Assembly (NCBI GenBank): GCA_963662155.1
Contig: OY759274.1
Coordinates: forward strand, 24,089,122-24,153,121
DNA: 64,000 nt
Direction: 5' to 3'
Source: Lamellibrachia columna
Lineage: Eukaryota > Annelida > Polychaeta > Sabellida > Siboglinidae
Shown here piece by piece: positions 1 through 64,000 of the stretch. The notes beneath the pieces were generated by a model. The model saw nothing but the letters and a program-made list of their open reading frames with translations. It did no database searches and had not been told where the DNA came from. Every line of letters starts with the position of its first letter. Position 1 is the stretch's first letter. A program made the position numbers and the translations under genes.

Positions 1-1400
1 TATATTACAGCACAGTATAGATACAGTGTACACTCCACGCATAAGCATCATTATTATTTAGAAAAAACATCGTATATCGTATAGGCATATTTGTCATTAA
101 GACAAACGTGGTAATGTCACACAATTCGTTCATTTATACGTGTCTTACTTCATGTTATGTTAGAGACTGTTGTAGACTGCTACGGGTGCCATTCACGCGA
201 GAGGGTTTTAACCGGTTTTTAACGATGCATAGATCATTTTAATATAACACACTAACTTTCGGCTATCGGCGTTACGCTAACGGTTAAAGCCCACACCAGC
301 TATATACACATATCGTCACAAACTAAACGTATACATGCATGCACGCACGCAAGCACCCAGGCACGCCCGCATGCACGCACCAGGCACGCGCGCTTGCATC
401 AATGCATGCACGTTGGCAAATAGGGATGGGTATAGCGACTTACAAGAAGCAGTAATTCGGCGCTATCAAGTCGTTACGTCGTTCCACCTGATACGTTTCA
501 GGGCACTGTCTGCAATCATCGCTCACGATACATGCGACAGTAACATTTAGCTTTCACACACGGACCTTTTTACGGCGCCACAAACAGCGGCCATTACAGT
601 ATTAAAAGTGGCCGTTGACAGTGATGAAGAAGCCATACCTTATCGTTTCATCGATTCAACCGTCACGTCATTCAGAACGGGCAAAAAAACCGTTATCGTC
701 GCCAAATAAACGCCGCTCAGTTCAATAGACATAATTTAAATGTTTACCGTGGCCGCCATTAAACTGATAAATCATTTCGTAATTTACGATAAGATAAATG
801 ACGCTGCCGGGCCATCTTTGTAAGTGTAGCCGCTCGAAAAGTTATTAATCGTCTGACGTGTGCAACTTACACCGTACATATGTGTAAGCAAAGTGAGCGG
901 TGTCGTAATGTAAGCCTACAGTGCGTATATAATAGTTAGTTATATTAATAGTTAAATGCATGCGTGCGCAGCCAATATGTGGAGTGTTACCCAGTCAGAT
1001 CCTCCACAATATACAAAAGAAGAGGCATACTAATAGTTATTAAAGTCATACTACCGGTTAACGTTACATTGGTAGTCAAAGACTACAGATAGTTAAATGT
1101 ATACTGATCACACAGTTGAAGAAATAAAAAATAATTATTATGTCGCTTTAAAGGCACTGAATATAGATATACAAAAATGTGGCACATACCATAAAACAGT
1201 AACATTGTTGTAAATAAGTAGGTAACTAAATATAACAGGGGAATACTCGCGTCACAATTCCCGCACGGTCGTGTGTCGTCGGCTTCGCAGTGTTGAACGA
1301 TTCCGCTTAATAAATATTACAGTTGAGTGATTTCTACAATGGCCGACTCTCCGCAAAGTCAACATCCTCCAAGTTCTGATGTGACGAGATAAAACCGAGT
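1..1400. other. Left end of the intron after exon 37, CpG-rich, no gene seen
   Basis: No ORF or exon resembles the neurobeachin continuation or another gene. By eye, CG dinucleotides are much more frequent than in the gene body to the right. A stretch of short GCA/CGCA-type repeats lies at 335-400. It may hold regulatory DNA or the flank of a neighbouring or nested gene. Confidence 0.5.
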
Positions 1401-1585
1401 GTATACAGCAAGGGGGAGTATATACAGCAAGGGGGGTACATACAGCAAGGGGGGTATATACAGCAAGGGGGGGTATATACAGCAAGGGGGAGTATATACA
1501 GCAAGGGGGGTACATACAGCAAGGGGGGTATATACAGCAAGGGGGGGTATATACAGCAAGGGGGAGTATATACAGCAAGGGGGAG
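1401..1585. repeat. 17-18 bp minisatellite with G5-G7 runs
   Basis: About 11 units of the type TATACAGCAAGGGGGG, with A/G and C/T variants that recur with a longer period of several units. Every unit has a run of five to seven G. ORFs on both strands here are artefacts of the repeat. Confidence 0.95.
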
Positions 1586-2654
1586 TGGACTTGCCGAGCG
1601 GACTTTGTATAATCGCCAACGTTGAAACTATTTGTCGCCTTCCTATTTGTTTCCTAATTCATAATTCATCTTACCATACATCTTACCATACATCTGCTAT
1701 ATTTCCGTAGCAGGAACTGAAAATCTCACGACGCAAGTGTTTCTGCCCCCTGAATAGCTATTTTGATTTGGCCAGATTGCCATATAGAGGGACAAGTATA
1801 TCCCGTTCCCGCAAACTATTTCTGCATGTTGCAGTGGCATATTTCTTGGACGGTACAGTTCTATCCCTGCATGCGCCTGGTCGTTATTCGAAACACTGAA
1901 ACACTGCTAGCACCCACCTCGATGCTACGCACACGGCAAGTATGTAACAGGAACGGGAGAGTAAATATCAATCTAAAATAGCATTCACAGAAAACCGAGT
2001 ATTGCATACAGGCTACATCGGTCTTGCGTGGTTTAAAAAACCGAATATGGTATTTATGTTCCACTAAACAAACAGCTCATCGCGTCTCCTATAGCTAGTT
2101 AACAATTCGTCGGCAGCTGACGCTGAAACGGTACACCACGTGACATTTTCGCAGCACTCGATTGGTCAATCTGTGTACTACGCAAATACGACACTATCCA
2201 CTAACGAGTCTATGGCAGAAATATCTTTCTGATATGCTTTACTATACATATCTCATATCTGGGACTTTCCCAGCTGACGTATCCTCTATGTAAATTTAAT
2301 CTTGAACATGACATCCAAATACGGGGGTTAAATAAATTTCACAGAAACGGTCGTGGTTGAAGGAAGGGGGAATATAACGTCGCTGACTAACGGCTATAGT
2401 GAACATGTCAACGTCTAGCGAGTTAACTACATCTGATGGAAGAGATTATCAATCGTTAGTCGTACCGGGATGTGTGATTATTGGTAGTAATCTCCAGAGG
2501 CTGCTCCGAGTTACCCGGGGGGGTGTACATTTCATGACTGTCCTGTACTGGATGTCAAACATGTGTCATCTGTTTGTGACAACGCGATTATGAATAATAA
2601 TCTTATACATCTCTGTCAACCGGTTTTCAGTTGCGCATGTTTCCAATTATAGTT

Positions 2655-3095
2655 ATTATATAAAACGTCAGGTACACTAGATGTCCGTAAATAATATATC
2701 CTTCCGTATCTTTCGCTAAATGTAGTAAATATATACAACGTCAGGTACACTAGACGTACGTAAATAATATCGCGTTCCGTATCTTTCTCTAAATATAGTG
2801 AATAATTATATAAGATTTTATGTACACTAGACGTCCGTATATAATATCTCGTTCCGTATCTTTCTCTAAATATAGTGAATATGTAAAACATCAGGTACAA
2901 TAGACTTTCGTATATAACATTTCCTTCGGTATCTTTCTCTAACTAATTTTTATAGTGAATATATAAAACGTCATGTACATTAGATCTGGGTATATAATGT
3001 CTCGTTCCGTATCTTTCTCTATGTACAGTGAATATAATATATACACTGTCAGGTACACTAGACGTTCGTATGTATCCCGTTCCAAATCTTTCAGG
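2655..3095. repeat. ~65-70 bp tandem repeat, about 7 copies
   Basis: Units contain GTCAGGTACACTAGACGT and CGTATCTTTCTCTAAATATA. They are diverged, with small insertions between copies. The flanks show no coding sequence. Confidence 0.9.
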
Positions 3096-3164
3096 ATTGG
3101 CAGCACGCAACATGGCGAGTCACTCACTACACACTACACCAATAATACACTTACAATAATTGCT

Positions 3165-4650
3165 ACCTAAGCGTCATTACAAGGCGCCTGGAACAAAACA
3201 CGTATCAACCGCAAATGTCAGTAACAAATTCGCGAAAACGTCAACTCGCGTTAACATCCAGCGACCGCGCAGCGCCAGTGAAGTGAATGGCCACCCGCGC
3301 TTCCCGGCTAGCAGTCCAGGTGGCGCTGTCACTGACTCCGGTGACAACGTACACAAGTTGACAGCGACGTCCCCACCAGCAGGGGCCCGTGTCATTCCGT
3401 GTCAACCCTCGTAGCGACGGAGCGTAACGAGCCGGGAGAAACTAACCAGGGCAAAGATTACCTCTTCAGATTATAGACACCGGCTCCGCGGCTTATCTCG
3501 CTGCCGCGAAACGCACGAGATGTCTTATTTCGATTGGTGTGTCTTGTTCAATCAATGCGCCCGAATCTAATGTCGGGTTTACAGTTACAGTCGTAGGAAT
3601 TAAAGGCTTATATGACGAAATTGTCCTCAAATAAATCCACAAACCAATTACTGTTTAAGTGAAATGTTGCAACTCTGTCTGTGGTCTGTTAGTTTTTACT
3701 GGTTGTAAATAAAACTAAAATATGCTAAGTGTTAAAATAATTTTTTTTACAAAAAACACCAAAATACAATTATCATAAATTTGTTTAAGGGGAGTCGTAA
3801 ATATGTTGTCTAGTGATACTGGTATCGATGTATTTCTCTATTTACATAACTTGCATTTGGGCGAATAAATTATTATTATTATTATTATTTGCATGGCCAA
3901 TGTGACACTGAATTGCACTTCCCCAAACGCCGCGACCCCAGATAAACCGCTCTCGCTGACACTTTACGCCATTATAAATAGTACTTTATGACTAATGCGT
4001 TTCTGTCTCCGAACACGAAGGGCAGGCAGACTGAATCATCGATGTTGCTCTAAATCTGGTAACGCAGTCACTAAACTCGACTACGAGCGGTTGACTTGTG
4101 CGAAATATCCCTTCGTAGATAATGCACAGTAAAAGGAAGAAGGAGCTCCGAGACTCAACCGCATTAATTATAAGTCCAATTCACGGGTCGATGTCCAATG
4201 AAACGCATCAAAATTAGCTACCCAAACATGCCCATCGCGATCTTCTTAAATTAAGATGTCCAAAAATGCGAAGTTCAAAACGTACGCAGTACGCCCCGAA
4301 CGCATTGCATATGTCATGAAATCAGTTCGCAAACCCAACTTTGTTCACGGCTGGTATTATCGACCACTTTCGACAACGCATCAGCATGCGAATAAACAGT
4401 ACTGCCATCTTGCGAGTGAAACATAACTAATTCCACAACGCCTACGAACACTAGCAATGTCAACGAAACATTTTTCAACGTATCATCAAAATCCTACTCG
4501 TAAATGTTCAAGGTCTCATTCATCATCTACGGCCCAGCAACCGAATACACAGTCCTGCCATCTAGCGAACGAAACAAGTAATTCCACAACGCTTATGACT
4601 ACGTCAGTGTACTATTTATAAACAAATCTTCAAGCTAGATTCTAATAAGT
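3165..4650. promoter_or_regulatory. CpG-rich stretch, possible unmethylated regulatory region
   Basis: 3165-3560 in particular has dense CpG and high G+C, in contrast to the CpG-poor, AT-rich gene body. No exon or conserved protein is seen. A ~60-bp direct repeat occurs at 4389-4448 and 4531-4590. A short ATT run at 3869-3889 could be the tail of an old retroelement. Promoter function is inference only; no TATA box or initiator can be assigned. Confidence 0.35.
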
Positions 4651-6130
4651 TCGTGATTTCATCAATGGTCAGCATATAAAAAATCGCAGCAGTGGACAAA
4701 GATGAAGTGCACATTGCCCACACAAATCAATGCAGTGAAACATTGACATGCAATATAAACACAGAAAAATAATGTAGAAATGTCAATAAAAATAAAACCT
4801 GAAAAGAAACACGCTAAAATAAAAAATATCCACTTACCTTTGCCTTCATAGACCAATCAATTCATATCACCACAAGGAAAACATATCGTCTGGGATTAAA
4901 TTCAGCATTTCCACTTAGTTTAGATGTATTTGTGGGAATTTAATCAGGTGTTTTTCTTGAATAAATCCAAATATGGTTCTCATTATCCAGGAATAATACC
5001 ACGTTTGACAAAGGATATAAACATTTTATGAACTAAATCCCATACAAATATTTCCCTACCTACTAAACATACAGTATTAATTTATTAATATTTTAAAATA
5101 TGATACAGTCTTAGCAGTCACGCGCACATTACGTCAGCATGTTAAGGGACAATCTCAAAACACTGATTTTTGACACTACATAAACCCTCCCTCTGCCCCG
5201 CTACATAAAACTTAGAATTTCATTGATCTGTGTGTAAGTTTGGCAACTTTGTATTTGCCAGCTGGTGCTTCAGCTGTCATATGTCAACACCCTTATGAAC
5301 TGTGTTGGAAAATAAAACAATGTTAAAAAAAACAGCTGTTAACCCCCATTAAACCATAATTTTTTTTGGTGGTATTTTTTTGTAAAGTGTACATTTGTTC
5401 ATTAGTTTTATGTGTATATTTCATGTAGTGTCGTCCACTGATTTTTTGAGATCATTCCTAAGTAATCAATCCTTGCTACAGACTCAACATTGACAAATAG
5501 CAGAGTGAGACTGTTAAAGCAGGGCGACTTCCAGGAATCATCATAATGCTTGCTGTAGCAAGGTCTGACTCACAAGACCTCTGAGGTGAGACCAACAACG
5601 AAAGCTTTACGTTCACAGACTTGATGTGAACTAGGTACCATTTTATTTACTATATCCACGTTTGGTAAAGACATTTTCAGCAAAGTCAAAAGATTAAGCT
5701 AATATAAAATATAACAATTAATTAGAAATAATTCTGAAATAACCTTAGAGTTTGCTGAAGTACACAACCGTAAATGTGGAGTTAGCTTAGGTCAACTTCT
5801 CTGTGTACACACAGTTTCAAACAAAGGCAAGTTAAATAAATTAGAATCGCAATTTTATTTTTATTTTATTAATATCTGCAAAAGAAGCATCTTCCATTAT
5901 GTTTTAATTAATCTATGTTGGTCCGTCTCAGAGTTTCAATTTCACTATCTATTTATAAATGAAAGTGAAAGCTGCTACAGCATGTTGTTAAATAATATAT
6001 GCAGGAATTCTGCACTTTCAGTAAGAATTTTGTTTTTAACAATCACTCTGAATGACACAAATCTGTGTGGGATTAATCGAGAACCGGCAAGGCACCAGCA
6101 GCTTTCACCGAGATACGACAAAAGACTGAC
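4651..6130. other. AT-rich intron sequence
   Basis: Nothing recognisable: no repeat array, no exon. It ends at the donor of exon 37. Confidence 0.5.
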
Positions 6131-6267
6131 CTGTGGCTCTAGTTTCTTGTTATTGGCCTCATCGTCGTCCATCTCGAAGTAGACTTCACTGCGAGTGATT
6201 GACATTGTTCCAGCAACGACCGCACCGGCTGCCACGAGCTTACATTGGACGGACAACGCAATAGGAC
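6131..6267 (-). CDS. NBEA: NBEA window exon 37 (start of PH-BEACH domain)
   Basis: 137 nt, phase 1 in and 0 out. Acceptor GTCTGCCAG|GTCCTA, donor CAG|GTCAGT. Encodes [20 protein letters not shown], then [17 protein letters not shown], the first strands of the PH-BEACH domain. The next exon (vertebrate counterpart contains LHGKWMFSEIRAVF) was looked for in 1-6130 on the minus strand and not found, so the intron exceeds 6.1 kb. Confidence 0.96.
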
Positions 6268-9200
6268 CTGGCAGACAGAGAGCAGCACAGTGAAGGGTCA
6301 AACTTCGCTTTCGTTTCTTAAACACTTTTATTTCTGCTGTACAAGAGTATCATTCTCAATGTTTCTTTCACATCTTAATAGACTCGACTATACAATCACT
6401 CTAAAATCTTCAATGTATCTGGCTATTAATATGGCGATTTATACATACAGCCAAGTATATTTATCTGTACAAAATCCATAGATACCGACCTACAAATACC
6501 ACATATGGGCTTTCATGAAAAGATTTAATGACGTGTGTGAACCGTTTAGAAATAAAAAGCCACGACTAAGCTACGCAACGAGACACTTGTCAAATCTTGT
6601 TTCAAGCACCATTAAACAACTGAAATAAGCAGCGTTGTTAACAACAGTATTATTACATCTGTGAACATTGGATGCTTCAAAAGTTTTTTCTGGTCAGCTT
6701 GGCGAGACACTCACGATCTTCCACTTACTTCATAAATATGTAAATGTCTAAATGTTAAACTTTTAACATGTGAAAGTGATATGATTTCTAATAGTGTGGA
6801 AAAGACTACCACAAAACCATATCTGTGCTACTTGCAACAAGCAGACATAATAAAGCTGTATATGTTGATATATTGAAATGTTGCTTTGAAACATCTATCA
6901 TATATCAACATACTTCATACACAATTGTGTATAATAGAGGCAAAAGTGTGTATTAGACACAAAAGTAAAACTCTAAAACTAAAAACCGAGTACATTGTTA
7001 CACACACACAGTAAATGTACATCGTTTTTGAGTCAACGTAAACGACACTCAAACATTCTAAGTCATTATAACTTCAAAGAAAAGAAATGTTAAAGAAATG
7101 AACAAGGCCTAATGTGTACACTCCTCTAAGTATACAGCTCATATGTCTATAACAGCTACGTCGTACGTACAAACAATGCAGTGAGTGTTGTGCAAAAACA
7201 GCAAAAACAAGAGTATGACGAAATGAATCTGTTGATGCACATTCACAATGGCTATTGTGTCTCCAAGAAACAAAACATGCAAGGCAGAATGGTGCAGCGA
7301 TTATGAGTGAATCATACTCGACTTTCCCGCGTCCTTCTCCTGCTGACACAGGGCAACTTTCTCTGCTGTGTAAAATGAATTCAACCCAATAAAACCTGTG
7401 TCACATAATCAACCACAATTTGCAATTTTTCATGTCAATTAAAAATACAAATTAATTCCTCCAAAATTATATCTATATTAAATTTATGCAGTATATATTT
7501 TAGACAACTTTTTCTGTTGTGAAGATGAATTCAACCCAATAAAACCTACATTTTTGCAGTCATACAATCGACTACAATTTGCATTATTTAAGTCACCCGA
7601 AAATATAAAATAATTAGTTTAATTACATTTATATTCAATAAATTTTAAACCTGTTTTTTGCAGTCACATAATCGGCCACAATTTCATGTTTTTTAAGTCA
7701 CTCGAAAATATAAATTAATTCTTTTAAAATTAAACTTATACACAGTTAATTAAATGCATGCAGCACATATATTCCAACAGCAACTTTTACTGATGTGAAA
7801 ATTAATTCAACCCAATAAAACCGGTATTTTTGCAGTTACACAATCAACCACAATTTGTAATTGATATATATTTTTGTTTTATAAATATTTATTTATATTA
7901 TATTTAAGCAATTAAACGTACACATCTCTGTACTTGTGACAATACTCTAAAGGGATAGCAGCTATAATGGTGGTGTGAAATAATTGTTCCTCAATGGAAT
8001 TTAGACAATTCCTTGATATGGCCTGTTTTTGAATCTGGATGAAATTTCTATTGTGATGTCATTTCAATACTTTTGATGTAATATTGTTATTTGTTCAAAT
8101 CTACTGAACATATTGTGTTTAAACTTCATATGGAGTATTACAACTGGAAATAGAGAGAGAAACATCTAGTCTTAATTTAATCCAATTTAAGGTGAAACAC
8201 ACTACCTTATTTTTGGACAACAAATACTTATGATGTAATTTTCAAACTTTTGATTAGTTTGATGTGTTCCACCAGTTGTGTAGAGAAGAATACGCTGAAT
8301 ACAACAATGAAAACCTTATTTGGTTATCATAATTACTTACAGAAATACCTTTCTTCCAAATGTGAACAACAATTTTGGGAAAACGGCCCGTCAAAGATAA
8401 AAAAAAATAGCTTATTACTTAAAAAAGGCATTATTTATCAATGAATAAAAGTGAATTAGAGGTATGCAATTGTTATAAACGTGAACTGCATGGATAGTAA
8501 ATATACAAAGTTATATAGCAGAAAGACATTCTGAGTAATAAATTTTTTTTATTTCACCTGCCATATCTCCCCTTAACTTACACTTGGTATGAGTACAAAT
8601 GCATCTAAGGACACATACCTGCAAACTCCACCTCTATCTCCCTCTCGTCGAGGAGAGACAGATCTTCCTCACTTGTGTCCTGTGAGTGCTGCTGAGCCTT
8701 CTGGGTACTGGCCACGTACGCATGGAAGGCCTCTCGTGCGGCATTGATAGCATCCTCAGTGGCACCTGGTGGAACAAACCAGAACTACTCATGTGACAAT
8801 ATAAATGCCGTTTTAATTTTGCTGCCATTAATACAGTTTTTAGTATAATTTTTAACTGAATAAAGTCATTTTCACCAAACTGATTGAAATCGGAAAATAA
8901 TCTAGTTTGAAAATCCATAGTTGAATTGTTTGAGAATTTGTAGTTTCAAGAGCGAATAAGATTTTAAGTCCTGCTTTTGATCAATTTTAAAATATACCCA
9001 TTGCAAAGTTGTGCAGAGACAAGTGTCTCTTTTTTGTCATTCTACATTTTATGTGCTTAAACACTGTTTCATTTCTGATGTGTCAACTAGTTTACAGACA
9101 ATTCTTGGCTAAAACCCACATGTGCCAATTTTTACAGTTTACCCATATCTCTTACAAATTTCTAAAATTTTACAGTTTTATGGGCATATCAGACCTTCCT

Positions 9201-12200
9201 TTTAGCTTTGAGTGTCCTAAACAAGGCTTTTCTCTATTGTGGAATACGGCCCACGTTTGTCAAGCAATTCATTTGTTCAAAACATGTCTGAAAAGCGATT
9301 CTCACGAATATTTTAGCTGTGCGCACTCAGCTGTGGCAAAGTCTCACAAGATCCAATCAATATAGATCATTATGCATAGCGAGCATCTTTTGAACGTGCA
9401 CAGCAAACCAGCAGACGGAGATAAACATATGGGTTCATTTGCAGATCTTATGGATTTCTGTTATCAGTCTTACAGGTGTGAGCCACCGAGGGTTGGCACA
9501 TATGCTAAAAGAACATAAGTAAGTGAGTGACATAAACCAAACTAAACTGTATATAAATTATAATGTAAATTGGATGGTCACAACATTACGATCATCGCTA
9601 TTTGTTTTTATTATTAAGATATTACAGGACGTATTTAATATAAACAATGGATAAAATGACTAGAGTATACCACACGCCAACTATATTTAAAGGAGTCTGG
9701 AAAGGAGGTATTTGTGGGAAACTGGGAGTCTGGGACTAAGCAACACCCACCGTGTTCTAAGGCAGCCCTTAGTGTCGCCTCCGGGTGGGAGGAGCCATGG
9801 GGGTTCTTCACGAGGCGTCTCTTCCGGCGGGAGTCATCCTCCCAGCTGTCCAGCCTCCAAAACTCCTGCTTCCTGTCATCAAGGAAGACACAAGTTCAAG
9901 AAACTGCTAGAAAAATTCATTGGAAAGTTCAGAAAAAGAATGCATATAATCACCTGCAAATGGCCAAGGTGTGTGGCGCTTTGTGCTGGTCAGATTCGAG
10001 ATGTTTTTAGAGGCCTTTTGAGATCAATACTTTGAAAATGTTAGACCTTTATCTATGATAAATTCAAATAAAAATAATTTTCCAAACTTATTTTCTAAAT
10101 GAATGTAACAGAATACAGAATAAACTTGCACGCTGATAACAACGTTCCACTCAAACACCCTCTAGAAACATTTATTTTATTTTGTGATTAATCTGTATGT
10201 ATCATTTGATTGAAGAAGTATACTGCTCAGCGACACAAAGTACTTCTTGCATATAAAAAATACTAGGCCTAGTTTGGTGCAAACTTAAATTTAAGACTTT
10301 TCTGTAAAAAATTCCCACTTAAAGACCTTTTGAAGGACTTAAAAAGCAAGATCCAATTTTAGACTTTCTAAATTCTTATATAGCGCGGCATCCAGTCCTT
10401 AAGACTGCTCAAAGCGCTTTACATTTCAACCCCTGGCAGATATGTTCATTCAAATGCCATCTCGACTTCTCTGGGAAGCATTCAGCCATGCTGCAATTAC
10501 AATGTTAATAATAGTCGTTCACCAGTTACTCATTTATACAGGTCAGTGAACTGATGCAAACCATTCTACAAATCACCCCACTCACCCATTCTACAAATCA
10601 CCCCACTCACCCATTATACAAATCACCACACTCACCCATTCTACAAATTACCCCACTCACGCATTCTACAAATCACCCCACTCACCCATTCTGCGAGTCA
10701 CCCCAGGCGCCATGCTTATTCGCCATGATATTCAACACCTTGTCCCTCAGTTTCGATGCGATCACGTGATCTCTGCGACGAGCCGACTTGATCAAGTGAT
10801 CACACAGTTTCTCCTCTTCACGTCGATCCTGCATCGACTGGGCACACAGCGACTACGAGGGAGAAAATGCATCATTTTATACAATTGCTATAAAATAATC
10901 ACTTATTTCTTATCATATCAAACATGTTTGACCCCAGCCGCATTTATGGCCAAAAACTAGGACAACTTTTATCGGAAGAATTTTGCTTTCCGTCACTAGT
11001 ATCTGACATGGGAACAAATTATACCACTGGAAAACTGAATGAGTCCTCTTTCTGTATCATTTGATTCATGAGTGGATTTAATGACAGTTAACAAGAATCT
11101 AGCTTATAAAACATTGTTGATATGCAAATTTGGCTGGTTTTACTATACGCTGTGTAATAAATTTACATATGCATTCATCAATGCCTGAATTTTGAACAAA
11201 ATATCGATGGAAAGCTCTGTGATTCGTTTATCCGCCTAAAATGATGTCAACCATTTAAATTAGGGAGTGAGAATCGCAACGTGAAAAACGTGTTATCGGT
11301 CCCATATCTCTGAAAACGTTGGTCTTGTAGCCATTTTGTTGTATCTCTTCAATGTTTTAGTTTGTATTATTTCAAGTTTCCGTGTCAATATTTCAGCAAA
11401 ATGCCCAGACAGTATTACTGAATCTCGTAATTATACTAGTTCAGACAGTTAGAAAGGGTTTTTAGAGGTAACTATTCAGCAAATTGCACATGCTCACCTC
11501 AAACTCAGCATGTTTCTGTACATCATCTGCCCGCATCCGGTTGAGGATGAATTCTGCTTCATTCGCCACTCTCACAATGTGATCCCTTGTTGCATGGGAA
11601 AGTAGTCTGTGAAAAGGATAAACATTAAAATTGAGTAGTCTGTAAGTAGGCAAATATAGCATAACTTAGTAGTCTACTGGATACAAGGCACACGTTTTAG
11701 TAGCCTGACAAATAGACGAAAATGTTGGAATTTAGTAGTTTGGTAAATAGGCAAAGGTTTTATGTTTTAGTAGTCTGACAAATTGGATTTTTTATTTTAG
11801 TAGTCTGACAAATAGGCGAAGATTTTATATTTTAGTAATCTGGCAAATAGCCAACTATGTTGAATTTTAGTAGTCTAGAAAATAAGTAGATAAACAAAAT
11901 TTTTTTATTTTAATAGTTAAGTACGCAAAGGGATTTAAGTGTAGTATCCTGACAAATAAGCACACATGTTGGATCTTAACGGGCAAGAGGACAGAAACAG
12001 CTTTATAATTTGATCCTTTGACTAATGGTCACTGACCTGCCCTCGTTGACCAGTTCGATGAAGGCGAGTCCAGCGTGTTTCTGCAGAGAGTTCTGCCATT
12101 CCTGTGAGCAGAGCAACATGACGAGCTCTACGACCGATGTACTCTGCTTGAGTGTCACCAAACCTAGACAAGAAGGACACAGATAAGCTAGAAAGTTTAG

Positions 12201-15200
12201 TTTTGAAAAACGCGTAATAGGATGTGGTTTCACAACACTAAAGACTACGAGATTAAGAGGAGATCAAATATAAGTTTTTGACATATTGAACGATCCCAAT
12301 TCCGTATCTGGTTAGAGAATGGTTTTAGCCTTATTACTATGTACAATATTGATATGGACTTTTAAAGAAAAATGCATGTTATACACATAAAATTACAGAA
12401 GGATCACAATGGAAGCTGAGGTTCTATGCTACATACAGACTGCTCGGGGAAAGGAGCCATTATCTATCCTGAAACTTACATGTCAACAGACAACTCCTCC
12501 TTGTTAAGCTATGTCAGCTGCTAAGTTAACCAACGTTATAAACAATAAAATATCAACTTCCACATGTAGATCTCTTAAAATGTCACTAACTATCATTGAG
12601 TTTCAATTACAATATTTATAGATCCCTCATCAATAAAATATTTTGGTTGTCTCATTTCAAATTCATTTTGCGAAAATTCAAACCTACCTAGTATCCACTA
12701 TGACATGCTAGCTAGTTTGTGCAACTATCCAATTAGTTTTTGAAAATGGAAACACTAAAAACTCACAAATTTCACCCTTTGTTGAAATTTCACAACTCAC
12801 GCCCATGATCAGCCTTGACCCCATAAAGTGTTTACTGTTTTGGATATCCAGCATTATCCACTAATTTTGAACCTTACCAGATCTAACGACTAAAGTAAAT
12901 TCTTTCGATGATTTGAACAAAAATACATCCTTTTTAATTAAAAAGACTGCGGATATTACTTAAAGTGAAACCAAAGGCATTGTTTTGAACCTTTGCACCT
13001 ATACGAGTGCCTAAAACTAACCATTTGCAAATATAATGAAGAATATCACGCAAGTGGTTTACTGGGAATCTGTTCTAAAAGTGCAAAATTCTGGTCTAAT
13101 GTCAGTTTTCGTGTAGGCTGACATAATCATCAGTGTTTGCAATTTTTACCAATCAGCGGCGAGCAGTCCCTTAACCCCCCAATGCAGCTGTGATGTAGGC
13201 TGTATGGATTGCATGTATTTTTAACATGGTTGAGATGTGAAGTTACATTTTTATTTGCTTTTATGTTGGATTTACATGCAGCAAAAACTTTTACAATGTA
13301 AACACGATTCAGCGAGGTAGTTGTCGTTTTTTTCAATTTCGAATGGAAAAACAGAATGTAGTGAAGCAATTTCGGGCGGGCGGGCTGGTTTGACGCCCAC
13401 GCGATATGCTAGACTTTATATGGCCCATTTTGAAGAGTTTGTTTTGAAGTTGATATATTTTCATCAACTAATGGGTCAAGATCCTTCAAAACGACGACGA
13501 CGGAAAACATTAAAGCCTGAAGCGATATCGACAATCTTCCAGCATGTACCTCATCCAAAGACTTCGACACAATGCAAACACTCGATCAAGAGAACTGTAA
13601 AATCGGAACGCGAGAAGGTTAGCAAACAATGAATGAATGGACTATTTTGCCAAAAAAGTTGATTTTAGATGCAAACAGCACGTCAAAATTATTGGCAAGT
13701 ATGTGACTAAACTCGTCTACGTCTATGATCAGGCGTTTAAAGTTGGAGTTGTGGGAAACGTAGTCAGCGTTCTGAACAAATATGGCACTGCCCATGCAAA
13801 AAAGATTTTCGGTGTTCAACGAGGTATATTTAGTTAACCACTTGCACGATATTCTTGAATATAGTTGCAAATGGTTAGTTTTCAAGTACTCTTAGAGGTA
13901 CAAAGGCCCCAAAAATGCCTTTGGTTTCACTTTAAACTATTCACGCACTACATATTAGGACATAAACGAGCCGGATTCGCGATAGGCTAAATCAGTTGAG
14001 GATGCAGTTTTAACAACATTTAACAAGACTGCCATCCAGAGCAACATGCTCCAGATGGCTAGTTGACATGGACGCCATTGGCTTATGGAGAGTGCAACAA
14101 TTTTTCAACAGGTTCTATCTGGTCTACTTCAAAGCCAACATTTCCTTAAATCAGCCAGCAGATGTGTCAAATTAATCATAAATGAACTTAGGTTCTGCTT
14201 ACCGCCAATGAGCAACTCTTGTCCATGTGATCCTAGCAGCGTCTTCGACAGGAACGGTGCAAAGTCCACAAAGATCTCCCTGAGCAGCGGGGCGACCGAC
14301 CCGAGTGTCTTCTCCAGTCGCTCTGTCAGGTCCCCTTGTTCCTTCAGGAGGGGAAGGTTCTGGAGAGGCTCGGGAATTGTGCTCAGTTCGAGGTTCTCCG
14401 GGCGATGACGACCGTCACGTGTGGACGCACCGTCGGGCACAGAGATGGACGAGATCGCTGCATTGTTGACTGGCACGTCTTGCGGCCCGGTGGTGGCGCC
14501 ACCTGTCTCTGCGCCGTTCGTCATCTCTGTCTGTCCACCGGGGGCAGCTTCTGTCTTTGCTTCCTGGTTATTGTCTTCTCCATTCTCGTCTCCTTTGTTT
14601 TCTTTCGCAGTTTTGTTGTCTTCACTTTCAGTTTCGGTTTTTGATTCGTCCTTCTTTTCTTCTGCTGGTTTCTCTTCCTCCTTTTTCTCATCCCCTGGCT
14701 CACTGTCTCCGCTAGGAGAGTCCTCAGTCTTGGCATCCTCTTTGATGGCACTCTCTGTTTTAACGACCACTGTTGAAGTCTCGTCAGATTTCTCAGTTTT
14801 AGCATCTGTACCATCTGTACCATCGCCTTGTTCTGGCTTCTCTACATCTTTAGTTTCCCCTTCAGCTTTCTTTTCTTCCTCTTCAGGCTTCTTTTCCTCA
14901 TCTGCAACCTCCCCACTTTTATCTTCCTCTTTCACGTCTTCGGCCTTCTCCTCTTCATCTTCTTTAACTGTCTTCTCTGTGGTTTCCTCAGCAACTGACT
15001 CGTCCTTCTTATCATCTTTAGGCGCTGAATAAAGAACATTTCATAATCATAACTACAGATTAACAACAAACCTCAAAGTGGAGGGTGGAATGAGAAGAAG
15101 AAGACCGAGATTGAGATGGGAGGACTGCATGAAGAGAGACTTCGCAGGAGTTGGGAGGGGAGGGGAGAATGAGGGGGGGATGGGGGGGGATTGGAGATGT

Positions 15201-18200
15201 CAGTGAAATGGGATCAGTGACGGAAAAAGAAAAAAAAATTTATGACCGGTATCGATGCCAGCCTCACCCAGGACTACAGTGATAAAGAGAAGAGCAACAA
15301 CAAGACAGAAATCGTTACATGAACAAGCCCACATACAGAAATGTTTACTCACATACACAAATGTATACCCACATACACAAATGTATACAAATAGAATATG
15401 TCATGTTGCACATTTGCTAGTGCACCAGGCTCTATTGATAAGATTACTCTACAGATTTTGTAAACAAACTAAAAATTATGTGCACATTCTTTACTTACCT
15501 TTGTTTCATAATAATGACATTTAAGAAATTTGCACTGCCTCCGCCCCAAGACAAAAAGGCTAACAAAATAATAATAAAGAGAGACGAGGAGAATACACAA
15601 GTAGCAGAGAACAACTTAGAGATAAACAGGATGAGAGAAGGAAGATGATGGAATTATGAGAAGAGATCGGAATGAAAAGACACCCAAGGATGAAGGTAGT
15701 GGGGAGGATGATGGCAGTGAGGAGGATGAAGGCAGTGGGAAGGATGAAGGCAGTGGGGAGGATGAAGGCAGTGGGGAGGATGAAGGTAGTGGGGAGGATG
15801 AAGGCAGTGGGGAGGATGAAGGTAGTGGGGAGGATGAAGGCAGTGGGGAGGATGAAGGCAGTGGGGAGGATGATGGCATGAAGGCAGTGGGGAGGATGAA
15901 GGCAGTGGGGAGGATGAAGGTAGTGGGGAGGATGAAGGTAGTGGGGAGGATGAAGGTAGTGGGGAGGATGAAGGTAGTGGGGAGGATGAAGGTAGTGGGG
16001 AGGATGAAGGTAGTGGGGAGGATGATGGCAGTGAGGAGGATGAAGGCAGTGGGAAGGATGAAGGCAGTGGGGAGGATGAAGGTAGTGGGGAGGATGAAGG
16101 CAGTGGGGAGGATGAAGGCAGTGGGGAGGATGAAGGTAGTGGGGAGGATGAAGGCAGTGGGGAGGATGAAGGCAGTGGGGAGGATGATGGCATGAAGGCA
16201 GTGGGGAGGATGAAGGCAGTGGGGAGGATGAAGGTAGTGGGGAGGATGAAGGTAGTGGGGAGGATGAAGGTAGTGGGGAGGATGAAGGTAGTGGGGAGGA
16301 TGAAGGTAATGGGGAGGATGAAGGTAGTGGGGAGCAGGCTGTGATGGACAGGACACATAGAGAGAATGAGTGAGGAGAGATTAACAAAGAGAGCCTGGAG
16401 AACAGAAGACGGTGGTAGAAAAGGAAGAAGACCATCATTAAGATGGAAGGATAGTGTGAATAGAGGTCTGGAAATGGGTGTGTGGGAACCGCAGAGAATG
16501 GGAAAAAATGACAGAAGTTCCAGAGATATGGAGACAAGTCGTCGAGAGGGTGGAAAGGAATTTGTAACGTGGCCCCCACCCTGCATGGGATTAAGGAGAA
16601 GAAGAATAGTCTTAAACCCCCTACTGACCCTCCGTCTTTGCTGCCTCCACTGTAACATCAGGAGCATCCTCATCACTTCCACCTTTCTCGGGCGACTTTG
16701 TTTCACTCTCACCAGGCGGAGATGCTAACGTTTCATCTTTACTTTCAGTTTCACCTTCACTTGATGTGGTAGCTTGTGACTTAGTTTCACTTTCAATGGA
16801 CGGTGTGGCACTGCCGAGTGCTTTAGTTTCACTTTTGCTTCCCGAGACAGAAGCCTGCTTCTGGGCTTCCTTGCTTGCTGTCTCCGCTGTATCTGAAATA
16901 AAATTTAATAAAGCGAAGTTAATTTCATTAGAATTTTAAAAACATGGAGCCTAACATTTTCCATTCAAATCAGCATTTCTACCCTGTACTGAAGATCCAC
17001 ACTTTTTAAAATGCAATCATAATGAAACACCTGAAAGAGTAATTTCTATCAAAACCTCAGACTGATTTGTGTTTTTGAAACAATTAAAATGCTGAACCTG
17101 AAATTCCAAATCCAAGTGTCGTGAAGAGGATCACCCCTGAAAGTTATACATTTTGCAAAACTAGACACTAAAATACCAATTTTCTTCTGCATCAAATGTA
17201 TGGAATCTCTAACATTGGCATAACAGTGAAAGAGATATTTCCAGAAGACAAACATGTTCCCAGTGCATTTTACCTAACATGGTAGCTGGCACAACTGAAA
17301 TGCATTCTATTAAACGTATGGGTTGGTACAACCATAAAGTATTTTACTAAACATGTATGCTGGCACCACTGTAATGCATTCTGCTAAACATATGGGTTAT
17401 TATAACCATAACTGTAATCTACTTAACATGTAGGCTGGCAAAACATTATCGTACTTAACATGTACACTGGCACAACAGTAATGCGTTCTACTTAAAATAT
17501 AAGCTGGCACAACAGTAATGCATTGTACTTAAAATATAAGCTGGCACAACAGTAATGCATTGTACTTAAAATATAAGCTGGCACAACAGTAATGCATTGT
17601 ACTTAAGACATCAGCTGGCACAACAGTAATGCACTGTACTTAAGATATAGGCATACACAACTGTAATGCATGTGTGTTTAACATGTAAGCTGGCACAACA
17701 GTGATTCATTCTGCTTAGCACATCATCGTTCTACTTAACACATGTAGGTTAGTACAGCCACAGTGCTTTCTACTAAACATGTAAAACTGGATCAATCATA
17801 CAGTATTCTACTTGACATTAAATAAAAACTGAGTCAGAAATCCATAACAACAAACAGGTAGAAACAGCCAACATAAAGTGTACACACGCATTCAAACATG
17901 TGTACTTCAGTGAATCTGATGTATACTTATGCTAGAGGTACGTACATTGCAAAACTTTTGAATCGGCCCAACAACGGATGCACCGGACAAATCAACCAGT
18001 GACTGGAGTTTTGTGGAGTTGCGGACCAGTGCACATTGCACAACTTATCAGATTTAAGTAAAATAAACACACGATTCGCAACAAAAGTCTAGCAACGTAC
18101 GCCAAGCATAACATGCATCAATGTGTCTATGACTACTGTCAACAAGACGGACACCTTGCAGATGGAAGAAACAGGAGTCTGCATGAGAAACGTAGCACTA

Positions 18201-21200
18201 ACTACCGGTACAAACATCTACGACAGTCGCTTGCAACCTGGGGCATATGTGCCCAACTAGTTGCAACCAAACAGTGAAATCTCATTCTAGAGATTCCTGA
18301 ATGTCTCGAATGTGACAGAGAGTAGTGACCAGTACCCAGAATTACCATTTATTACAACTGTAAATATAACTGATTACATATATAAATGAATTGATCATAA
18401 CTGTAATTATAAATGGTTACAAATGTAATTATAAATGGTTACACATATAATTGTAATTGTTTACATATGTAATTGTAATAATGTATAGTATGGGTGTAAA
18501 CACAACTAAAAAATCATGGCATAGCTGCAATCGCAATGACATCATGCAATTTTACAATTGCAGTAGTTGAAGGTCTCTTTTCAATTGGATTTTTTGCTTG
18601 CCTCGTTTCAGACTCATTTGGCAAAATAAATCGAGTATCTACTATGACCTGCTAACTTGCTTGTTATTTAGCTTCGGTGAAATCATCGGAAAACTGAATC
18701 CAGTCAAAATTTTACAAAAAGGGGCAAAAGAGGTCCGGCTCAATACACTATAACATAATGCAATTCACACTTTCACAAGTTGCCTGATCTAATGATTTAA
18801 TGATCAAAGTTAATTCTTTCGATGATTTTAACTAAACTATGCACTGTTTTATTAAACCATCTGCACAAATTCCTTAAACTTTTCACGCACTACAGATTTG
18901 GACATCTACAAACCTGATTTGTGCTGCACTAAATCAACTGACGAGGAAGCTACAAAGCAACAAGAATTACAAACTGCAAGAGACTGGCCACTACATGAAT
19001 CAGAGAGTGACTGACCGCAAGGCATGCAAAGGTGACCAGTCAATACTCAAGATGATGGCCAGGCTACTACACCAGCTGACCACAGTGGACACAACACAGA
19101 CTCTGGAGTGGACGCTACACATACATGGGTGACAACTAAGTACCTTCAGCATTGACCAGCGTGGTCACTGCGAGAGTCTGACCACTGTACATTTGAGCGA
19201 GAATACCCGAGCTTTCGTCCACAATTATAACTTCCCCAGCCTTGATGTCCTCCGAGGTGGTGGGTTGGATAGCTGGCACACTCCCTGATGCCTTAGTGGC
19301 CTTCCCAGCTGGGCAGCGAGTGGGAGACAGAGACGAACATGGGACACAATTAATTAAAGAACCATTGCCCAGTAAAGCACTGGCAGGCGACATCTCACTT
19401 TGAAAGTGAGAGACATTGAAACACGTGACATGACACCATAATGACAGATGTGCCACTGCTTTGGTTGAAATCCATATTTTAAACTTGAAATTCTGCGTTA
19501 AATCTGTATAAAATGTTTCATTTGTTTTTCAGCCTACAGCATTCAGATTGAGTGCTACAAAATATACCCAGATTACCAACATCAAACAAAATCTGCTTCA
19601 TTTCATCGGAAATCTGCCTAGTCAGGATAGTCGAGTGTGTATTCATTGAAAGCCAAACCCCAACCATAAATACTATCTTATGCTGTCTCAACGAATACGC
19701 CCTCGACCTCGTGTAGTTATCTGCTAATTTCTGGTGCAGATCAAGTATCGCCCGTCTATCAGGCTACAATCTATATATTCTAGAATGACAGAAGAAATCC
19801 TCAACATAATTTTAATAGATCGCCATGGAAACAGCTATAAACGGAATATACAATAAGATCGTCCCGTTACCTGTGTTTCGATCTTCGTCCATCCCATTGG
19901 GTTGCGGAGTTGTTGGACCAGTGCTGCTGCCTGCTGACGGTTCGAGGATGTCGCGATACTTGGACACCATGAGGACGGAGACGAAGTACACGATCGCAAG
20001 AGCCAGGAATTGTGCCTGCTTTGTCTCCTCCTGGTGGCGACAACGTGAACCATTAAACACAATAAAGATTCGGGAAGAACTAAAGTAACACGGTGTAGAA
20101 TTACAACATATTAAATTTATGTCAAACCTAAAAATAGGAAATTTTATCTTATTTTTAAAAACATAGAGAAGAAACCAACAAACCACGCATACTTAAAAAA
20201 ACATTTCTGTACAGTTTCAATTTCATTTGAAATTTTAAACGAACATATGTCGCTGCTCACAGTTGATGATAAATGAATCGAACAAATTATGTACAGACTG
20301 TGTAAATGCTAGCAGTGTGAATTCATGCTTAAAAACAAAATTTACAAAAACATTTGGACTCTCGATAAGCCAATGGCTTTCTTGTCCACTTGCCATATGG
20401 AACTTTTTGCTTTGGAATTTTAGAAAAATTTAACCCACGAAAGTACTGACCACATCCCTGTAGATGACCGCTCTCAGGCGGTTGATGTCCATATCCTGGA
20501 GCAGTTTCTCCGGGTCTTTCACCGCATTGTTCAACTGGGCAAGGTTCTCCACAATGTTCTGTGGGAAAGCGCACGAGACAATCAACGTCTACATATGAAA
20601 CTCAAGGTCCCTAGTCACAAAGATGAAACAAATTCTGACTTCCAAGTATATATTATGATATTTTTTCTATCACAAATATTTATCACAATATCATTTCTAG
20701 CTAGAGATTTCATGATACCATTTATAAATTATCGTAATCCTTTTTAGTGCAAGTATTTATTATGATGTCCAATCTAGCCAAATTATTTATCAAGGTACCA
20801 TTTATAGCCCAAGTATTTATCCTGATATCCTATCTACCCCCAAGTATTTATCATATCCTTTTAGTCTAAGTATTTTTCATATCCTTTCTAGAACAAGTAT
20901 TTATCAAAATAAATCTTATGGCTTTTTCCAAGCTTTTATCATGATATTTTTCCTAGCCAAAGTATTTCTCATGACATAATTTTTCTATCCAAAGTATTTC
21001 TCATGATATAATTTCTATCCCAGACATTTGTCATGATCAATTGTAAACAAGCACCACATCTAAATACTGAATTTGTTTACATACACATTTTTTATTATTA
21101 ATTATTATTTAAAACCTGCCAATGGTCATGTATCATTGACAAGTTGTTGAGGTGTCAGTCATAGTTTGGGGTCCTCTGCCACAACCCCTAGTATAGGGTA

Positions 21201-24200
21201 TGCCATACCTTAGAAGACGGTTGTGCCCCCTTGATCAGGGCCTGTATTGGGTCAATCTCTGCATCCACCCCTTTGATGGAGGGTGACCTTGAGAGTGGGG
21301 TGGAGGGCGTGCGAGGGGGGTATCGGTGCTGACACTCGAGACAGTTCCTCACCGCACAGGTGCATGCTGAAAGACACGAGGTGTCAGTAACAGTCAAGTA
21401 AACGGTCACAGCAATAATTGTTCAGTCGATCTTTAATTTCATAGTATCAATTCTGTTTTGGCAGGTCATAGCACCCAATACAAATTCATGGGTCAGTTGC
21501 AATATTACCCATATCACCAACACATTAATCCCATCCTAACCACTAATGAGATAATAACAATATGAAAACTTCTACGGTGCCTACATCCTTGGAAATCCGA
21601 ACTCAGAGGTACATAAAAACAAAAGGGTTACGCAATCTTAAAATCGATTTACAATGCAACATTTGTCAACAAATTATGCATCACAACATTAACCCCTTCC
21701 CCTGCTGTTGCTATATTAACCCTCTGCTCACCAAGTCTGCGGCACTGTCTCAGTATGCCTCCAATGGACATGTTCATTAACCCTTTACCCTGTCGTTGCT
21801 ATATTAACCGTACTCACGAAATCTGAGGCACATGTGCATTAACCCCTTCCCCTGTCATTGCTACATTAACCTTGTGCTCACTGATTCTGAGGATAGTCTC
21901 AGTATCCTGCCACTGGACATGTTCATTAAACCCTTCCCCTGTCATTGCAACATTAACCCTGTGCTCACCAAGTCTCAGGCATTGTCTCAGTATCCCTCCA
22001 CTGGACATGTTCTTCTCCTGCTCAAGTTCAGCGAAGTTGAGGGAGCTGGCAAACACGAGGATGTCTGTCATGTTCATGAGACGCTGCAGGAACGAGACGG
22101 CCTGCTCCACAGGAAGTCCCTGGCTCGGCTCCAACATGTCTATCTCCCCCTGTGAAGAGCAACAATCATGTGTCAATATCATATATCCCACATAAAAAAA
22201 AATGTGATTCATCAATACCTATTTGGGCGGCCATGAAAATAGTTATAGTTTATACTACGTAACATGACTTCACAATAAAAGTTTTTCCGCAACTATCGAT
22301 GGAAATGTGCTGTGATTGGCCCGTTGCCACAACTGAGTTTTGGTGAGTTGCGGACGAGCATACTTTGCCCGATTCACATCACAGACCAACACACATTACA
22401 AAACATGTGTTGCCAAAATTAAATTTTCAAATCAGTTCAACAACTGTTGCGACGGTTAAATCAACAAGCACCATGAGTTTAGTTGAGCTGCTGACCAGCA
22501 TACATTGCATGGCTGGTCAGTCTTAAGTCAAATAAACCCAAGACTCGCAATAAAGGTTTAGCAATGTATGTCTGGTGTGACCAAAGATTGTGATTATGGA
22601 GTAATACATGAGTCTTACAGTGGGAGACGTGGCAGCAGCCAATAGTGGCAGGAGACCTCCGCATGCTGTCACCAGGTTGTCAGACAGCTGAGAGATCATG
22701 TGAGTCACATTCACCACAAACACGTGGTTCTCCGTCGCATTCACAAAGTCAAGGACTGTCTTTGTCGTGTGCCTGTAATCAGAGACAACGACGATATCTT
22801 ACATAGCTTTGCTCCATTCTCAGAGCTAGTTCTGGCAGCAGCTAATTCAGCGTTCATCCTTCACACAATTAGTGCAATGCAAGTTAGAGTTTGTGGGTCC
22901 ATGACAGATTACACATTTACCCCGTGTGTGTGATCTTTTACTTCCCCTGGCATGGACATTAAGTAGATGGGACCAACGGCTTTTAGTGTCTCTTCCGAAA
23001 GACACAGGAAAAGTGGGGTGAACGAAATTGCCCAAGTTTCTAAACGGCAGCAGGCGGATTTGAACCCTGGTTCCCTGAACTGACAGCTCGATGCAAGGGT
23101 TAGAAACTATAAAGGTGTTTGCCACTTACGTCTTCCACACTTGTACGTCCTGCTCGAGTGAGAAGAGCAGATCAGACAACAACATCTGGTGCAGATATGA
23201 CCAGCGGAATTCTGGGATACGGAAGGGCGGGGCTCGCGGCCCAGGGCTGAAGAGATGTCTGCTTGAGCTCTGGTGACTGGGGTTGGAAGGTTCGCGGGGG
23301 CGTGCGCCCTCCGCTGCCTCACTGGTATCGGTAGACTCACTCCTCATCCCCGTTATCTCCGCTTCTTTCGCCTCAGCAGCCGCCTCTCCCCAAGTTTGGG
23401 GCTCAGATGGGCTAGCGACCTTTCCCCTGTCTCCCACGTCTAGAAAAGGGAAATAAGGATTCAGCATCTAACAATATGAATGAACAAAAGATTTATATAT
23501 TTATCGAGAAATGTTAATGTGATAAGCAAAACAGTCTGTTTGATACGAAAATGTTTATACATAACATTGTATAATACAATGAAATTATTGTACATATTTA
23601 TATTAATTATTACTTAATTTGTACATATTTGTAATATTTTTTAAGCTGTGATTTACAGTATCTCATAACTCTTTCGGGTGCCTGCTGTATATATACATAT
23701 ATATTGTATTTATGTTTTGTATTTTAATGCACATGTGCATGGAGACAGGAAATAAAATATTTACTTACTTACTTCCTTACCTACTAACTCCCTTACTTAC
23801 CTAATCCCACCTCTCCGTTCGCCTGCTGCCTCTCCACAGGTGCGGCAGCAATATCTTTCGATTCTCCATCACCGACTTCGGATTTCACTGTTTTGCCACC
23901 AGGTGGAGTTGTTTTCTTGGAGAGCATCGGTGTCGAGCTGTCGTTCGTGATGCCGCTCTTGAGTTCCTCAATGAAGCTGACGATGGACGGATCGAAGCCA
24001 AGAATCTCGTACGCACTCGGACTTCCCTTCTCCTTCACGCCTTCAGTCTCCGTCGTCCCATCTCCGTCTTTCATCTCGACGTCAATGTCGCCCACATCTG
24101 TCACATCACCCTTTTCCATCGACACACCCTCACCACTAGGGGTGGCCGCTGGAGTTGCATCGCCACCAGCAGTGCCCTCTAGTTTTTTTTCATTGTGTTG

Positions 24201-27200
24201 CGTTCCCTGATCGGCAGTGTCGAGGATTTCGGTGATTTTGACCTGTGGGGGTGCCCTCTGCTGGCCAATGCCGGAGATGGTGCTGACCGGGTGGTTCTGG
24301 CGAATGGCGGGGTCAGATATAGAGTGGAGTTGGTGTCGCTCGTACTGGTTGTACATCTGGGCCATGTGGATCTTGAAATCTTCGTATGACACCTACAGTC
24401 ATATGCAACATATTAAAGTTAGGTAAAGCTAAGTTCTTATATGGTGTAGTGTCCAGTACGTAGGACCACTTAATGCCCTTTACACTTCACCCCCTGGCAG
24501 ACTTGTTCATTCCAACACTATCTCAACTTCTCTGGGAAGCATTCAGCCATGCTGCAATCACTGTGCAAAGACTATTCATTCATTTATTTCTATCACTGTA
24601 TATAGCCAGGCACTCATTTATACAGCTGAGAGAACTGAGGCAATGTGGAGAGAACTGAGGCAATGTGGAGTGAACTGAGGCAATGTGGAGTGAACTGAGG
24701 CAATGTGGAGAGAACTGAGGCAAAGTGGAGTGAACTGAGGCAATGTGGAGTGAACTGAGGCAATGTGGAGAGAACTGAGGCAATGTGGAGTGAACTGAGG
24801 CAATGTGGAGAGAACTGAGGCAATGTGGAGTGAACTGAGGCAATGTGGAGAGAACTGAGGCAATGTGGAGTTAACTGAGGCAATGTGGAGAGAACTGAGG
24901 CAATGTGGAGTGCACTGAGGCAATGTGGAGTGCACTGAGGCAATGTGGAGAGAACTGAGGCAATGTGGAGTGAACTGAGGCAATGTGGAGTGAACTGAGG
25001 CAATGTGGAGAGAACTGAGGCAATGTGGAGTGAACTGAGGCAATGTGGAGAGAACTGAGGCAATGTGGAGTGCACTGAGGCAATGTGGAGTGAACTGAGG
25101 CAACGTGGAGTGAACTGAGGCAATGTGGAGTGAACTGAGGCAATGTGGAGAGAACTGAGGCAATGTGGAGTGAACTGAGGCAATGTGGAGAGAACTGAGG
25201 CAATGTGGAGTGCACCGAGGCAATGTGGAGTGCACTGAGGCAATGTGGAGAGAACTGAAGCAATGTGGAGTGAACTGAGGCAATGTGGAGTGAACTGAGG
25301 CAATGTGGAGAGAACTGAGGCAATGTGGAGTGAACTGAGGCAATGTGGAGAGAACTGAGGCAATGTGGAGTGTACTGAGGCAATGTGGAGTGAACTGAGG
25401 CAATGTGGAGTGAACTGAGGCAATGTGGAGAGAACTGAGGCAATGTGGAGTGAACTGAGGCAATGTGGAGAGAACTGAGGCAATGTGGAGTGCACTGAGG
25501 CAATGTGGAGTGCACTGAGGCAATGTGGAGTGCACTGAGGCAAAGTGGAGTGAACTGAGGCAATGTGGAGTGAACTGAGGCAATGTGGAGTGAACTGAGG
25601 CAATGTGGAGGAACTGAGGCAATGTGGAGTGAACTAAATTGCCCAAGCTTCGAAATGGCAGCAAGAGCATTTGAAAACCTGGTCCTCTCGATGATGGTCA
25701 TACGCAACTTGTTCTAATTGTGACTGTATTTACTACATAATATTTGGGTACCTTGGAGTGGAGTATGGCAAGTGTATCGATCCACACCCTCCAGCCTCCG
25801 TACTCGAACTTCATCGCGTGGTGCAGCAGCATGCGGAACAAGGCCATGACCATGTCAGTGATCCGCTTCTCCTCCCCCGTGCTCGGGTAGATGTACGCCA
25901 TCGAGAACAGCCAGTCCTGCCACACAGACATCTGGAGCACCGTCCTGTAACCATGGCAACAAACACTGTCCTGTAACCATGACAACACATAGTTCCTGCC
26001 ACACAGACATCTGGAGCACCATCCTGTAACCATGGCAACAACACCGTCCTGTAACCATGGCAACACACCGTCTATAACACCACCCATGGCAACAAACCAT
26101 GACAACAACTTACAATGCTTACTTCACAAATGTTGAACAAATTTAACAAATGTACAAAATATCATGAATTACCCTAAAATCAAAGAGGAGCAGTAAGCGC
26201 GTGCACTGACCTGCGGTTCTCGCGGTTGTGGTTGCACAGAATGGTGAGGTCTGAGAGGAACCGTCTCTTCACCTCCATTGTCTGTGCTGTCATCTTGGAC
26301 TGACGGATCAGTCCCGCGACCACTTTCAGTACAGCTGCAGGCAGAGACATGACAGTGGCCATCATACTTGTTGTCAATTGATTTTTCTTAAATATCACAG
26401 AGGAGTCTTATGTTGACATTTTGACTGGGCAGTTCTACTGCCTAGATAATCTAATTCAGCTGAATCGGTGTGGCATTAGTCATAAAATGACAAATCAGGC
26501 AATATTAGTGTGAAAATCAGCCCTTCCCAGTGAAAGCAGCAAGGGCGTCTGTGGGTTCTCAAGTGGATGTAACGTTTTATGGAAGACTGGATCGATAACA
26601 TGAACAAAAACAATTATGACATAATTTCAAAACCAGATTCATTTATAATTACAACATCACTTGTGTGTAATACATTACAAATACAATTACATAATTGGAC
26701 CCAACCCTGGTATATATTTATCTTATCATAGAAATGACAAATCCTATGTACCAATTGATGAAGATTTGACCAATCACTTTGTCATAATCTTGCCTATGAT
26801 GACAGCCAAGGACACAGAATGAATCCAACCCTGTGTATATCATGTCTGTGAATTGCTGCTAAATGACCTACATGAATTCTCAATCTTGTACGACACGTCT
26901 GGTTCCTTGTGCGTGCCCCTGATCAGTTGGTTTGACACTCGCTCGGTCAGCAGCTACAAAAACACAAACACAGATGAAAACATAAATACAAAAAATCTTT
27001 GTTGTTTGATAAACAATTAAGATCTACTGGACATAGAAGTTGAATAAATTTATTTGATATGTACACTGTGACACTTCTTCTAATATCGGCTGTAAGCCTA
27101 GAGGTCAAGGATCAGGAAGAGTCCCAAGCAAAACTAAAATGGTCAAAATTATTGTGATTTCATAAGATACCTCAAAGAGGGCGTTGTAGGTTGCCATGGT

Positions 27201-30200
27201 GAGTTGGTTGGTGTTCAGTAGGAGCCTCTCGGTGAGTAGAGAGAACAGGTTGTGAGGACCCACGGTGTCATACTTGCGTCTGCAGCAAAAAATGTAAAGG
27301 TACGTTCTTATATAGCATGGTATCGAGTCCTTGGGACTGTTCAAAGCGCTTTACACTTCACCCCCTGGCCGACCTGTTCATTCCAACGCCAACTAGACTT
27401 CTCTTGGAAGCATTAAGCCATGTTTTAATTACTGCGCATCTGTAGCCAGGTATTCGTTTATACAGCTAAGTGAACTGTGGCAACGTGAGCTGAGCAAAAT
27501 TGTCAAAGCTTCGAAATGGCAGCAAGAGGATTTGAACCTAGGTTCTCTCGAATGAGTGCCCGACGTTCTGAATGCTAACACACACCACCATTACCATGCC
27601 TGCCTCTTATGTCATTGAATTTAATATCCCTACTTAATCTGACTGCCTGGTCTTAATGATATCATAAACTGGTGTGGAGCCTGAGCTAGTTTCTGTACAT
27701 ATCAGTCATAACTGAAAACATGTATGAGTGAGAAAATGGCAATCCATTTATTTAATACAGTAATCATAGGCATGGAATGCCGAAGAGCCCCTACATAGGA
27801 GTGACAATCACAATTGGTTACAAGTGCCATAGTAGGGGCGTAATTACCAAGTTGATTAGCCATACACATACATGTACAAACAGAAAGGCTGGGATCCTCA
27901 TTACGATGGCAAGGTCTTTGAGGTCAACATAGGTCATGACAGCATGGCATAGTAGAGCTACACTAAAAATGTCACTATACATCTCACCTATAAATGTAAG
28001 ATTAGCTAAATGTTGCAATGTTAATGGAGAAAAAGAAAATCTGCAGTCCTAGATCTGCATAATAATATTATGTCCTATCATTATGCAATCTGAAACATGA
28101 TGTTTGCATGTACAAGTGCACCCACACATGAAAATAACCATGAGCTGCTCTAAAGTGCCTGCCAGATGTTACAATATACCTACTTTCAAATCTAAACAAC
28201 GCCTAACTTTGAAATATTCCATGTGTGGACAACATAATGTGCACAAAAACCAACATTTATTTCATCCGTCAATATAAGAAAAACCACTTCAATGTAAAAT
28301 TAAATTGTTAGTTAAAATGTTACTACAACCATTGAGATGCCACTGTTACACATCTACAGTTATCTTTTTATTCAACATCTCTTTATTAGCACAACAAATA
28401 CATGGCTTAGGTTAACACAAACAAATCTATTTGCCGTATACGTGGCAAGTGGATACTTGTATTAATATGGGCCAGTTTGCATAAATGTTTTTGTCCTATT
28501 TGTTGGCCAGTATCGCGCAACGTAGCACTATAAGAATCAGTCATGTAAACATCCTCTCGAGACCGATTAACGAGGCCAATTTTTTTAAATGATTGGGTCA
28601 GAGAGAATTTGGATCTCAGCGATGGTTGATCACAATTTTGAAGCAGTGACCAATCATCAAAGCTAAATTCAGGAGTCGTTCAACCAATTGGAACAAACAT
28701 CGCATGTGTAAATCAGCCTAAAACACTATGATAATGACCACTATCATCACTTAACAGGAAGTGACCTTTGACCTACTTGTGAGTACTCCTCATGAGGAAA
28801 AATCCAAGTAGCTTGAGTGCCTGGATCCTGATGGCTTCATTGGCTGATGCCAGCAGTTTATACACAGTCCTAAAAATAAATACAGATTACATTAACCATC
28901 TAGACAATACCTAACAAAATTTATTACAAAATAAATAAATTTACATAAGTAAACTAACATCTTGAAGATGAAATGTTCAGTTGGATGTTGATTACAAGTT
29001 TGTTTTTTATAGGAAAAGATTACCCCAAAATAAAAAATGCTTTATTGCAATAAAGACTAAGATATAAATTCATTCTTGAAACAATTAATTGCAATTCATT
29101 TTAATTTTATATATCTTGTTAAGTTAAAGTCACGATCATCACGATCAACATCACTGCTATAACGGTGGTCACCAGAATAACCACACTGGCTAGAACTGTT
29201 ATCAAGTCACAAGCAGTAAGCAAAGGCATTGTGTTATGATGGTAACAATGTCACGTTTATTACAGAATTTTCAATGTGTCATCACAATCTCATATGCTCT
29301 TATATCCAGAGTGATAGAACTTAACAGAAGAAGTGAATCCATGACAGGTCACACATTTACCCCGTGTGGAATCTTTTACTTCCCAAGGCATAGACACCAA
29401 GTAGAAGGGACCAACGGCTTTTAGGGTCTCTTCTGAAAGACATATACCGTATTCAACCTAACAAGCGTACAGTACGCTTAAAAAAAATTGGGCCATGGAA
29501 AACTGTCAAAGAATCTGTTCTATAAGCGTACACAAAAATTTTCTCTAGATAATAAGGTAACTGTTTAACACATTTGGTGACTAGTGTAGAACAACTGAAA
29601 AGTGGAGCCAACTGTTTAACACCAGATGGCACCACTTCAGTTGTTCTACAATAGTCACATTACAATAATTATGGATCCTGCCGATTAAAAAAGGGGTGTA
29701 CGCTAATTAGGGTAGGTATTCTTAATGAGTCGAATACGATACTTCCAACTTCCTTCCCATATGACAGGTGCTAGGCGAGTCAATAAGTTGCACCCAGTTT
29801 TCATGAAAAGGCTGTGTTGGCCACCAGACTGGGATTGGAACTCAGTTCCTCTTTGTGAGGGGGCAAGCACCCGACCACCGAACCACCACGCCAGTAGAAA
29901 AACAGAGTGCCGAATTATCAATCGAGAGGACCGCGGTTCAAATCCAGCTTTGGCAATTTAATTCACCCCACATTGCCGTTGTCTTTCGGGAGAGACGCAA
30001 AAACCTGTTGGTTCCTTCTACCTGATGTCAATGCCAGGGGAAGTAAAAGATCCCACATCGGGAAATGGAGAAAACCTATCATGGACTTATAGAACTAATG
30101 GTCTTCATCTACAAAAACTCATCCAGCCCCTGCATTAACTGCTGCCAAAACACTTGCTCTGATACTGGAGTAAACACTGTGAGTACCTTGTTTAGGGGGA

Positions 30201-33200
30201 TACTGGTGCAGTATAAGATGTCATTATTATGATCAGCATTACCTGACCCCTCTCTTGCTGTCGAAGGCTGGCACCATGGAGGCGGGGTGCTCTGACATTA
30301 GCTGCACCACCAGTTGCAACACATCCTGCAGGTTGTCATCCTGCAACATAATGTCTGCCCTAGAAACATTTCATTCAATTTACTATGCGTGTTTAACGTA
30401 CGCAATAGTTGAATTTGTGTTAGAAAGAGCATACTCTGTATGGATAAAGTGTACAGTGCTTAGTAATGGCAGACTGCTACTGCTGCATGTTAGATGTGTT
30501 TATTTATAGTGGCACACTGCTACTGCTGCATGTTAGATGTGTTTACTTATAGTGGCACACTGCTACTGCTGCATGTTAGATGTGTTTATTTATAGTGGCA
30601 CGCTGCTACTGCTGCATGTTAGATGTGTTTATTTATAGTGGCACACTGCTACTGCTGCATGTTAGACGTGTTTATTTATAGTGGCACACTGCTACTGCTG
30701 CATGTTAGCTGTGTTTATTTATAGCGGCACACTGCTACTGCTGCATGTTAGATGTGTTTACTTATAGTGGCACACTGCTACTGCTGCATGTTAGATATGG
30801 TTATTTATAGTGGCAGACTGCTACTGCTGCATGTTAGATGTGTTTACTTATAGTGGCAGACTGCTACTGCTGCATGTTAGATGTGTTTATTTATAGTGGC
30901 ACACTGCTACTGCTGCATGTTAGATGTGTTTATTTATAGTGGCACACTGCTACTGCTGCATGTTAGATGTGTTTATTTATAGTGGCACACTGCTACTGCT
31001 GCATGTTAGATGTGTTTACTTATAGTGGCACACTGCTACTGCTGCATGTTAGCTGTGTTTATTTATAGCGGCACACTGCTACTGCTGCATGTTAGATGTG
31101 TTTATTTATAGTGGCACACTGCTACTGCTGCATGTTAGATGTGTTTATTTATAGTGGCACACTGCTACTGCTGCATGTTAGATGTGTTTATTTATAGCGG
31201 CACACTGCTACTGCTGCATGTTAGATGTGTTTACTTATAGTGGCACACTGCTACTGCTGCATGTTAGCTGTGTTTATTTATAGCGGCACACTGCTACTGC
31301 TGCATGTTAGATGTGTTTACTTATAGTGGCACACTGCTACTGCTGCATGTTAGATATGGTTATTTATAGTGGCACACTGCTACTGCTGCATGTTAGATGT
31401 GTTTATTTATAGTGGCACACTGCTACTGCTGCATGTTAGATGTGTTTACTTATAGTGGCACACTGCTACTGCTGCATGTTAGATATGGTTATTTATAGTG
31501 GCACACTGCTACTGCTGCATGTTAGATGTGTTTACTTATAGTGGCACACTGCTACTGCTGCATGTTAGACGTGTTTATTTATAGTGGCACATTGCTACTG
31601 CTGCATGTTAGACGTGTTTATTTATAGTGGCACACTGCTACTGCTGCATGTTAGCTGTGTTTATTTATAGCGGCACATTGCTACTGCTGCATGTTAGCTG
31701 TGTTTATTTATAGTGGCACACTGCTACTGCTGCATGTTAGCTGTGTTTATTTATAGTGGCACACTGCTACTGCTGCATGTTAGCTGTGTTTTTTTTATAA
31801 TGGCAGACTTCTACTGCTGCATGTTAGATTTGTTTATTTATAAAAAACTAGAAGAAACACTGTATATCTATGCTTTGTCAGGTGCATGGAAATATATAAT
31901 TATATATATATATATGTATCTTTAATGCTTCCAGTGATATCAAATTTGGGCATATTTTATATAGAACCGTCTCAGTGGAGGATAATGTACCATTCATCTA
32001 AATCTTGTACAGATACTTAACAAAGTCATGTTTGCCTTATAACTACAGAAACTGTACAAACCAGTATAACGAACGACTCAGTAAATAGTATCTGAAGAAC
32101 GTCATCAGATGACATACCTCATGGACAGTAGTGAGGTAGTTGAGCAGGGACTGAAGCTCATCCTCGTTAATCCCGTTGCCTTTCAACACAAGCTGCTTCA
32201 TGTACAGCAGCATATACGCCCTCAGTTTCATGACTTCACCCTTACTGGGACGTGGCCCATCTGGAACACAAAGTAGAATATACGCCCTCAGTTTCATGAC
32301 TTCACCCTTACTGGGGCGTGGCCCATCTAGAACACAAAGTAGAATATACGCCCTCAGTTTCACAACTTCACCCTTACTGGGGCGTGGCCCATCTAGAACA
32401 CAAAGTAGAATATATACCCTCAATTTCACAACTTCACCCTTACTGGAGCGTGACCCATCTGGAACACAAAGTAGAATTTACGCCCTCAGTTTCACAACTT
32501 CACCCTTACTGGGGCGTGGCCCATCTAGAACACAAAGTAGAATATATGCCCTCAGTTTCACAACTTCACCCTTACTGGGGCGTGGCCCATCTAGAACACA
32601 AAGTAGAATATATGCCCTCAGTTTCACAACTTCACCCTTACTGGGGCGTGGCCCATCTAGAACACAAAGTAGAATATATACCCTCAATTTCACAACTTCA
32701 CCCTTACTGGAGCGTGACCCATCTGGAACACAAAGTAGAATTTACGCCCTCAGTTTCACAACTTCACCCTTACTGGGGCGTGGCCCATCTAGAACACAAA
32801 GTAGAATATACGCCCTCAGTTTCATGACTTCACCCTTACTGGGGCGTGGCCCATCTAGAACACAAAGTAGAATATACGCCCTCAGTTTCACAACTTCACC
32901 CTTACTGGGGCGTGGCCCATCTAGAACACAAAGTAGAATATACGCCCTCAGTTTCATGACTTCACCCTTACTGGGGCGTGGCCCATCTAGAACACAAAGT
33001 AGAATTTACGCCCTCAGTTTCACAACTTCACCCTTACTGGAGCGTGACCCATCTGGAACACAAAGTAGAATATACGCCCTCAGTTTCACAACTTCACCCT
33101 TACTGGGGCGTGGCCCATCTGGAACACAAAGTAGAATATACGCCCTCAGTTTCATGACTTCACCCTTACTGGGGCGTGGCCCATCTGGAACACAAAGTAG

Positions 33201-36200
33201 AATATACGCCCTCAGTTTCACAACTTCACCCTTACTGGGGCGTGGCCCATCTAGAACACAAAGTAGAATATACGCCCTCAGTTTCACAACTTCACCCTTA
33301 CTGGGGCGTGGCCCATCTGGAACACAAATTAGAATATACGCCCTCAGTTCCATGACAATTTGTCGAGGCACAGCCATATACTAAATAATTTATGAGACAA
33401 CAAATTTAAAATGCATGTAATAAATATACATATTAAATCTTTACAAATGTATCTGTGTAACATCCATCAAATTGGGAATTTAATTACTAAATTTTCTTCT
33501 TGAATTGTGGGATTTAGTTCTTGTTCTGCTCCCCAGATGGTATGGCGAGCAGAAGAATAACTAAATCCTACAAATCAATTTCTGAAGAAGACAAACAAAG
33601 CCCAAACGCTGTTGAAACGTTGAAAGTAAGTTAACTTTATGGTTGTGTTAAGAAGAAAGTTGTATAATCATTTAGTTATTGTGTTGCTCATGTGATGGGT
33701 GATTTTTTACATAAGTAGGGTGGCACCCATGATAGCAACATTTAATGTCTTAATGGGAGTCTCTCTGACATTGCATTTAATTTTGGTCACCCACTAATAG
33801 TACTTACCCCACCCTACCCTGATTCAACTACACCCGTGGTCACCCAGTAATAGTATATACCCCACCCTACCCTGTCTCACCAACACCCTTGGTCACTCAG
33901 TAATAGTACTTACCCCACCCTACCCTGACTCACCTACACCCTTGGTCACCCAGTAGTATGTACCCCACCCTACCCTATCTGACCAACACCTTTGGTCACT
34001 CAGAAATAGTACTTACCCACCCTACCCTGTCTCACCAACACCCTTGGTCACTCAGTAATAGTACTTACGCCACCCTACCCTGACTCACCTACACCCTTGG
34101 TCACCCAGTAATAGTACTTACCCCACCCTACCTTGACTCACCTACACCCTTGGTCACCCAGTAATAGTACTTACCCCACCCTACCCTGGCTCACCTACAC
34201 CCTTGGTCACCCAGTAGTACATACCCCACCCTACTCTGACTCACCTACACCCTTGGGGACAAGGCCACTGCGGTCAAGAGGGTTGGTGCTCCAGTAGTAG
34301 TATTTGAGGGTGTGGACTGTTTGGAGCACGGAGCTGACACGGCGGATGTTGTTATAGATCTGAGCATCGTTGATGAACTCGCTAGCCAGGTAGGCATACA
34401 GCTTCATCTGTACCTGTTGGTGCAGAATTTCAGTCAGTTATGTAGAAAGCGAAAACTGTATATTATGCTGAGAATAGATAATAATAGATTGAACTGAACA
34501 GGAGTAAAAGTGGTAGACCGGGAGTCCCACAGAAGGAGAAGACACGTGAAAGAAGCGATGTGGATACGGAAGACAGAGGCAGTGATCAACCGAGATGAGG
34601 GGAACTATGAACTTCCACCCGTCTACGATGACGTCATCCTACCAGGATGTCATCGTCAATAGTACTAATGAAGCCTCCTTGGCAAGACTGCGAAAAAGCA
34701 CAACAGGTACATAAAAACGTTGCACACATGTTAAGTTTCCCGGGATCTATCAAATCTGTCGGTCTCATGCACGGGAGAACAAATCTCCCGGATTTCTAAT
34801 GAAGCAAAAAATAGTTTTGTGTGGCCTTAGTTAACACAAGATCATCAATCCCTCTTTATACTCAAGCCAACGACAACAGCAGGGATTATTTCAATTAAGT
34901 TTTGTGCTGACTGGACAACAGGGGCTTGGCTAAACAGTATCCTTGTGCCTTGCATGTTGCATTGTCTAAAATATGCGTTAAACGAACGATCTCCCATTAT
35001 TGCTCATGATGTACAATTCATTAATTATCCATTTAAATAATAACAATCAATACATCTCCACTTTATACGACTTCTATTTAATTCATATATGTCTGCTGAC
35101 TGTCACAATCAGAGCACATAATGAATGAAAAAAAGTATTTAAAAATAGGTCTCACAAATAAAAGAAATGCCTCCATCACCCAGGGTCTCAAATAGCCTCA
35201 TCACTCAGAATCACAAACTTTGAAGAAACAAAAATGCTTCAGCTCTAGCCTGCCACTAAATATTATTTTAATTGTGTGTGTAATAAAATATGATGGCTAC
35301 TGCCAGTCAGGTAAGGGATTTTTGTTGTATGGTAATATATTTCAGGAATAGAACAAAATATTAGTAGACCATCTCAGTAGTAAACATGTTAGTTTATAAT
35401 TACTAGTTCACAAGGAAATGCCACGTCTATATTAACATGTCAGTGTAACATTTAATAGTACATGTGCAATGTATTGGGAACTAAAGCTGATCTAATTTTT
35501 ATGCCTGGCGAGGATGTGAAATACTCCAATTTACGCACAATTCTCTTATACACCGAGACCCTCCGATTTATGCATAAATCTCTGACACCCCAAGATCCTC
35601 CAATTTACGCACAAATCTGCGAGACCCCAAGACCCTCTGATTTAAGCATAAATCTCCTGCATTTGCATTTCTGAAACATGACTTTGGGATATGACAAAAG
35701 AATTAAATGATCATGAAAAAAAACCATCCTGAGAAATGTTCAATAATTTGCATATTATAAAAAAAATCTAAAAATAACAATAACAATGCAACATTTTATA
35801 ATATGTAGTTCTTCCTGGTTTCCAGTTTTTGTCAGGAAATTTAATGAAATTCCAGTATATTCAAAGCATGGAATTTTTATTTTTAAATTCCAGTATATTC
35901 CAGGTTTTCAAGGATCAGTATCACTGAAAAATTCTGTATTGGTGAATCTGGTTTAAACATGCTTAAGTAAGGGATGATCTTAAGTAAGGGATGATCTTAA
36001 GTAAGGGATGATCTTAGAGCAGATGAGTTTTAGGATTTGATGTACAGTTTGATATCGTGTGAGTACCTGATCCTATGTGTACACTGAATGATGAATCAAA
36101 ATATACAAATTCTTTCACAATTATTTTTTTAAATGGGTGGGTGGATGTTAAGAAGGGTGACTTACGTCGACTGGGGAGTAGATCCACAGGGCGGGGTTGA

Positions 36201-39200
36201 AGAGGATGTAGTCGAACAGGTGCTTGAGTAGGGCGCCACCTATTGGCAAGTTCACGAGGTACTTCGTGAGTTTCAGGAAGCAGTCGAGAACGTCTTCAGT
36301 CACATGTTGCCGTGACGACTGGTAGCAGAAAATAAGATTGCAGTTGGATTTTCTGTGTTTTTCAGTTATCTGACTCAGAGTAGGGGCAGGCCAACAGATG
36401 AAAATATCTTTTAACATAAATGCTGTGTTAAATCTTTCATTGCTACAAAAAATCAGTGTACATAAAAAATTATGTTCTCTATTTGTGATTGTCTTTATAA
36501 AATTGATTTCCTTTTAAAATTAATATCCTTTCTAAGATACGAACATGGCTTGAAAACCTTAACCAAAAAATGGCAACCATTACATGACAGCCATCATGTG
36601 ATGGCTGTCATGTGACTGACATCACATGACATGGTGGATGAGAGAGGACAACAAACCTTCTCGAGGAGATAGCTGATGACGAGGAAGCCTTTGTTTTGCA
36701 CCAGTTGTTGTTGTATGTTGACTGAACTCTCAAGTAGGTCACATAACAGACCCATCAGTGTCGAGCTGAAACACCGTCAAATACAACACAATACAAACTT
36801 CTATTGCGCTAGAATCTTTCGGAAACCCCAGTTTAGACAGTTTCAAGTTGATGTAACAATTCCAGTCGTAAACAGTTGGATTGGTATGCTGAGGAGATAT
36901 GGAGGATAAAAACGAGTTTACTGTAGCTGGGGTGGCTGTTATATGTCCGTCTTGAATTGAGTAGTTTCAGTAGAAGTGTTTAAGATAAATTAACCATTTC
37001 TTCAAAGACTGTAGTTGAAATACTGTATAATATTCCAGATTAATAAAATTTGGGGTTTTTCTTTTTGCCTACATGTAACACGCGTTCATACATTTTTATA
37101 AAAAAAAAACTTAATTAGGTAGTTTCCTGATTGTTATTGATAACAGAAATGTCGATAGATATGTGTATCATGCTTGAAATGTGACGATTTTCACTGGCGT
37201 TTTATGTATTGTTGACAAAACATACCAGCCATTTGTAAAATTGACATGTCCCCTTAATTTGCCACCACAACTGCCCCAACTACCTTAAACAGGTGGTTTT
37301 TAGTCAATGACAAAATGTTACTATATTTCCTGCTGACTTAACACTAACAGGGAGTGAGTTCCACAGAATTGGTACAGCAACTGAGGAAGCTCCAATTCCA
37401 ACGTTTGTCTTAAAACTAGGAACGAAAAATGGATTTGAACTAGATGATCGAAACTGTCTGGGCTGTCTTGCAGGTGTGAGTAGCAGATGTATAAATGCTG
37501 GTTGCTAGGGTGAAAGTGCTTGATAGGTAATTGTGCAGGTATTAAAAAGAATACAATATCAAACAGGGAGGCAATGCAATGATTTAAGAAGTGGTACTGA
37601 GTGAGATAAACTAGGAGACTGGGTAACTATCCTTGCCAAACAATTTTGCACTCATTGAAGTTTTTCAAGATGTCCCTGAAAGCTGTACTGTGAAAAAGTT
37701 AATTGTAATGACACGAAGCACACATCTAACTACCAGCAAGACATTTTGTGTCACAGCCAGCCAGCCAGCAAAACCAGCCAACCAGCCAGCCAGCCAGCAA
37801 AACCAGCCAACCAGCCAGCCAGCCAGACTATAGGTGTCAATATTACTGCTTTCGGGCAGGAATTATTGTTTTCCACGGCTTTCCAGGTTTTTTGATGAAA
37901 TGTCCCTTTTTTGTTTTTAAAAAACTTTTCAATTTGTTGCACACAAGGCCACCTGTTATTTGCATGGTCTCTAGTGATTTCACATCATCTTGTGCGTACA
38001 TTCACCACAAACAAGAACAACAAATCAACCTTTTGAACTATGCAACTGGAATGACTGCACCCAAAATATTGTGAGCTCTATTACAACCATTACAGAGAAA
38101 TATATATCCCATCAGACTTACCAGATGGTGTAGTCAATGACCTCAGACGAGTTATTGCCAGCCTCCTGCACAAAGTCCAGTTGACCAAAGAGTGGGAAGA
38201 GCACCTGCAATATATGAGACGACCCCTTGTCAGTGTCAATGTGTCATATATGAGACGACCCCTTGTCAGTGTCAATGCGCATATAAAAAACTCACATGGC
38301 AAAAAGTATATTTCAGGAGTTTTTCTTCTCTACAGTTAGTGATTCCAAGACGGGTTACATATTTACCCGAGTGGGATCTTTTACTTCCCCTGGCATAGAC
38401 ACCAGATAGAAGGGACCAACGGCTTTTAGTGGCTCTTCCGAAAGACACGGGCAAAGTGGGGTGAACGAAATTGTCCAAGTTTCAAAGTGGAAGCAGGTGG
38501 ATTCGAACCCAGGTCCATTCTACTGCGCCCAGTATCCTTCTCAAAAAGTTTACTTTTCCTCTCTATGTGAACACAGAGTTTCACAACCCACAACAACAAA
38601 ATCAGAAAGAAAAATCATCGAAATCCAATAATAAGCCCACCTGCTTTAAAGCATGTTTTTCAAGACACCAAGTAACCTGCAACCCCAAATGCACAACCCC
38701 AAATACACAACCCCAAACCCCAATGAGTCTGACCCCCATTGTCTGGTACAGTCACCTGTATTCCACCGATGGAGTGCAGCGTGCTGTGAATGGAATGTGT
38801 GACCACTGCCTTGACGTCCTGCAGCATGAGTGCGTGCGGCGTGTGCACGAAGTACGACGGGTTTCCCTTGGGGGACGACTCAAGACACAGCTGACTGTCA
38901 CATGCCACGGGTGTGTACATGAACACAATCGAGTTAGTCAACTTGCTGTCGTACAACACCTGGAACCAGGACACGAGATATCAGCATGCTAGTTGATACC
39001 AGACTCTGGGACAATCTGACTCAAGTATGTTGAGAAACCTTTCAGGGTCTATTGCTATGCTCTACAGAGCTTTCGTCACCTTCTTGGTCACTTCTACTTA
39101 ACACATGATCGAACGACAAAGAGATCTCTATGTACCAAAAGCATGGACCAAAATCTTCCATAACTCTATAGCAGTTACTAGTGCAAAAATCTGGGACACT

Positions 39201-42200
39201 CTGAGCCTAGCACTACAAAATTGTAACTCCATTTATGCTTTTAAAACATGTTATCTGAAGAATATCTTTGATTAAACAAACTTGACACACAAGACTATGA
39301 ACACTTTAACATGACTATTTTAGTTAACTTATTGATATTACGTATTTTATCCATATCACTTCTCAAATTGCTGAGCTAAACATTTTTACTTAACTTATTT
39401 GAATCCATTTTTAAACTATCTTTACTGCATCTTAACATATACTCTCATTTGTAATTCTTTAATCATAAGCAGTACTATATTTACTTTACTTATATGATAA
39501 ACTCATGACCCTGGGGAACACAAAATATATATTTATAATGTTTATCAAGAATAAAAAACGTTTATTATTATTATTATTCAGCTTCAGCCTGAACTGTTCT
39601 CTGGTGTCATGTGACCATGTGGTATCCCCTATCTCTGTTTGTAGTTGGATGCTCCGCCATTCATTGATTTTCTGACCCAGAAATTGTTCTCTTTGTCCAA
39701 CACTGTCGTATCTCTGGCTGTGACGTTAAGGCCCTTGTTGACATTGCGACAAAGTTCCGTGGGTATAACAATACTCTGAGGTATATTAACTAACTTAGAT
39801 ATGTAGTAAGATATTAACTTACTATGATACGTAGTAAGATATTAACTTACTTTGATATGTAGTAAGATAATACCTTATGTAGTAAGATATTAACTTACTT
39901 TGATATGTAGTAAGATATTAACTTACTTTGATATGTAGTAAGATATTAACTTACTTTGATGTAGTAAGGTATTTGTTGTTTTTAACTGACATTTTTTCTA
40001 TTAAACTACAAATTTGAGTAGTGACATTCTGCAGCATAAAAGTCAAGATTTCTTCGAAGAGCTTCATTCTGCCTATGTGAATGAACAACGTTGTCAAACT
40101 GCTTTGCATTGTACAAGTCATACCTTCTTTATGGCTGGGTTCATTAGAATGTTGCTCTCTGACTCGAACCGGAACTGACTCTGAAATCAAAGCAATAAGT
40201 CCAATCAAGAAACCAGTATACAAACAACAATTAATAATCATATTTTTTCAGTCAAACCTCACTAATGAGACCACTTGTAGGACTATGCTAAGTTGGTCTT
40301 AAATGTGAGGTAGTTTTAATATTGAATCATAGTGGAAATTGTCCTAGGCATCAGTGGGAATTGTTCTAGGTGTCAGTGGGATAAATTGCAACTACACGTC
40401 TTCTTTTTCATCAATGCATGGTTCTGTGTTATTTTAACATTGTGCATTTAAAATGTTGGTGTTTCAATAAATAACACACAACATGTAATTAATTTAAGTG
40501 GACACACCCTTTATTAATTAATATGATTCATGTACATTGTGCAAACATATTATTCCTAGTAGGTTGAAATCATGCGGGACATTTATGGGCACAATTATTG
40601 TATCACAATATATATAAATAAACAATAACAATGCAAAACATCTATCACAGCCAGAATTAATATTAATATTTTTCGCAATTGCATTAATGTTATCACCTAT
40701 ATTTGATCAACAATATTTTTTTAAGGTCCCCTTTGTTCAATGTGACACAGTCCTAGACTGAAGGCCTCACAGAACAAGTAGACATGTGACATGACATATA
40801 CTTTGTAGCCAGGCCCTAGACTGAAGGCCTCACTGACCAAGTCGACATATAACACATACCTTGCAGTCAGGCCCTACACTGAAAGCCTCACTGAACAAAT
40901 AGACATATGACACATACTTTGTAGCCAGGCCCTAGACTGTAGATGGCAGCCACCTGCTGAGCAGTGAAGGCCTCACTGAAGAGGTAGACTGAAGACATTT
41001 GCCCACAGAACATGGAGTCTTCGTCCATGTCTTGTTTGCAGCCCAAGTAGCATTTGTCAAACACCTGGTGACATCAACAACAGTGATTATAATAATGTCA
41101 TGAAAACAACATGGAGATGGGCAGGTGACACAGTAGGTGACACAGCAGGTGACACAGCAGGAATGTAAGACAACAGACGGACCAACAGAACAACTGAATG
41201 ACAACCAAGCCTGAAGAGGCAGACGGAAGAGACGATGGCGTAATGGCTTTAATAACTACTAAAAAATTTGAAACCCACAAGTAATCAAAAGTAATCAAAA
41301 GAATGTGGTTAGTTCACCAATTGAGAAATGTCAATACTAGAGAAAGGAAAACAGTGAAGTCATTGGTCGAAGTGGAGAGGTAGATTAAGGTAGAGAAATA
41401 GTGTAAAGAGACTAGAAAAGAGAGGCAGGGCTAGCAGGTGTGAGAAATTAGGAGGAAGCAAGACAGGTGGAGATAGTTGAATCTGCCTCGATCCGTGTGT
41501 GGTGAATTAATATATTACAGTCGAGCTTCGTTATAACGCGGTGGTCGGGATCCACAACTTCGGACTGCGCTGTACGCGAGACGCATTAGATGTTCTCATA
41601 TCTGCCACCAGGGAGCTACTAAAGAACAACGATCGCCGCCCGCTGCACCAAGCCCATGAACGCTGTTGAAGTCCTCTGTGCTTGCAGCACTGTCTCATAT
41701 GCCAACATTCAGTTTATGGAACTTATTAAACTTATTATACTAGCATCAATGTGTATTATTTTTAAATGTCACACCCTGTTGATTCTTGAACTGAATAAAA
41801 CACATGTACGTATATCGTTATGGAATAGATCTACTACGATGATGATGTACTGGACCAATAGGCCTACGAATCGAAAATAATAACCTGGATCTGAGCAGCC
41901 GAAAACGTATATGATTTGACAAACGTAGTATGTAAGCTGATAACACAGAAAACGACAATAGGTAGAATTAATAATTCTACTTTCAACCGATCTCAACCAA
42001 AGCATAAATTTATTACGCACCACTTAACATTGATTCATCGGTTCATATGCGGATGACGAATTCGTATTTTCGCGCACCGGTAGAGCATTGGGTTAGGAAT
42101 TTGGCATGTTGGTTTCGCGTCGCGAAAACGATTAAATTTACGATGTAGTGGAAGCATGTAATTTCACCTAAGTGTTATGTTGGTATTGAATACTAAATGC

Positions 42201-45200
42201 ATTTAAAACTGCTGATCTGATTCTTACGCGAGGTGTATTTGTAAAAATCTCGATTGCAACTTACAAACTGTCGAAGCGAAGCCAGCGACAGCGATTGATG
42301 TCGGCGACAGCGCAAAACAAACAACACGTTGATACTCATTCATTGACATTGTATATCTAATTTATCTTGAGAATTGTCAAAGCAATTCTAAGTAGGTTTA
42401 AGCCCATTTGGTATTTTCTCCAGGCGGCAGAAAATCGTTATATCCGAATCCGTGTAATAACGGGGCGCATAATAACGAGGCGCGACTGTACTATGATCCA
42501 GCAAGTGGATGTATGTTTGTATGTATGTTTGTATGTGTGTTTGTATGTTATGCTACTCCTCCTAGATGCTTTGCATATGTCAGGAGTAAACAAAACGTAC
42601 AAGACAAGGTTGGACCTCTAGAAGACAGTGCTGGAAATATAATATCACAGGGGTTTTTAATGGCGGAAGACCTAAATGGTTACTTCAGTTCAGTGTTTAC
42701 CAAAGAAGATATTAGTTCATTACCAGTTGCTGGATAACAAATCACCGGGAGTGGATGGGATTCCTCCAAAATTACTAATGGAAACAGTAGATCAAATCAG
42801 TATACCACTTGCAAGAGTATTCAACTTGTCATTAAAAGAGGGAGTTGTTCCGTTTGAATGGAAAGAAGCAAACATCATACCATTATTTAAAAAGGGTTCG
42901 AGAAATAAGTAAGAGAATTACAGACCAGTGAGTTTAACGTCAGTGATTTGTAAATTATTAGATAGGTTAATTAAAGACCATATGGTGGACTTCCTCGTTA
43001 AGCATAAATTATTAAATTCATCTCAACATGGATTCCTTAAAGCGAGGTCATGCTTAACAAATATGTTATGTTTTTTGGAAGAAATCACTAAGTGGATAGA
43101 CGTGGGATCGCCAGTAGATATTATCTACTTAGATTTTCAGAAAGCTTTTGACAAAGTGCCACATCAAAGATTACTACTTAAATTAAAATCCCATGGTATC
43201 GGGGATAGCATAACTGACTGGATAGAACAATGACTGACTGACAGAAGACAACGAGTTGTAGTAGATGGAGAAGTTTCAAATTGGAAATCGGTTTTGAGTG
43301 GAGTACCTCAAGGATCAGTATTAGGACCTATATTATTCTTAATAAACAACATTTACAAAACGATCTAGACAGATTAGTGAAATGGTCTGAGAAATGGCAG
43401 ATGCTGTTCAATTTTGGGAAATGTAAATGCCTACATACAGGACATGGGAACTTGAATGTAAACTATAAAATGGGAGATACTGTTCTGGGTACTACTGTAA
43501 AAGAAAAGGACTTAGGAGTTACAATAAGCGCTGATATGAAAGTTTCAGAGCAGTGTGGTATTGCAGCTTCAAAGGGTAATCAAATTCTTGGATTGATTAG
43601 AAGAAACATAACATACAAGGGAAAAAAGTTAATTATACCTCTTTAAAAAGCAATAGTTAGACCTCATTTAGAATACTGTATACAAGCATGGAGAGCTAGA
43701 AAGAAATAGATATGCTTGAAAGCATACAAAGGAGAGCAACTAAAATTATTCCAGAACTTATAGACCTTAGTTTTGAAGAACGCCTGAAAGAATGTAGTTT
43801 AACTACTCTTGAGACAAGGAGGTTAAGAGATCATATTAAAGTTTTTAAGATATTGAATGGGTATGAAAATATTGATAGAAATATGTTTTTCGCACCCAAG
43901 AAGGATAGCAGAACTAGAGGACATGAGGAAAAATTAGTAAAAGATCAATGTAGATTGGACATCAGGAAGCACTCGTTCTCACAGAGGACAATAAATGAAT
44001 GGAACAAATTGTCTACAGATTGTGTAACTGCTAGCAGCGTGAATATGTTTAAAAACAAGGTTGACACATATCTCAGGACACAAATGTTGTACCCTCGATA
44101 AGCCAATGGCTTCCTTGTCCACTTGCCATCTGGGCCTTTGGCTTGGATGGCAAATCTTGTTAAATCTTGTTAAATCTGTTAAATCTCAGGTACCAAACTT
44201 TCAGCGACCCCCATGGTCAGGTCGTCAGTTTTATTTTTTAAATACACAACCCCCTTATTGCCTTTTCTAGGAACAATCAAATGACCCTTTGTAGTTATTA
44301 TGTACAATTGTCTGCAATGCTACATGAACAATTACTTATAATTGTTGACAAAGTCATGTGTCTTTTGTTTAATTGTCCCAAGTTACGTAACACAAGGGCA
44401 ACGCGTCGACAGACGTTACTATAACTGCCCGTATTATGCCACAATTTTTAGTTACAATAACCAACATGACATACTGTGATATATATAGTTAGCAAGCCTA
44501 CTGTGTCCTAGACCGTATTTACAGAAAGGTAACTTACATCACTAGTGCTGACGAGCCAGGCCATTTCTGTGTGTGACACTAACTGACCGTCCACGTAGCA
44601 GTTGAGTTCGTTCTTGCTCCATCGATTGTACAAATGGACGACACTGACCATGTACCACTGAGAACAGAAAACACTTCATTTGCGCCATAATGCTCATCAC
44701 ATGCTCGTACAAGTGGGGTACGGTGACATAATGCTCATCACATGCTCGTACAAGTGGGGTACAGTGACACAATGCTGGACAATCAACTTTCGCTCAGTCC
44801 CAGTTGCAACAGGGTCACTCGGTGGTATAAATGAGTACCTTGCAATAGACAGTGATGGAATTATGAGAACAAAACAGCTTTTGTGCAACAATTGCAGCAT
44901 GGCTGGATGCTTCCAAAGTTCAACGCAAAGTTTAAATGGTGTTTGCATGAAAAGATCTGCAAAGTGTAACACTTTGCTTTATACACAGTGTACACATGGA
45001 CCACATCCACACCCACACATGCACCACACCCACACCACACATGCACCTCATCCATACTACACACGCACCCCACCCACTACACATGCACCACATCTACACC
45101 ACACACACACACACCACACCATGCACACACCACATCCACACTGTGTATCACAAAACAGTATTTGTTTTTTATTGTGAGAACATTTCAATGTTTTTAAAAT

Positions 45201-48200
45201 GCATCCGTTCTAAATATTCTTTAACCAACAACTTGTACTAGCAATACAGCTTAGTTTCAGCAAACTACATGGCAAGATTAGTTCCAGTAACATGGTCATA
45301 TACCATGAGAGAAACTATTACAAACTCATAAGCAGAACCAACTTTACCTTCCTTGGTACAAAGTCATACTTGACACAATGCTGGAATCCTTTGCCTTTCA
45401 CCTTCATGGCAGTGATGACCAGGGCGTTGCCAAGGAAATGACCATAGTAACCAATTCCCTTGCTTGTCTGGAAACTAAAATGACATGGTGGTTATAACAG
45501 GCACTAAATCTACTCTAATACGACGACCACTACGCTTGCAAGTTTTAGTTATTTTATTGATGTGCTCCTGCAGTGATGATGAAACAATATTTCAGGAATT
45601 TACTAAGTTTAAAGAAATCATAGAGTAAAATTTAAATATTTGTTTCATTAGAGAACTGTAAACAGTTGTGTACTCGGAAGCGAGATAGAAACCATTTGTT
45701 TACTTGGAAGTGAGAGACCTTATACAGGTCTATGCAGAAACGAGAAACCTACTGTAGACCTACTTTGAAGAATTGGTGTTCTTGCGACATACCTACCGTT
45801 GGTCTACTAGATGTAGACCTACTTTGAAGTGATAGAATTGGTGTTCTTGCAAGTGACATACCTACCGTTGGTCTACTAGATGTAGACCTACTTTGAAGTG
45901 ATAGAATTGGTGTTCTTGCGACATACCTACCGTTGGTCTACTAGATGTAGACCTACTTTGAAGAGATAGAATAGGTGTTCTTGCGACATACCTACCGTTG
46001 GTCTACTAGATGTAGACCTACTTTGAAGTGATAGAATTGGTGTTCTTGCGACATACCTACCGTTGGTCTACTAGATGTAGACCTACTTTGAAGTGATAGA
46101 ATTGGTGTTCTTGCAAGTGACATACCTACCGTTGGTCTACTAGATGTATGTTTTGAAGTGACAGTGTAGGCATACATTGAATTGAGGGACTTAATTTGAC
46201 CTAACTTAGGACTCACCAGTAGAGAAATGGTTTCTCTCGTTCAATGTTAGTGCCAGTCACCGGGTCAAGGCGGAACCAGCAGTGGAATGTCCAGCCACTT
46301 TGGTACGGCCATCGAGCAATCGGAGGCAGATGAATTCCCTGTAAGAACAGGCAGAGATACATACAAAGGTTCACCCTTGCCACCGGGAAAATACAATTTT
46401 GCCCCCCTACACCCACACCCTTTGTTAGTCTGTTGTTATTATGGTGTGCTATATGAATCGGTAAAACACACCATTAAGTTCTTACTGAGCAATACCATTT
46501 TACATTAAACAAATGCAGATTTCACTGATCTGAAATGACCTGCCATGAAAGTTTAATGTCGACATACAATGCAATGCGAGAAATTTGCATTTTGCGTTTC
46601 AACTGCAACAACTGCATGAATCCATGTTAATAATAGTATGTAGACTGGTTATCAGCACAAAGAACCTATAATCTTTAGATTCTTAACTAGAGAAAACAAT
46701 TATGTAGCTGAATGGGTGTTAGGAAATAGGGAATGTACCAAACTCACCGCTCCTTTCTTGCCGGGGAAGCTAAAGAACTCATTCGCCCCATGTTTCTGAG
46801 GCATCAAACGAAGCACTTGAAGCAACTTCACTGAATGGTGTGGCTAAACAAGATGAAATAACACATTAATGGTGTGGCTAAACAAGATGAAATAACACAT
46901 TAATGGTGTGGCTAAACAAGATGAAATAACACATTCAAGCAATGTAAACCTAACATTAAAAAAATATCTTAATTGTAATTATCTTGACAGTCTATATTGT
47001 ACGTTTTTTTTTTATTTTACTTACATTTGCCCACCCCCCCATTACACCACATCATTTATTATGAGATGATAACAAAGATGTAAATAAATAATAATTATTA
47101 AGGGTGGCATGTAAATATTGATTTTGGTAACATAAATATTTGAAATGCCTGTTTGTTAGAATTCCTGTATTGTCACTGTATCACAATTCAGCATGTTAGC
47201 AAAGTTTCATTACCAAAAGTTGATTGAATTACAGCAATTTTGATGTCATAATGAATAATATAGTTAAATTCTACATAATTATATCAAATAATTTCATTAT
47301 ATAGCAGTGACAGTTTTTAATTCAACAACTTGTTCTAGATTTGATATCTATAGCACAACATTTAATTATAGAGTACCGTTGTTTTTAATTCAATAACATG
47401 TTCTAGAATTGACATAATAATGTTATATTAACCCCACAACTGCTTCTGTTTGGTCTACTTGTTAGCAGCATAGATTTAGAGTATGTTGCTTGCATTTGTG
47501 TAATATTTACCCATTTTCCATTCTGCCCCTTGAGTAGGCCAATCAGCAGTCTTAGTTCCTTCACTGTGATACTGTAGCTCGCCAGTACACATAGCATGTC
47601 AATGAACAAGTCTGAAACACAGCACACAGCTAGTGTTGGCAATCGGTTTCATTTTCATAATCGATCATCAGTTTTACATTCATAATCGATCACAGGTTCT
47701 ATTTTCATAATCGATCATCGGTTTGATTTTCATAATCAATCACCGGTCTGATTAAAAAATCAATCGTCAGTTTAATTTTCATAATGGATCATCGGTTTGA
47801 TTTTCATAATCAATCGTCGGTTTGATTTTCATAATTGATCGTCAGTTTGAATTTCATAACAGAATATTGGTGTGATTTTCAAAATCGACCACTGGTTTGA
47901 TTTTCAAAATCGATTGTCGGTTTGATTTTCATAATCGATCATCAGTTTGATTTTCATACTCAATACAAACCGATTGATGATTGATTATATAATCAGTTTG
48001 TGGGCAGCCATTGTAGGAAAGAATTCATTTACATTTTCGACAGCGCACTGACTTTTTCAACAGAATAACAGAAAGGGGAAGCCACAGAATAGCCAATCAC
48101 AGAAGTCGTCTCTCTTTCCATTGCCCAGAGAAGTCATGGAACGGAAACAATATTCAGCACAAATTTGTGATAAATTAATTGATTGAATGCATGAACCAAT

Positions 48201-51200
48201 CAATCATTAAAAAATCTATTAATTGAAACAACACTATTGATACAATGTATCTACTGGTGGGTTATGATAGTAGCTATTTTATCTACCAGAAGGTTTATAA
48301 CAAAGGTTATTGTTAATGTGCTATAAAATTAGCTCTGAATATGTCCCTCTTAGAATGTCATAAAAGTAGCTAAACAGGTCCTTGTCAGAATGTCATAAAA
48401 GTAGCTCTAAATATGTCCCACTTAGAATGTATTAAAAGTAAGTTCCTCTTAGAACGTTCTAAAAGTAGCTTAATATGTCCCCAAAAGAGTGTCCTAAAAG
48501 TAGCTAAATATGTACATGTTAGAATGTCATAGAAGTAACTAAATATATCCCAGTGGTAGACTGTCCTAAAAGTAGCTAAATCATGTCATGTCATGTCAGA
48601 ATATCATAAAAGCAGCTACATGGGTCCCTGTTAGAATGTTACAAAGTAGCAGTATATATACATACATGCTAATACATCATAAATGTAGCTATATAATTAC
48701 CTGCTAACATGTCATCGGCGCTCCTCAGTTGAGCCAGTGCCCGTTCGATCAGGCCGATTTCAGTACAGGCCTGAAGATTGCGGGTGCTCTTGCGCAGGAT
48801 TGCTGTGAAGTGACTCCATAGTTCACCCTGGTGAACAAAACAACAACTACATAAAAATGTCTGCTATTTCTCAAATGGTGAAACACTTAACAGGGCTTAA
48901 AATTCGCTTGAAAATCTGAACTTTCAAAATTAGTGGCCAGCAATTAAATTTAGGGGCCAATTGGCCAGGATAGCAGGTTTCATCTAGTAAAATTATTAAA
49001 TACTATGGTTGCGCGTAACCCAAGCCTGTGTATATGGCCTAGAGATCAATGCAATCAGGGAAAAACAAGAGAAAGCTTGTGGAATTAATTATGGGAGTGA
49101 AAAAAAGTAAAGAATGGAGGAGCTGAGGGGGGAGCTGAGGGAGGGAGCTGAGGGGGGAGCTGAGGGGGGAGCTGAGGGGGGAGCTGAGGGGGGAGCTGAG
49201 GGGGGAGCTGAGGGAGGGAGCTGAGGGAGGGAGCTGAGGGGGGAGCTGAGGGAGGGAGCTGAGGGGGGAGCTGAGGGGGGAGCTGAGGGGGGAGCTGAGG
49301 GGGGAGCTGAGGGGGGAGCTGAGGGGGGAGCTTAGTGTGAAATAGAGTTTTAGGAAGAAGCTGGTGAGGAGTTAGATTTGGTGGTAGTGGAGAACGTCAC
49401 CAAGTGATGCAGGTAGCGGATACAGTAGTGAAATAAGAACAGTGACAGAAGAAGGAAAACAAAAATATGTGTATATATAATATATTGACCTCCTACATCT
49501 TTTTTTATTTTTATTAATTCATATCATTAGAATTTGGAATGTGCCAAATACCATGACATGTATTTCCCAGTTTAATAGCTAAATAACAATATTTTTTAGC
49601 ATAATACTGACCATGTACTATTTCTTCTGAAGTTCAGAATTATGTGAACACTGTAATCATACCGCCAGAAAATTACTTGTATAAACTAGCAGAGAGATTC
49701 TGATAAGAATTAGAATTCGGCAAAAGAATCAGAGATAATTTACAAAAAATGCCGGATTATTGAGCATGTGAAAACCTGTCCCAATACCATGCCTTGGGGC
49801 ATGGCTATACCCACTGTTGGGCACCGGCAGTTGTGTTTAACTACATTCTCACATCAATTAAAAATTATAAAATGTACGTTCACAAAGTCATGCAATATTA
49901 GTTATATATCATAATAAAAAAAATATGTGCAGTGATGTTGGTTTGTAATGTAATTCAAACCACGTCACAAAAACATTCGACTTCCCCATTTGACTTCACA
50001 ACACGTGTCACAAGCTAGATACTACAATTATTTTAATGTTTCATGAAACAATTATTAAGTGCGGTGCTGTGGTAATTATCTTAGTTCTGTGTCGAATACA
50101 AGTACGCATAACAACGAAAATATGGGGAATAAGACGAAAACGCAAGTGCCATAATCGGTCACCGCAGTCGTGGAGCACATTCTGAAAGTTTGGCAATGAT
50201 GTTTGACAAGATACATTCCAGAGCACCTTATATCTAAATCTATTCATGATTAAAGATAATGAGCGTACATCTAAAGAAGTGCAGGTGTGATATGTGATAG
50301 GTAGAACTTGTAAAAAAGACGCTCATTTCGACGTGCACGTACAGCGGTGACACCTAGTGGTGCAAAACGAACGATCGAATGGCACAGCCAAATTGAGGGC
50401 TCCTCCGTCCAGAAGCTGGTAGCGCTACGATTTTACGTTGGCTGTTAACGTCTTATGCAGCTAAATGTTTCATTTGAATGATTTGCGTAACCTATGCATG
50501 TTGCAACATTGGAGGTCCAACTTGAACCATTTTTGAAGTAATACAACTTACAAAATGCATTCGCCAACTGGCGCCCACTATTAAAAAAAACACTCGCCAC
50601 GACAATATTTGGGCCCTATTGGCAAGCCACAGCTCACAAATTTAAGCCCTGCTTAAATATGCAGCATGCACCATCATACTGTGTTTTTATGACATTTGAT
50701 TGTCCTAACGACCAAAGGAGATTTATATGCAGTATTTCCTTTAATATTTACTAACTTATTCATCCAAAAATCTTTTCAACAAGTTGATTTGTGATCTTTT
50801 AAAAGGTCTCTGAATTTGTAGTTCAGCCATAAAAATGTATAGTACTTGTCTACTGGCTAATAAAGTAACATTGTATTATCGAAAAAAAAATTTAAAAGTG
50901 TGTTAGCTTGGATTAAACTGTCACTGTGTAACTAACTATGCGCTTATTAAATAAAATGATATTAGTGTTTAATATTCACAAAATACAATAATTAATTTTT
51001 TTAATAATGGTTTCTGGAGAAACATACAAATTTAGCTTTAGAGCATCACACAATTTTTTTTAATATTATATAAACCCAGACTCAGTTTGCCAGATATTTT
51101 CCCATATAACTACAGTTACAGTTGAGTAGGCCTACTACAAAGAAGGACAATTTCTGTTGTATCGGAAAACAGAGAAAAGGAGATACTGAAAATGTTAAAA

Positions 51201-51433
51201 AAAATTAAACTGCAATACATAGCATATAATACAAAAAACAAACATGTTTTACTTGAAAAAAATTACTTTACAATATTTACACTTAATAAAGAAAACAAAA
51301 GTGAAAACGAAAGTGAAAGTGCACTCACCTGAAGCATGGAAGAGCAGTGGCTCATGAGATCTAACATGTGTAGAATGTTCTCAGGATCCTGGATGATGAA
51401 GTTTGTCTCCAGCTCAAACTCACCCCCCACCAG
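6131..51433 (-). CDS. NBEA: Neurobeachin/LRBA ortholog, internal 37 exons (partial gene)
   Basis: Seen: 37 minus-strand exons with canonical AG/GT borders join in phase into 2095 codons without a stop. Known: neurobeachin and LRBA are large cytosolic BEACH scaffolds at trans-Golgi/endosomal membranes that act in secretory and receptor traffic; several family members bind PKA. Domain order in the joined product (approximate residues): armadillo-like start 1-143, concanavalin A-like domain 146-315, DUF4704/armadillo-like 335-850, variable linker 870-1085, conserved block 1085-1410, acidic linker 1410-1780, conserved DUF1088 region 1790-2000, start of PH-BEACH 2050-2095. Inferred: a single invertebrate co-ortholog of NBEA and LRBA, since conserved blocks resemble both and vertebrates duplicated the gene. 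About 95 N-terminal residues and the rest of PH, BEACH and WD40 lie outside. Introns are unusually rich in minisatellites, several made from the gene's own splice junctions. I did not detect an RII-binding helix with confidence. Confidence 0.97.
6268..7348. other. Intron 36, distal part, nothing recognised
   Basis: AT-rich intronic sequence without an exon, tandem array or transposon that I can identify. Confidence 0.5.
7349..7862. repeat. ~150 bp diverged tandem repeat, 4 copies
   Basis: Each unit holds GAATTCAACCCAATAAAACC (or a shortened form), then TTTTGCAGTCA and CCACAATTTG. Copies differ by indels, and the third lacks the first part. No open frame. Confidence 0.8.
8619..8765 (-). CDS. 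NBEA: NBEA window exon 36
   Basis: 147 nt, phase 1/1. Acceptor TTCCACCAG|GTGCCA, donor GCAG|GTATGT. Encodes a helical, Gln/Ser/Glu-rich segment ending [15 protein letters not shown]. This corresponds to the SLLQEKEID stretch just before the PH-BEACH domain. Confidence 0.92.
8766..9750. other. Intron 35, nothing recognised
   Basis: AT-rich, with no repeat array or exon identified. The small ORFs are not conserved. Confidence 0.5.
9751..9872 (-). CDS. NBEA: NBEA window exon 35 (DUF1088 region)
   Basis: 122 nt, phase 2 in and 1 out. Acceptor GATGACAG|GAAGCA, donor CACG|GTGGGT. Encodes [20 protein letters not shown], then [10 protein letters not shown], matching FWRLDYWEDDLRRRRRFVRN of the family. 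Confidence 0.96.
9985..10290 (+). repeat. Dispersed repeat, copy 1 (pairs with 55655-55895)
   Basis: Shares GAGATCAATACTTTGAAAAT and downstream blocks such as ACATTTATTTATTT and GTATCAT...GATTGAAGAAG with 55655-55895 in the same orientation. Family unknown. Confidence 0.6.
10373..10553 (+). mobile_element. SINE-like element, family A, copy 1 (truncated)
   Basis: Shares TTCTTATATAGC, then AAAGCGCTTTACA, CCCTGGCAG and GGAAGCATTCAGCCATGCTG with copies at 24434 and 27305. The part carrying the tRNA-like head is missing; the element stops where the donor array of exon 34 begins. Confidence 0.8.
10554..10692 (-). repeat. 25-bp splice-donor array of exon 34
   Basis: Five to six units. Minus-strand unit: AATGG|GTGAGTGGGGTGATT followed by TGTAG. 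Each unit contains the last five exon bases, a full GTGAGT donor and a TTTGTAG acceptor-like end. The first unit overlaps the real exon 34 donor. Confidence 0.93.
10686..10852 (-). CDS. NBEA: NBEA window exon 34 (DUF1088 region)
   Basis: 167 nt, phase 0 in and 2 out. Acceptor CCTCGTAG|TCGCTG, donor AATGG|GTGAGT. Encodes [20 protein letters not shown], then [11 protein letters not shown]. The last five exon bases and the donor are repeated every 25 bp for five to six units in intron 34, so the donor position is ambiguous; the one nearest the exon is given. Confidence 0.92.
10853..11497. other. Intron 33, nothing recognised
   Basis: AT-rich intronic sequence; no array, no transposon end, no exon. 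Confidence 0.5.
11498..11606 (-). CDS. NBEA: NBEA window exon 33 (DUF1088 region)
   Basis: 109 nt, phase 2 in and 0 out. Acceptor TTCACAG|ACTACT, donor GAG|GTGAGC. Encodes [20 protein letters not shown], then KHAEFE. The junction CAG|ACTACT recurs in about 10 intronic units (11607-11975). Confidence 0.96.
11600..11975 (-). repeat. ~34-bp splice-acceptor array of exon 33
   Basis: About 11 diverged units beginning at the real junction. In plus-strand terms each starts AGTAGTCTGACAAATAGG; on the minus strand it reads CCTATTTGTCAG|ACTACT, that is a pyrimidine-rich acceptor plus the first six exon bases. The real junction is TTCACAG|ACTACT. Confidence 0.85.
12037..12163 (-). CDS. NBEA: NBEA window exon 32 (DUF1088 region)
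   Basis: 127 nt, phase 1 in and 2 out. Acceptor TTGTCTAG|GTTTGG, donor CAG|GTCAGT. Encodes [20 protein letters not shown], then [14 protein letters not shown], practically identical to vertebrate neurobeachin. Confidence 0.97.
12640..14010 (+). repeat. Dispersed repeat C, copy split by a nested insertion
   Basis: 12640-12963 and 13932-14010 match, in order, 18570-18990: shared blocks include TTCTTTCGATGATTT before the break and TTCACGCACTACA plus CTAAATCA after it. The copy at 18570 lacks the middle and serves as an empty-site comparison. Confidence 0.75.
12964..13931. mobile_element. TTAA-flanked DNA element with ~110-bp terminal inverted repeats
   Basis: Both ends read AGTGAAACCAAAGGCAT going inwards and are flanked by TTAA. 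The inverted repeats extend about 110 bp, with matching AACTAACCATTTGCAA and ATATC.CGCAAGTGG blocks. Length is about 970 bp. The interior is CpG-rich. A plus ORF at 13321-13632 has [15 protein letters not shown], which resembles the end of a THAP DNA-binding domain. TTAA duplications are typical of piggyBac, but the tip sequence is not the usual one; superfamily uncertain. Confidence 0.78.
14203..15024 (-). CDS. NBEA: NBEA window exon 31 (acidic linker into DUF1088 region)
   Basis: 822 nt, phase 1/1, the largest exon here. Acceptor TTATTCAG|CGCCTA, donor GGCG|GTAAGC. The first ~190 codons are extremely rich in Glu, Lys, Asp and Thr. The last ~60 return to conserved family sequence: [20 protein letters not shown] and [11 protein letters not shown]. 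The charged linker has no clear counterpart of this composition in the vertebrate proteins I recall. Confidence 0.94.
15075..15240 (+). mobile_element. LINE 3' fragment (reverse transcriptase C-terminus), copy 1
   Basis: Reads [16 protein letters not shown] in one frame, the Arg-rich RPRLRWxDCVKxDL tail typical of the C-terminus of LINE-type ORFs. A G-rich run and an A-rich end follow. Strongly truncated. Confidence 0.65.
15685..16335. repeat. 18-bp minisatellite with a 314-bp higher-order period
   Basis: About 36 units of GATGAAGGCAGTGGGGAG (G/T variants). Rare variant pairs (GATGATGGCAGTGAGG at 15707 and 16021; GATGATGGCATG at 15869 and 16183) recur with a spacing of 314 bp, showing that a block of about 17 units was duplicated. 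Long ORFs on both strands here are repeat artefacts. Confidence 0.95.
16339..16612 (+). mobile_element. LINE 3' fragment (reverse transcriptase C-terminus), copy 2
   Basis: Contains [18 protein letters not shown], related to the fragment at 15075. It continues into a conserved-looking tail ending in GGGATTAAGGAGAAGAAGAA. The minisatellite lies exactly between the two LINE fragments. Confidence 0.65.
16629..16892 (-). CDS. NBEA: NBEA window exon 30 (Ser/Glu/Thr-rich linker)
   Basis: 264 nt, phase 1/1. Acceptor TATTTCAG|ATACAG, donor GAGG|GTCAGT. Encodes a low-complexity linker with repeated SETK/GETES-type motifs, likely disordered. Like exon 29 it is a multiple of three in phase 1/1, so it may be included or skipped without changing the frame. 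Confidence 0.8.
17275..17790. repeat. ~45-bp tandem repeat, about 11 copies
   Basis: Units of the type TAAGCTGGCACAACAGTAAT followed by GCATTCTACTTAAAATA. The four central copies are nearly identical and the outer copies decay, as expected for an array that expands in the middle. Confidence 0.9.
17945..18115 (+). repeat. Dispersed repeat D, copy 1 (pairs with 22300-22575)
   Basis: Shares GTGGAGTTGCGGACCAG and ACTCGCAA.AAA.GT.TAGCAA blocks with 22300-22575. Family unknown. Confidence 0.6.
18335..18480. repeat. Short AT-rich tandem repeat (TGTAATTATAAATGGTTAC)
   Basis: About six diverged units of 20-24 bp built on GTAATTATAAATGGTTACA. Confidence 0.7.
18570..18990 (+). repeat. Dispersed repeat C, uninterrupted copy
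   Basis: Aligns with 12640-12963 plus 13932-14010 and has no insertion at the corresponding point (18875-18890). Family unknown. Confidence 0.7.
19144..19308 (-). CDS. NBEA: NBEA window exon 29 (linker)
   Basis: 165 nt, phase 1/1. Acceptor CTGCCCAG|CTGGGA, donor GAAG|GTACTT. The peptide (for example [20 protein letters not shown]) is not conserved. The exon is assigned from open frame, matching phases on both sides, good splice sites and its position between conserved exons. It could be alternatively used. Confidence 0.78.
19309..19870. other. Intron 28, nothing recognised
   Basis: No tandem array, transposon end or exon identified. Confidence 0.5.
19871..20030 (-). CDS. NBEA: NBEA window exon 28
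   Basis: 160 nt, phase 0 in and 1 out. Acceptor GCCACCAG|GAGGAG, donor ACAG|GTAACG. Encodes [20 protein letters not shown], then KYRDILEP, a near-invariant hydrophobic segment, followed by the start of a variable Ser/Thr/Pro/Asp linker. Confidence 0.96.
20265..20425 (+). mobile_element. LINE 3' end, truncated copy of the 42.5-kb element
   Basis: Matches 43990-44150 (shared TCGATAAGCCAATGGCTT, then CTTGTCCACTTGCCAT), so it is a 5'-truncated copy of the same non-LTR family in the same orientation. Confidence 0.85.
20451..20558 (-). CDS. NBEA: NBEA window exon 27
   Basis: 108 nt, phase 0/0. Acceptor TCCCACAG|AACATT, donor GTG|GTCAGT. Encodes [20 protein letters not shown], then YRDV, matching [23 protein letters not shown] of vertebrates. 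Confidence 0.96.
20640..21030. repeat. ~28-30 bp diverged tandem repeat
   Basis: About 13 units of the type AAGTATTTATCATGATATCC followed by TTTCTAGCC. Degenerate, AT-rich, no exon sequence inside. Confidence 0.85.
21209..21366 (-). CDS. NBEA: NBEA window exon 26
   Basis: 158 nt, phase 1 in and 0 out. Acceptor TCTTTCAG|CATGCA, donor AAG|GTATGG. Encodes [12 protein letters not shown] (vertebrate [12 protein letters not shown]), then a Pro/Ser-rich stretch and [13 protein letters not shown]. Confidence 0.93.
21692..22015 (-). repeat. ~87-bp splice-donor array of exon 25
   Basis: Four units; the last is the real end of exon 25. Each holds about 46 bases of exon end, the CTTG|GTGAGC-type donor and about 40 bases of intron ending in a CCCTTCCCCTGTC block. 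One unit has lost about 25 bases. Donors in the copies are partly intact (GTGAGCA, GTGAGTA). Confidence 0.9.
21969..22149 (-). CDS. NBEA: NBEA window exon 25
   Basis: 181 nt, phase 0 in and 1 out. Acceptor CTTCACAG|GGGGAG, donor CTTG|GTGAGC. Encodes [20 protein letters not shown], then [16 protein letters not shown] and RQCLRL. Its last ~46 bases plus donor are the unit of a four-copy, ~87-bp array (21692-22015). Confidence 0.96.
22300..22575 (+). repeat. Dispersed repeat D, copy 2, internally repeated
   Basis: Contains two related blocks (around GAGTTGCGGACGAGCATACTT and GAGCTGCTGACCAGCATACAT) and matches 17945-18115. Confidence 0.55.
22619..22772 (-). CDS. NBEA: NBEA window exon 24
   Basis: 154 nt, phase 2 in and 0 out. 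Acceptor GATTACAG|GCACAC, donor ACT|GTAAGA. Encodes [16 protein letters not shown], then ISQLSDNL and [16 protein letters not shown], as in neurobeachin. Confidence 0.96.
22895..23105 (-). mobile_element. tRNA-derived SINE, family B, copy 1
   Basis: The minus strand has a B-box, GGTTCAAATCC, near 23060, preceded by a tRNA-like head. Body blocks GTCTTTCGGAAGAGAC and GGGGAAGTAAAAGATC recur at 29338, 29945 and 38345. It ends just before the donor of exon 23. Confidence 0.8.
23130..23439 (-). CDS. NBEA: NBEA window exon 23
   Basis: 310 nt, phase 1 in and 2 out. Acceptor TTTCTAG|ACGTGG, donor GAAGAC|GTAAGT. The first two thirds is a variable acidic linker. The end encodes [18 protein letters not shown], then [18 protein letters not shown], strongly conserved in all family members. 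Confidence 0.95.
23500..23800. repeat. AT-rich intron 22 with TTAC microsatellite at the exon 22 donor
   Basis: A short (TTAC)n tract from about 23760 runs into the donor of exon 22, so several GTAAGT/GTAAGG sites lie within 40 bases. The rest of the intron is AT-rich without other features. Confidence 0.7.
23801..24392 (-). CDS. NBEA: NBEA window exon 22 (variable linker)
   Basis: 592 nt, phase 0 in and 1 out. Acceptor ACTGTAG|GTGTCA, donor TTAG|GTAAGT. Starts [20 protein letters not shown] and reaches VSTISG, both family motifs. The remainder is a poorly conserved acidic, Ser/Thr/Gly-rich stretch, likely disordered. The donor lies in a short TTAC-type microsatellite, and a second GTAAGG donor 20 bases downstream would shift the frame. 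Confidence 0.94.
24434..25692 (+). mobile_element. SINE-like element, family A, copy 2, with a satellite expanded inside
   Basis: 24434-24640 and 25620-25692 are the two halves of one element, by comparison with the complete copy at 27305. Between them, where the complete copy has a single AGTGAACTGTGGCAACGTG motif, lie about 50 units of 20 bp. Confidence 0.88.
24632..25625. repeat. 20-bp minisatellite, about 50 copies
   Basis: Unit CAATGTGGAGTGAACTGAGG with a common variant AGAG in place of AGTG; the two variants are interspersed. Very homogeneous, hence probably recent and unstable. ORFs of up to 350 aa on the minus strand are artefacts of a 20-bp period that stays open in all frames. Confidence 0.98.
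25752..25944 (-). CDS. NBEA: NBEA window exon 21
   Basis: 193 nt, phase 2 in and 0 out. Acceptor GGTTACAG|GACGGT; the donor AAG|GTACCC is weak after +2. Encodes [27 protein letters not shown] and [16 protein letters not shown], a hallmark of the family. The first ~30 bases with their acceptor are duplicated once in intron 20. Confidence 0.97.
25914..26090 (-). repeat. Splice-acceptor duplication of exon 21
   Basis: On the minus strand the real junction CATGGTTACAG|GACGGTGCTC recurs at 25994-26030 as CATGGTTACAG|GATGGTGCTC, followed by ~30 bases of exon copy. Extra short copies of the CCATGGTTACAGGACGGTG block lie on both sides. Confidence 0.88.
26211..26334 (-). CDS. NBEA: NBEA window exon 20
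   Basis: 124 nt, phase 1 in and 2 out. Acceptor CCTGCAG|CTGTAC, donor CAG|GTCAGT. Encodes [14 protein letters not shown], then [13 protein letters not shown] and NRENRR, all conserved in neurobeachin/LRBA. Confidence 0.96.
26335..26871. other. Intron 19, nothing recognised
   Basis: Short intron without array or transposon that I can identify. Confidence 0.5.
26872..26953 (-). CDS. NBEA: NBEA window exon 19
   Basis: 82 nt, phase 0 in and 1 out. Acceptor TTTGTAG|CTGCTG, donor TCAT|GTAGGT. Encodes [12 protein letters not shown] and [11 protein letters not shown]. The phase-1 T joins CT of exon 20 to make the serine before VLKVVAGLI, which confirms the unusual T|GT donor. Confidence 0.93.
27171..27279 (-). 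CDS. NBEA: NBEA window exon 18
   Basis: 109 nt, phase 2 in and 0 out. Acceptor GCTGCAG|ACGCAA, donor GAG|GTATCT. Encodes [20 protein letters not shown], then TYNALFE, corresponding to SLFTLLGERLMLHTN...TYNTLYE in vertebrates. Confidence 0.96.
27305..27570 (+). mobile_element. SINE-like element, family A, copy 3 (most complete)
   Basis: Starts TTCTTATATAGC. Contains CAAAGCGCTTTACACTTCAC and GGAAGCATTAAGCCATG, then a block shared with family B (AAATTG.C.AAGCTTCGAAAT), then on the minus strand a tRNA-type B-box, GGTTCAAATCC. Transcription by polymerase III would run on the minus strand. Confidence 0.82.
27571..28776. other. Intron 17, remainder, nothing recognised
   Basis: No exon or array; AT-rich. 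Confidence 0.5.
28777..28869 (-). CDS. NBEA: NBEA window exon 17
   Basis: 93 nt, phase 2 in and 2 out. Acceptor TATTTTTAG|GACTG, donor CAA|GTAGGT. Encodes [20 protein letters not shown] followed by GFFLM, the family helix VYKLLA...IQALKVLG. Confidence 0.95.
29338..29448 (-). mobile_element. tRNA-derived SINE, family B, copy 2 (tail part)
   Basis: Matches the tail blocks of 22895-23105 (GATCTTTTACTTCCC-like, GGGACCAACGGCTTTTAG, TCTTCTGAAAGAC). Its head is cut off where a MITE begins. Confidence 0.75.
29449..29737. mobile_element. Foldback MITE, copy 1
   Basis: Ends GTATTCAACCTAACAAGCGTAC and its imperfect inverted complement. The interior is also palindromic (GTGACTAGTGTAGAACAACT against AGTTGTTCTACAATAGTCAC), so the whole ~290 bp can fold on itself. 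Further copies at 51898 and 60711. Confidence 0.88.
29750..30085. mobile_element. Two tRNA-like SINE heads in opposite orientation
   Basis: The minus strand at 29820-29905 has a tRNA-like head with GAGTTCCAATCCC (B-box). The plus strand at 29925-30085 has GGTTCAAATCC followed by the family B body in the orientation opposite to the other copies (TGTCTTTCGGGAGAGAC, GGGGAAGTAAAAGATC). Confidence 0.72.
30243..30340 (-). CDS. NBEA: NBEA window exon 16
   Basis: 98 nt, phase 0 in and 2 out. Acceptor GTTGCAG|GATGAC, donor CAG|GTAATG. Encodes [20 protein letters not shown], then FDSKRGVR, nearly identical to the vertebrate motif. Confidence 0.96.
30450..31830. repeat. 43-bp minisatellite, about 32 copies
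   Basis: Unit GGCACACTGCTACTGCTGCA followed by TGTTAGATGTGTTTATTTATAGT. Variants (GATATGG, GCTGTG, AGCGGC) recur in blocks, indicating multi-unit duplications. No exon sequence inside. A short (TA)n follows at about 31893. Confidence 0.97.
32118..32260 (-). CDS. NBEA: NBEA window exon 15 (DUF4704)
   Basis: 143 nt, phase 1 in and 0 out. Acceptor TGTTCCAG|ATGGGC, donor GAG|GTATGT. Encodes [20 protein letters not shown], then [16 protein letters not shown]. The first ~50 bases and the acceptor are repeated about 17 times immediately upstream in transcription (32261-33350), so several alternative acceptors exist. The boundary given is the one that matches the family without extra residues. Confidence 0.95.
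32210..33350 (-). repeat. 66-bp splice-acceptor array of exon 15, about 17 copies
   Basis: Each unit, on the minus strand, has CTTTGTGTTCCAG or CTTTGTGTTCTAG, then the first ~50 bases of exon 15 ([16 protein letters not shown]). The unit is exactly 22 codons, so every acceptor keeps the exon frame. Some units carry TAA instead of TAT (around 32475, 32739 and 33003) and would stop a read-through product. About four units next to the exon are fully open. Confidence 0.97.
33495..33665 (+). mobile_element. Possible Penelope-like element untranslated region fragment
   Basis: Contains TCTGAAGAAGACAAACAAAG, then GCTGTTGAAACGTTGAAAG, a pattern (TGAAGAAG...GAAACGTTG) seen in untranslated regions of Penelope-like retroelements. 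Short and without coding sequence, so tentative. Confidence 0.4.
33785..34258 (-). repeat. 53-bp splice-donor array of exon 14, about 9 copies
   Basis: Units in plus-strand terms: CTCAC|CTACACCCTTGG, then TCACCCAGTAATAGTACTTACC, CCACCCTACCCTGA. On the minus strand each has the last 12 bases of exon 14, a GTGAGT donor and a second GTAAGT site. The array runs into the real exon end at 34245. Confidence 0.94.
34245..34413 (-). CDS. NBEA: NBEA window exon 14 (DUF4704)
   Basis: 169 nt, phase 0 in and 1 out. Acceptor CCAACAG|GTACAG. The donor GTAG|GTGAGT was chosen because it joins exon 15 to give [14 protein letters not shown], the family motif. Encodes [20 protein letters not shown], then YYWSTNPLD. 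The last 12 exon bases and the donor form the unit of the 53-bp array in 33785-34258. Confidence 0.96.
34500..34672 (+). mobile_element. Penelope-like element fragment (endonuclease C-terminus)
   Basis: Reads [20 protein letters not shown], then [12 protein letters not shown], the conserved tail (KEAIxIrk..p.lNRD.G.y.Lp.iyd) seen after the GIY-YIG endonuclease domain of Penelope-like and related elements. Only about 55 codons remain. Confidence 0.7.
35514..35665. repeat. ~46-bp tandem repeat, 3 copies
   Basis: Units of ACCCTCCGATTTATGCATAAATCTC with diverged flanks, in otherwise featureless intron 13. Confidence 0.75.
35960..36018. repeat. 17-bp direct repeat, 3 copies
   Basis: Three perfect tandem copies of TTAAGTAAGGGATGATC. 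Each contains a GTAAGGG donor-like word, but on the strand opposite to the gene. Confidence 0.8.
36166..36318 (-). CDS. NBEA: NBEA window exon 13
   Basis: 153 nt, phase 0/0. Acceptor GCTACCAG|TCGTCA, donor GAC|GTAAGT. Encodes [20 protein letters not shown] and [19 protein letters not shown], matching the DUF4704 region. Confidence 0.97.
36582..36613. repeat. Perfect 32-bp palindrome beside exon 12
   Basis: ACATGACAGCCATCA, two-base centre, then the exact complement. It lies 44 bp from the donor of exon 12 and could form a hairpin in the transcript. Confidence 0.85.
36657..36765 (-). CDS. NBEA: NBEA window exon 12
   Basis: 109 nt, phase 2 in and 0 out. Acceptor GTTTCAG|CTCGAC; the donor AAG|GTTTGT is weaker than the gene's other donors. 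Encodes [15 protein letters not shown] and [13 protein letters not shown], as in the armadillo-like repeats of the family. Confidence 0.94.
36766..37740. other. Intron 11, distal part, nothing firm
   Basis: AT-rich. 37335-37480 shows weak resemblance to 62105-62260 (GGGAGTGAGTTCCACAGAAT against GGGGAGTTCATTCCAGAATT), perhaps an old dispersed repeat. Confidence 0.4.
37755..37830. repeat. (CCAG)n-type microsatellite
   Basis: Runs of AGCCAGCCAGCC alternating with AAAACCAGCCAA. Confidence 0.9.
38122..38204 (-). CDS. NBEA: NBEA window exon 11
   Basis: 83 nt, phase 0 in and 2 out. Acceptor TATTGCAG|GTGCTC, donor CTG|GTAAGT. Encodes [11 protein letters not shown] followed by a short variable segment. 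A 41-bp intronic duplication (38209-38285) sits directly beside the acceptor. Confidence 0.94.
38205..38290. repeat. 41-bp duplication abutting the exon 11 acceptor
   Basis: Two near-identical copies of TATATGAGACGACCCCTTGT with TCAGTGTCAATG following. The copies begin just beyond the acceptor AG and duplicate the pyrimidine-tract side of intron 10, but not the junction itself. Confidence 0.85.
38345..38518 (-). mobile_element. tRNA-derived SINE, family B, copy 3
   Basis: The minus-strand B-box GGTTCGAATCC at about 38498 is a perfect consensus. The body has the same GAAATTGTCCAAGTTTC and TCTTCCGAAAGACACGG blocks as copy 1 (plus-strand view). Confidence 0.87.
38756..38959 (-). CDS. NBEA: NBEA window exon 10
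   Basis: 204 nt, phase 0/0. Acceptor GTTCCAG|GTGTTG, donor CAG|GTGACT. Encodes [29 protein letters not shown] and HSIGGIQ, among the most conserved stretches of the region leading into DUF4704. Confidence 0.97.
39000..39585 (+). mobile_element. LINE 3' end with ATT tail
   Basis: Open frame ending [20 protein letters not shown], then [10 protein letters not shown] and a stop at 39273, which has the form of a non-LTR reverse transcriptase C-terminus (...WNSL...S...FK..LK..L). About 300 bp of AT-rich untranslated sequence follow, ending in a (TTA)n tail at about 39565. Different family from the 42.5-kb LINE. Confidence 0.72.
39780..39972. repeat. ~28-bp AT-rich tandem repeat, 6-7 copies
   Basis: Units of GTAGTAAGATATTAACTTAC followed by TTTGATAT. 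Confidence 0.9.
40124..40180 (-). CDS. NBEA: NBEA window exon 9 (19 codons)
   Basis: The shortest exon seen: 57 nt, phase 0/0. Acceptor GATTTCAG|AGTCAG, donor AAG|GTATGA. The peptide [19 protein letters not shown] corresponds to the FKFKSESDI segment of vertebrate neurobeachin. Length and phase would allow skipping without a frameshift. Confidence 0.9.
40181..40744. other. Intron 8, distal part, nothing recognised
   Basis: AT-rich with a short duplicated block near 40340 (ATCAGTGGGAATTGTTCTAGG type). No transposon identified. Confidence 0.5.
40745..40940 (-). repeat. ~58-bp splice-donor array of exon 8 with shortened exon copies
   Basis: Three copies plus the real exon end. Each has the GPGYK-coding bases and the donor (AAA|GTATGT in the real junction, AAG|GTATGT in one copy, AAA|GTATAT in another). 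The copies lack a ~30-base internal piece of the exon between CCTAGACTG and AAGGCCTCACTGA. Confidence 0.87.
40918..41064 (-). CDS. NBEA: NBEA window exon 8 (ConA-like domain)
   Basis: 147 nt, phase 0/0. Acceptor TCACCAG|GTGTTT, donor AAA|GTATGT. Encodes the end of the ConA-like domain with [15 protein letters not shown] and the terminal GPGYK. The 3' end of this exon plus its donor is repeated in intron 8 (40745-40917) as shortened copies. Confidence 0.96.
41518..42488. mobile_element. Non-autonomous Tc1/mariner-type (pogo/Tigger-like) element, 971 bp
   Basis: Flanked by TA on both sides. Ends CAGTCGAGCTTCGTTATAAC and, inverted, CAGTCGCGCCTCGTTATTAT. The interior is CpG-rich and has no transposase frame. 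The CAGTCG tip with GTTATAACG-type following sequence is typical of pogo/Tigger relatives. Confidence 0.82.
42505..42550. repeat. (TATGTTTG)n microsatellite
   Basis: Short run of GTATGTTTGTAT units between the pogo-like element and the LINE. Confidence 0.85.
42551..44190 (+). pseudogene. Defective non-LTR (CR1/Jockey-type) reverse transcriptase element
   Basis: 5'-truncated and degenerate. In order and in changing frames: [11 protein letters not shown] and [10 protein letters not shown] (pre-RT region); [24 protein letters not shown]; a stop; [56 protein letters not shown]; a stop after [20 protein letters not shown]. It then jumps to [20 protein letters not shown] and the C-terminal region to a stop near 44100. 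The stretch that should carry the FADD/YADD catalytic motif is deleted, and another deletion lies near 42735. The 3' end has short TTAAATCTTG repeats (44150-44190), as in CR1-type elements. It cannot encode an active enzyme. Confidence 0.93.
44538..44657 (-). CDS. NBEA: NBEA window exon 7 (ConA-like domain)
   Basis: 120 nt, phase 0/0. Acceptor TTCTCAG|TGGTAC, donor GAT|GTAAGT. Encodes [20 protein letters not shown] and then a YVDGQLVS motif, corresponding to central strands of the ConA-like fold. Confidence 0.96.
44665..44770. repeat. 41-bp duplication in intron 6
   Basis: Two copies of CATAATGCTCATCACATGCT followed by CGTACAAGTGGGGTAC.GTGA, close to the exon 7 acceptor but without exon bases. 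Confidence 0.85.
44790..44945 (-). mobile_element. SINE-like element, family A, copy 4 (partial, inverted)
   Basis: Reverse complement matches the CATTTATAC...CCATCACTGT...GCATCCAGCCATGCTGC core of family A copies. Confidence 0.65.
44985..45140. repeat. Imperfect CACC/ACACAC low-complexity repeat
   Basis: Units of ACACCACACATGCACC with variation. The short ORFs here are artefacts. Confidence 0.9.
45348..45474 (-). CDS. NBEA: NBEA window exon 6 (ConA-like domain)
   Basis: 127 nt, phase 2 in and 0 out. The acceptor is ATTTTAG|TTTCCAG; a CAG six bases further in would drop two conserved residues (F and Q before TSKGIGYYG), so the first AG was chosen. Donor AAG|GTAAAG. Contains [17 protein letters not shown], conserved in the family. 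Confidence 0.93.
45735..46150. repeat. 60-66 bp tandem repeat in intron 5, about 6 copies
   Basis: Units CTTGCGACATACCTACCGTT, GGTCTACTAGATGTAGACCT, ACTTTGAAGTGATAGAATTGG. On the gene strand each holds an ACG|GTAGGTATGT donor-like site, but no exon sequence is included. TAGATGTAGACCTAC is partly self-complementary. Confidence 0.93.
46217..46338 (-). CDS. NBEA: NBEA window exon 5 (start of ConA-like domain)
   Basis: 122 nt, phase 0 in and 2 out. Acceptor CTTACAG|GGAATT, donor CTG|GTGAGT. Encodes [20 protein letters not shown], the opening strands of the concanavalin A-like (laminin G-type) domain characteristic of neurobeachin and LRBA. Confidence 0.96.
46339..46747. other. Intron 4, nothing recognised
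   Basis: Short AT-rich intron, no repeat or transposon seen. Confidence 0.6.
46748..46843 (-). CDS. NBEA: NBEA window exon 4
   Basis: 96 nt, phase 0/0. Acceptor TTTAG|CCACAC, donor GCG|GTGAGT. Encodes [17 protein letters not shown] then FFSFPG, the family motif just before the concanavalin A-like domain. Its acceptor lies in a three-copy tandem repeat (46834-46935). Confidence 0.95.
46834..46935 (-). repeat. 34-bp splice-acceptor array of exon 4, 3 copies
   Basis: Minus strand: CATCTTGTTTAG|CCACACCATT in three near-identical tandem copies. The first is the real acceptor and the next two lie in intron 3. Ten exon bases are included in the unit. Confidence 0.92.
47511..47611 (-). CDS. NBEA: NBEA window exon 3
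   Basis: 101 nt, phase 1 in and 0 out. Acceptor TTTCAG|ACTTG, donor TGG|GTAAAT. Peptide core [19 protein letters not shown] is almost unchanged from vertebrate neurobeachin (armadillo-like helices before the concanavalin A-like domain). Confidence 0.96.
47645..47985. repeat. ~25-bp tandem repeat (TTTGATTTTCATAATCGATC)
   Basis: About 13 units with CGG/CAG spacers, near the exon 3 acceptor but without exon bases. The ATCGAT core is palindromic. Confidence 0.92.
48335..48718 (-). repeat. ~35-bp array derived from the exon 2 donor, decayed
   Basis: About 9-10 units of TGTCCCTGTTAGAATGTCATAAAAGTAGCTAAATA type (plus-strand view). The unit aligns with the real junction region 48685-48715 (TAGCTATATAATTAC|CTGCTAACATGTCAT). 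In the copies the donor GT has mostly become GGGACAT, so few could splice. Confidence 0.72.
48701..48827 (-). CDS. NBEA: NBEA window exon 2
   Basis: 127 nt, enters in phase 0 and leaves in phase 1. Acceptor TTCACCAG|GGTGAA, donor GCAG|GTAATT. Encodes [19 protein letters not shown] and continues through an ADDM motif, as in the armadillo-like N-terminal region of neurobeachin. Its donor side is the last unit of a decayed tandem array (48335-48718). Confidence 0.95.
48891..50651. mobile_element. hAT-like non-autonomous element, ~1.76 kb
   Basis: Ends CAGGGCTTAAAATT and, inverted, CAGGGCTTAAATTTG. CTTAA directly flanks both ends. Sub-terminal inverted blocks GGCCAATTGGCCA / TTGCCAATAGGGCCC. Interior: a G-rich minisatellite (49110-49332) and a CpG-rich part (50040-50600). 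No transposase recognised. Confidence 0.72.
49110..49332. repeat. 13-bp minisatellite GGAGCTGAGGGGG
   Basis: About 17 units with G4-G6 runs or GGGAGG variants, inside the hAT-like element. Confidence 0.95.
51329..51433 (-). CDS. NBEA: NBEA window exon 1 (35 codons)
   Basis: Acceptor TTTCAG|CTG and donor CAG|GTGAGT bound 105 nt, phase 0 at both ends. The peptide starts [16 protein letters not shown], which matches the family motif found near residue 97 of vertebrate neurobeachin. The preceding exon(s), carrying the start codon and about 95 residues, were not found up to 64000, so the upstream intron is either longer than 12.5 kb or hides a short exon I missed. Confidence 0.93.
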
Positions 51434-51897
51434 CTGAAACAGACATACAGGAACTGTTCAGTGACACTGTATTGTGACACATATTGAAGGTACAACAACT
51501 GATAATTTTAATCATAAAATTATACTATAATATAGCATAAACTATATATAATCTCGACTGCCCGAATGTGTTTTAATGAACCACAGTTTCTTTAATAAAT
51601 AGAGTGTTATCTGTCTATGAATATCAACTTTGCCGTTCACTACAATGGCAAACAGCTGTCGACAACTTCTAATTCCTGTGGACAAAGTTTACTGGGTTCA
51701 GGGGTTCGCAGGATCATGTGATCACAGTGATGCGCATATCATTAACACACATAAAAATTATATCTTTTCCACATGCAACGTAAACATGATATTCAGCCCA
51801 AAACATTCAAGTTACAGATAATGGGCAAATTATATTTTTTAAATATGGTTCATTAAACCAACATTTGGCCAGCCAAGATGTTAGAGTTGATATATTA
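51434..51897. other. Intron upstream of exon 1, nothing recognised
   Basis: No upstream neurobeachin exon or repeat identified here. Confidence 0.5.
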
Positions 51898-52196
51898 AAT
51901 TCAACCTAATAAGCATATGTTTTGTTTGGGCAATTGGGCAATGAAAAAATGTAAAGGAATCTGTTCTTATAAGCATACACCAAAAAAATTTTCTCTAGAC
52001 GATAAGGTAACTGTTTAGCACTAGTAGTGTCATTTGGTGACTAGTGTAGAACTGAAAAATTGTGCCAACTGTTTAACACCAGATGGCGACACTTTTCAGT
52101 TGTTCCACACTAGTCAAATTACAATAATTTTGGATCCTGCTGATTAAAAAAGGGGTGTATGCTAATTAGGGCATGTACGCTTAATAGGTCGAATAC
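51898..52196. mobile_element. Foldback MITE, copy 2
   Basis: Same ends and palindromic interior as 29449-29737, in the same orientation. The AAACTGTTTAGCAC...AACTGTTTAACACC arms are preserved. Confidence 0.88.
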
Positions 52197-52994
52197 AGTA
52201 GTTTATTATCGCTATACTATATACAAACGATCAGACGCTATACCCTTAAGATATTATCAAGCTGAATGCAAACCATTGAAATGTTATTTCAAGAAAAATA
52301 TGGCAACCATGATAAAATGGATAAAGTAATTCCATCCATTGGAAATCATGCATAATAAAATTAGCATGTCTGGCTACTTTTTTCAGGTCAACTGTTACAT
52401 TGTTTCTAGAAAATCGTTATTATCATTTTGTGCATGAGAAAAGTAGGTGAGCACTTGTTAAAATAGTTTCTATGTAATGACTAGAGAGTAGTAAAAGAGA
52501 TTTTATAATTTCCAGAAGATTGCTACATCCATGAGAATGCATTTTACATTAGATACACCACAATTCATCTCTTTTAATATTCAGGAATGCAAAATTCCCT
52601 GACTTTCCATTTAAATAATTCAATTTCCCTGACCTTCAGAACATATTAAACATAGCCCAACCAATGATGTACACACAAACATGCATCTAAATCCTACAAG
52701 CACACCGTACTTCAGTCATATCACTTTCCCGACACACCCAAACCTCTTTATAGCTTTTTTCACATCAGCAGCCATTAATGTGAAAATCAATAATCAACAC
52801 AACTGAAATATTTCCACAAAAGCATATCTTCTTACATTCCCCTCACGATGTTGTGCAATATGCAATAAAATAGGCAGATTAATCATATTTCCCAACAATA
52901 AATAAAATTTTAGATTGATGACTTAGAAAACAAATGTAATGTTAATTTTCATAGGAATATAAGCTTCCTCATTATTCAGATTTGGCTATACAGA

Positions 52995-53807
52995 CAGGGT
53001 TGAAAAAATCATGATTTTTTATTTTTTTATTTTATTTAAATCAGATTTTTTTATTTATTTGATTTTTTTGAAATCTGGTATATAGACATTTATATAGATG
53101 TTGATATTTATAAACTCTTTCAAATGTGTTCTATTCAAATTGATTTGGGCACTTGTCTTAACAGAGGGTACAAGATTTTTGCTTATATAAAGACATTAGA
53201 CAATGTCCACAAGGCCTCACCCCTGTAGTTGCATAATCTGTCTTGGAAAGGAAAGCATGCTGTGTGTGTGGCTGTAGCAGTGCTAATTATTATTTGCTGA
53301 GAGAGTGGATTAGCACCGGTCCAGGGCTCTGTGTACTCTTAGGGTCTCCAACCAGACAACAAACTGGTACAGTATTAAACAATTGTAGCCCAGACTGTCT
53401 CACTTGAGTCAACATACTGAATTGGTAACAACTTCTGGCTTGAAAAGATGCTTCCTCTGGAAGACAAGTTTTTGTGGATTCAATGCATTCAGAAAGGGAA
53501 TAGCTCAAACATACACATTGTCATAAAATATTTGACTACCACGCTATCTGGTGTCAATACAGCTACAAGTGTGCACACATTGTGCTTTTGTATTAAAAAA
53601 ACATATAAAACTTTGTTGATCTCGATGCTTGTAAACAATTATTTGTGTTAAATTCATATAAATCAGCGATAAAAAAATTCGGAAGTAAAAAAAAATCATA
53701 AATCAATTATTTTTTTGGAGTGATTTAAATCATGATTAAATCAATGATTTAAATCAATGATTTAAATCAAATGATTTAAATCAAATGATTTAAATCAAAC
53801 AACCCTG
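52995..53807. mobile_element. hAT-like element with CAGGGTTG ends, copy 1
   Basis: Begins CAGGGTTGAAAAAATCATGA and ends ATTTAAATCAAACAACCCTG. Both sub-terminal regions consist of ATTTAAATC/TGATTT runs able to pair. No transposase frame. Related to 56506-57212. Confidence 0.72.
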
Positions 53808-53824
53808 AATATAGATAAACGAAG

Positions 53825-54435
53825 AAGAACAGTTTGATTGGAATCATTATATGCAATGAGGAAGAATAGTTTGATGGGACAGTAGGACTCATCATGAGCA
53901 ATGAGAAATAATGATTTTATGAGACGCATCAAAAACATTAAGGAAGAATAGTTTGATATGATACAGTACAAAAAAAATTTGGAAGAATAGTTTGATAAGA
54001 CACATTACAAACGATGCAGAAGAATAAGTTGATAGGACATATTATAAGCAATGAGGAAGAATAGTTTGATATGATAGTATTAAAAAAATTAGGAAGAATA
54101 GTTTGATAAGACACATTACAAACGATGCAGAAGAATAAGTTGATAGGACATATTATAAGTAATGAGGAAGAATAGCTTGCTGGGACATATTACAAGCAGT
54201 GAGGAAGAATAGCTTGATGGGGCATATTACAAGCAATGAGGAATAACAGTTTGATGGGGCATATTACAAGCAATGAGGAAGAATAGCTTGATGGGGCATA
54301 TTACAAGCAATGAGGAATAACAGTTTGATGGGGTATATTACAAGCAATGAGGAAGAATAGCTTGATGGGGCTTATTACAAGCAATGAGGAATAACAGTTT
54401 GATAGTACTGACACATTATAAGCAATAAGAAAGAA
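53825..54435. repeat. ~38-bp tandem repeat, about 15 copies
   Basis: Units of AAGAATAGTTTGATGGGACA followed by TATTACAAGCAATGAGG. The central units are the most alike. Confidence 0.93.
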
Positions 54436-55654
54436 TGGTTTACTGGATAAACTGACTGGAGGATGACCATGAATGCTAGCAAACATGTCAATCACCAGGT
54501 CTGACACATGTCAATCAATCAACACAAAAACATATGAAACATGTCACTCAACAGGAAATATGTAAGAGCAGATGGGAAGGTGATCTGAGCGACAGACCTG
54601 CTTCATGGAATATTAGAAGTCATTCATAATTGTCAACATTTAGTTGTTCGCACAAAATATACTAATTTAAATAAATGTCAGTCGCATGTGAAATGTGCCA
54701 CGCAGTGAACAGTTACAAACCCTCTATTGTTTTAAATTAACAGATCCTCCATGAGACTGTTGCCTAGCAACAAGATACATCAAGCTAATAAACATGGCCA
54801 CCGCCATCAGACACTCCATCATTTATCGCCCCAACATTTGTCTACACGAGATAAAAACAAAAGTAACATTGTTTCAGCTAGATTAGTATGTAAAAAAGCT
54901 TGATCTGACAGCTGCATGCTACCATGCTACTGCACACTACCTTATTAATGTAATATATTATATGTAAACACGGTTGCTAAGGCGAAGCTTGACAGAGGTC
55001 ACACTCATAATTAGAATTGTGACGTGGACCTGTGAGTTGTGTAATTGTTCACCGCAAGGCATCGCTACATTGATATTTGTTTTTCAGCCTGCAGAAACAT
55101 TATAAAGTGCTAGTTCAGGGAGGTAGGTCTGAGAATTGGTATGCTTTGTACAAATAGGGAAATGTCAACAATTGTAAACAACCCCTTAAAGGTGCCATAT
55201 TAAATACTCTGAAGAAGATAACAAATCCGCCCAGGAATATTGGAACTGGTTTTTATTTGGCATAATTAATACAGATAACAAAATGCATATGATATATATT
55301 CTACAAAGCCAAAACAACATAACAGTGACGTGCTGGGAAGAGATCACAATAACTGGATCAGCAAACCCAGGGAATCCCCAAGCCCATCATGGTGCTGAGA
55401 AAACATGTTTCCAGAGATGAATGCCCAGCACTCGAATTGGAAAGCAATAACTGACAAAAAACCGCTCCTTTCCCAGCTGTTGCTGACTCTCAATGCAGTG
55501 ACGACAGCAATAAACAAACAGGGAGTGATTGGATGGACAGTATGAAAACAGTCAGTTTGCTTCATTACCAGGGAACCTATTCCCAAACACTCTCACCAGA
55601 CGTGACGGAAATATCAGATATTAGTCTACCACAGGGTCTATGCGGCTCTGGGTT
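54436..55654. other. Intron upstream of exon 1, nothing recognised
   Basis: Unique-looking AT-rich sequence without exon or array. Confidence 0.5.
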
Positions 55655-55895
55655 GATCAGATTCAAGAGCTTTTCATTACATTTCAAGATTTTTTTAAGA
55701 TCAATACTTTGAAAATTTAGGACCTTCTTCAAAACAAATTCTGTACAAAATAACAAACGATCTAGGAGACATTTATTTATTTGGTGAATAAATTGTATCA
55801 TGATTAAAGAAGCATATCACTGAGTGATACGCAGTCTATCTCACATTTGTCAAATATAGCCTAGGGCGTTAATCTAGTTTGGTGAAATCAAGGGG
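55655..55895 (+). repeat. Dispersed repeat, copy 2 (pairs with 9985-10290)
   Basis: Same block order as 9985-10290, including AAGATCAATACTTTGAAAAT and GTATCATGATTAAAGAAG. Confidence 0.6.
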
Positions 55896-56348
55896 AGGGG
55901 GGGACTATGATTAAATGACATTGGTGTTGTTGATGTTTTGAGATGGCGTCTTAGTCTTGGCTGTTTTGGATATGAGATTTGTACCAATATATTTCAGGTT
56001 TTGCTTCATAGTAATAACGACTGATAAAATAGTTTTTGCTCATTTGCTGCCAAGTTGCAGCACTTGGTTTTTTTATGATCATATAAGACACGTTGACAAG
56101 TCAGATGATTCTACTGAACCAGCGTGTCCCTTGCTGGAAGTTGAACGATATTAGTTTTTTGACAAATTATTTCATTCTCAGTTTTTGTGGCATATGTATG
56201 GCTGTAGAATTGATGCTATATCTTGCTAGCTTGCTAGCAACGGGCCTTTCAAGCAGCTAAAGCTGCCATGTGATTACTACTTTCATGAAGTCTAGAAACT
56301 GGTCATTGCATAAATTTTGTATGGTCATCTGAAGCTGCATCAAATAGC

Positions 56349-56502
56349 AGGACGTCTACGGGGCACAGACCGCAGTTGATTGACGTCTACGGGGCACAGA
56401 CCGCAGTTGATTGACGTCTACCGGGCACAGACCACAGTTGATTGAAGTTGATTGACGTCTACAGGGCACTGACCACAGTTGATTGACGTGTATGGGGCAC
56501 AG
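56349..56502. repeat. 31-bp tandem repeat, about 5 copies
   Basis: Units GGGGCACAGACCGCAGTTGA followed by TTGACGTCTAC. It ends exactly at the CAGGGTTG tip of the next element. Confidence 0.92.
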
Positions 56503-56505
56503 ACC

Positions 56506-57212
56506 CAGGGTTGAAAAAAAATCATGATTTTTATTTAAAAAATTAAACAAATCAGATTTTTTTTTAATTTAAATCAGATTTATTTGATTTTTTTTATTTA
56601 TTTGATTTTTTTAAATCTAGTATATAGATATTTATTTAGATGTTTAAATTTGTAAACTCTTTCAAACATGTTCTATTCGAATCAATCTGGGTTCTTGTCT
56701 TAACAGAGGGTACATGATTTTTGCTTATATCAAGACATTAGACAATGTACACAAGGCCTCACCCCCTGTAGTTGCATAATTTGTCTTGGAAAGGAAAGCA
56801 TGATGTGTGTCCAGGGCTCTGTGTACTCTAAGGGTCTCTAACCAGAATACAAACTGGTACAGTATTAAACAACTGAGTCAACATACTGAATTGGTAACAA
56901 CTAGCACAAGCTATAAGTGGACTTTAATTCAGGGCTTCTGAGTTGAAAAGATACTTCCTCTGGAAGACACGTTTGTGTGGCTTCACTGCATTCAGAAAGG
57001 GAATAGCTCAAACATACACAATGCCATAAAATATTTGACTATCAGGCTATCTGGTGTCAATACAGCTACACAAGTGTGCACACTTTGAGTTTTGTATTAA
57101 AAAACATACAAAACTTTGTATTGATCTTGATGCTTGTAAACAATTATTTGTGTTAAATTCATATAAATCAACGATTAAAAAACCAGAAGTAAAAAAAAAT
57201 CATAAATCAATT
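56506..57212. mobile_element. hAT-like element with CAGGGTTG ends, copy 2 (3'-truncated)
   Basis: Begins CAGGGTTGAAAAAAAATCAT and follows 52995-53807 for about 700 bp (shared CACAAGGCCTCACCCC, CTTGGAAAGGAAAGCATG, CTGGTACAGTATTAAACAA). The second terminal repeat is missing. Confidence 0.78.
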
Positions 57213-57433
57213 GCAAATTTGCAGGCACTACATCTGAAATACTTCCGGAAGTCTAACTGCAGTCTGACCCCTTTAGAGACACAGTGACTGGTCTGGGGGA
57301 GTTTTATGATAACTACCAAGATAATGGCCCAGTCCCCTAAGTACACTTCAGTGACACTATACATGGCACTATGCAGCAGTTAGTGTCTGCAAGTGATTTC
57401 TCATTGCTCTCTCCGTCTGTCTCCTATCTCCTA

Positions 57434-57660
57434 CTGCAATGCTTGTCAAGTTCTCCTGGGTCAAATCATGCTCAAATTGAAATATGACCAATACGGTGCT
57501 CTACTGCAATGCTTGTCAAGTTCTCCTGGGTCAGATCATGCTCAAATTGAAATATGACCAATACGGTGCTCTACTGCAATGCTTGTCCAGTTCTCCTGGG
57601 TCAGATCATGCTCAAATTGAAATATGACCAATACGGTGCTCAACTGCAATGCTTGCCCAG
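57434..57660. repeat. ~79-bp tandem repeat, 3 copies
   Basis: CTACTGCAATGCTTGTCAAG, then TTCTCCTGGGTCAGATCATG and AAATATGACCAATACGGTGC, nearly identical copies. Confidence 0.93.
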
Positions 57661-57744
57661 TACATGTAGTTACCAGAGTAGGATAAGCAAATAATCCCGG
57701 ACACTGGTCGGATATAATTATGATTTTGCAATATATATGAATTC

Positions 57745-58070
<326 letters not shown>

Positions 58071-58569
58071 GTTATTTATTAGTATAAATTTTTTACATGT
58101 ATTTATATTTTTAACTTGTTTATTTCTTAACTTGTTTATTTTTCACTTGCTTATTTTTAACTGTGTTTATTTATTTAACTTGTTTATTTTTATTTTATTT
58201 ATTTTATAATTCATACTTATATGTACATGGGTTTATCTGATCAAAATGAAAGTATTCATATTCATATATTTGTACTCATACTATAAATTATACTAACAAA
58301 AAGGCAATACCCAGTAGTCTTTACACCACTGATGTCCGAATGTACATCATGATTAAGCAATTAGCATATACACACAGAGACATGCTGTGCTGGCACGCAC
58401 AACTACACAGTGCATGCATGCCATCAGACCAATCCCATGACACAGACAAACATTGACTGTGCTAATGAAAAGGGCAGTCCAGACACTGTACTCAGCCATC
58501 GACTAGTGAGATGAAGGAAGCAAGACTCTCTCCAGTCATCCGCGTTGACAGCATCATGCGGAGATGCAT

Positions 58570-58680
58570 TTCTAAGAGCCTATTCTATTCTAAGCTCCTA
58601 TTCTATTCTAACAGCCTTTTCTATTCTAAGCTCCTATTCTATTCTAAGAGCCTATTCTATTCTAACAGCCTATTCTATCT
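58570..58680. repeat. CTATTCTATTCTAAG-type tandem repeat
   Basis: About seven units of 16-17 bp (CCTATTCTATTCTAAGAG and variants). Confidence 0.9.
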
Positions 58681-58769
58681 GCAGAGGCAGGGAGTGGATA
58701 ATCCATGGATAGGTGTGAAAACGCCTTTATTATCGCTCAGCTATTCCATGTTCTTTTTGTGTATCACAC

Positions 58770-59515
58770 GGACATGATGTACATGTGTGCAATGACACAT
58801 ACATGATGTACATAGGTGTTATGACACATACTTGATGTACATGTGTTATGACATGTACATGATGTACATGTGTGTTATGACACGTACATGATGTACATGT
58901 GTGTTATGACACGTACATGATGTACATGTGTGTTATGACACGTACATGATGTACATGTGTGTTATGACATGTACATGATGTACATGTGTGTTATGACACA
59001 TACATGATGTACACGTGTGCAATGACACATACATGATGTACATGTGTGTTATGACACGTACATGATGTACATGGGTGTTATGACACGTACATGATGTACA
59101 TGTGTGCAATGACACATACATGATGTACATGTGTGTTATGACACGTACATGATGTACATGTGTGTTATGACATGTACATGATGTACATGTGTGTTATGAC
59201 ACATACATGATGTACACGTGTGCAATGACACATACATGATGTACATGTGTGTTATGACACGTACATGATGTACATGGGTGTTATGACACGTACATGATGT
59301 ACATGTGTGCAATGACACATACATGATGTACATGTGTGTTATGACACGTACATGATGTACATGTGTGTTATGACATGTACATGATGTACATGTGTGTTAT
59401 GACACATACATGATGTACACGTGTGCAATGACACATACATGATGTACACGTGTGCAATGACACGTACATGATGTACATGGGTGTTATGACACGTACATGA
59501 TGTACATGTATGTGA
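58770..59515. repeat. 29-bp minisatellite with a 203-bp higher-order period
   Basis: About 25 units of ACATGATGTACATGTGTGTT followed by ATGACACGT. Variant order repeats every 203 bp (7 units). Each unit contains the self-complementary word ACATGTACATGATGTACATGT in part. Confidence 0.97.
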
Positions 59516-59519
59516 AAAG

Positions 59520-60710
59520 AACTCATTTGTAGCATACTCTGATAACAGTTTGCCGTATTTGTGGTCATGTAACGGATTCTCTCCGATTGCAACATACCCT
59601 GCAGGCAGAGAGACTGGAGGGACCCGGAGTCTCTCTAGGTTATTCTATTTGCTTGAACACTTTTTCACATTAAAACTTATTGTTTTTCAGTTCACCACAA
59701 CTCAAAATACTCAACTGTGGGTGTCAACTGATGTAGGCAGTGGTGATCTCTTTCAAACAATGTCACAGAAATTTAGTATGTAAGATTGGAACACTTGTGG
59801 ATAAACGTAAATAAGAAAGTTGGCTTTCACACATCGGTACCCTTGATGGCGTAGTGTTCAGGCGTGAGTGGTAATATGACAAATATGCTATGTCAGTGTG
59901 TCTGGGTAGAAGTGTTCCTGTCATTTCCCACACATTAGTCAATATATCATCCAGCAACATTCAGCCAATATCTAGTCACAACATGTGCCCAGTGAAGCAT
60001 GTCCACATCATCTGCTTGACCAATATGACTGTTGAATATGATGTAGCACAAACAAACAATTCAGGACGATAGATAATTAATCCGTGAAATATTAAACTCT
60101 ACTGCACATTTAATGTTATTTTACAAATAGGCCTACTGTCTTTCTTGGAAGTGTCGTCGAATTACTCAAATCTCTCAGCTTTCCTTGGCTATAAACCACC
60201 TGTGACTCAGCCTAGCAAAATCGTTTATTGACTTACTAGAAACCTTAGCCAAACTGATACATGCTTCAAACTGTAATGCTTCAAATAATTATTGCCCTAC
60301 ATGCTTTAAATTGCCATATACCTCAAACGTTTTGGCTTGGCATAATACTGGGACCAACACGCACCTCAAACTGCCATTTCCAGTGGACTGTCATATGCCC
60401 CAAATTGACATTTTCCTTGGACACATTTTCAAGCCAGTTGGTAAAATGTCACAGCACTCAGTGTTTCTCATGTCGACATAGATGTAATATATTGTATGGT
60501 TTTTGTGTTGAATACTGTTTTGTCGTCTTTGGGACAAATAAATATTTCCTGTTTCCTGTATGGTTTATTGAGGGCTTAGCAGCAAGTTCTTTTTGGATTG
60601 TACATTGATTTTAATTCCTAAAAACAACATACATTTTTTCTGATCAGTTCATAAGCGAAATAAATACACATTATATGACATTCTGCAGCAAACATGTAAG
60701 TAATACTAGT
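59520..60710. other. Intron sequence, nothing firm
   Basis: No exon found. 60465-60560 (GGGACAAATAAATATTTCCTG) looks like a retroelement tail, but too little remains to assign. Confidence 0.4.
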
Positions 60711-61016
60711 ACCATATTTAACCAATTAAGTGTACATGCCCAAATTAGCATACACCCCCTATTTTAATCAGCAGGATCCATATTTTTTTTATTTGACTAG
60801 TGTGGAACAACTGTAAAGTGTTGCCATCTGATGTTAAATAGTTGGCACCACTTGTTCTACACTAGTCACAAAACGACACTACTCTAGTGTTAAACAATTA
60901 TCTTATTGTCTAGAGGAACACCTTCTGGTGTACGTTTATAAGAACAGATTCCTTGACATTTTTCATGGCCCAATTTTTGCTCAAACGTACTGTATGATTA
61001 TTAAGTCGAATATGGC
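60711..61016. mobile_element. Foldback MITE, copy 3 (inverted)
   Basis: Reverse-complement relation to the copies at 29449 and 51898. TTAATCAGCAGGATCC, GACTAGTGTGGAACAACTG and AACAGATTCCTTGACA blocks are conserved. Confidence 0.87.
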
Positions 61017-61624
61017 ATATGACAAATAACCTGAACTGGCAACCTAGACTATGTAAACATGATTGGTTAATTTAATCCATGGGAATCAGTCTTCCTAATA
61101 GCCAACCTATGTCCAGCGGACAGCACTTGGGGTAGCCATGGCGATGCTGGACAATCTCCAATCATTTGTATAAGAAAAATTCATCAATGGGAATTTAATG
61201 GTCAGTTGTGACACAAGTGAATTCCATTAAACCCTGAATAATCATTAAACTAAAATGTGCAAAACACATACGGAATAGTTAGAAATATGATCTAATTAAA
61301 TAGTATGTGTAATCTTGCTATATCAATGACCTCACTGGATGAACAATGTAAAATCAATACCCTGGAAATGATCAAATTGGTGATGCCTAGCTAGTCATCC
61401 TGGGCAAATAAACCTCCGGCAGATACCAAAGTGCATCATCATCAGATGTCTCTTCACATCAAAGACACAATCAATGCAATATGCAGTAAAGACATTCATT
61501 GCATGATTGGGTAAGTTGATCAGCATTCAAATGACACAGACCTCCAAACTCTCCTGGATTGTCCAAGAAATCACCGTTTACATGCCACCTCCCACCCAAC
61601 ATTGTAAATCCCCTGGAAATGACA

Positions 61625-61785
61625 GCAGGACTCCCCTCAGTACAGTCTCCCCCTCAGTACAGTCTCCCATTCAGTACAGTCTCCCCCTCAGTACAGTCTC
61701 CCCCTCAGTACTGTCTCCCCCTCAGTACTGTCTCCCCCTCAGTACTGTCTCCCCCTCAGTACTGTCTCCCCCTCAGTATTGTAAT
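61625..61785. repeat. 17-bp minisatellite TCAGTACTGTCTCCCCC, about 9 copies
   Basis: Alternating CAGTACAGT and CAGTACTGT variants. ACAGTACTGT-type palindromes in each unit. Confidence 0.95.
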
Positions 61786-62305
61786 GATAACTACAGTGGC
61801 ACTTGGAATAGTGCATACCTCTGCCATTTGGAACAGTTCATCAGTTTCAATATGCAAGTAAGATAAGTATGTTTGCAAGCTTTCAACATACATCTGCTTA
61901 TTTCAGTAAAATTGCATTATGAATGACAACATGAACTGAAGTAAAAATTATGAAAACTCAGATGAAAATTATGTTTCCTAAGTTCCCAGAATCCTGACTC
62001 AGAACACACCAGAAGCCGTATGTTGCAGCTTGAAAACAATCAAATTTAACAAGATCGCCATCCAAGGCAAAGACAATTTCTATGGGAGCTTCTACGGGTG
62101 CTCCCTATCATGAACAGGGACGTGCAACAGTTACCAGCAAGGGACCACAGAAGATTTAGGGTGGAAATGTCTGTGATGGGGAGTTCATTCCAGAATTTAG
62201 GCACAGCCACAGAAAATGTGCACATGCCCGGGCAGCCCAGCTAATACACATAGACGAGGTGATATTCCCATAAACCACATGTCAGTCAGACTCAGACTAT
62301 GGGAA
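61786..62305. other. Intron sequence, nothing recognised
   Basis: No exon; see the weak resemblance of 62105-62260 to 37335-37480. Confidence 0.4.
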
Positions 62306-63236
62306 CAGGGTTGGCAGTTTTCTGACAGGACAGTTTCTACCGTGGTTTAAACAATGGTTTCGACCATCTCGTCAGAAATACCTTTCTGACATCAAAATGT
62401 CAGAAACTGACATTTTCTTTAAAAAAATTATCACATGCCATTTTGTTTAATGTGTAGATTGTATATTAAAACAATGTAGTAATGCTTTAGTAACCTGTTA
62501 CATGTCAGCTTCATTGTGTAAGATTAAAAAAATCAATATAAAAAGAAAGATTCAAAGCAGATCCAGGCAATCATTTGAAGTCCCAATTTCCAGAGCTGAA
62601 CTATTAAGTGAGCTACAAAATTTTTTTTAAGAGTATTGTCTGAGCTTGCTTTTATCATATGTGCACTTGTCTATGCTTGATGGAGGTATAAGTTGATTGG
62701 CCCAATGCTTTCTACTCAGCAAGTTGCTTGGCCAGCTGCCTGTTGCTATACCTTCACATGGAGATACACTGTTACATGTGAAAGAAGTGCAAATTGATTA
62801 CCCACATTTTTTTTAGACATTAGAATAGTGACTTTAATAGTGCTAGTAGCACCACTGTGTGCACCAACCATGTTTAAGGGTGGAAGACCAGTTAAGGCTG
62901 TGTGGGAATATTTTGTTGAAATGGAAAGTAATGGAAAACAGTTGCTAGATGCAAGTTCTGTGGTCACCAGATTTCACCCAAATGTGATAGAATACTGGTC
63001 CATCACACCAAGTGCAGAAAATCATAAATTATATAGCATGTATTAGATTCTGGCAGTTTCTGATGGATTTCTGACAGTTTCTGATGGATTTCTGACAATT
63101 TCTGACAGTTTCTAACAAATTTCTGACAGTTTCTGACGTATTTCTGACAGTTTATGACGTAAGAAACCCGCCAGAAACCAGTTTCTGACATTATCACATC
63201 AGAAATACCTTTCTGACTGTCACAAACCCAACCCTG
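62306..63236 (+). mobile_element. hAT-type DNA element, ~930 bp, with BED-finger-like relic
   Basis: Ends CAGGGTTGGCAGTTTTCTGA and, inverted, CAGGGTTGGGTTTGTGACAG. Flanking 8-mers TATGGGAA and AATGGGAA differ by one base, as expected of an 8-bp hAT target duplication. Sub-terminal TTTCTGACAG motifs are numerous at both ends. The plus strand at 62865-62940 reads GGRPVKAVWEYFVEMESNGK, like the start of a BED zinc finger of hAT transposases; the frame ends soon after, so no active enzyme. Confidence 0.85.
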
Positions 63237-63854
63237 AATGGGAATAACATCAAACCATTCTTCCTTCAACTGGTTACGTTACCGTTTATCCATCACATCG
63301 TAAGCTTATTATTGTCATCTGATCATCTGCCCTAGTAGACAGTGCTCAAACAGCAAAGGAGTCATCAATAATTCTATCAGGCAGAATCAATACATCAGGG
63401 AGTGGCTGTATATATAATTAGATGAGCAGCAATTACATGGACAGAATGTTAAATACACTAATGCATCAAATGTCAAACTTGATCACTGTATTAAAAACTG
63501 TTAGCTTTCACCATAAATGAATGATGGCAGAGATTAATCAAATGTCAAATGGTCTGGATTATCTGTAAATTTGCATGGTGGAAAACCACAAATAACCAGT
63601 TTTAGCCAGTATGACACAAATTAACCTCCAAAGCCGGAAACCACAAGTTTAGAACTACACACATTAGGAATCAATTAATAGTAGAATCTTAAACATTAAA
63701 AATTTGCATAATTTCCAGCACCAGAAGAAAACACGCAAAAAACATTTATACTAAATATCAAAAAGTAGAAAAGCATAGTCACCACTCCTGCTAATACAAA
63801 GTAGGAAAATACTAGAAGAGGTACATATGATTAATGCCTAGGCTCATTATTACG
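63237..63854. other. Intron sequence, nothing recognised
   Basis: AT-rich, no exon or repeat identified. Confidence 0.5.
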
Positions 63855-64000
63855 CTGTTGAAGAATCAAAACAATGGAAGTCTATTTTTATGTTCACCAC
63901 GTGGTTGGATGGATATGCGTCTATTAGACCAACTTCTAACACAACAAAACGGACTTTCATCAAAATGTGTTACAAGTTAGTGTAAGAGACACATCCAACC
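63855..64000. mobile_element. Foldback repeat F, copy 2, cut by the window end
   Basis: GCTGTTGAAGAATCAAAACA and GGTTGGATGGATATGCGTCT match the complement/other arm of 57745-57952. The second arm (TTAGTGTAAGAGACACATCC) is at the very end. Confidence 0.72.

Follow-up and report, generated by a model that had tools for sequence, protein, structure and literature searches.

How does the junction between an exon and an intron come to lie inside a tandem repeat, and what does it mean when one gene holds nine such cases? The question is raised by a neurobeachin gene in a stretch of 64,000 nucleotides (hereafter the window), where nine of the 73 junctions examined sit inside short tandem repeats whose units carry the junction sequence too. 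A first-pass annotation of this DNA had singled out these nine places, suggesting either that junction DNA is prone to slippage or break repair, or that redundant splice sites are tolerated or useful.

Gene Model and Affinities

Codon-biased segments on the minus strand, together with a Pfam match to DUF4704 (E 1.2e-23), pointed to a neurobeachin gene. Its exons were modelled by spliced protein-to-DNA alignment to a profile of 12 homologs, giving 37 exons that total 6306 bp, with introns of 39018 bp in all (table 1), numbered exactly as in the first-pass annotation. The model excludes the protein start and the BEACH/WD40 end. A 27-bp 38th segment, at the end of the alignment, was removed, which makes the donor of exon 37 (6131-6267), the last exon modelled, less certain. 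Exon 1 ends at 51329; its acceptor end was placed by homology, and by eye the acceptor is better set at about 51434, with the exon starting near 51433. Since the model set that end by homology, the exon 1 acceptor was excluded, and the 73 junctions comprise 37 donors and 36 acceptors. No coding exon was recognised upstream of exon 1 within the window, and sequence searches of the structure library returned no match. Exon 30 (16629-16892) codes for a Ser/Glu-rich stretch, and exon 31 (14203-15024) for a long acidic Glu/Lys-rich one, with which comparable stretches of the mollusc and nemertean homologs line up.

For the variable middle region, the top match is Capitella teleta (E 1.2e-9; 17 matches among 3808 candidates). 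In a tree of 20 sequences and 917 columns, which contains no deuterostome, the window gene and that of Capitella form a pair (SH-like 0.978, ultrafast bootstrap 95). Their identity in this tree is 70.4%, so the relationship is not a close one, and the annelids do not form one group, Owenia pairing with Lingula. A first tree, built without Capitella, places the window gene weakly near Dimorphilus and one further sequence, with Lineus as the closest homolog (68.4% identity over shared columns). Deuterostomes are absent from the organism-named matches among the best 120 of 3660 and the best 120 of 4179, where only candidates sharing most words were scored. Given this indirect evidence from the matches listed, and the pairing with Capitella, we rejected amphioxus as a likely source of the gene. 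As far as sequence comparison can tell, this is probably a neurobeachin gene from an annelid.

The window holds other repeats as well. Very large arrays lie at 30467-31842 (43 bp x 32), 24628-25635 (20 bp x 50.5), 15687-16334 (18 bp x 35) and 58758-59513 (29 bp x 26), and upstream of exon 1 there are further tandem arrays at 56351-56505 (31-bp units) and 57431-57655 (70-bp units, 98% matches). Intron 7 holds broken pieces of a reverse transcriptase on the plus strand (42402-44101; PF00078, E 3.3e-13 for one piece), which we would guess to be of the non-LTR type.

Nine Junctions within Tandem Arrays

When the units are laid out at each array's period, the junction and its flanking exon bases appear at all nine places named in the first-pass annotation. 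The same nine took ranks 1 to 9 when all 73 junctions were put through one uniform test, which matched 12 exon and 16 intron bases to the adjoining intron and then replaced the exon bases by 400 pieces drawn at random from other exons. Seven junctions gave 0 of 400, the exon 25 donor 2 and the exon 2 donor 13; the tenth-ranked junction, the exon 5 acceptor, gave 36. By this test the weakest of the nine is thus the exon 2 donor (0.03), which with 15 exon bases gave 3 of 2000. An earlier swap test, covering 14 of the 73 junctions with settings fitted to each and 2000 draws, had returned 0 to 12 at the nine and 655 to 2000 at five others (the donors of exons 5 and 22 and the acceptors of exons 3, 7 and 11).

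Tandem Repeats Finder (TRF) arrays enter the exon by at least 4 bases at seven of the nine, namely the acceptors of exons 4, 15 and 21 and the donors of exons 8, 14, 25 and 34. The arrays at the exon 2 donor and the exon 33 acceptor are degenerate, and the program missed their junction overlap. Unit lengths agree with those first given (25, 34, about 34, about 35, 53, 58, 66 and 87 bp, plus a 79-bp duplication), and each unit holds from 6 up to 46-49 exon bases. A reading of the lengths and sequences of each array finds the units unrelated across loci, upholding the earlier view that a process, and not one repeat family, is at work.

Table 1. The modelled neurobeachin gene and the nine junction arrays, in window positions; swap tests are given as counts among 2000 draws (settings fitted per junction) and 400 draws (uniform test).
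Feature	Position	Strand	Unit and copies	Exon bases per unit	Exon position	Swap test (of 2000)	Uniform test (of 400)
Neurobeachin gene (37 coding exons modelled; spliced alignment, DUF4704, homologs)	6131-51454	-					
Exon 2 donor array	48323-48715	-	about 35 bp, degenerate	about 15	48701-48827	3	13
Exon 4 acceptor array	46834-46935	-	34 bp x 3.0	10	46748-46843	0	0
Exon 8 donor array	40752-40939	-	58 bp x 3.2	22	40918-41064	1	0
Exon 14 donor array	33783-34256	-	53 bp x 9.1	12	34245-34413	1	0
Exon 15 acceptor array	32212-33349	-	66 bp x 17.2	46-49	32118-32260	1	0
Exon 21 acceptor	25915-26094	-	79-bp duplication, nested shorter copies	about 30	25752-25944	0	0
Exon 25 donor array	21830-22012	-	87 bp x 2.1, degenerate further copies below	44	21969-22149	1	2
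Exon 33 acceptor array	11601-11884	-	about 34 bp, degenerate	6	11498-11606	12	0
Exon 34 donor array	10561-10705	-	25 bp x 5.8	20	10686-10852	1	0

Self-matches, TRF positions or a first alignment suggested further arrays at the donors of exons 5 and 22 and the acceptors of exons 3, 7, 8 and 11. None of these stood out in the uniform test, and all except the exon 8 acceptor also failed the earlier test of 2000 draws. After the exon 22 donor (23761-23804) come 16-bp copies of gtaagtaaggg, and a span of 32 bp contains several strong GT sites; exon bases in this unit fail both swap tests (683 of 2000 and 92 of 400). Beside the exon 11 acceptor, a 36-bp duplication (38210-38285) ends 6 bp before the exon.

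Are Junctions Favored Sites?

The gene contains 48 TRF arrays, three of which are wholly exonic and were removed before counting; the arrays make up 23% of intron bases. The overlap of arrays with junctions, which the first-pass annotation had proposed to compare with shifted positions, proves lower than chance in this gene. When the exon map is rotated against the arrays, seven junctions lie wholly inside TRF arrays against 14.1 expected (sd 3.3), and only 2% of 1215 overlapping rotations reach as few as seven. The deficit arises because so large a share of intron bases lies in arrays while exons exclude them. Array coverage is 12% within 10 bp of exons versus 26% beyond 400 bp, and we take this, with the rotation deficit, to reflect selection that keeps arrays out of exons.

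An array expands from a seed unit through insertion, and the fitting null is therefore how often a seed would straddle a junction. We applied it to the 45 arrays that are not wholly exonic, after shortening the introns by the 7754 bp that arrays had added. The arrays at exons 2 and 33, whose junction overlap was shown by the swap tests and not by TRF, count among the 45. Random seeds then give an expectation of 2.07 junctions (smallest period) or 2.95 (best period), so the nine observed are 3 to 4 times as many; P, uncorrected for the choice of this gene, is 0.003 or 0.022 for seven and 0.0001 or 0.0015 for nine. When finished arrays are placed instead, likewise uncorrected, 3.67 are expected if the overlap is capped at 50 exon bases (P 0.07 for the seven TRF-spanned cases, 0.009 for nine) and 2.39 if it is capped at 30 (P 0.009 and 0.0005). 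Because the gene was picked for its striking look, the excess over the seed expectation is suggestive only. Six non-exonic arrays have a smallest period of at least 50 bp, and four of these, as was noticed afterwards, sit at junctions.

One explanation of this excess is that junction DNA is a true hot spot, where duplication occurs at several times the rate of the intron interior. Candidate causes would be the step in base composition, short repeats inside AG|GTRAGT, a nucleosome edge, or R-loops or splicing-linked breaks. We hold this to be possible, on the unlikely side. Besides the seed count, base composition speaks in its favor: GC is 0.53 in exons versus 0.36 in introns outside arrays, and 0.47-0.52 in six of the seven TRF-spanned junction arrays (0.32 in the seventh) versus a median of 0.37 in other arrays. 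Against it stand the selection of a single striking gene, the placements of finished arrays, the fall of array coverage toward exons and the deficit in the rotation. Furthermore, 24% of deep-intron positions score at least 20 in a self-match, as compared with nine of the 73 junctions (a different nine). Thus the first-pass suggestion that junctions are prone to duplication keeps the support of the seed count and loses that of the overlap test.

The Decoy Copies

At the nine junctions we counted 42 decoys with matching context. Scored with a generic splice-site matrix, 31 of them fall no more than 1.5 bits below the real site. If used, 37 of the 42 would shift the frame (18) or keep it but bring in a stop (19), while five would leave an open frame, exon 15 accounting for three of these. 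With the four decoys of exon 22 included, the totals for decoys, near-equal scores, frame shifts, stops and open copies become 46, 32, 22, 19 and 5. Since most decoys would shift the frame or add a stop, an intact protein is expected only through the exon-side copy; in the best path of the gene model, homolog residue numbers continue across each of the nine junctions with that copy and without insertion.

Might redundant splice sites have been kept for a benefit, serving as spares or giving rise to protein variants? What speaks for this is exon 15, where 16 of 17 copies carry the AG and the three copies closest to the exon keep an open frame; their use would lengthen the protein by 22, 44 or 66 residues, in steps of 22. 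Its other 13 of 16 decoys run into a stop, however, of the 26 decoys at the remaining eight junctions just two keep an open frame, and the exon 2 array keeps the GT in two of nine copies. Nor are the motifs better conserved. With the exon-side copy as reference, in ten arrays (the nine plus the exon 22 donor), the splice core matches at 78.3% of 526 bases and the remainder at 80.8% of 2720; array by array the core is the higher in eight of ten, most of all at exon 34, with exons 15 and 2 reversed. This comparison mixes exon constraint with flanking DNA, and hence it was repeated with each decoy set against the consensus of the decoys, in seven of the nine arrays (the exon 8 donor and exon 21 acceptor have too few copies). 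By this measure the core is no less variable than other parts of the unit (summed 1.064 vs 1.046, P 0.54), lying under the rest at exons 34, 4, 25 and 33 and above it at exons 14, 15 and 2. The decoy motifs show no sign of upkeep. The useful redundancy entertained in the first-pass annotation is therefore very improbable, given also the many decoys that would break the protein.

Least probable of all, by a little, is that a faulty gene model or repeat assembly errors produced the pattern. The model does rest on homology, the copy numbers come from one assembly, and the copies at exon 4 are 100% identical. But the exon edges agree with homology and frame, copies in the other six TRF arrays match at 81-94%, unlike assembly stutter, and the uniform test separates the nine from the remaining 64 junctions.

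Origin of the Arrays

The account we lean toward, and think reasonably likely, is that seeds straddling junctions by chance were duplicated and that the arrays persisted as splicing would use the copy touching the exon. A short seed sequence would happen to span an exon–intron junction, and slippage or unequal exchange would presumably have turned it into an ordinary minisatellite. Such arrays may be near-neutral, provided that splicing still takes the copy beside the exon, and a preference for junction DNA may act on top. In support of this account, arrays are so common here that some must straddle junctions, and the exon parts of the units encode residues shared with homologs, which makes the exon their likely source. 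Decoys that are not upheld and would mostly break the protein if used argue for tolerated by-products over useful redundancy. Counting against it are the three- to fourfold excess, which chance alone poorly explains if the gene is typical, the four of six long-period arrays that sit at junctions, and the higher core match to the exon-side copy in eight of ten arrays, though the pooled match is lower. The intron-side position of every array is expected under any explanation.

Comparison with Known Systems

Annelid genes with large intronic minisatellite arrays have been described before. In earthworm metallothionein genes such arrays occupy intron 1, and another locus carries extra copies of exon 4 that are missing from the transcript; transcripts could be aligned to the repeats, which the authors ascribe to chance (PMC12783039). 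The neurobeachin gene shares the large arrays and seems to differ in its junction arrays, of which the passages of that account drawn on here describe none. In potato RdRp, an intron was gained by tandem genomic duplication (PMC4974935). As there, tandem duplication can carry splice signals into new copies; unlike there, the neurobeachin copies stay within the existing intron and the gene model shows no new intron or exon. Across the nine junctions the modelled homolog residues run on with no inserted exon, and so no new spliced intron from duplicated junctions is found among them.

The closest likeness is to the amphioxus mirages, which the first-pass annotation had mentioned for an Adh gene and which do exist in print. 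In the parts of the two reports drawn on here, they are described in Adh3, the globins BflGb6 and BflGb9 (one each), PGBD5 (two) and TnC, with differences in allele length, somatic instability and normal splicing (PMC3087553, PMC3902484); the last is suggested by Adh3 data and globin RT-PCR (PMC3087553). As in those passages, the present arrays are minisatellite-like copies of an exon–intron boundary on the donor or acceptor side, with unit lengths that differ (there among genes) and splice signals in many copies, not all. The tandem unit holds the real boundary with both exon and intron bases, which is what marks a mirage. The printed cases, so far as those passages go, have a cephalochordate host, which is no part of the definition, and our gene pairs instead with Capitella (in a tree without deuterostomes). 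In the open-licence literature searched, we recognised no mirage-type case outside amphioxus.

What sets this locus apart from the amphioxus cases as described there is that nine such arrays occur in one gene of a probable annelid, known here from one sequence. They form a dense and real set of a known structure, probably in a new phylum. More speculatively, and rather doubtfully, junctions could be mutational hot spots that give birth to minisatellites in lancelets and annelids alike, with the decoys as a constant reserve from which new exons, introns and splice variants could arise. With this gene, the range of mirages would come to include spiralians. Should junction arrays be as dense as this in a protostome, they would provide nine natural tests of how the exon-side site is chosen, in many of which decoys match it in predicted strength, as well as a first set of loci for asking whether junctions seed minisatellites and new introns; mirages would then be no lancelet oddity.
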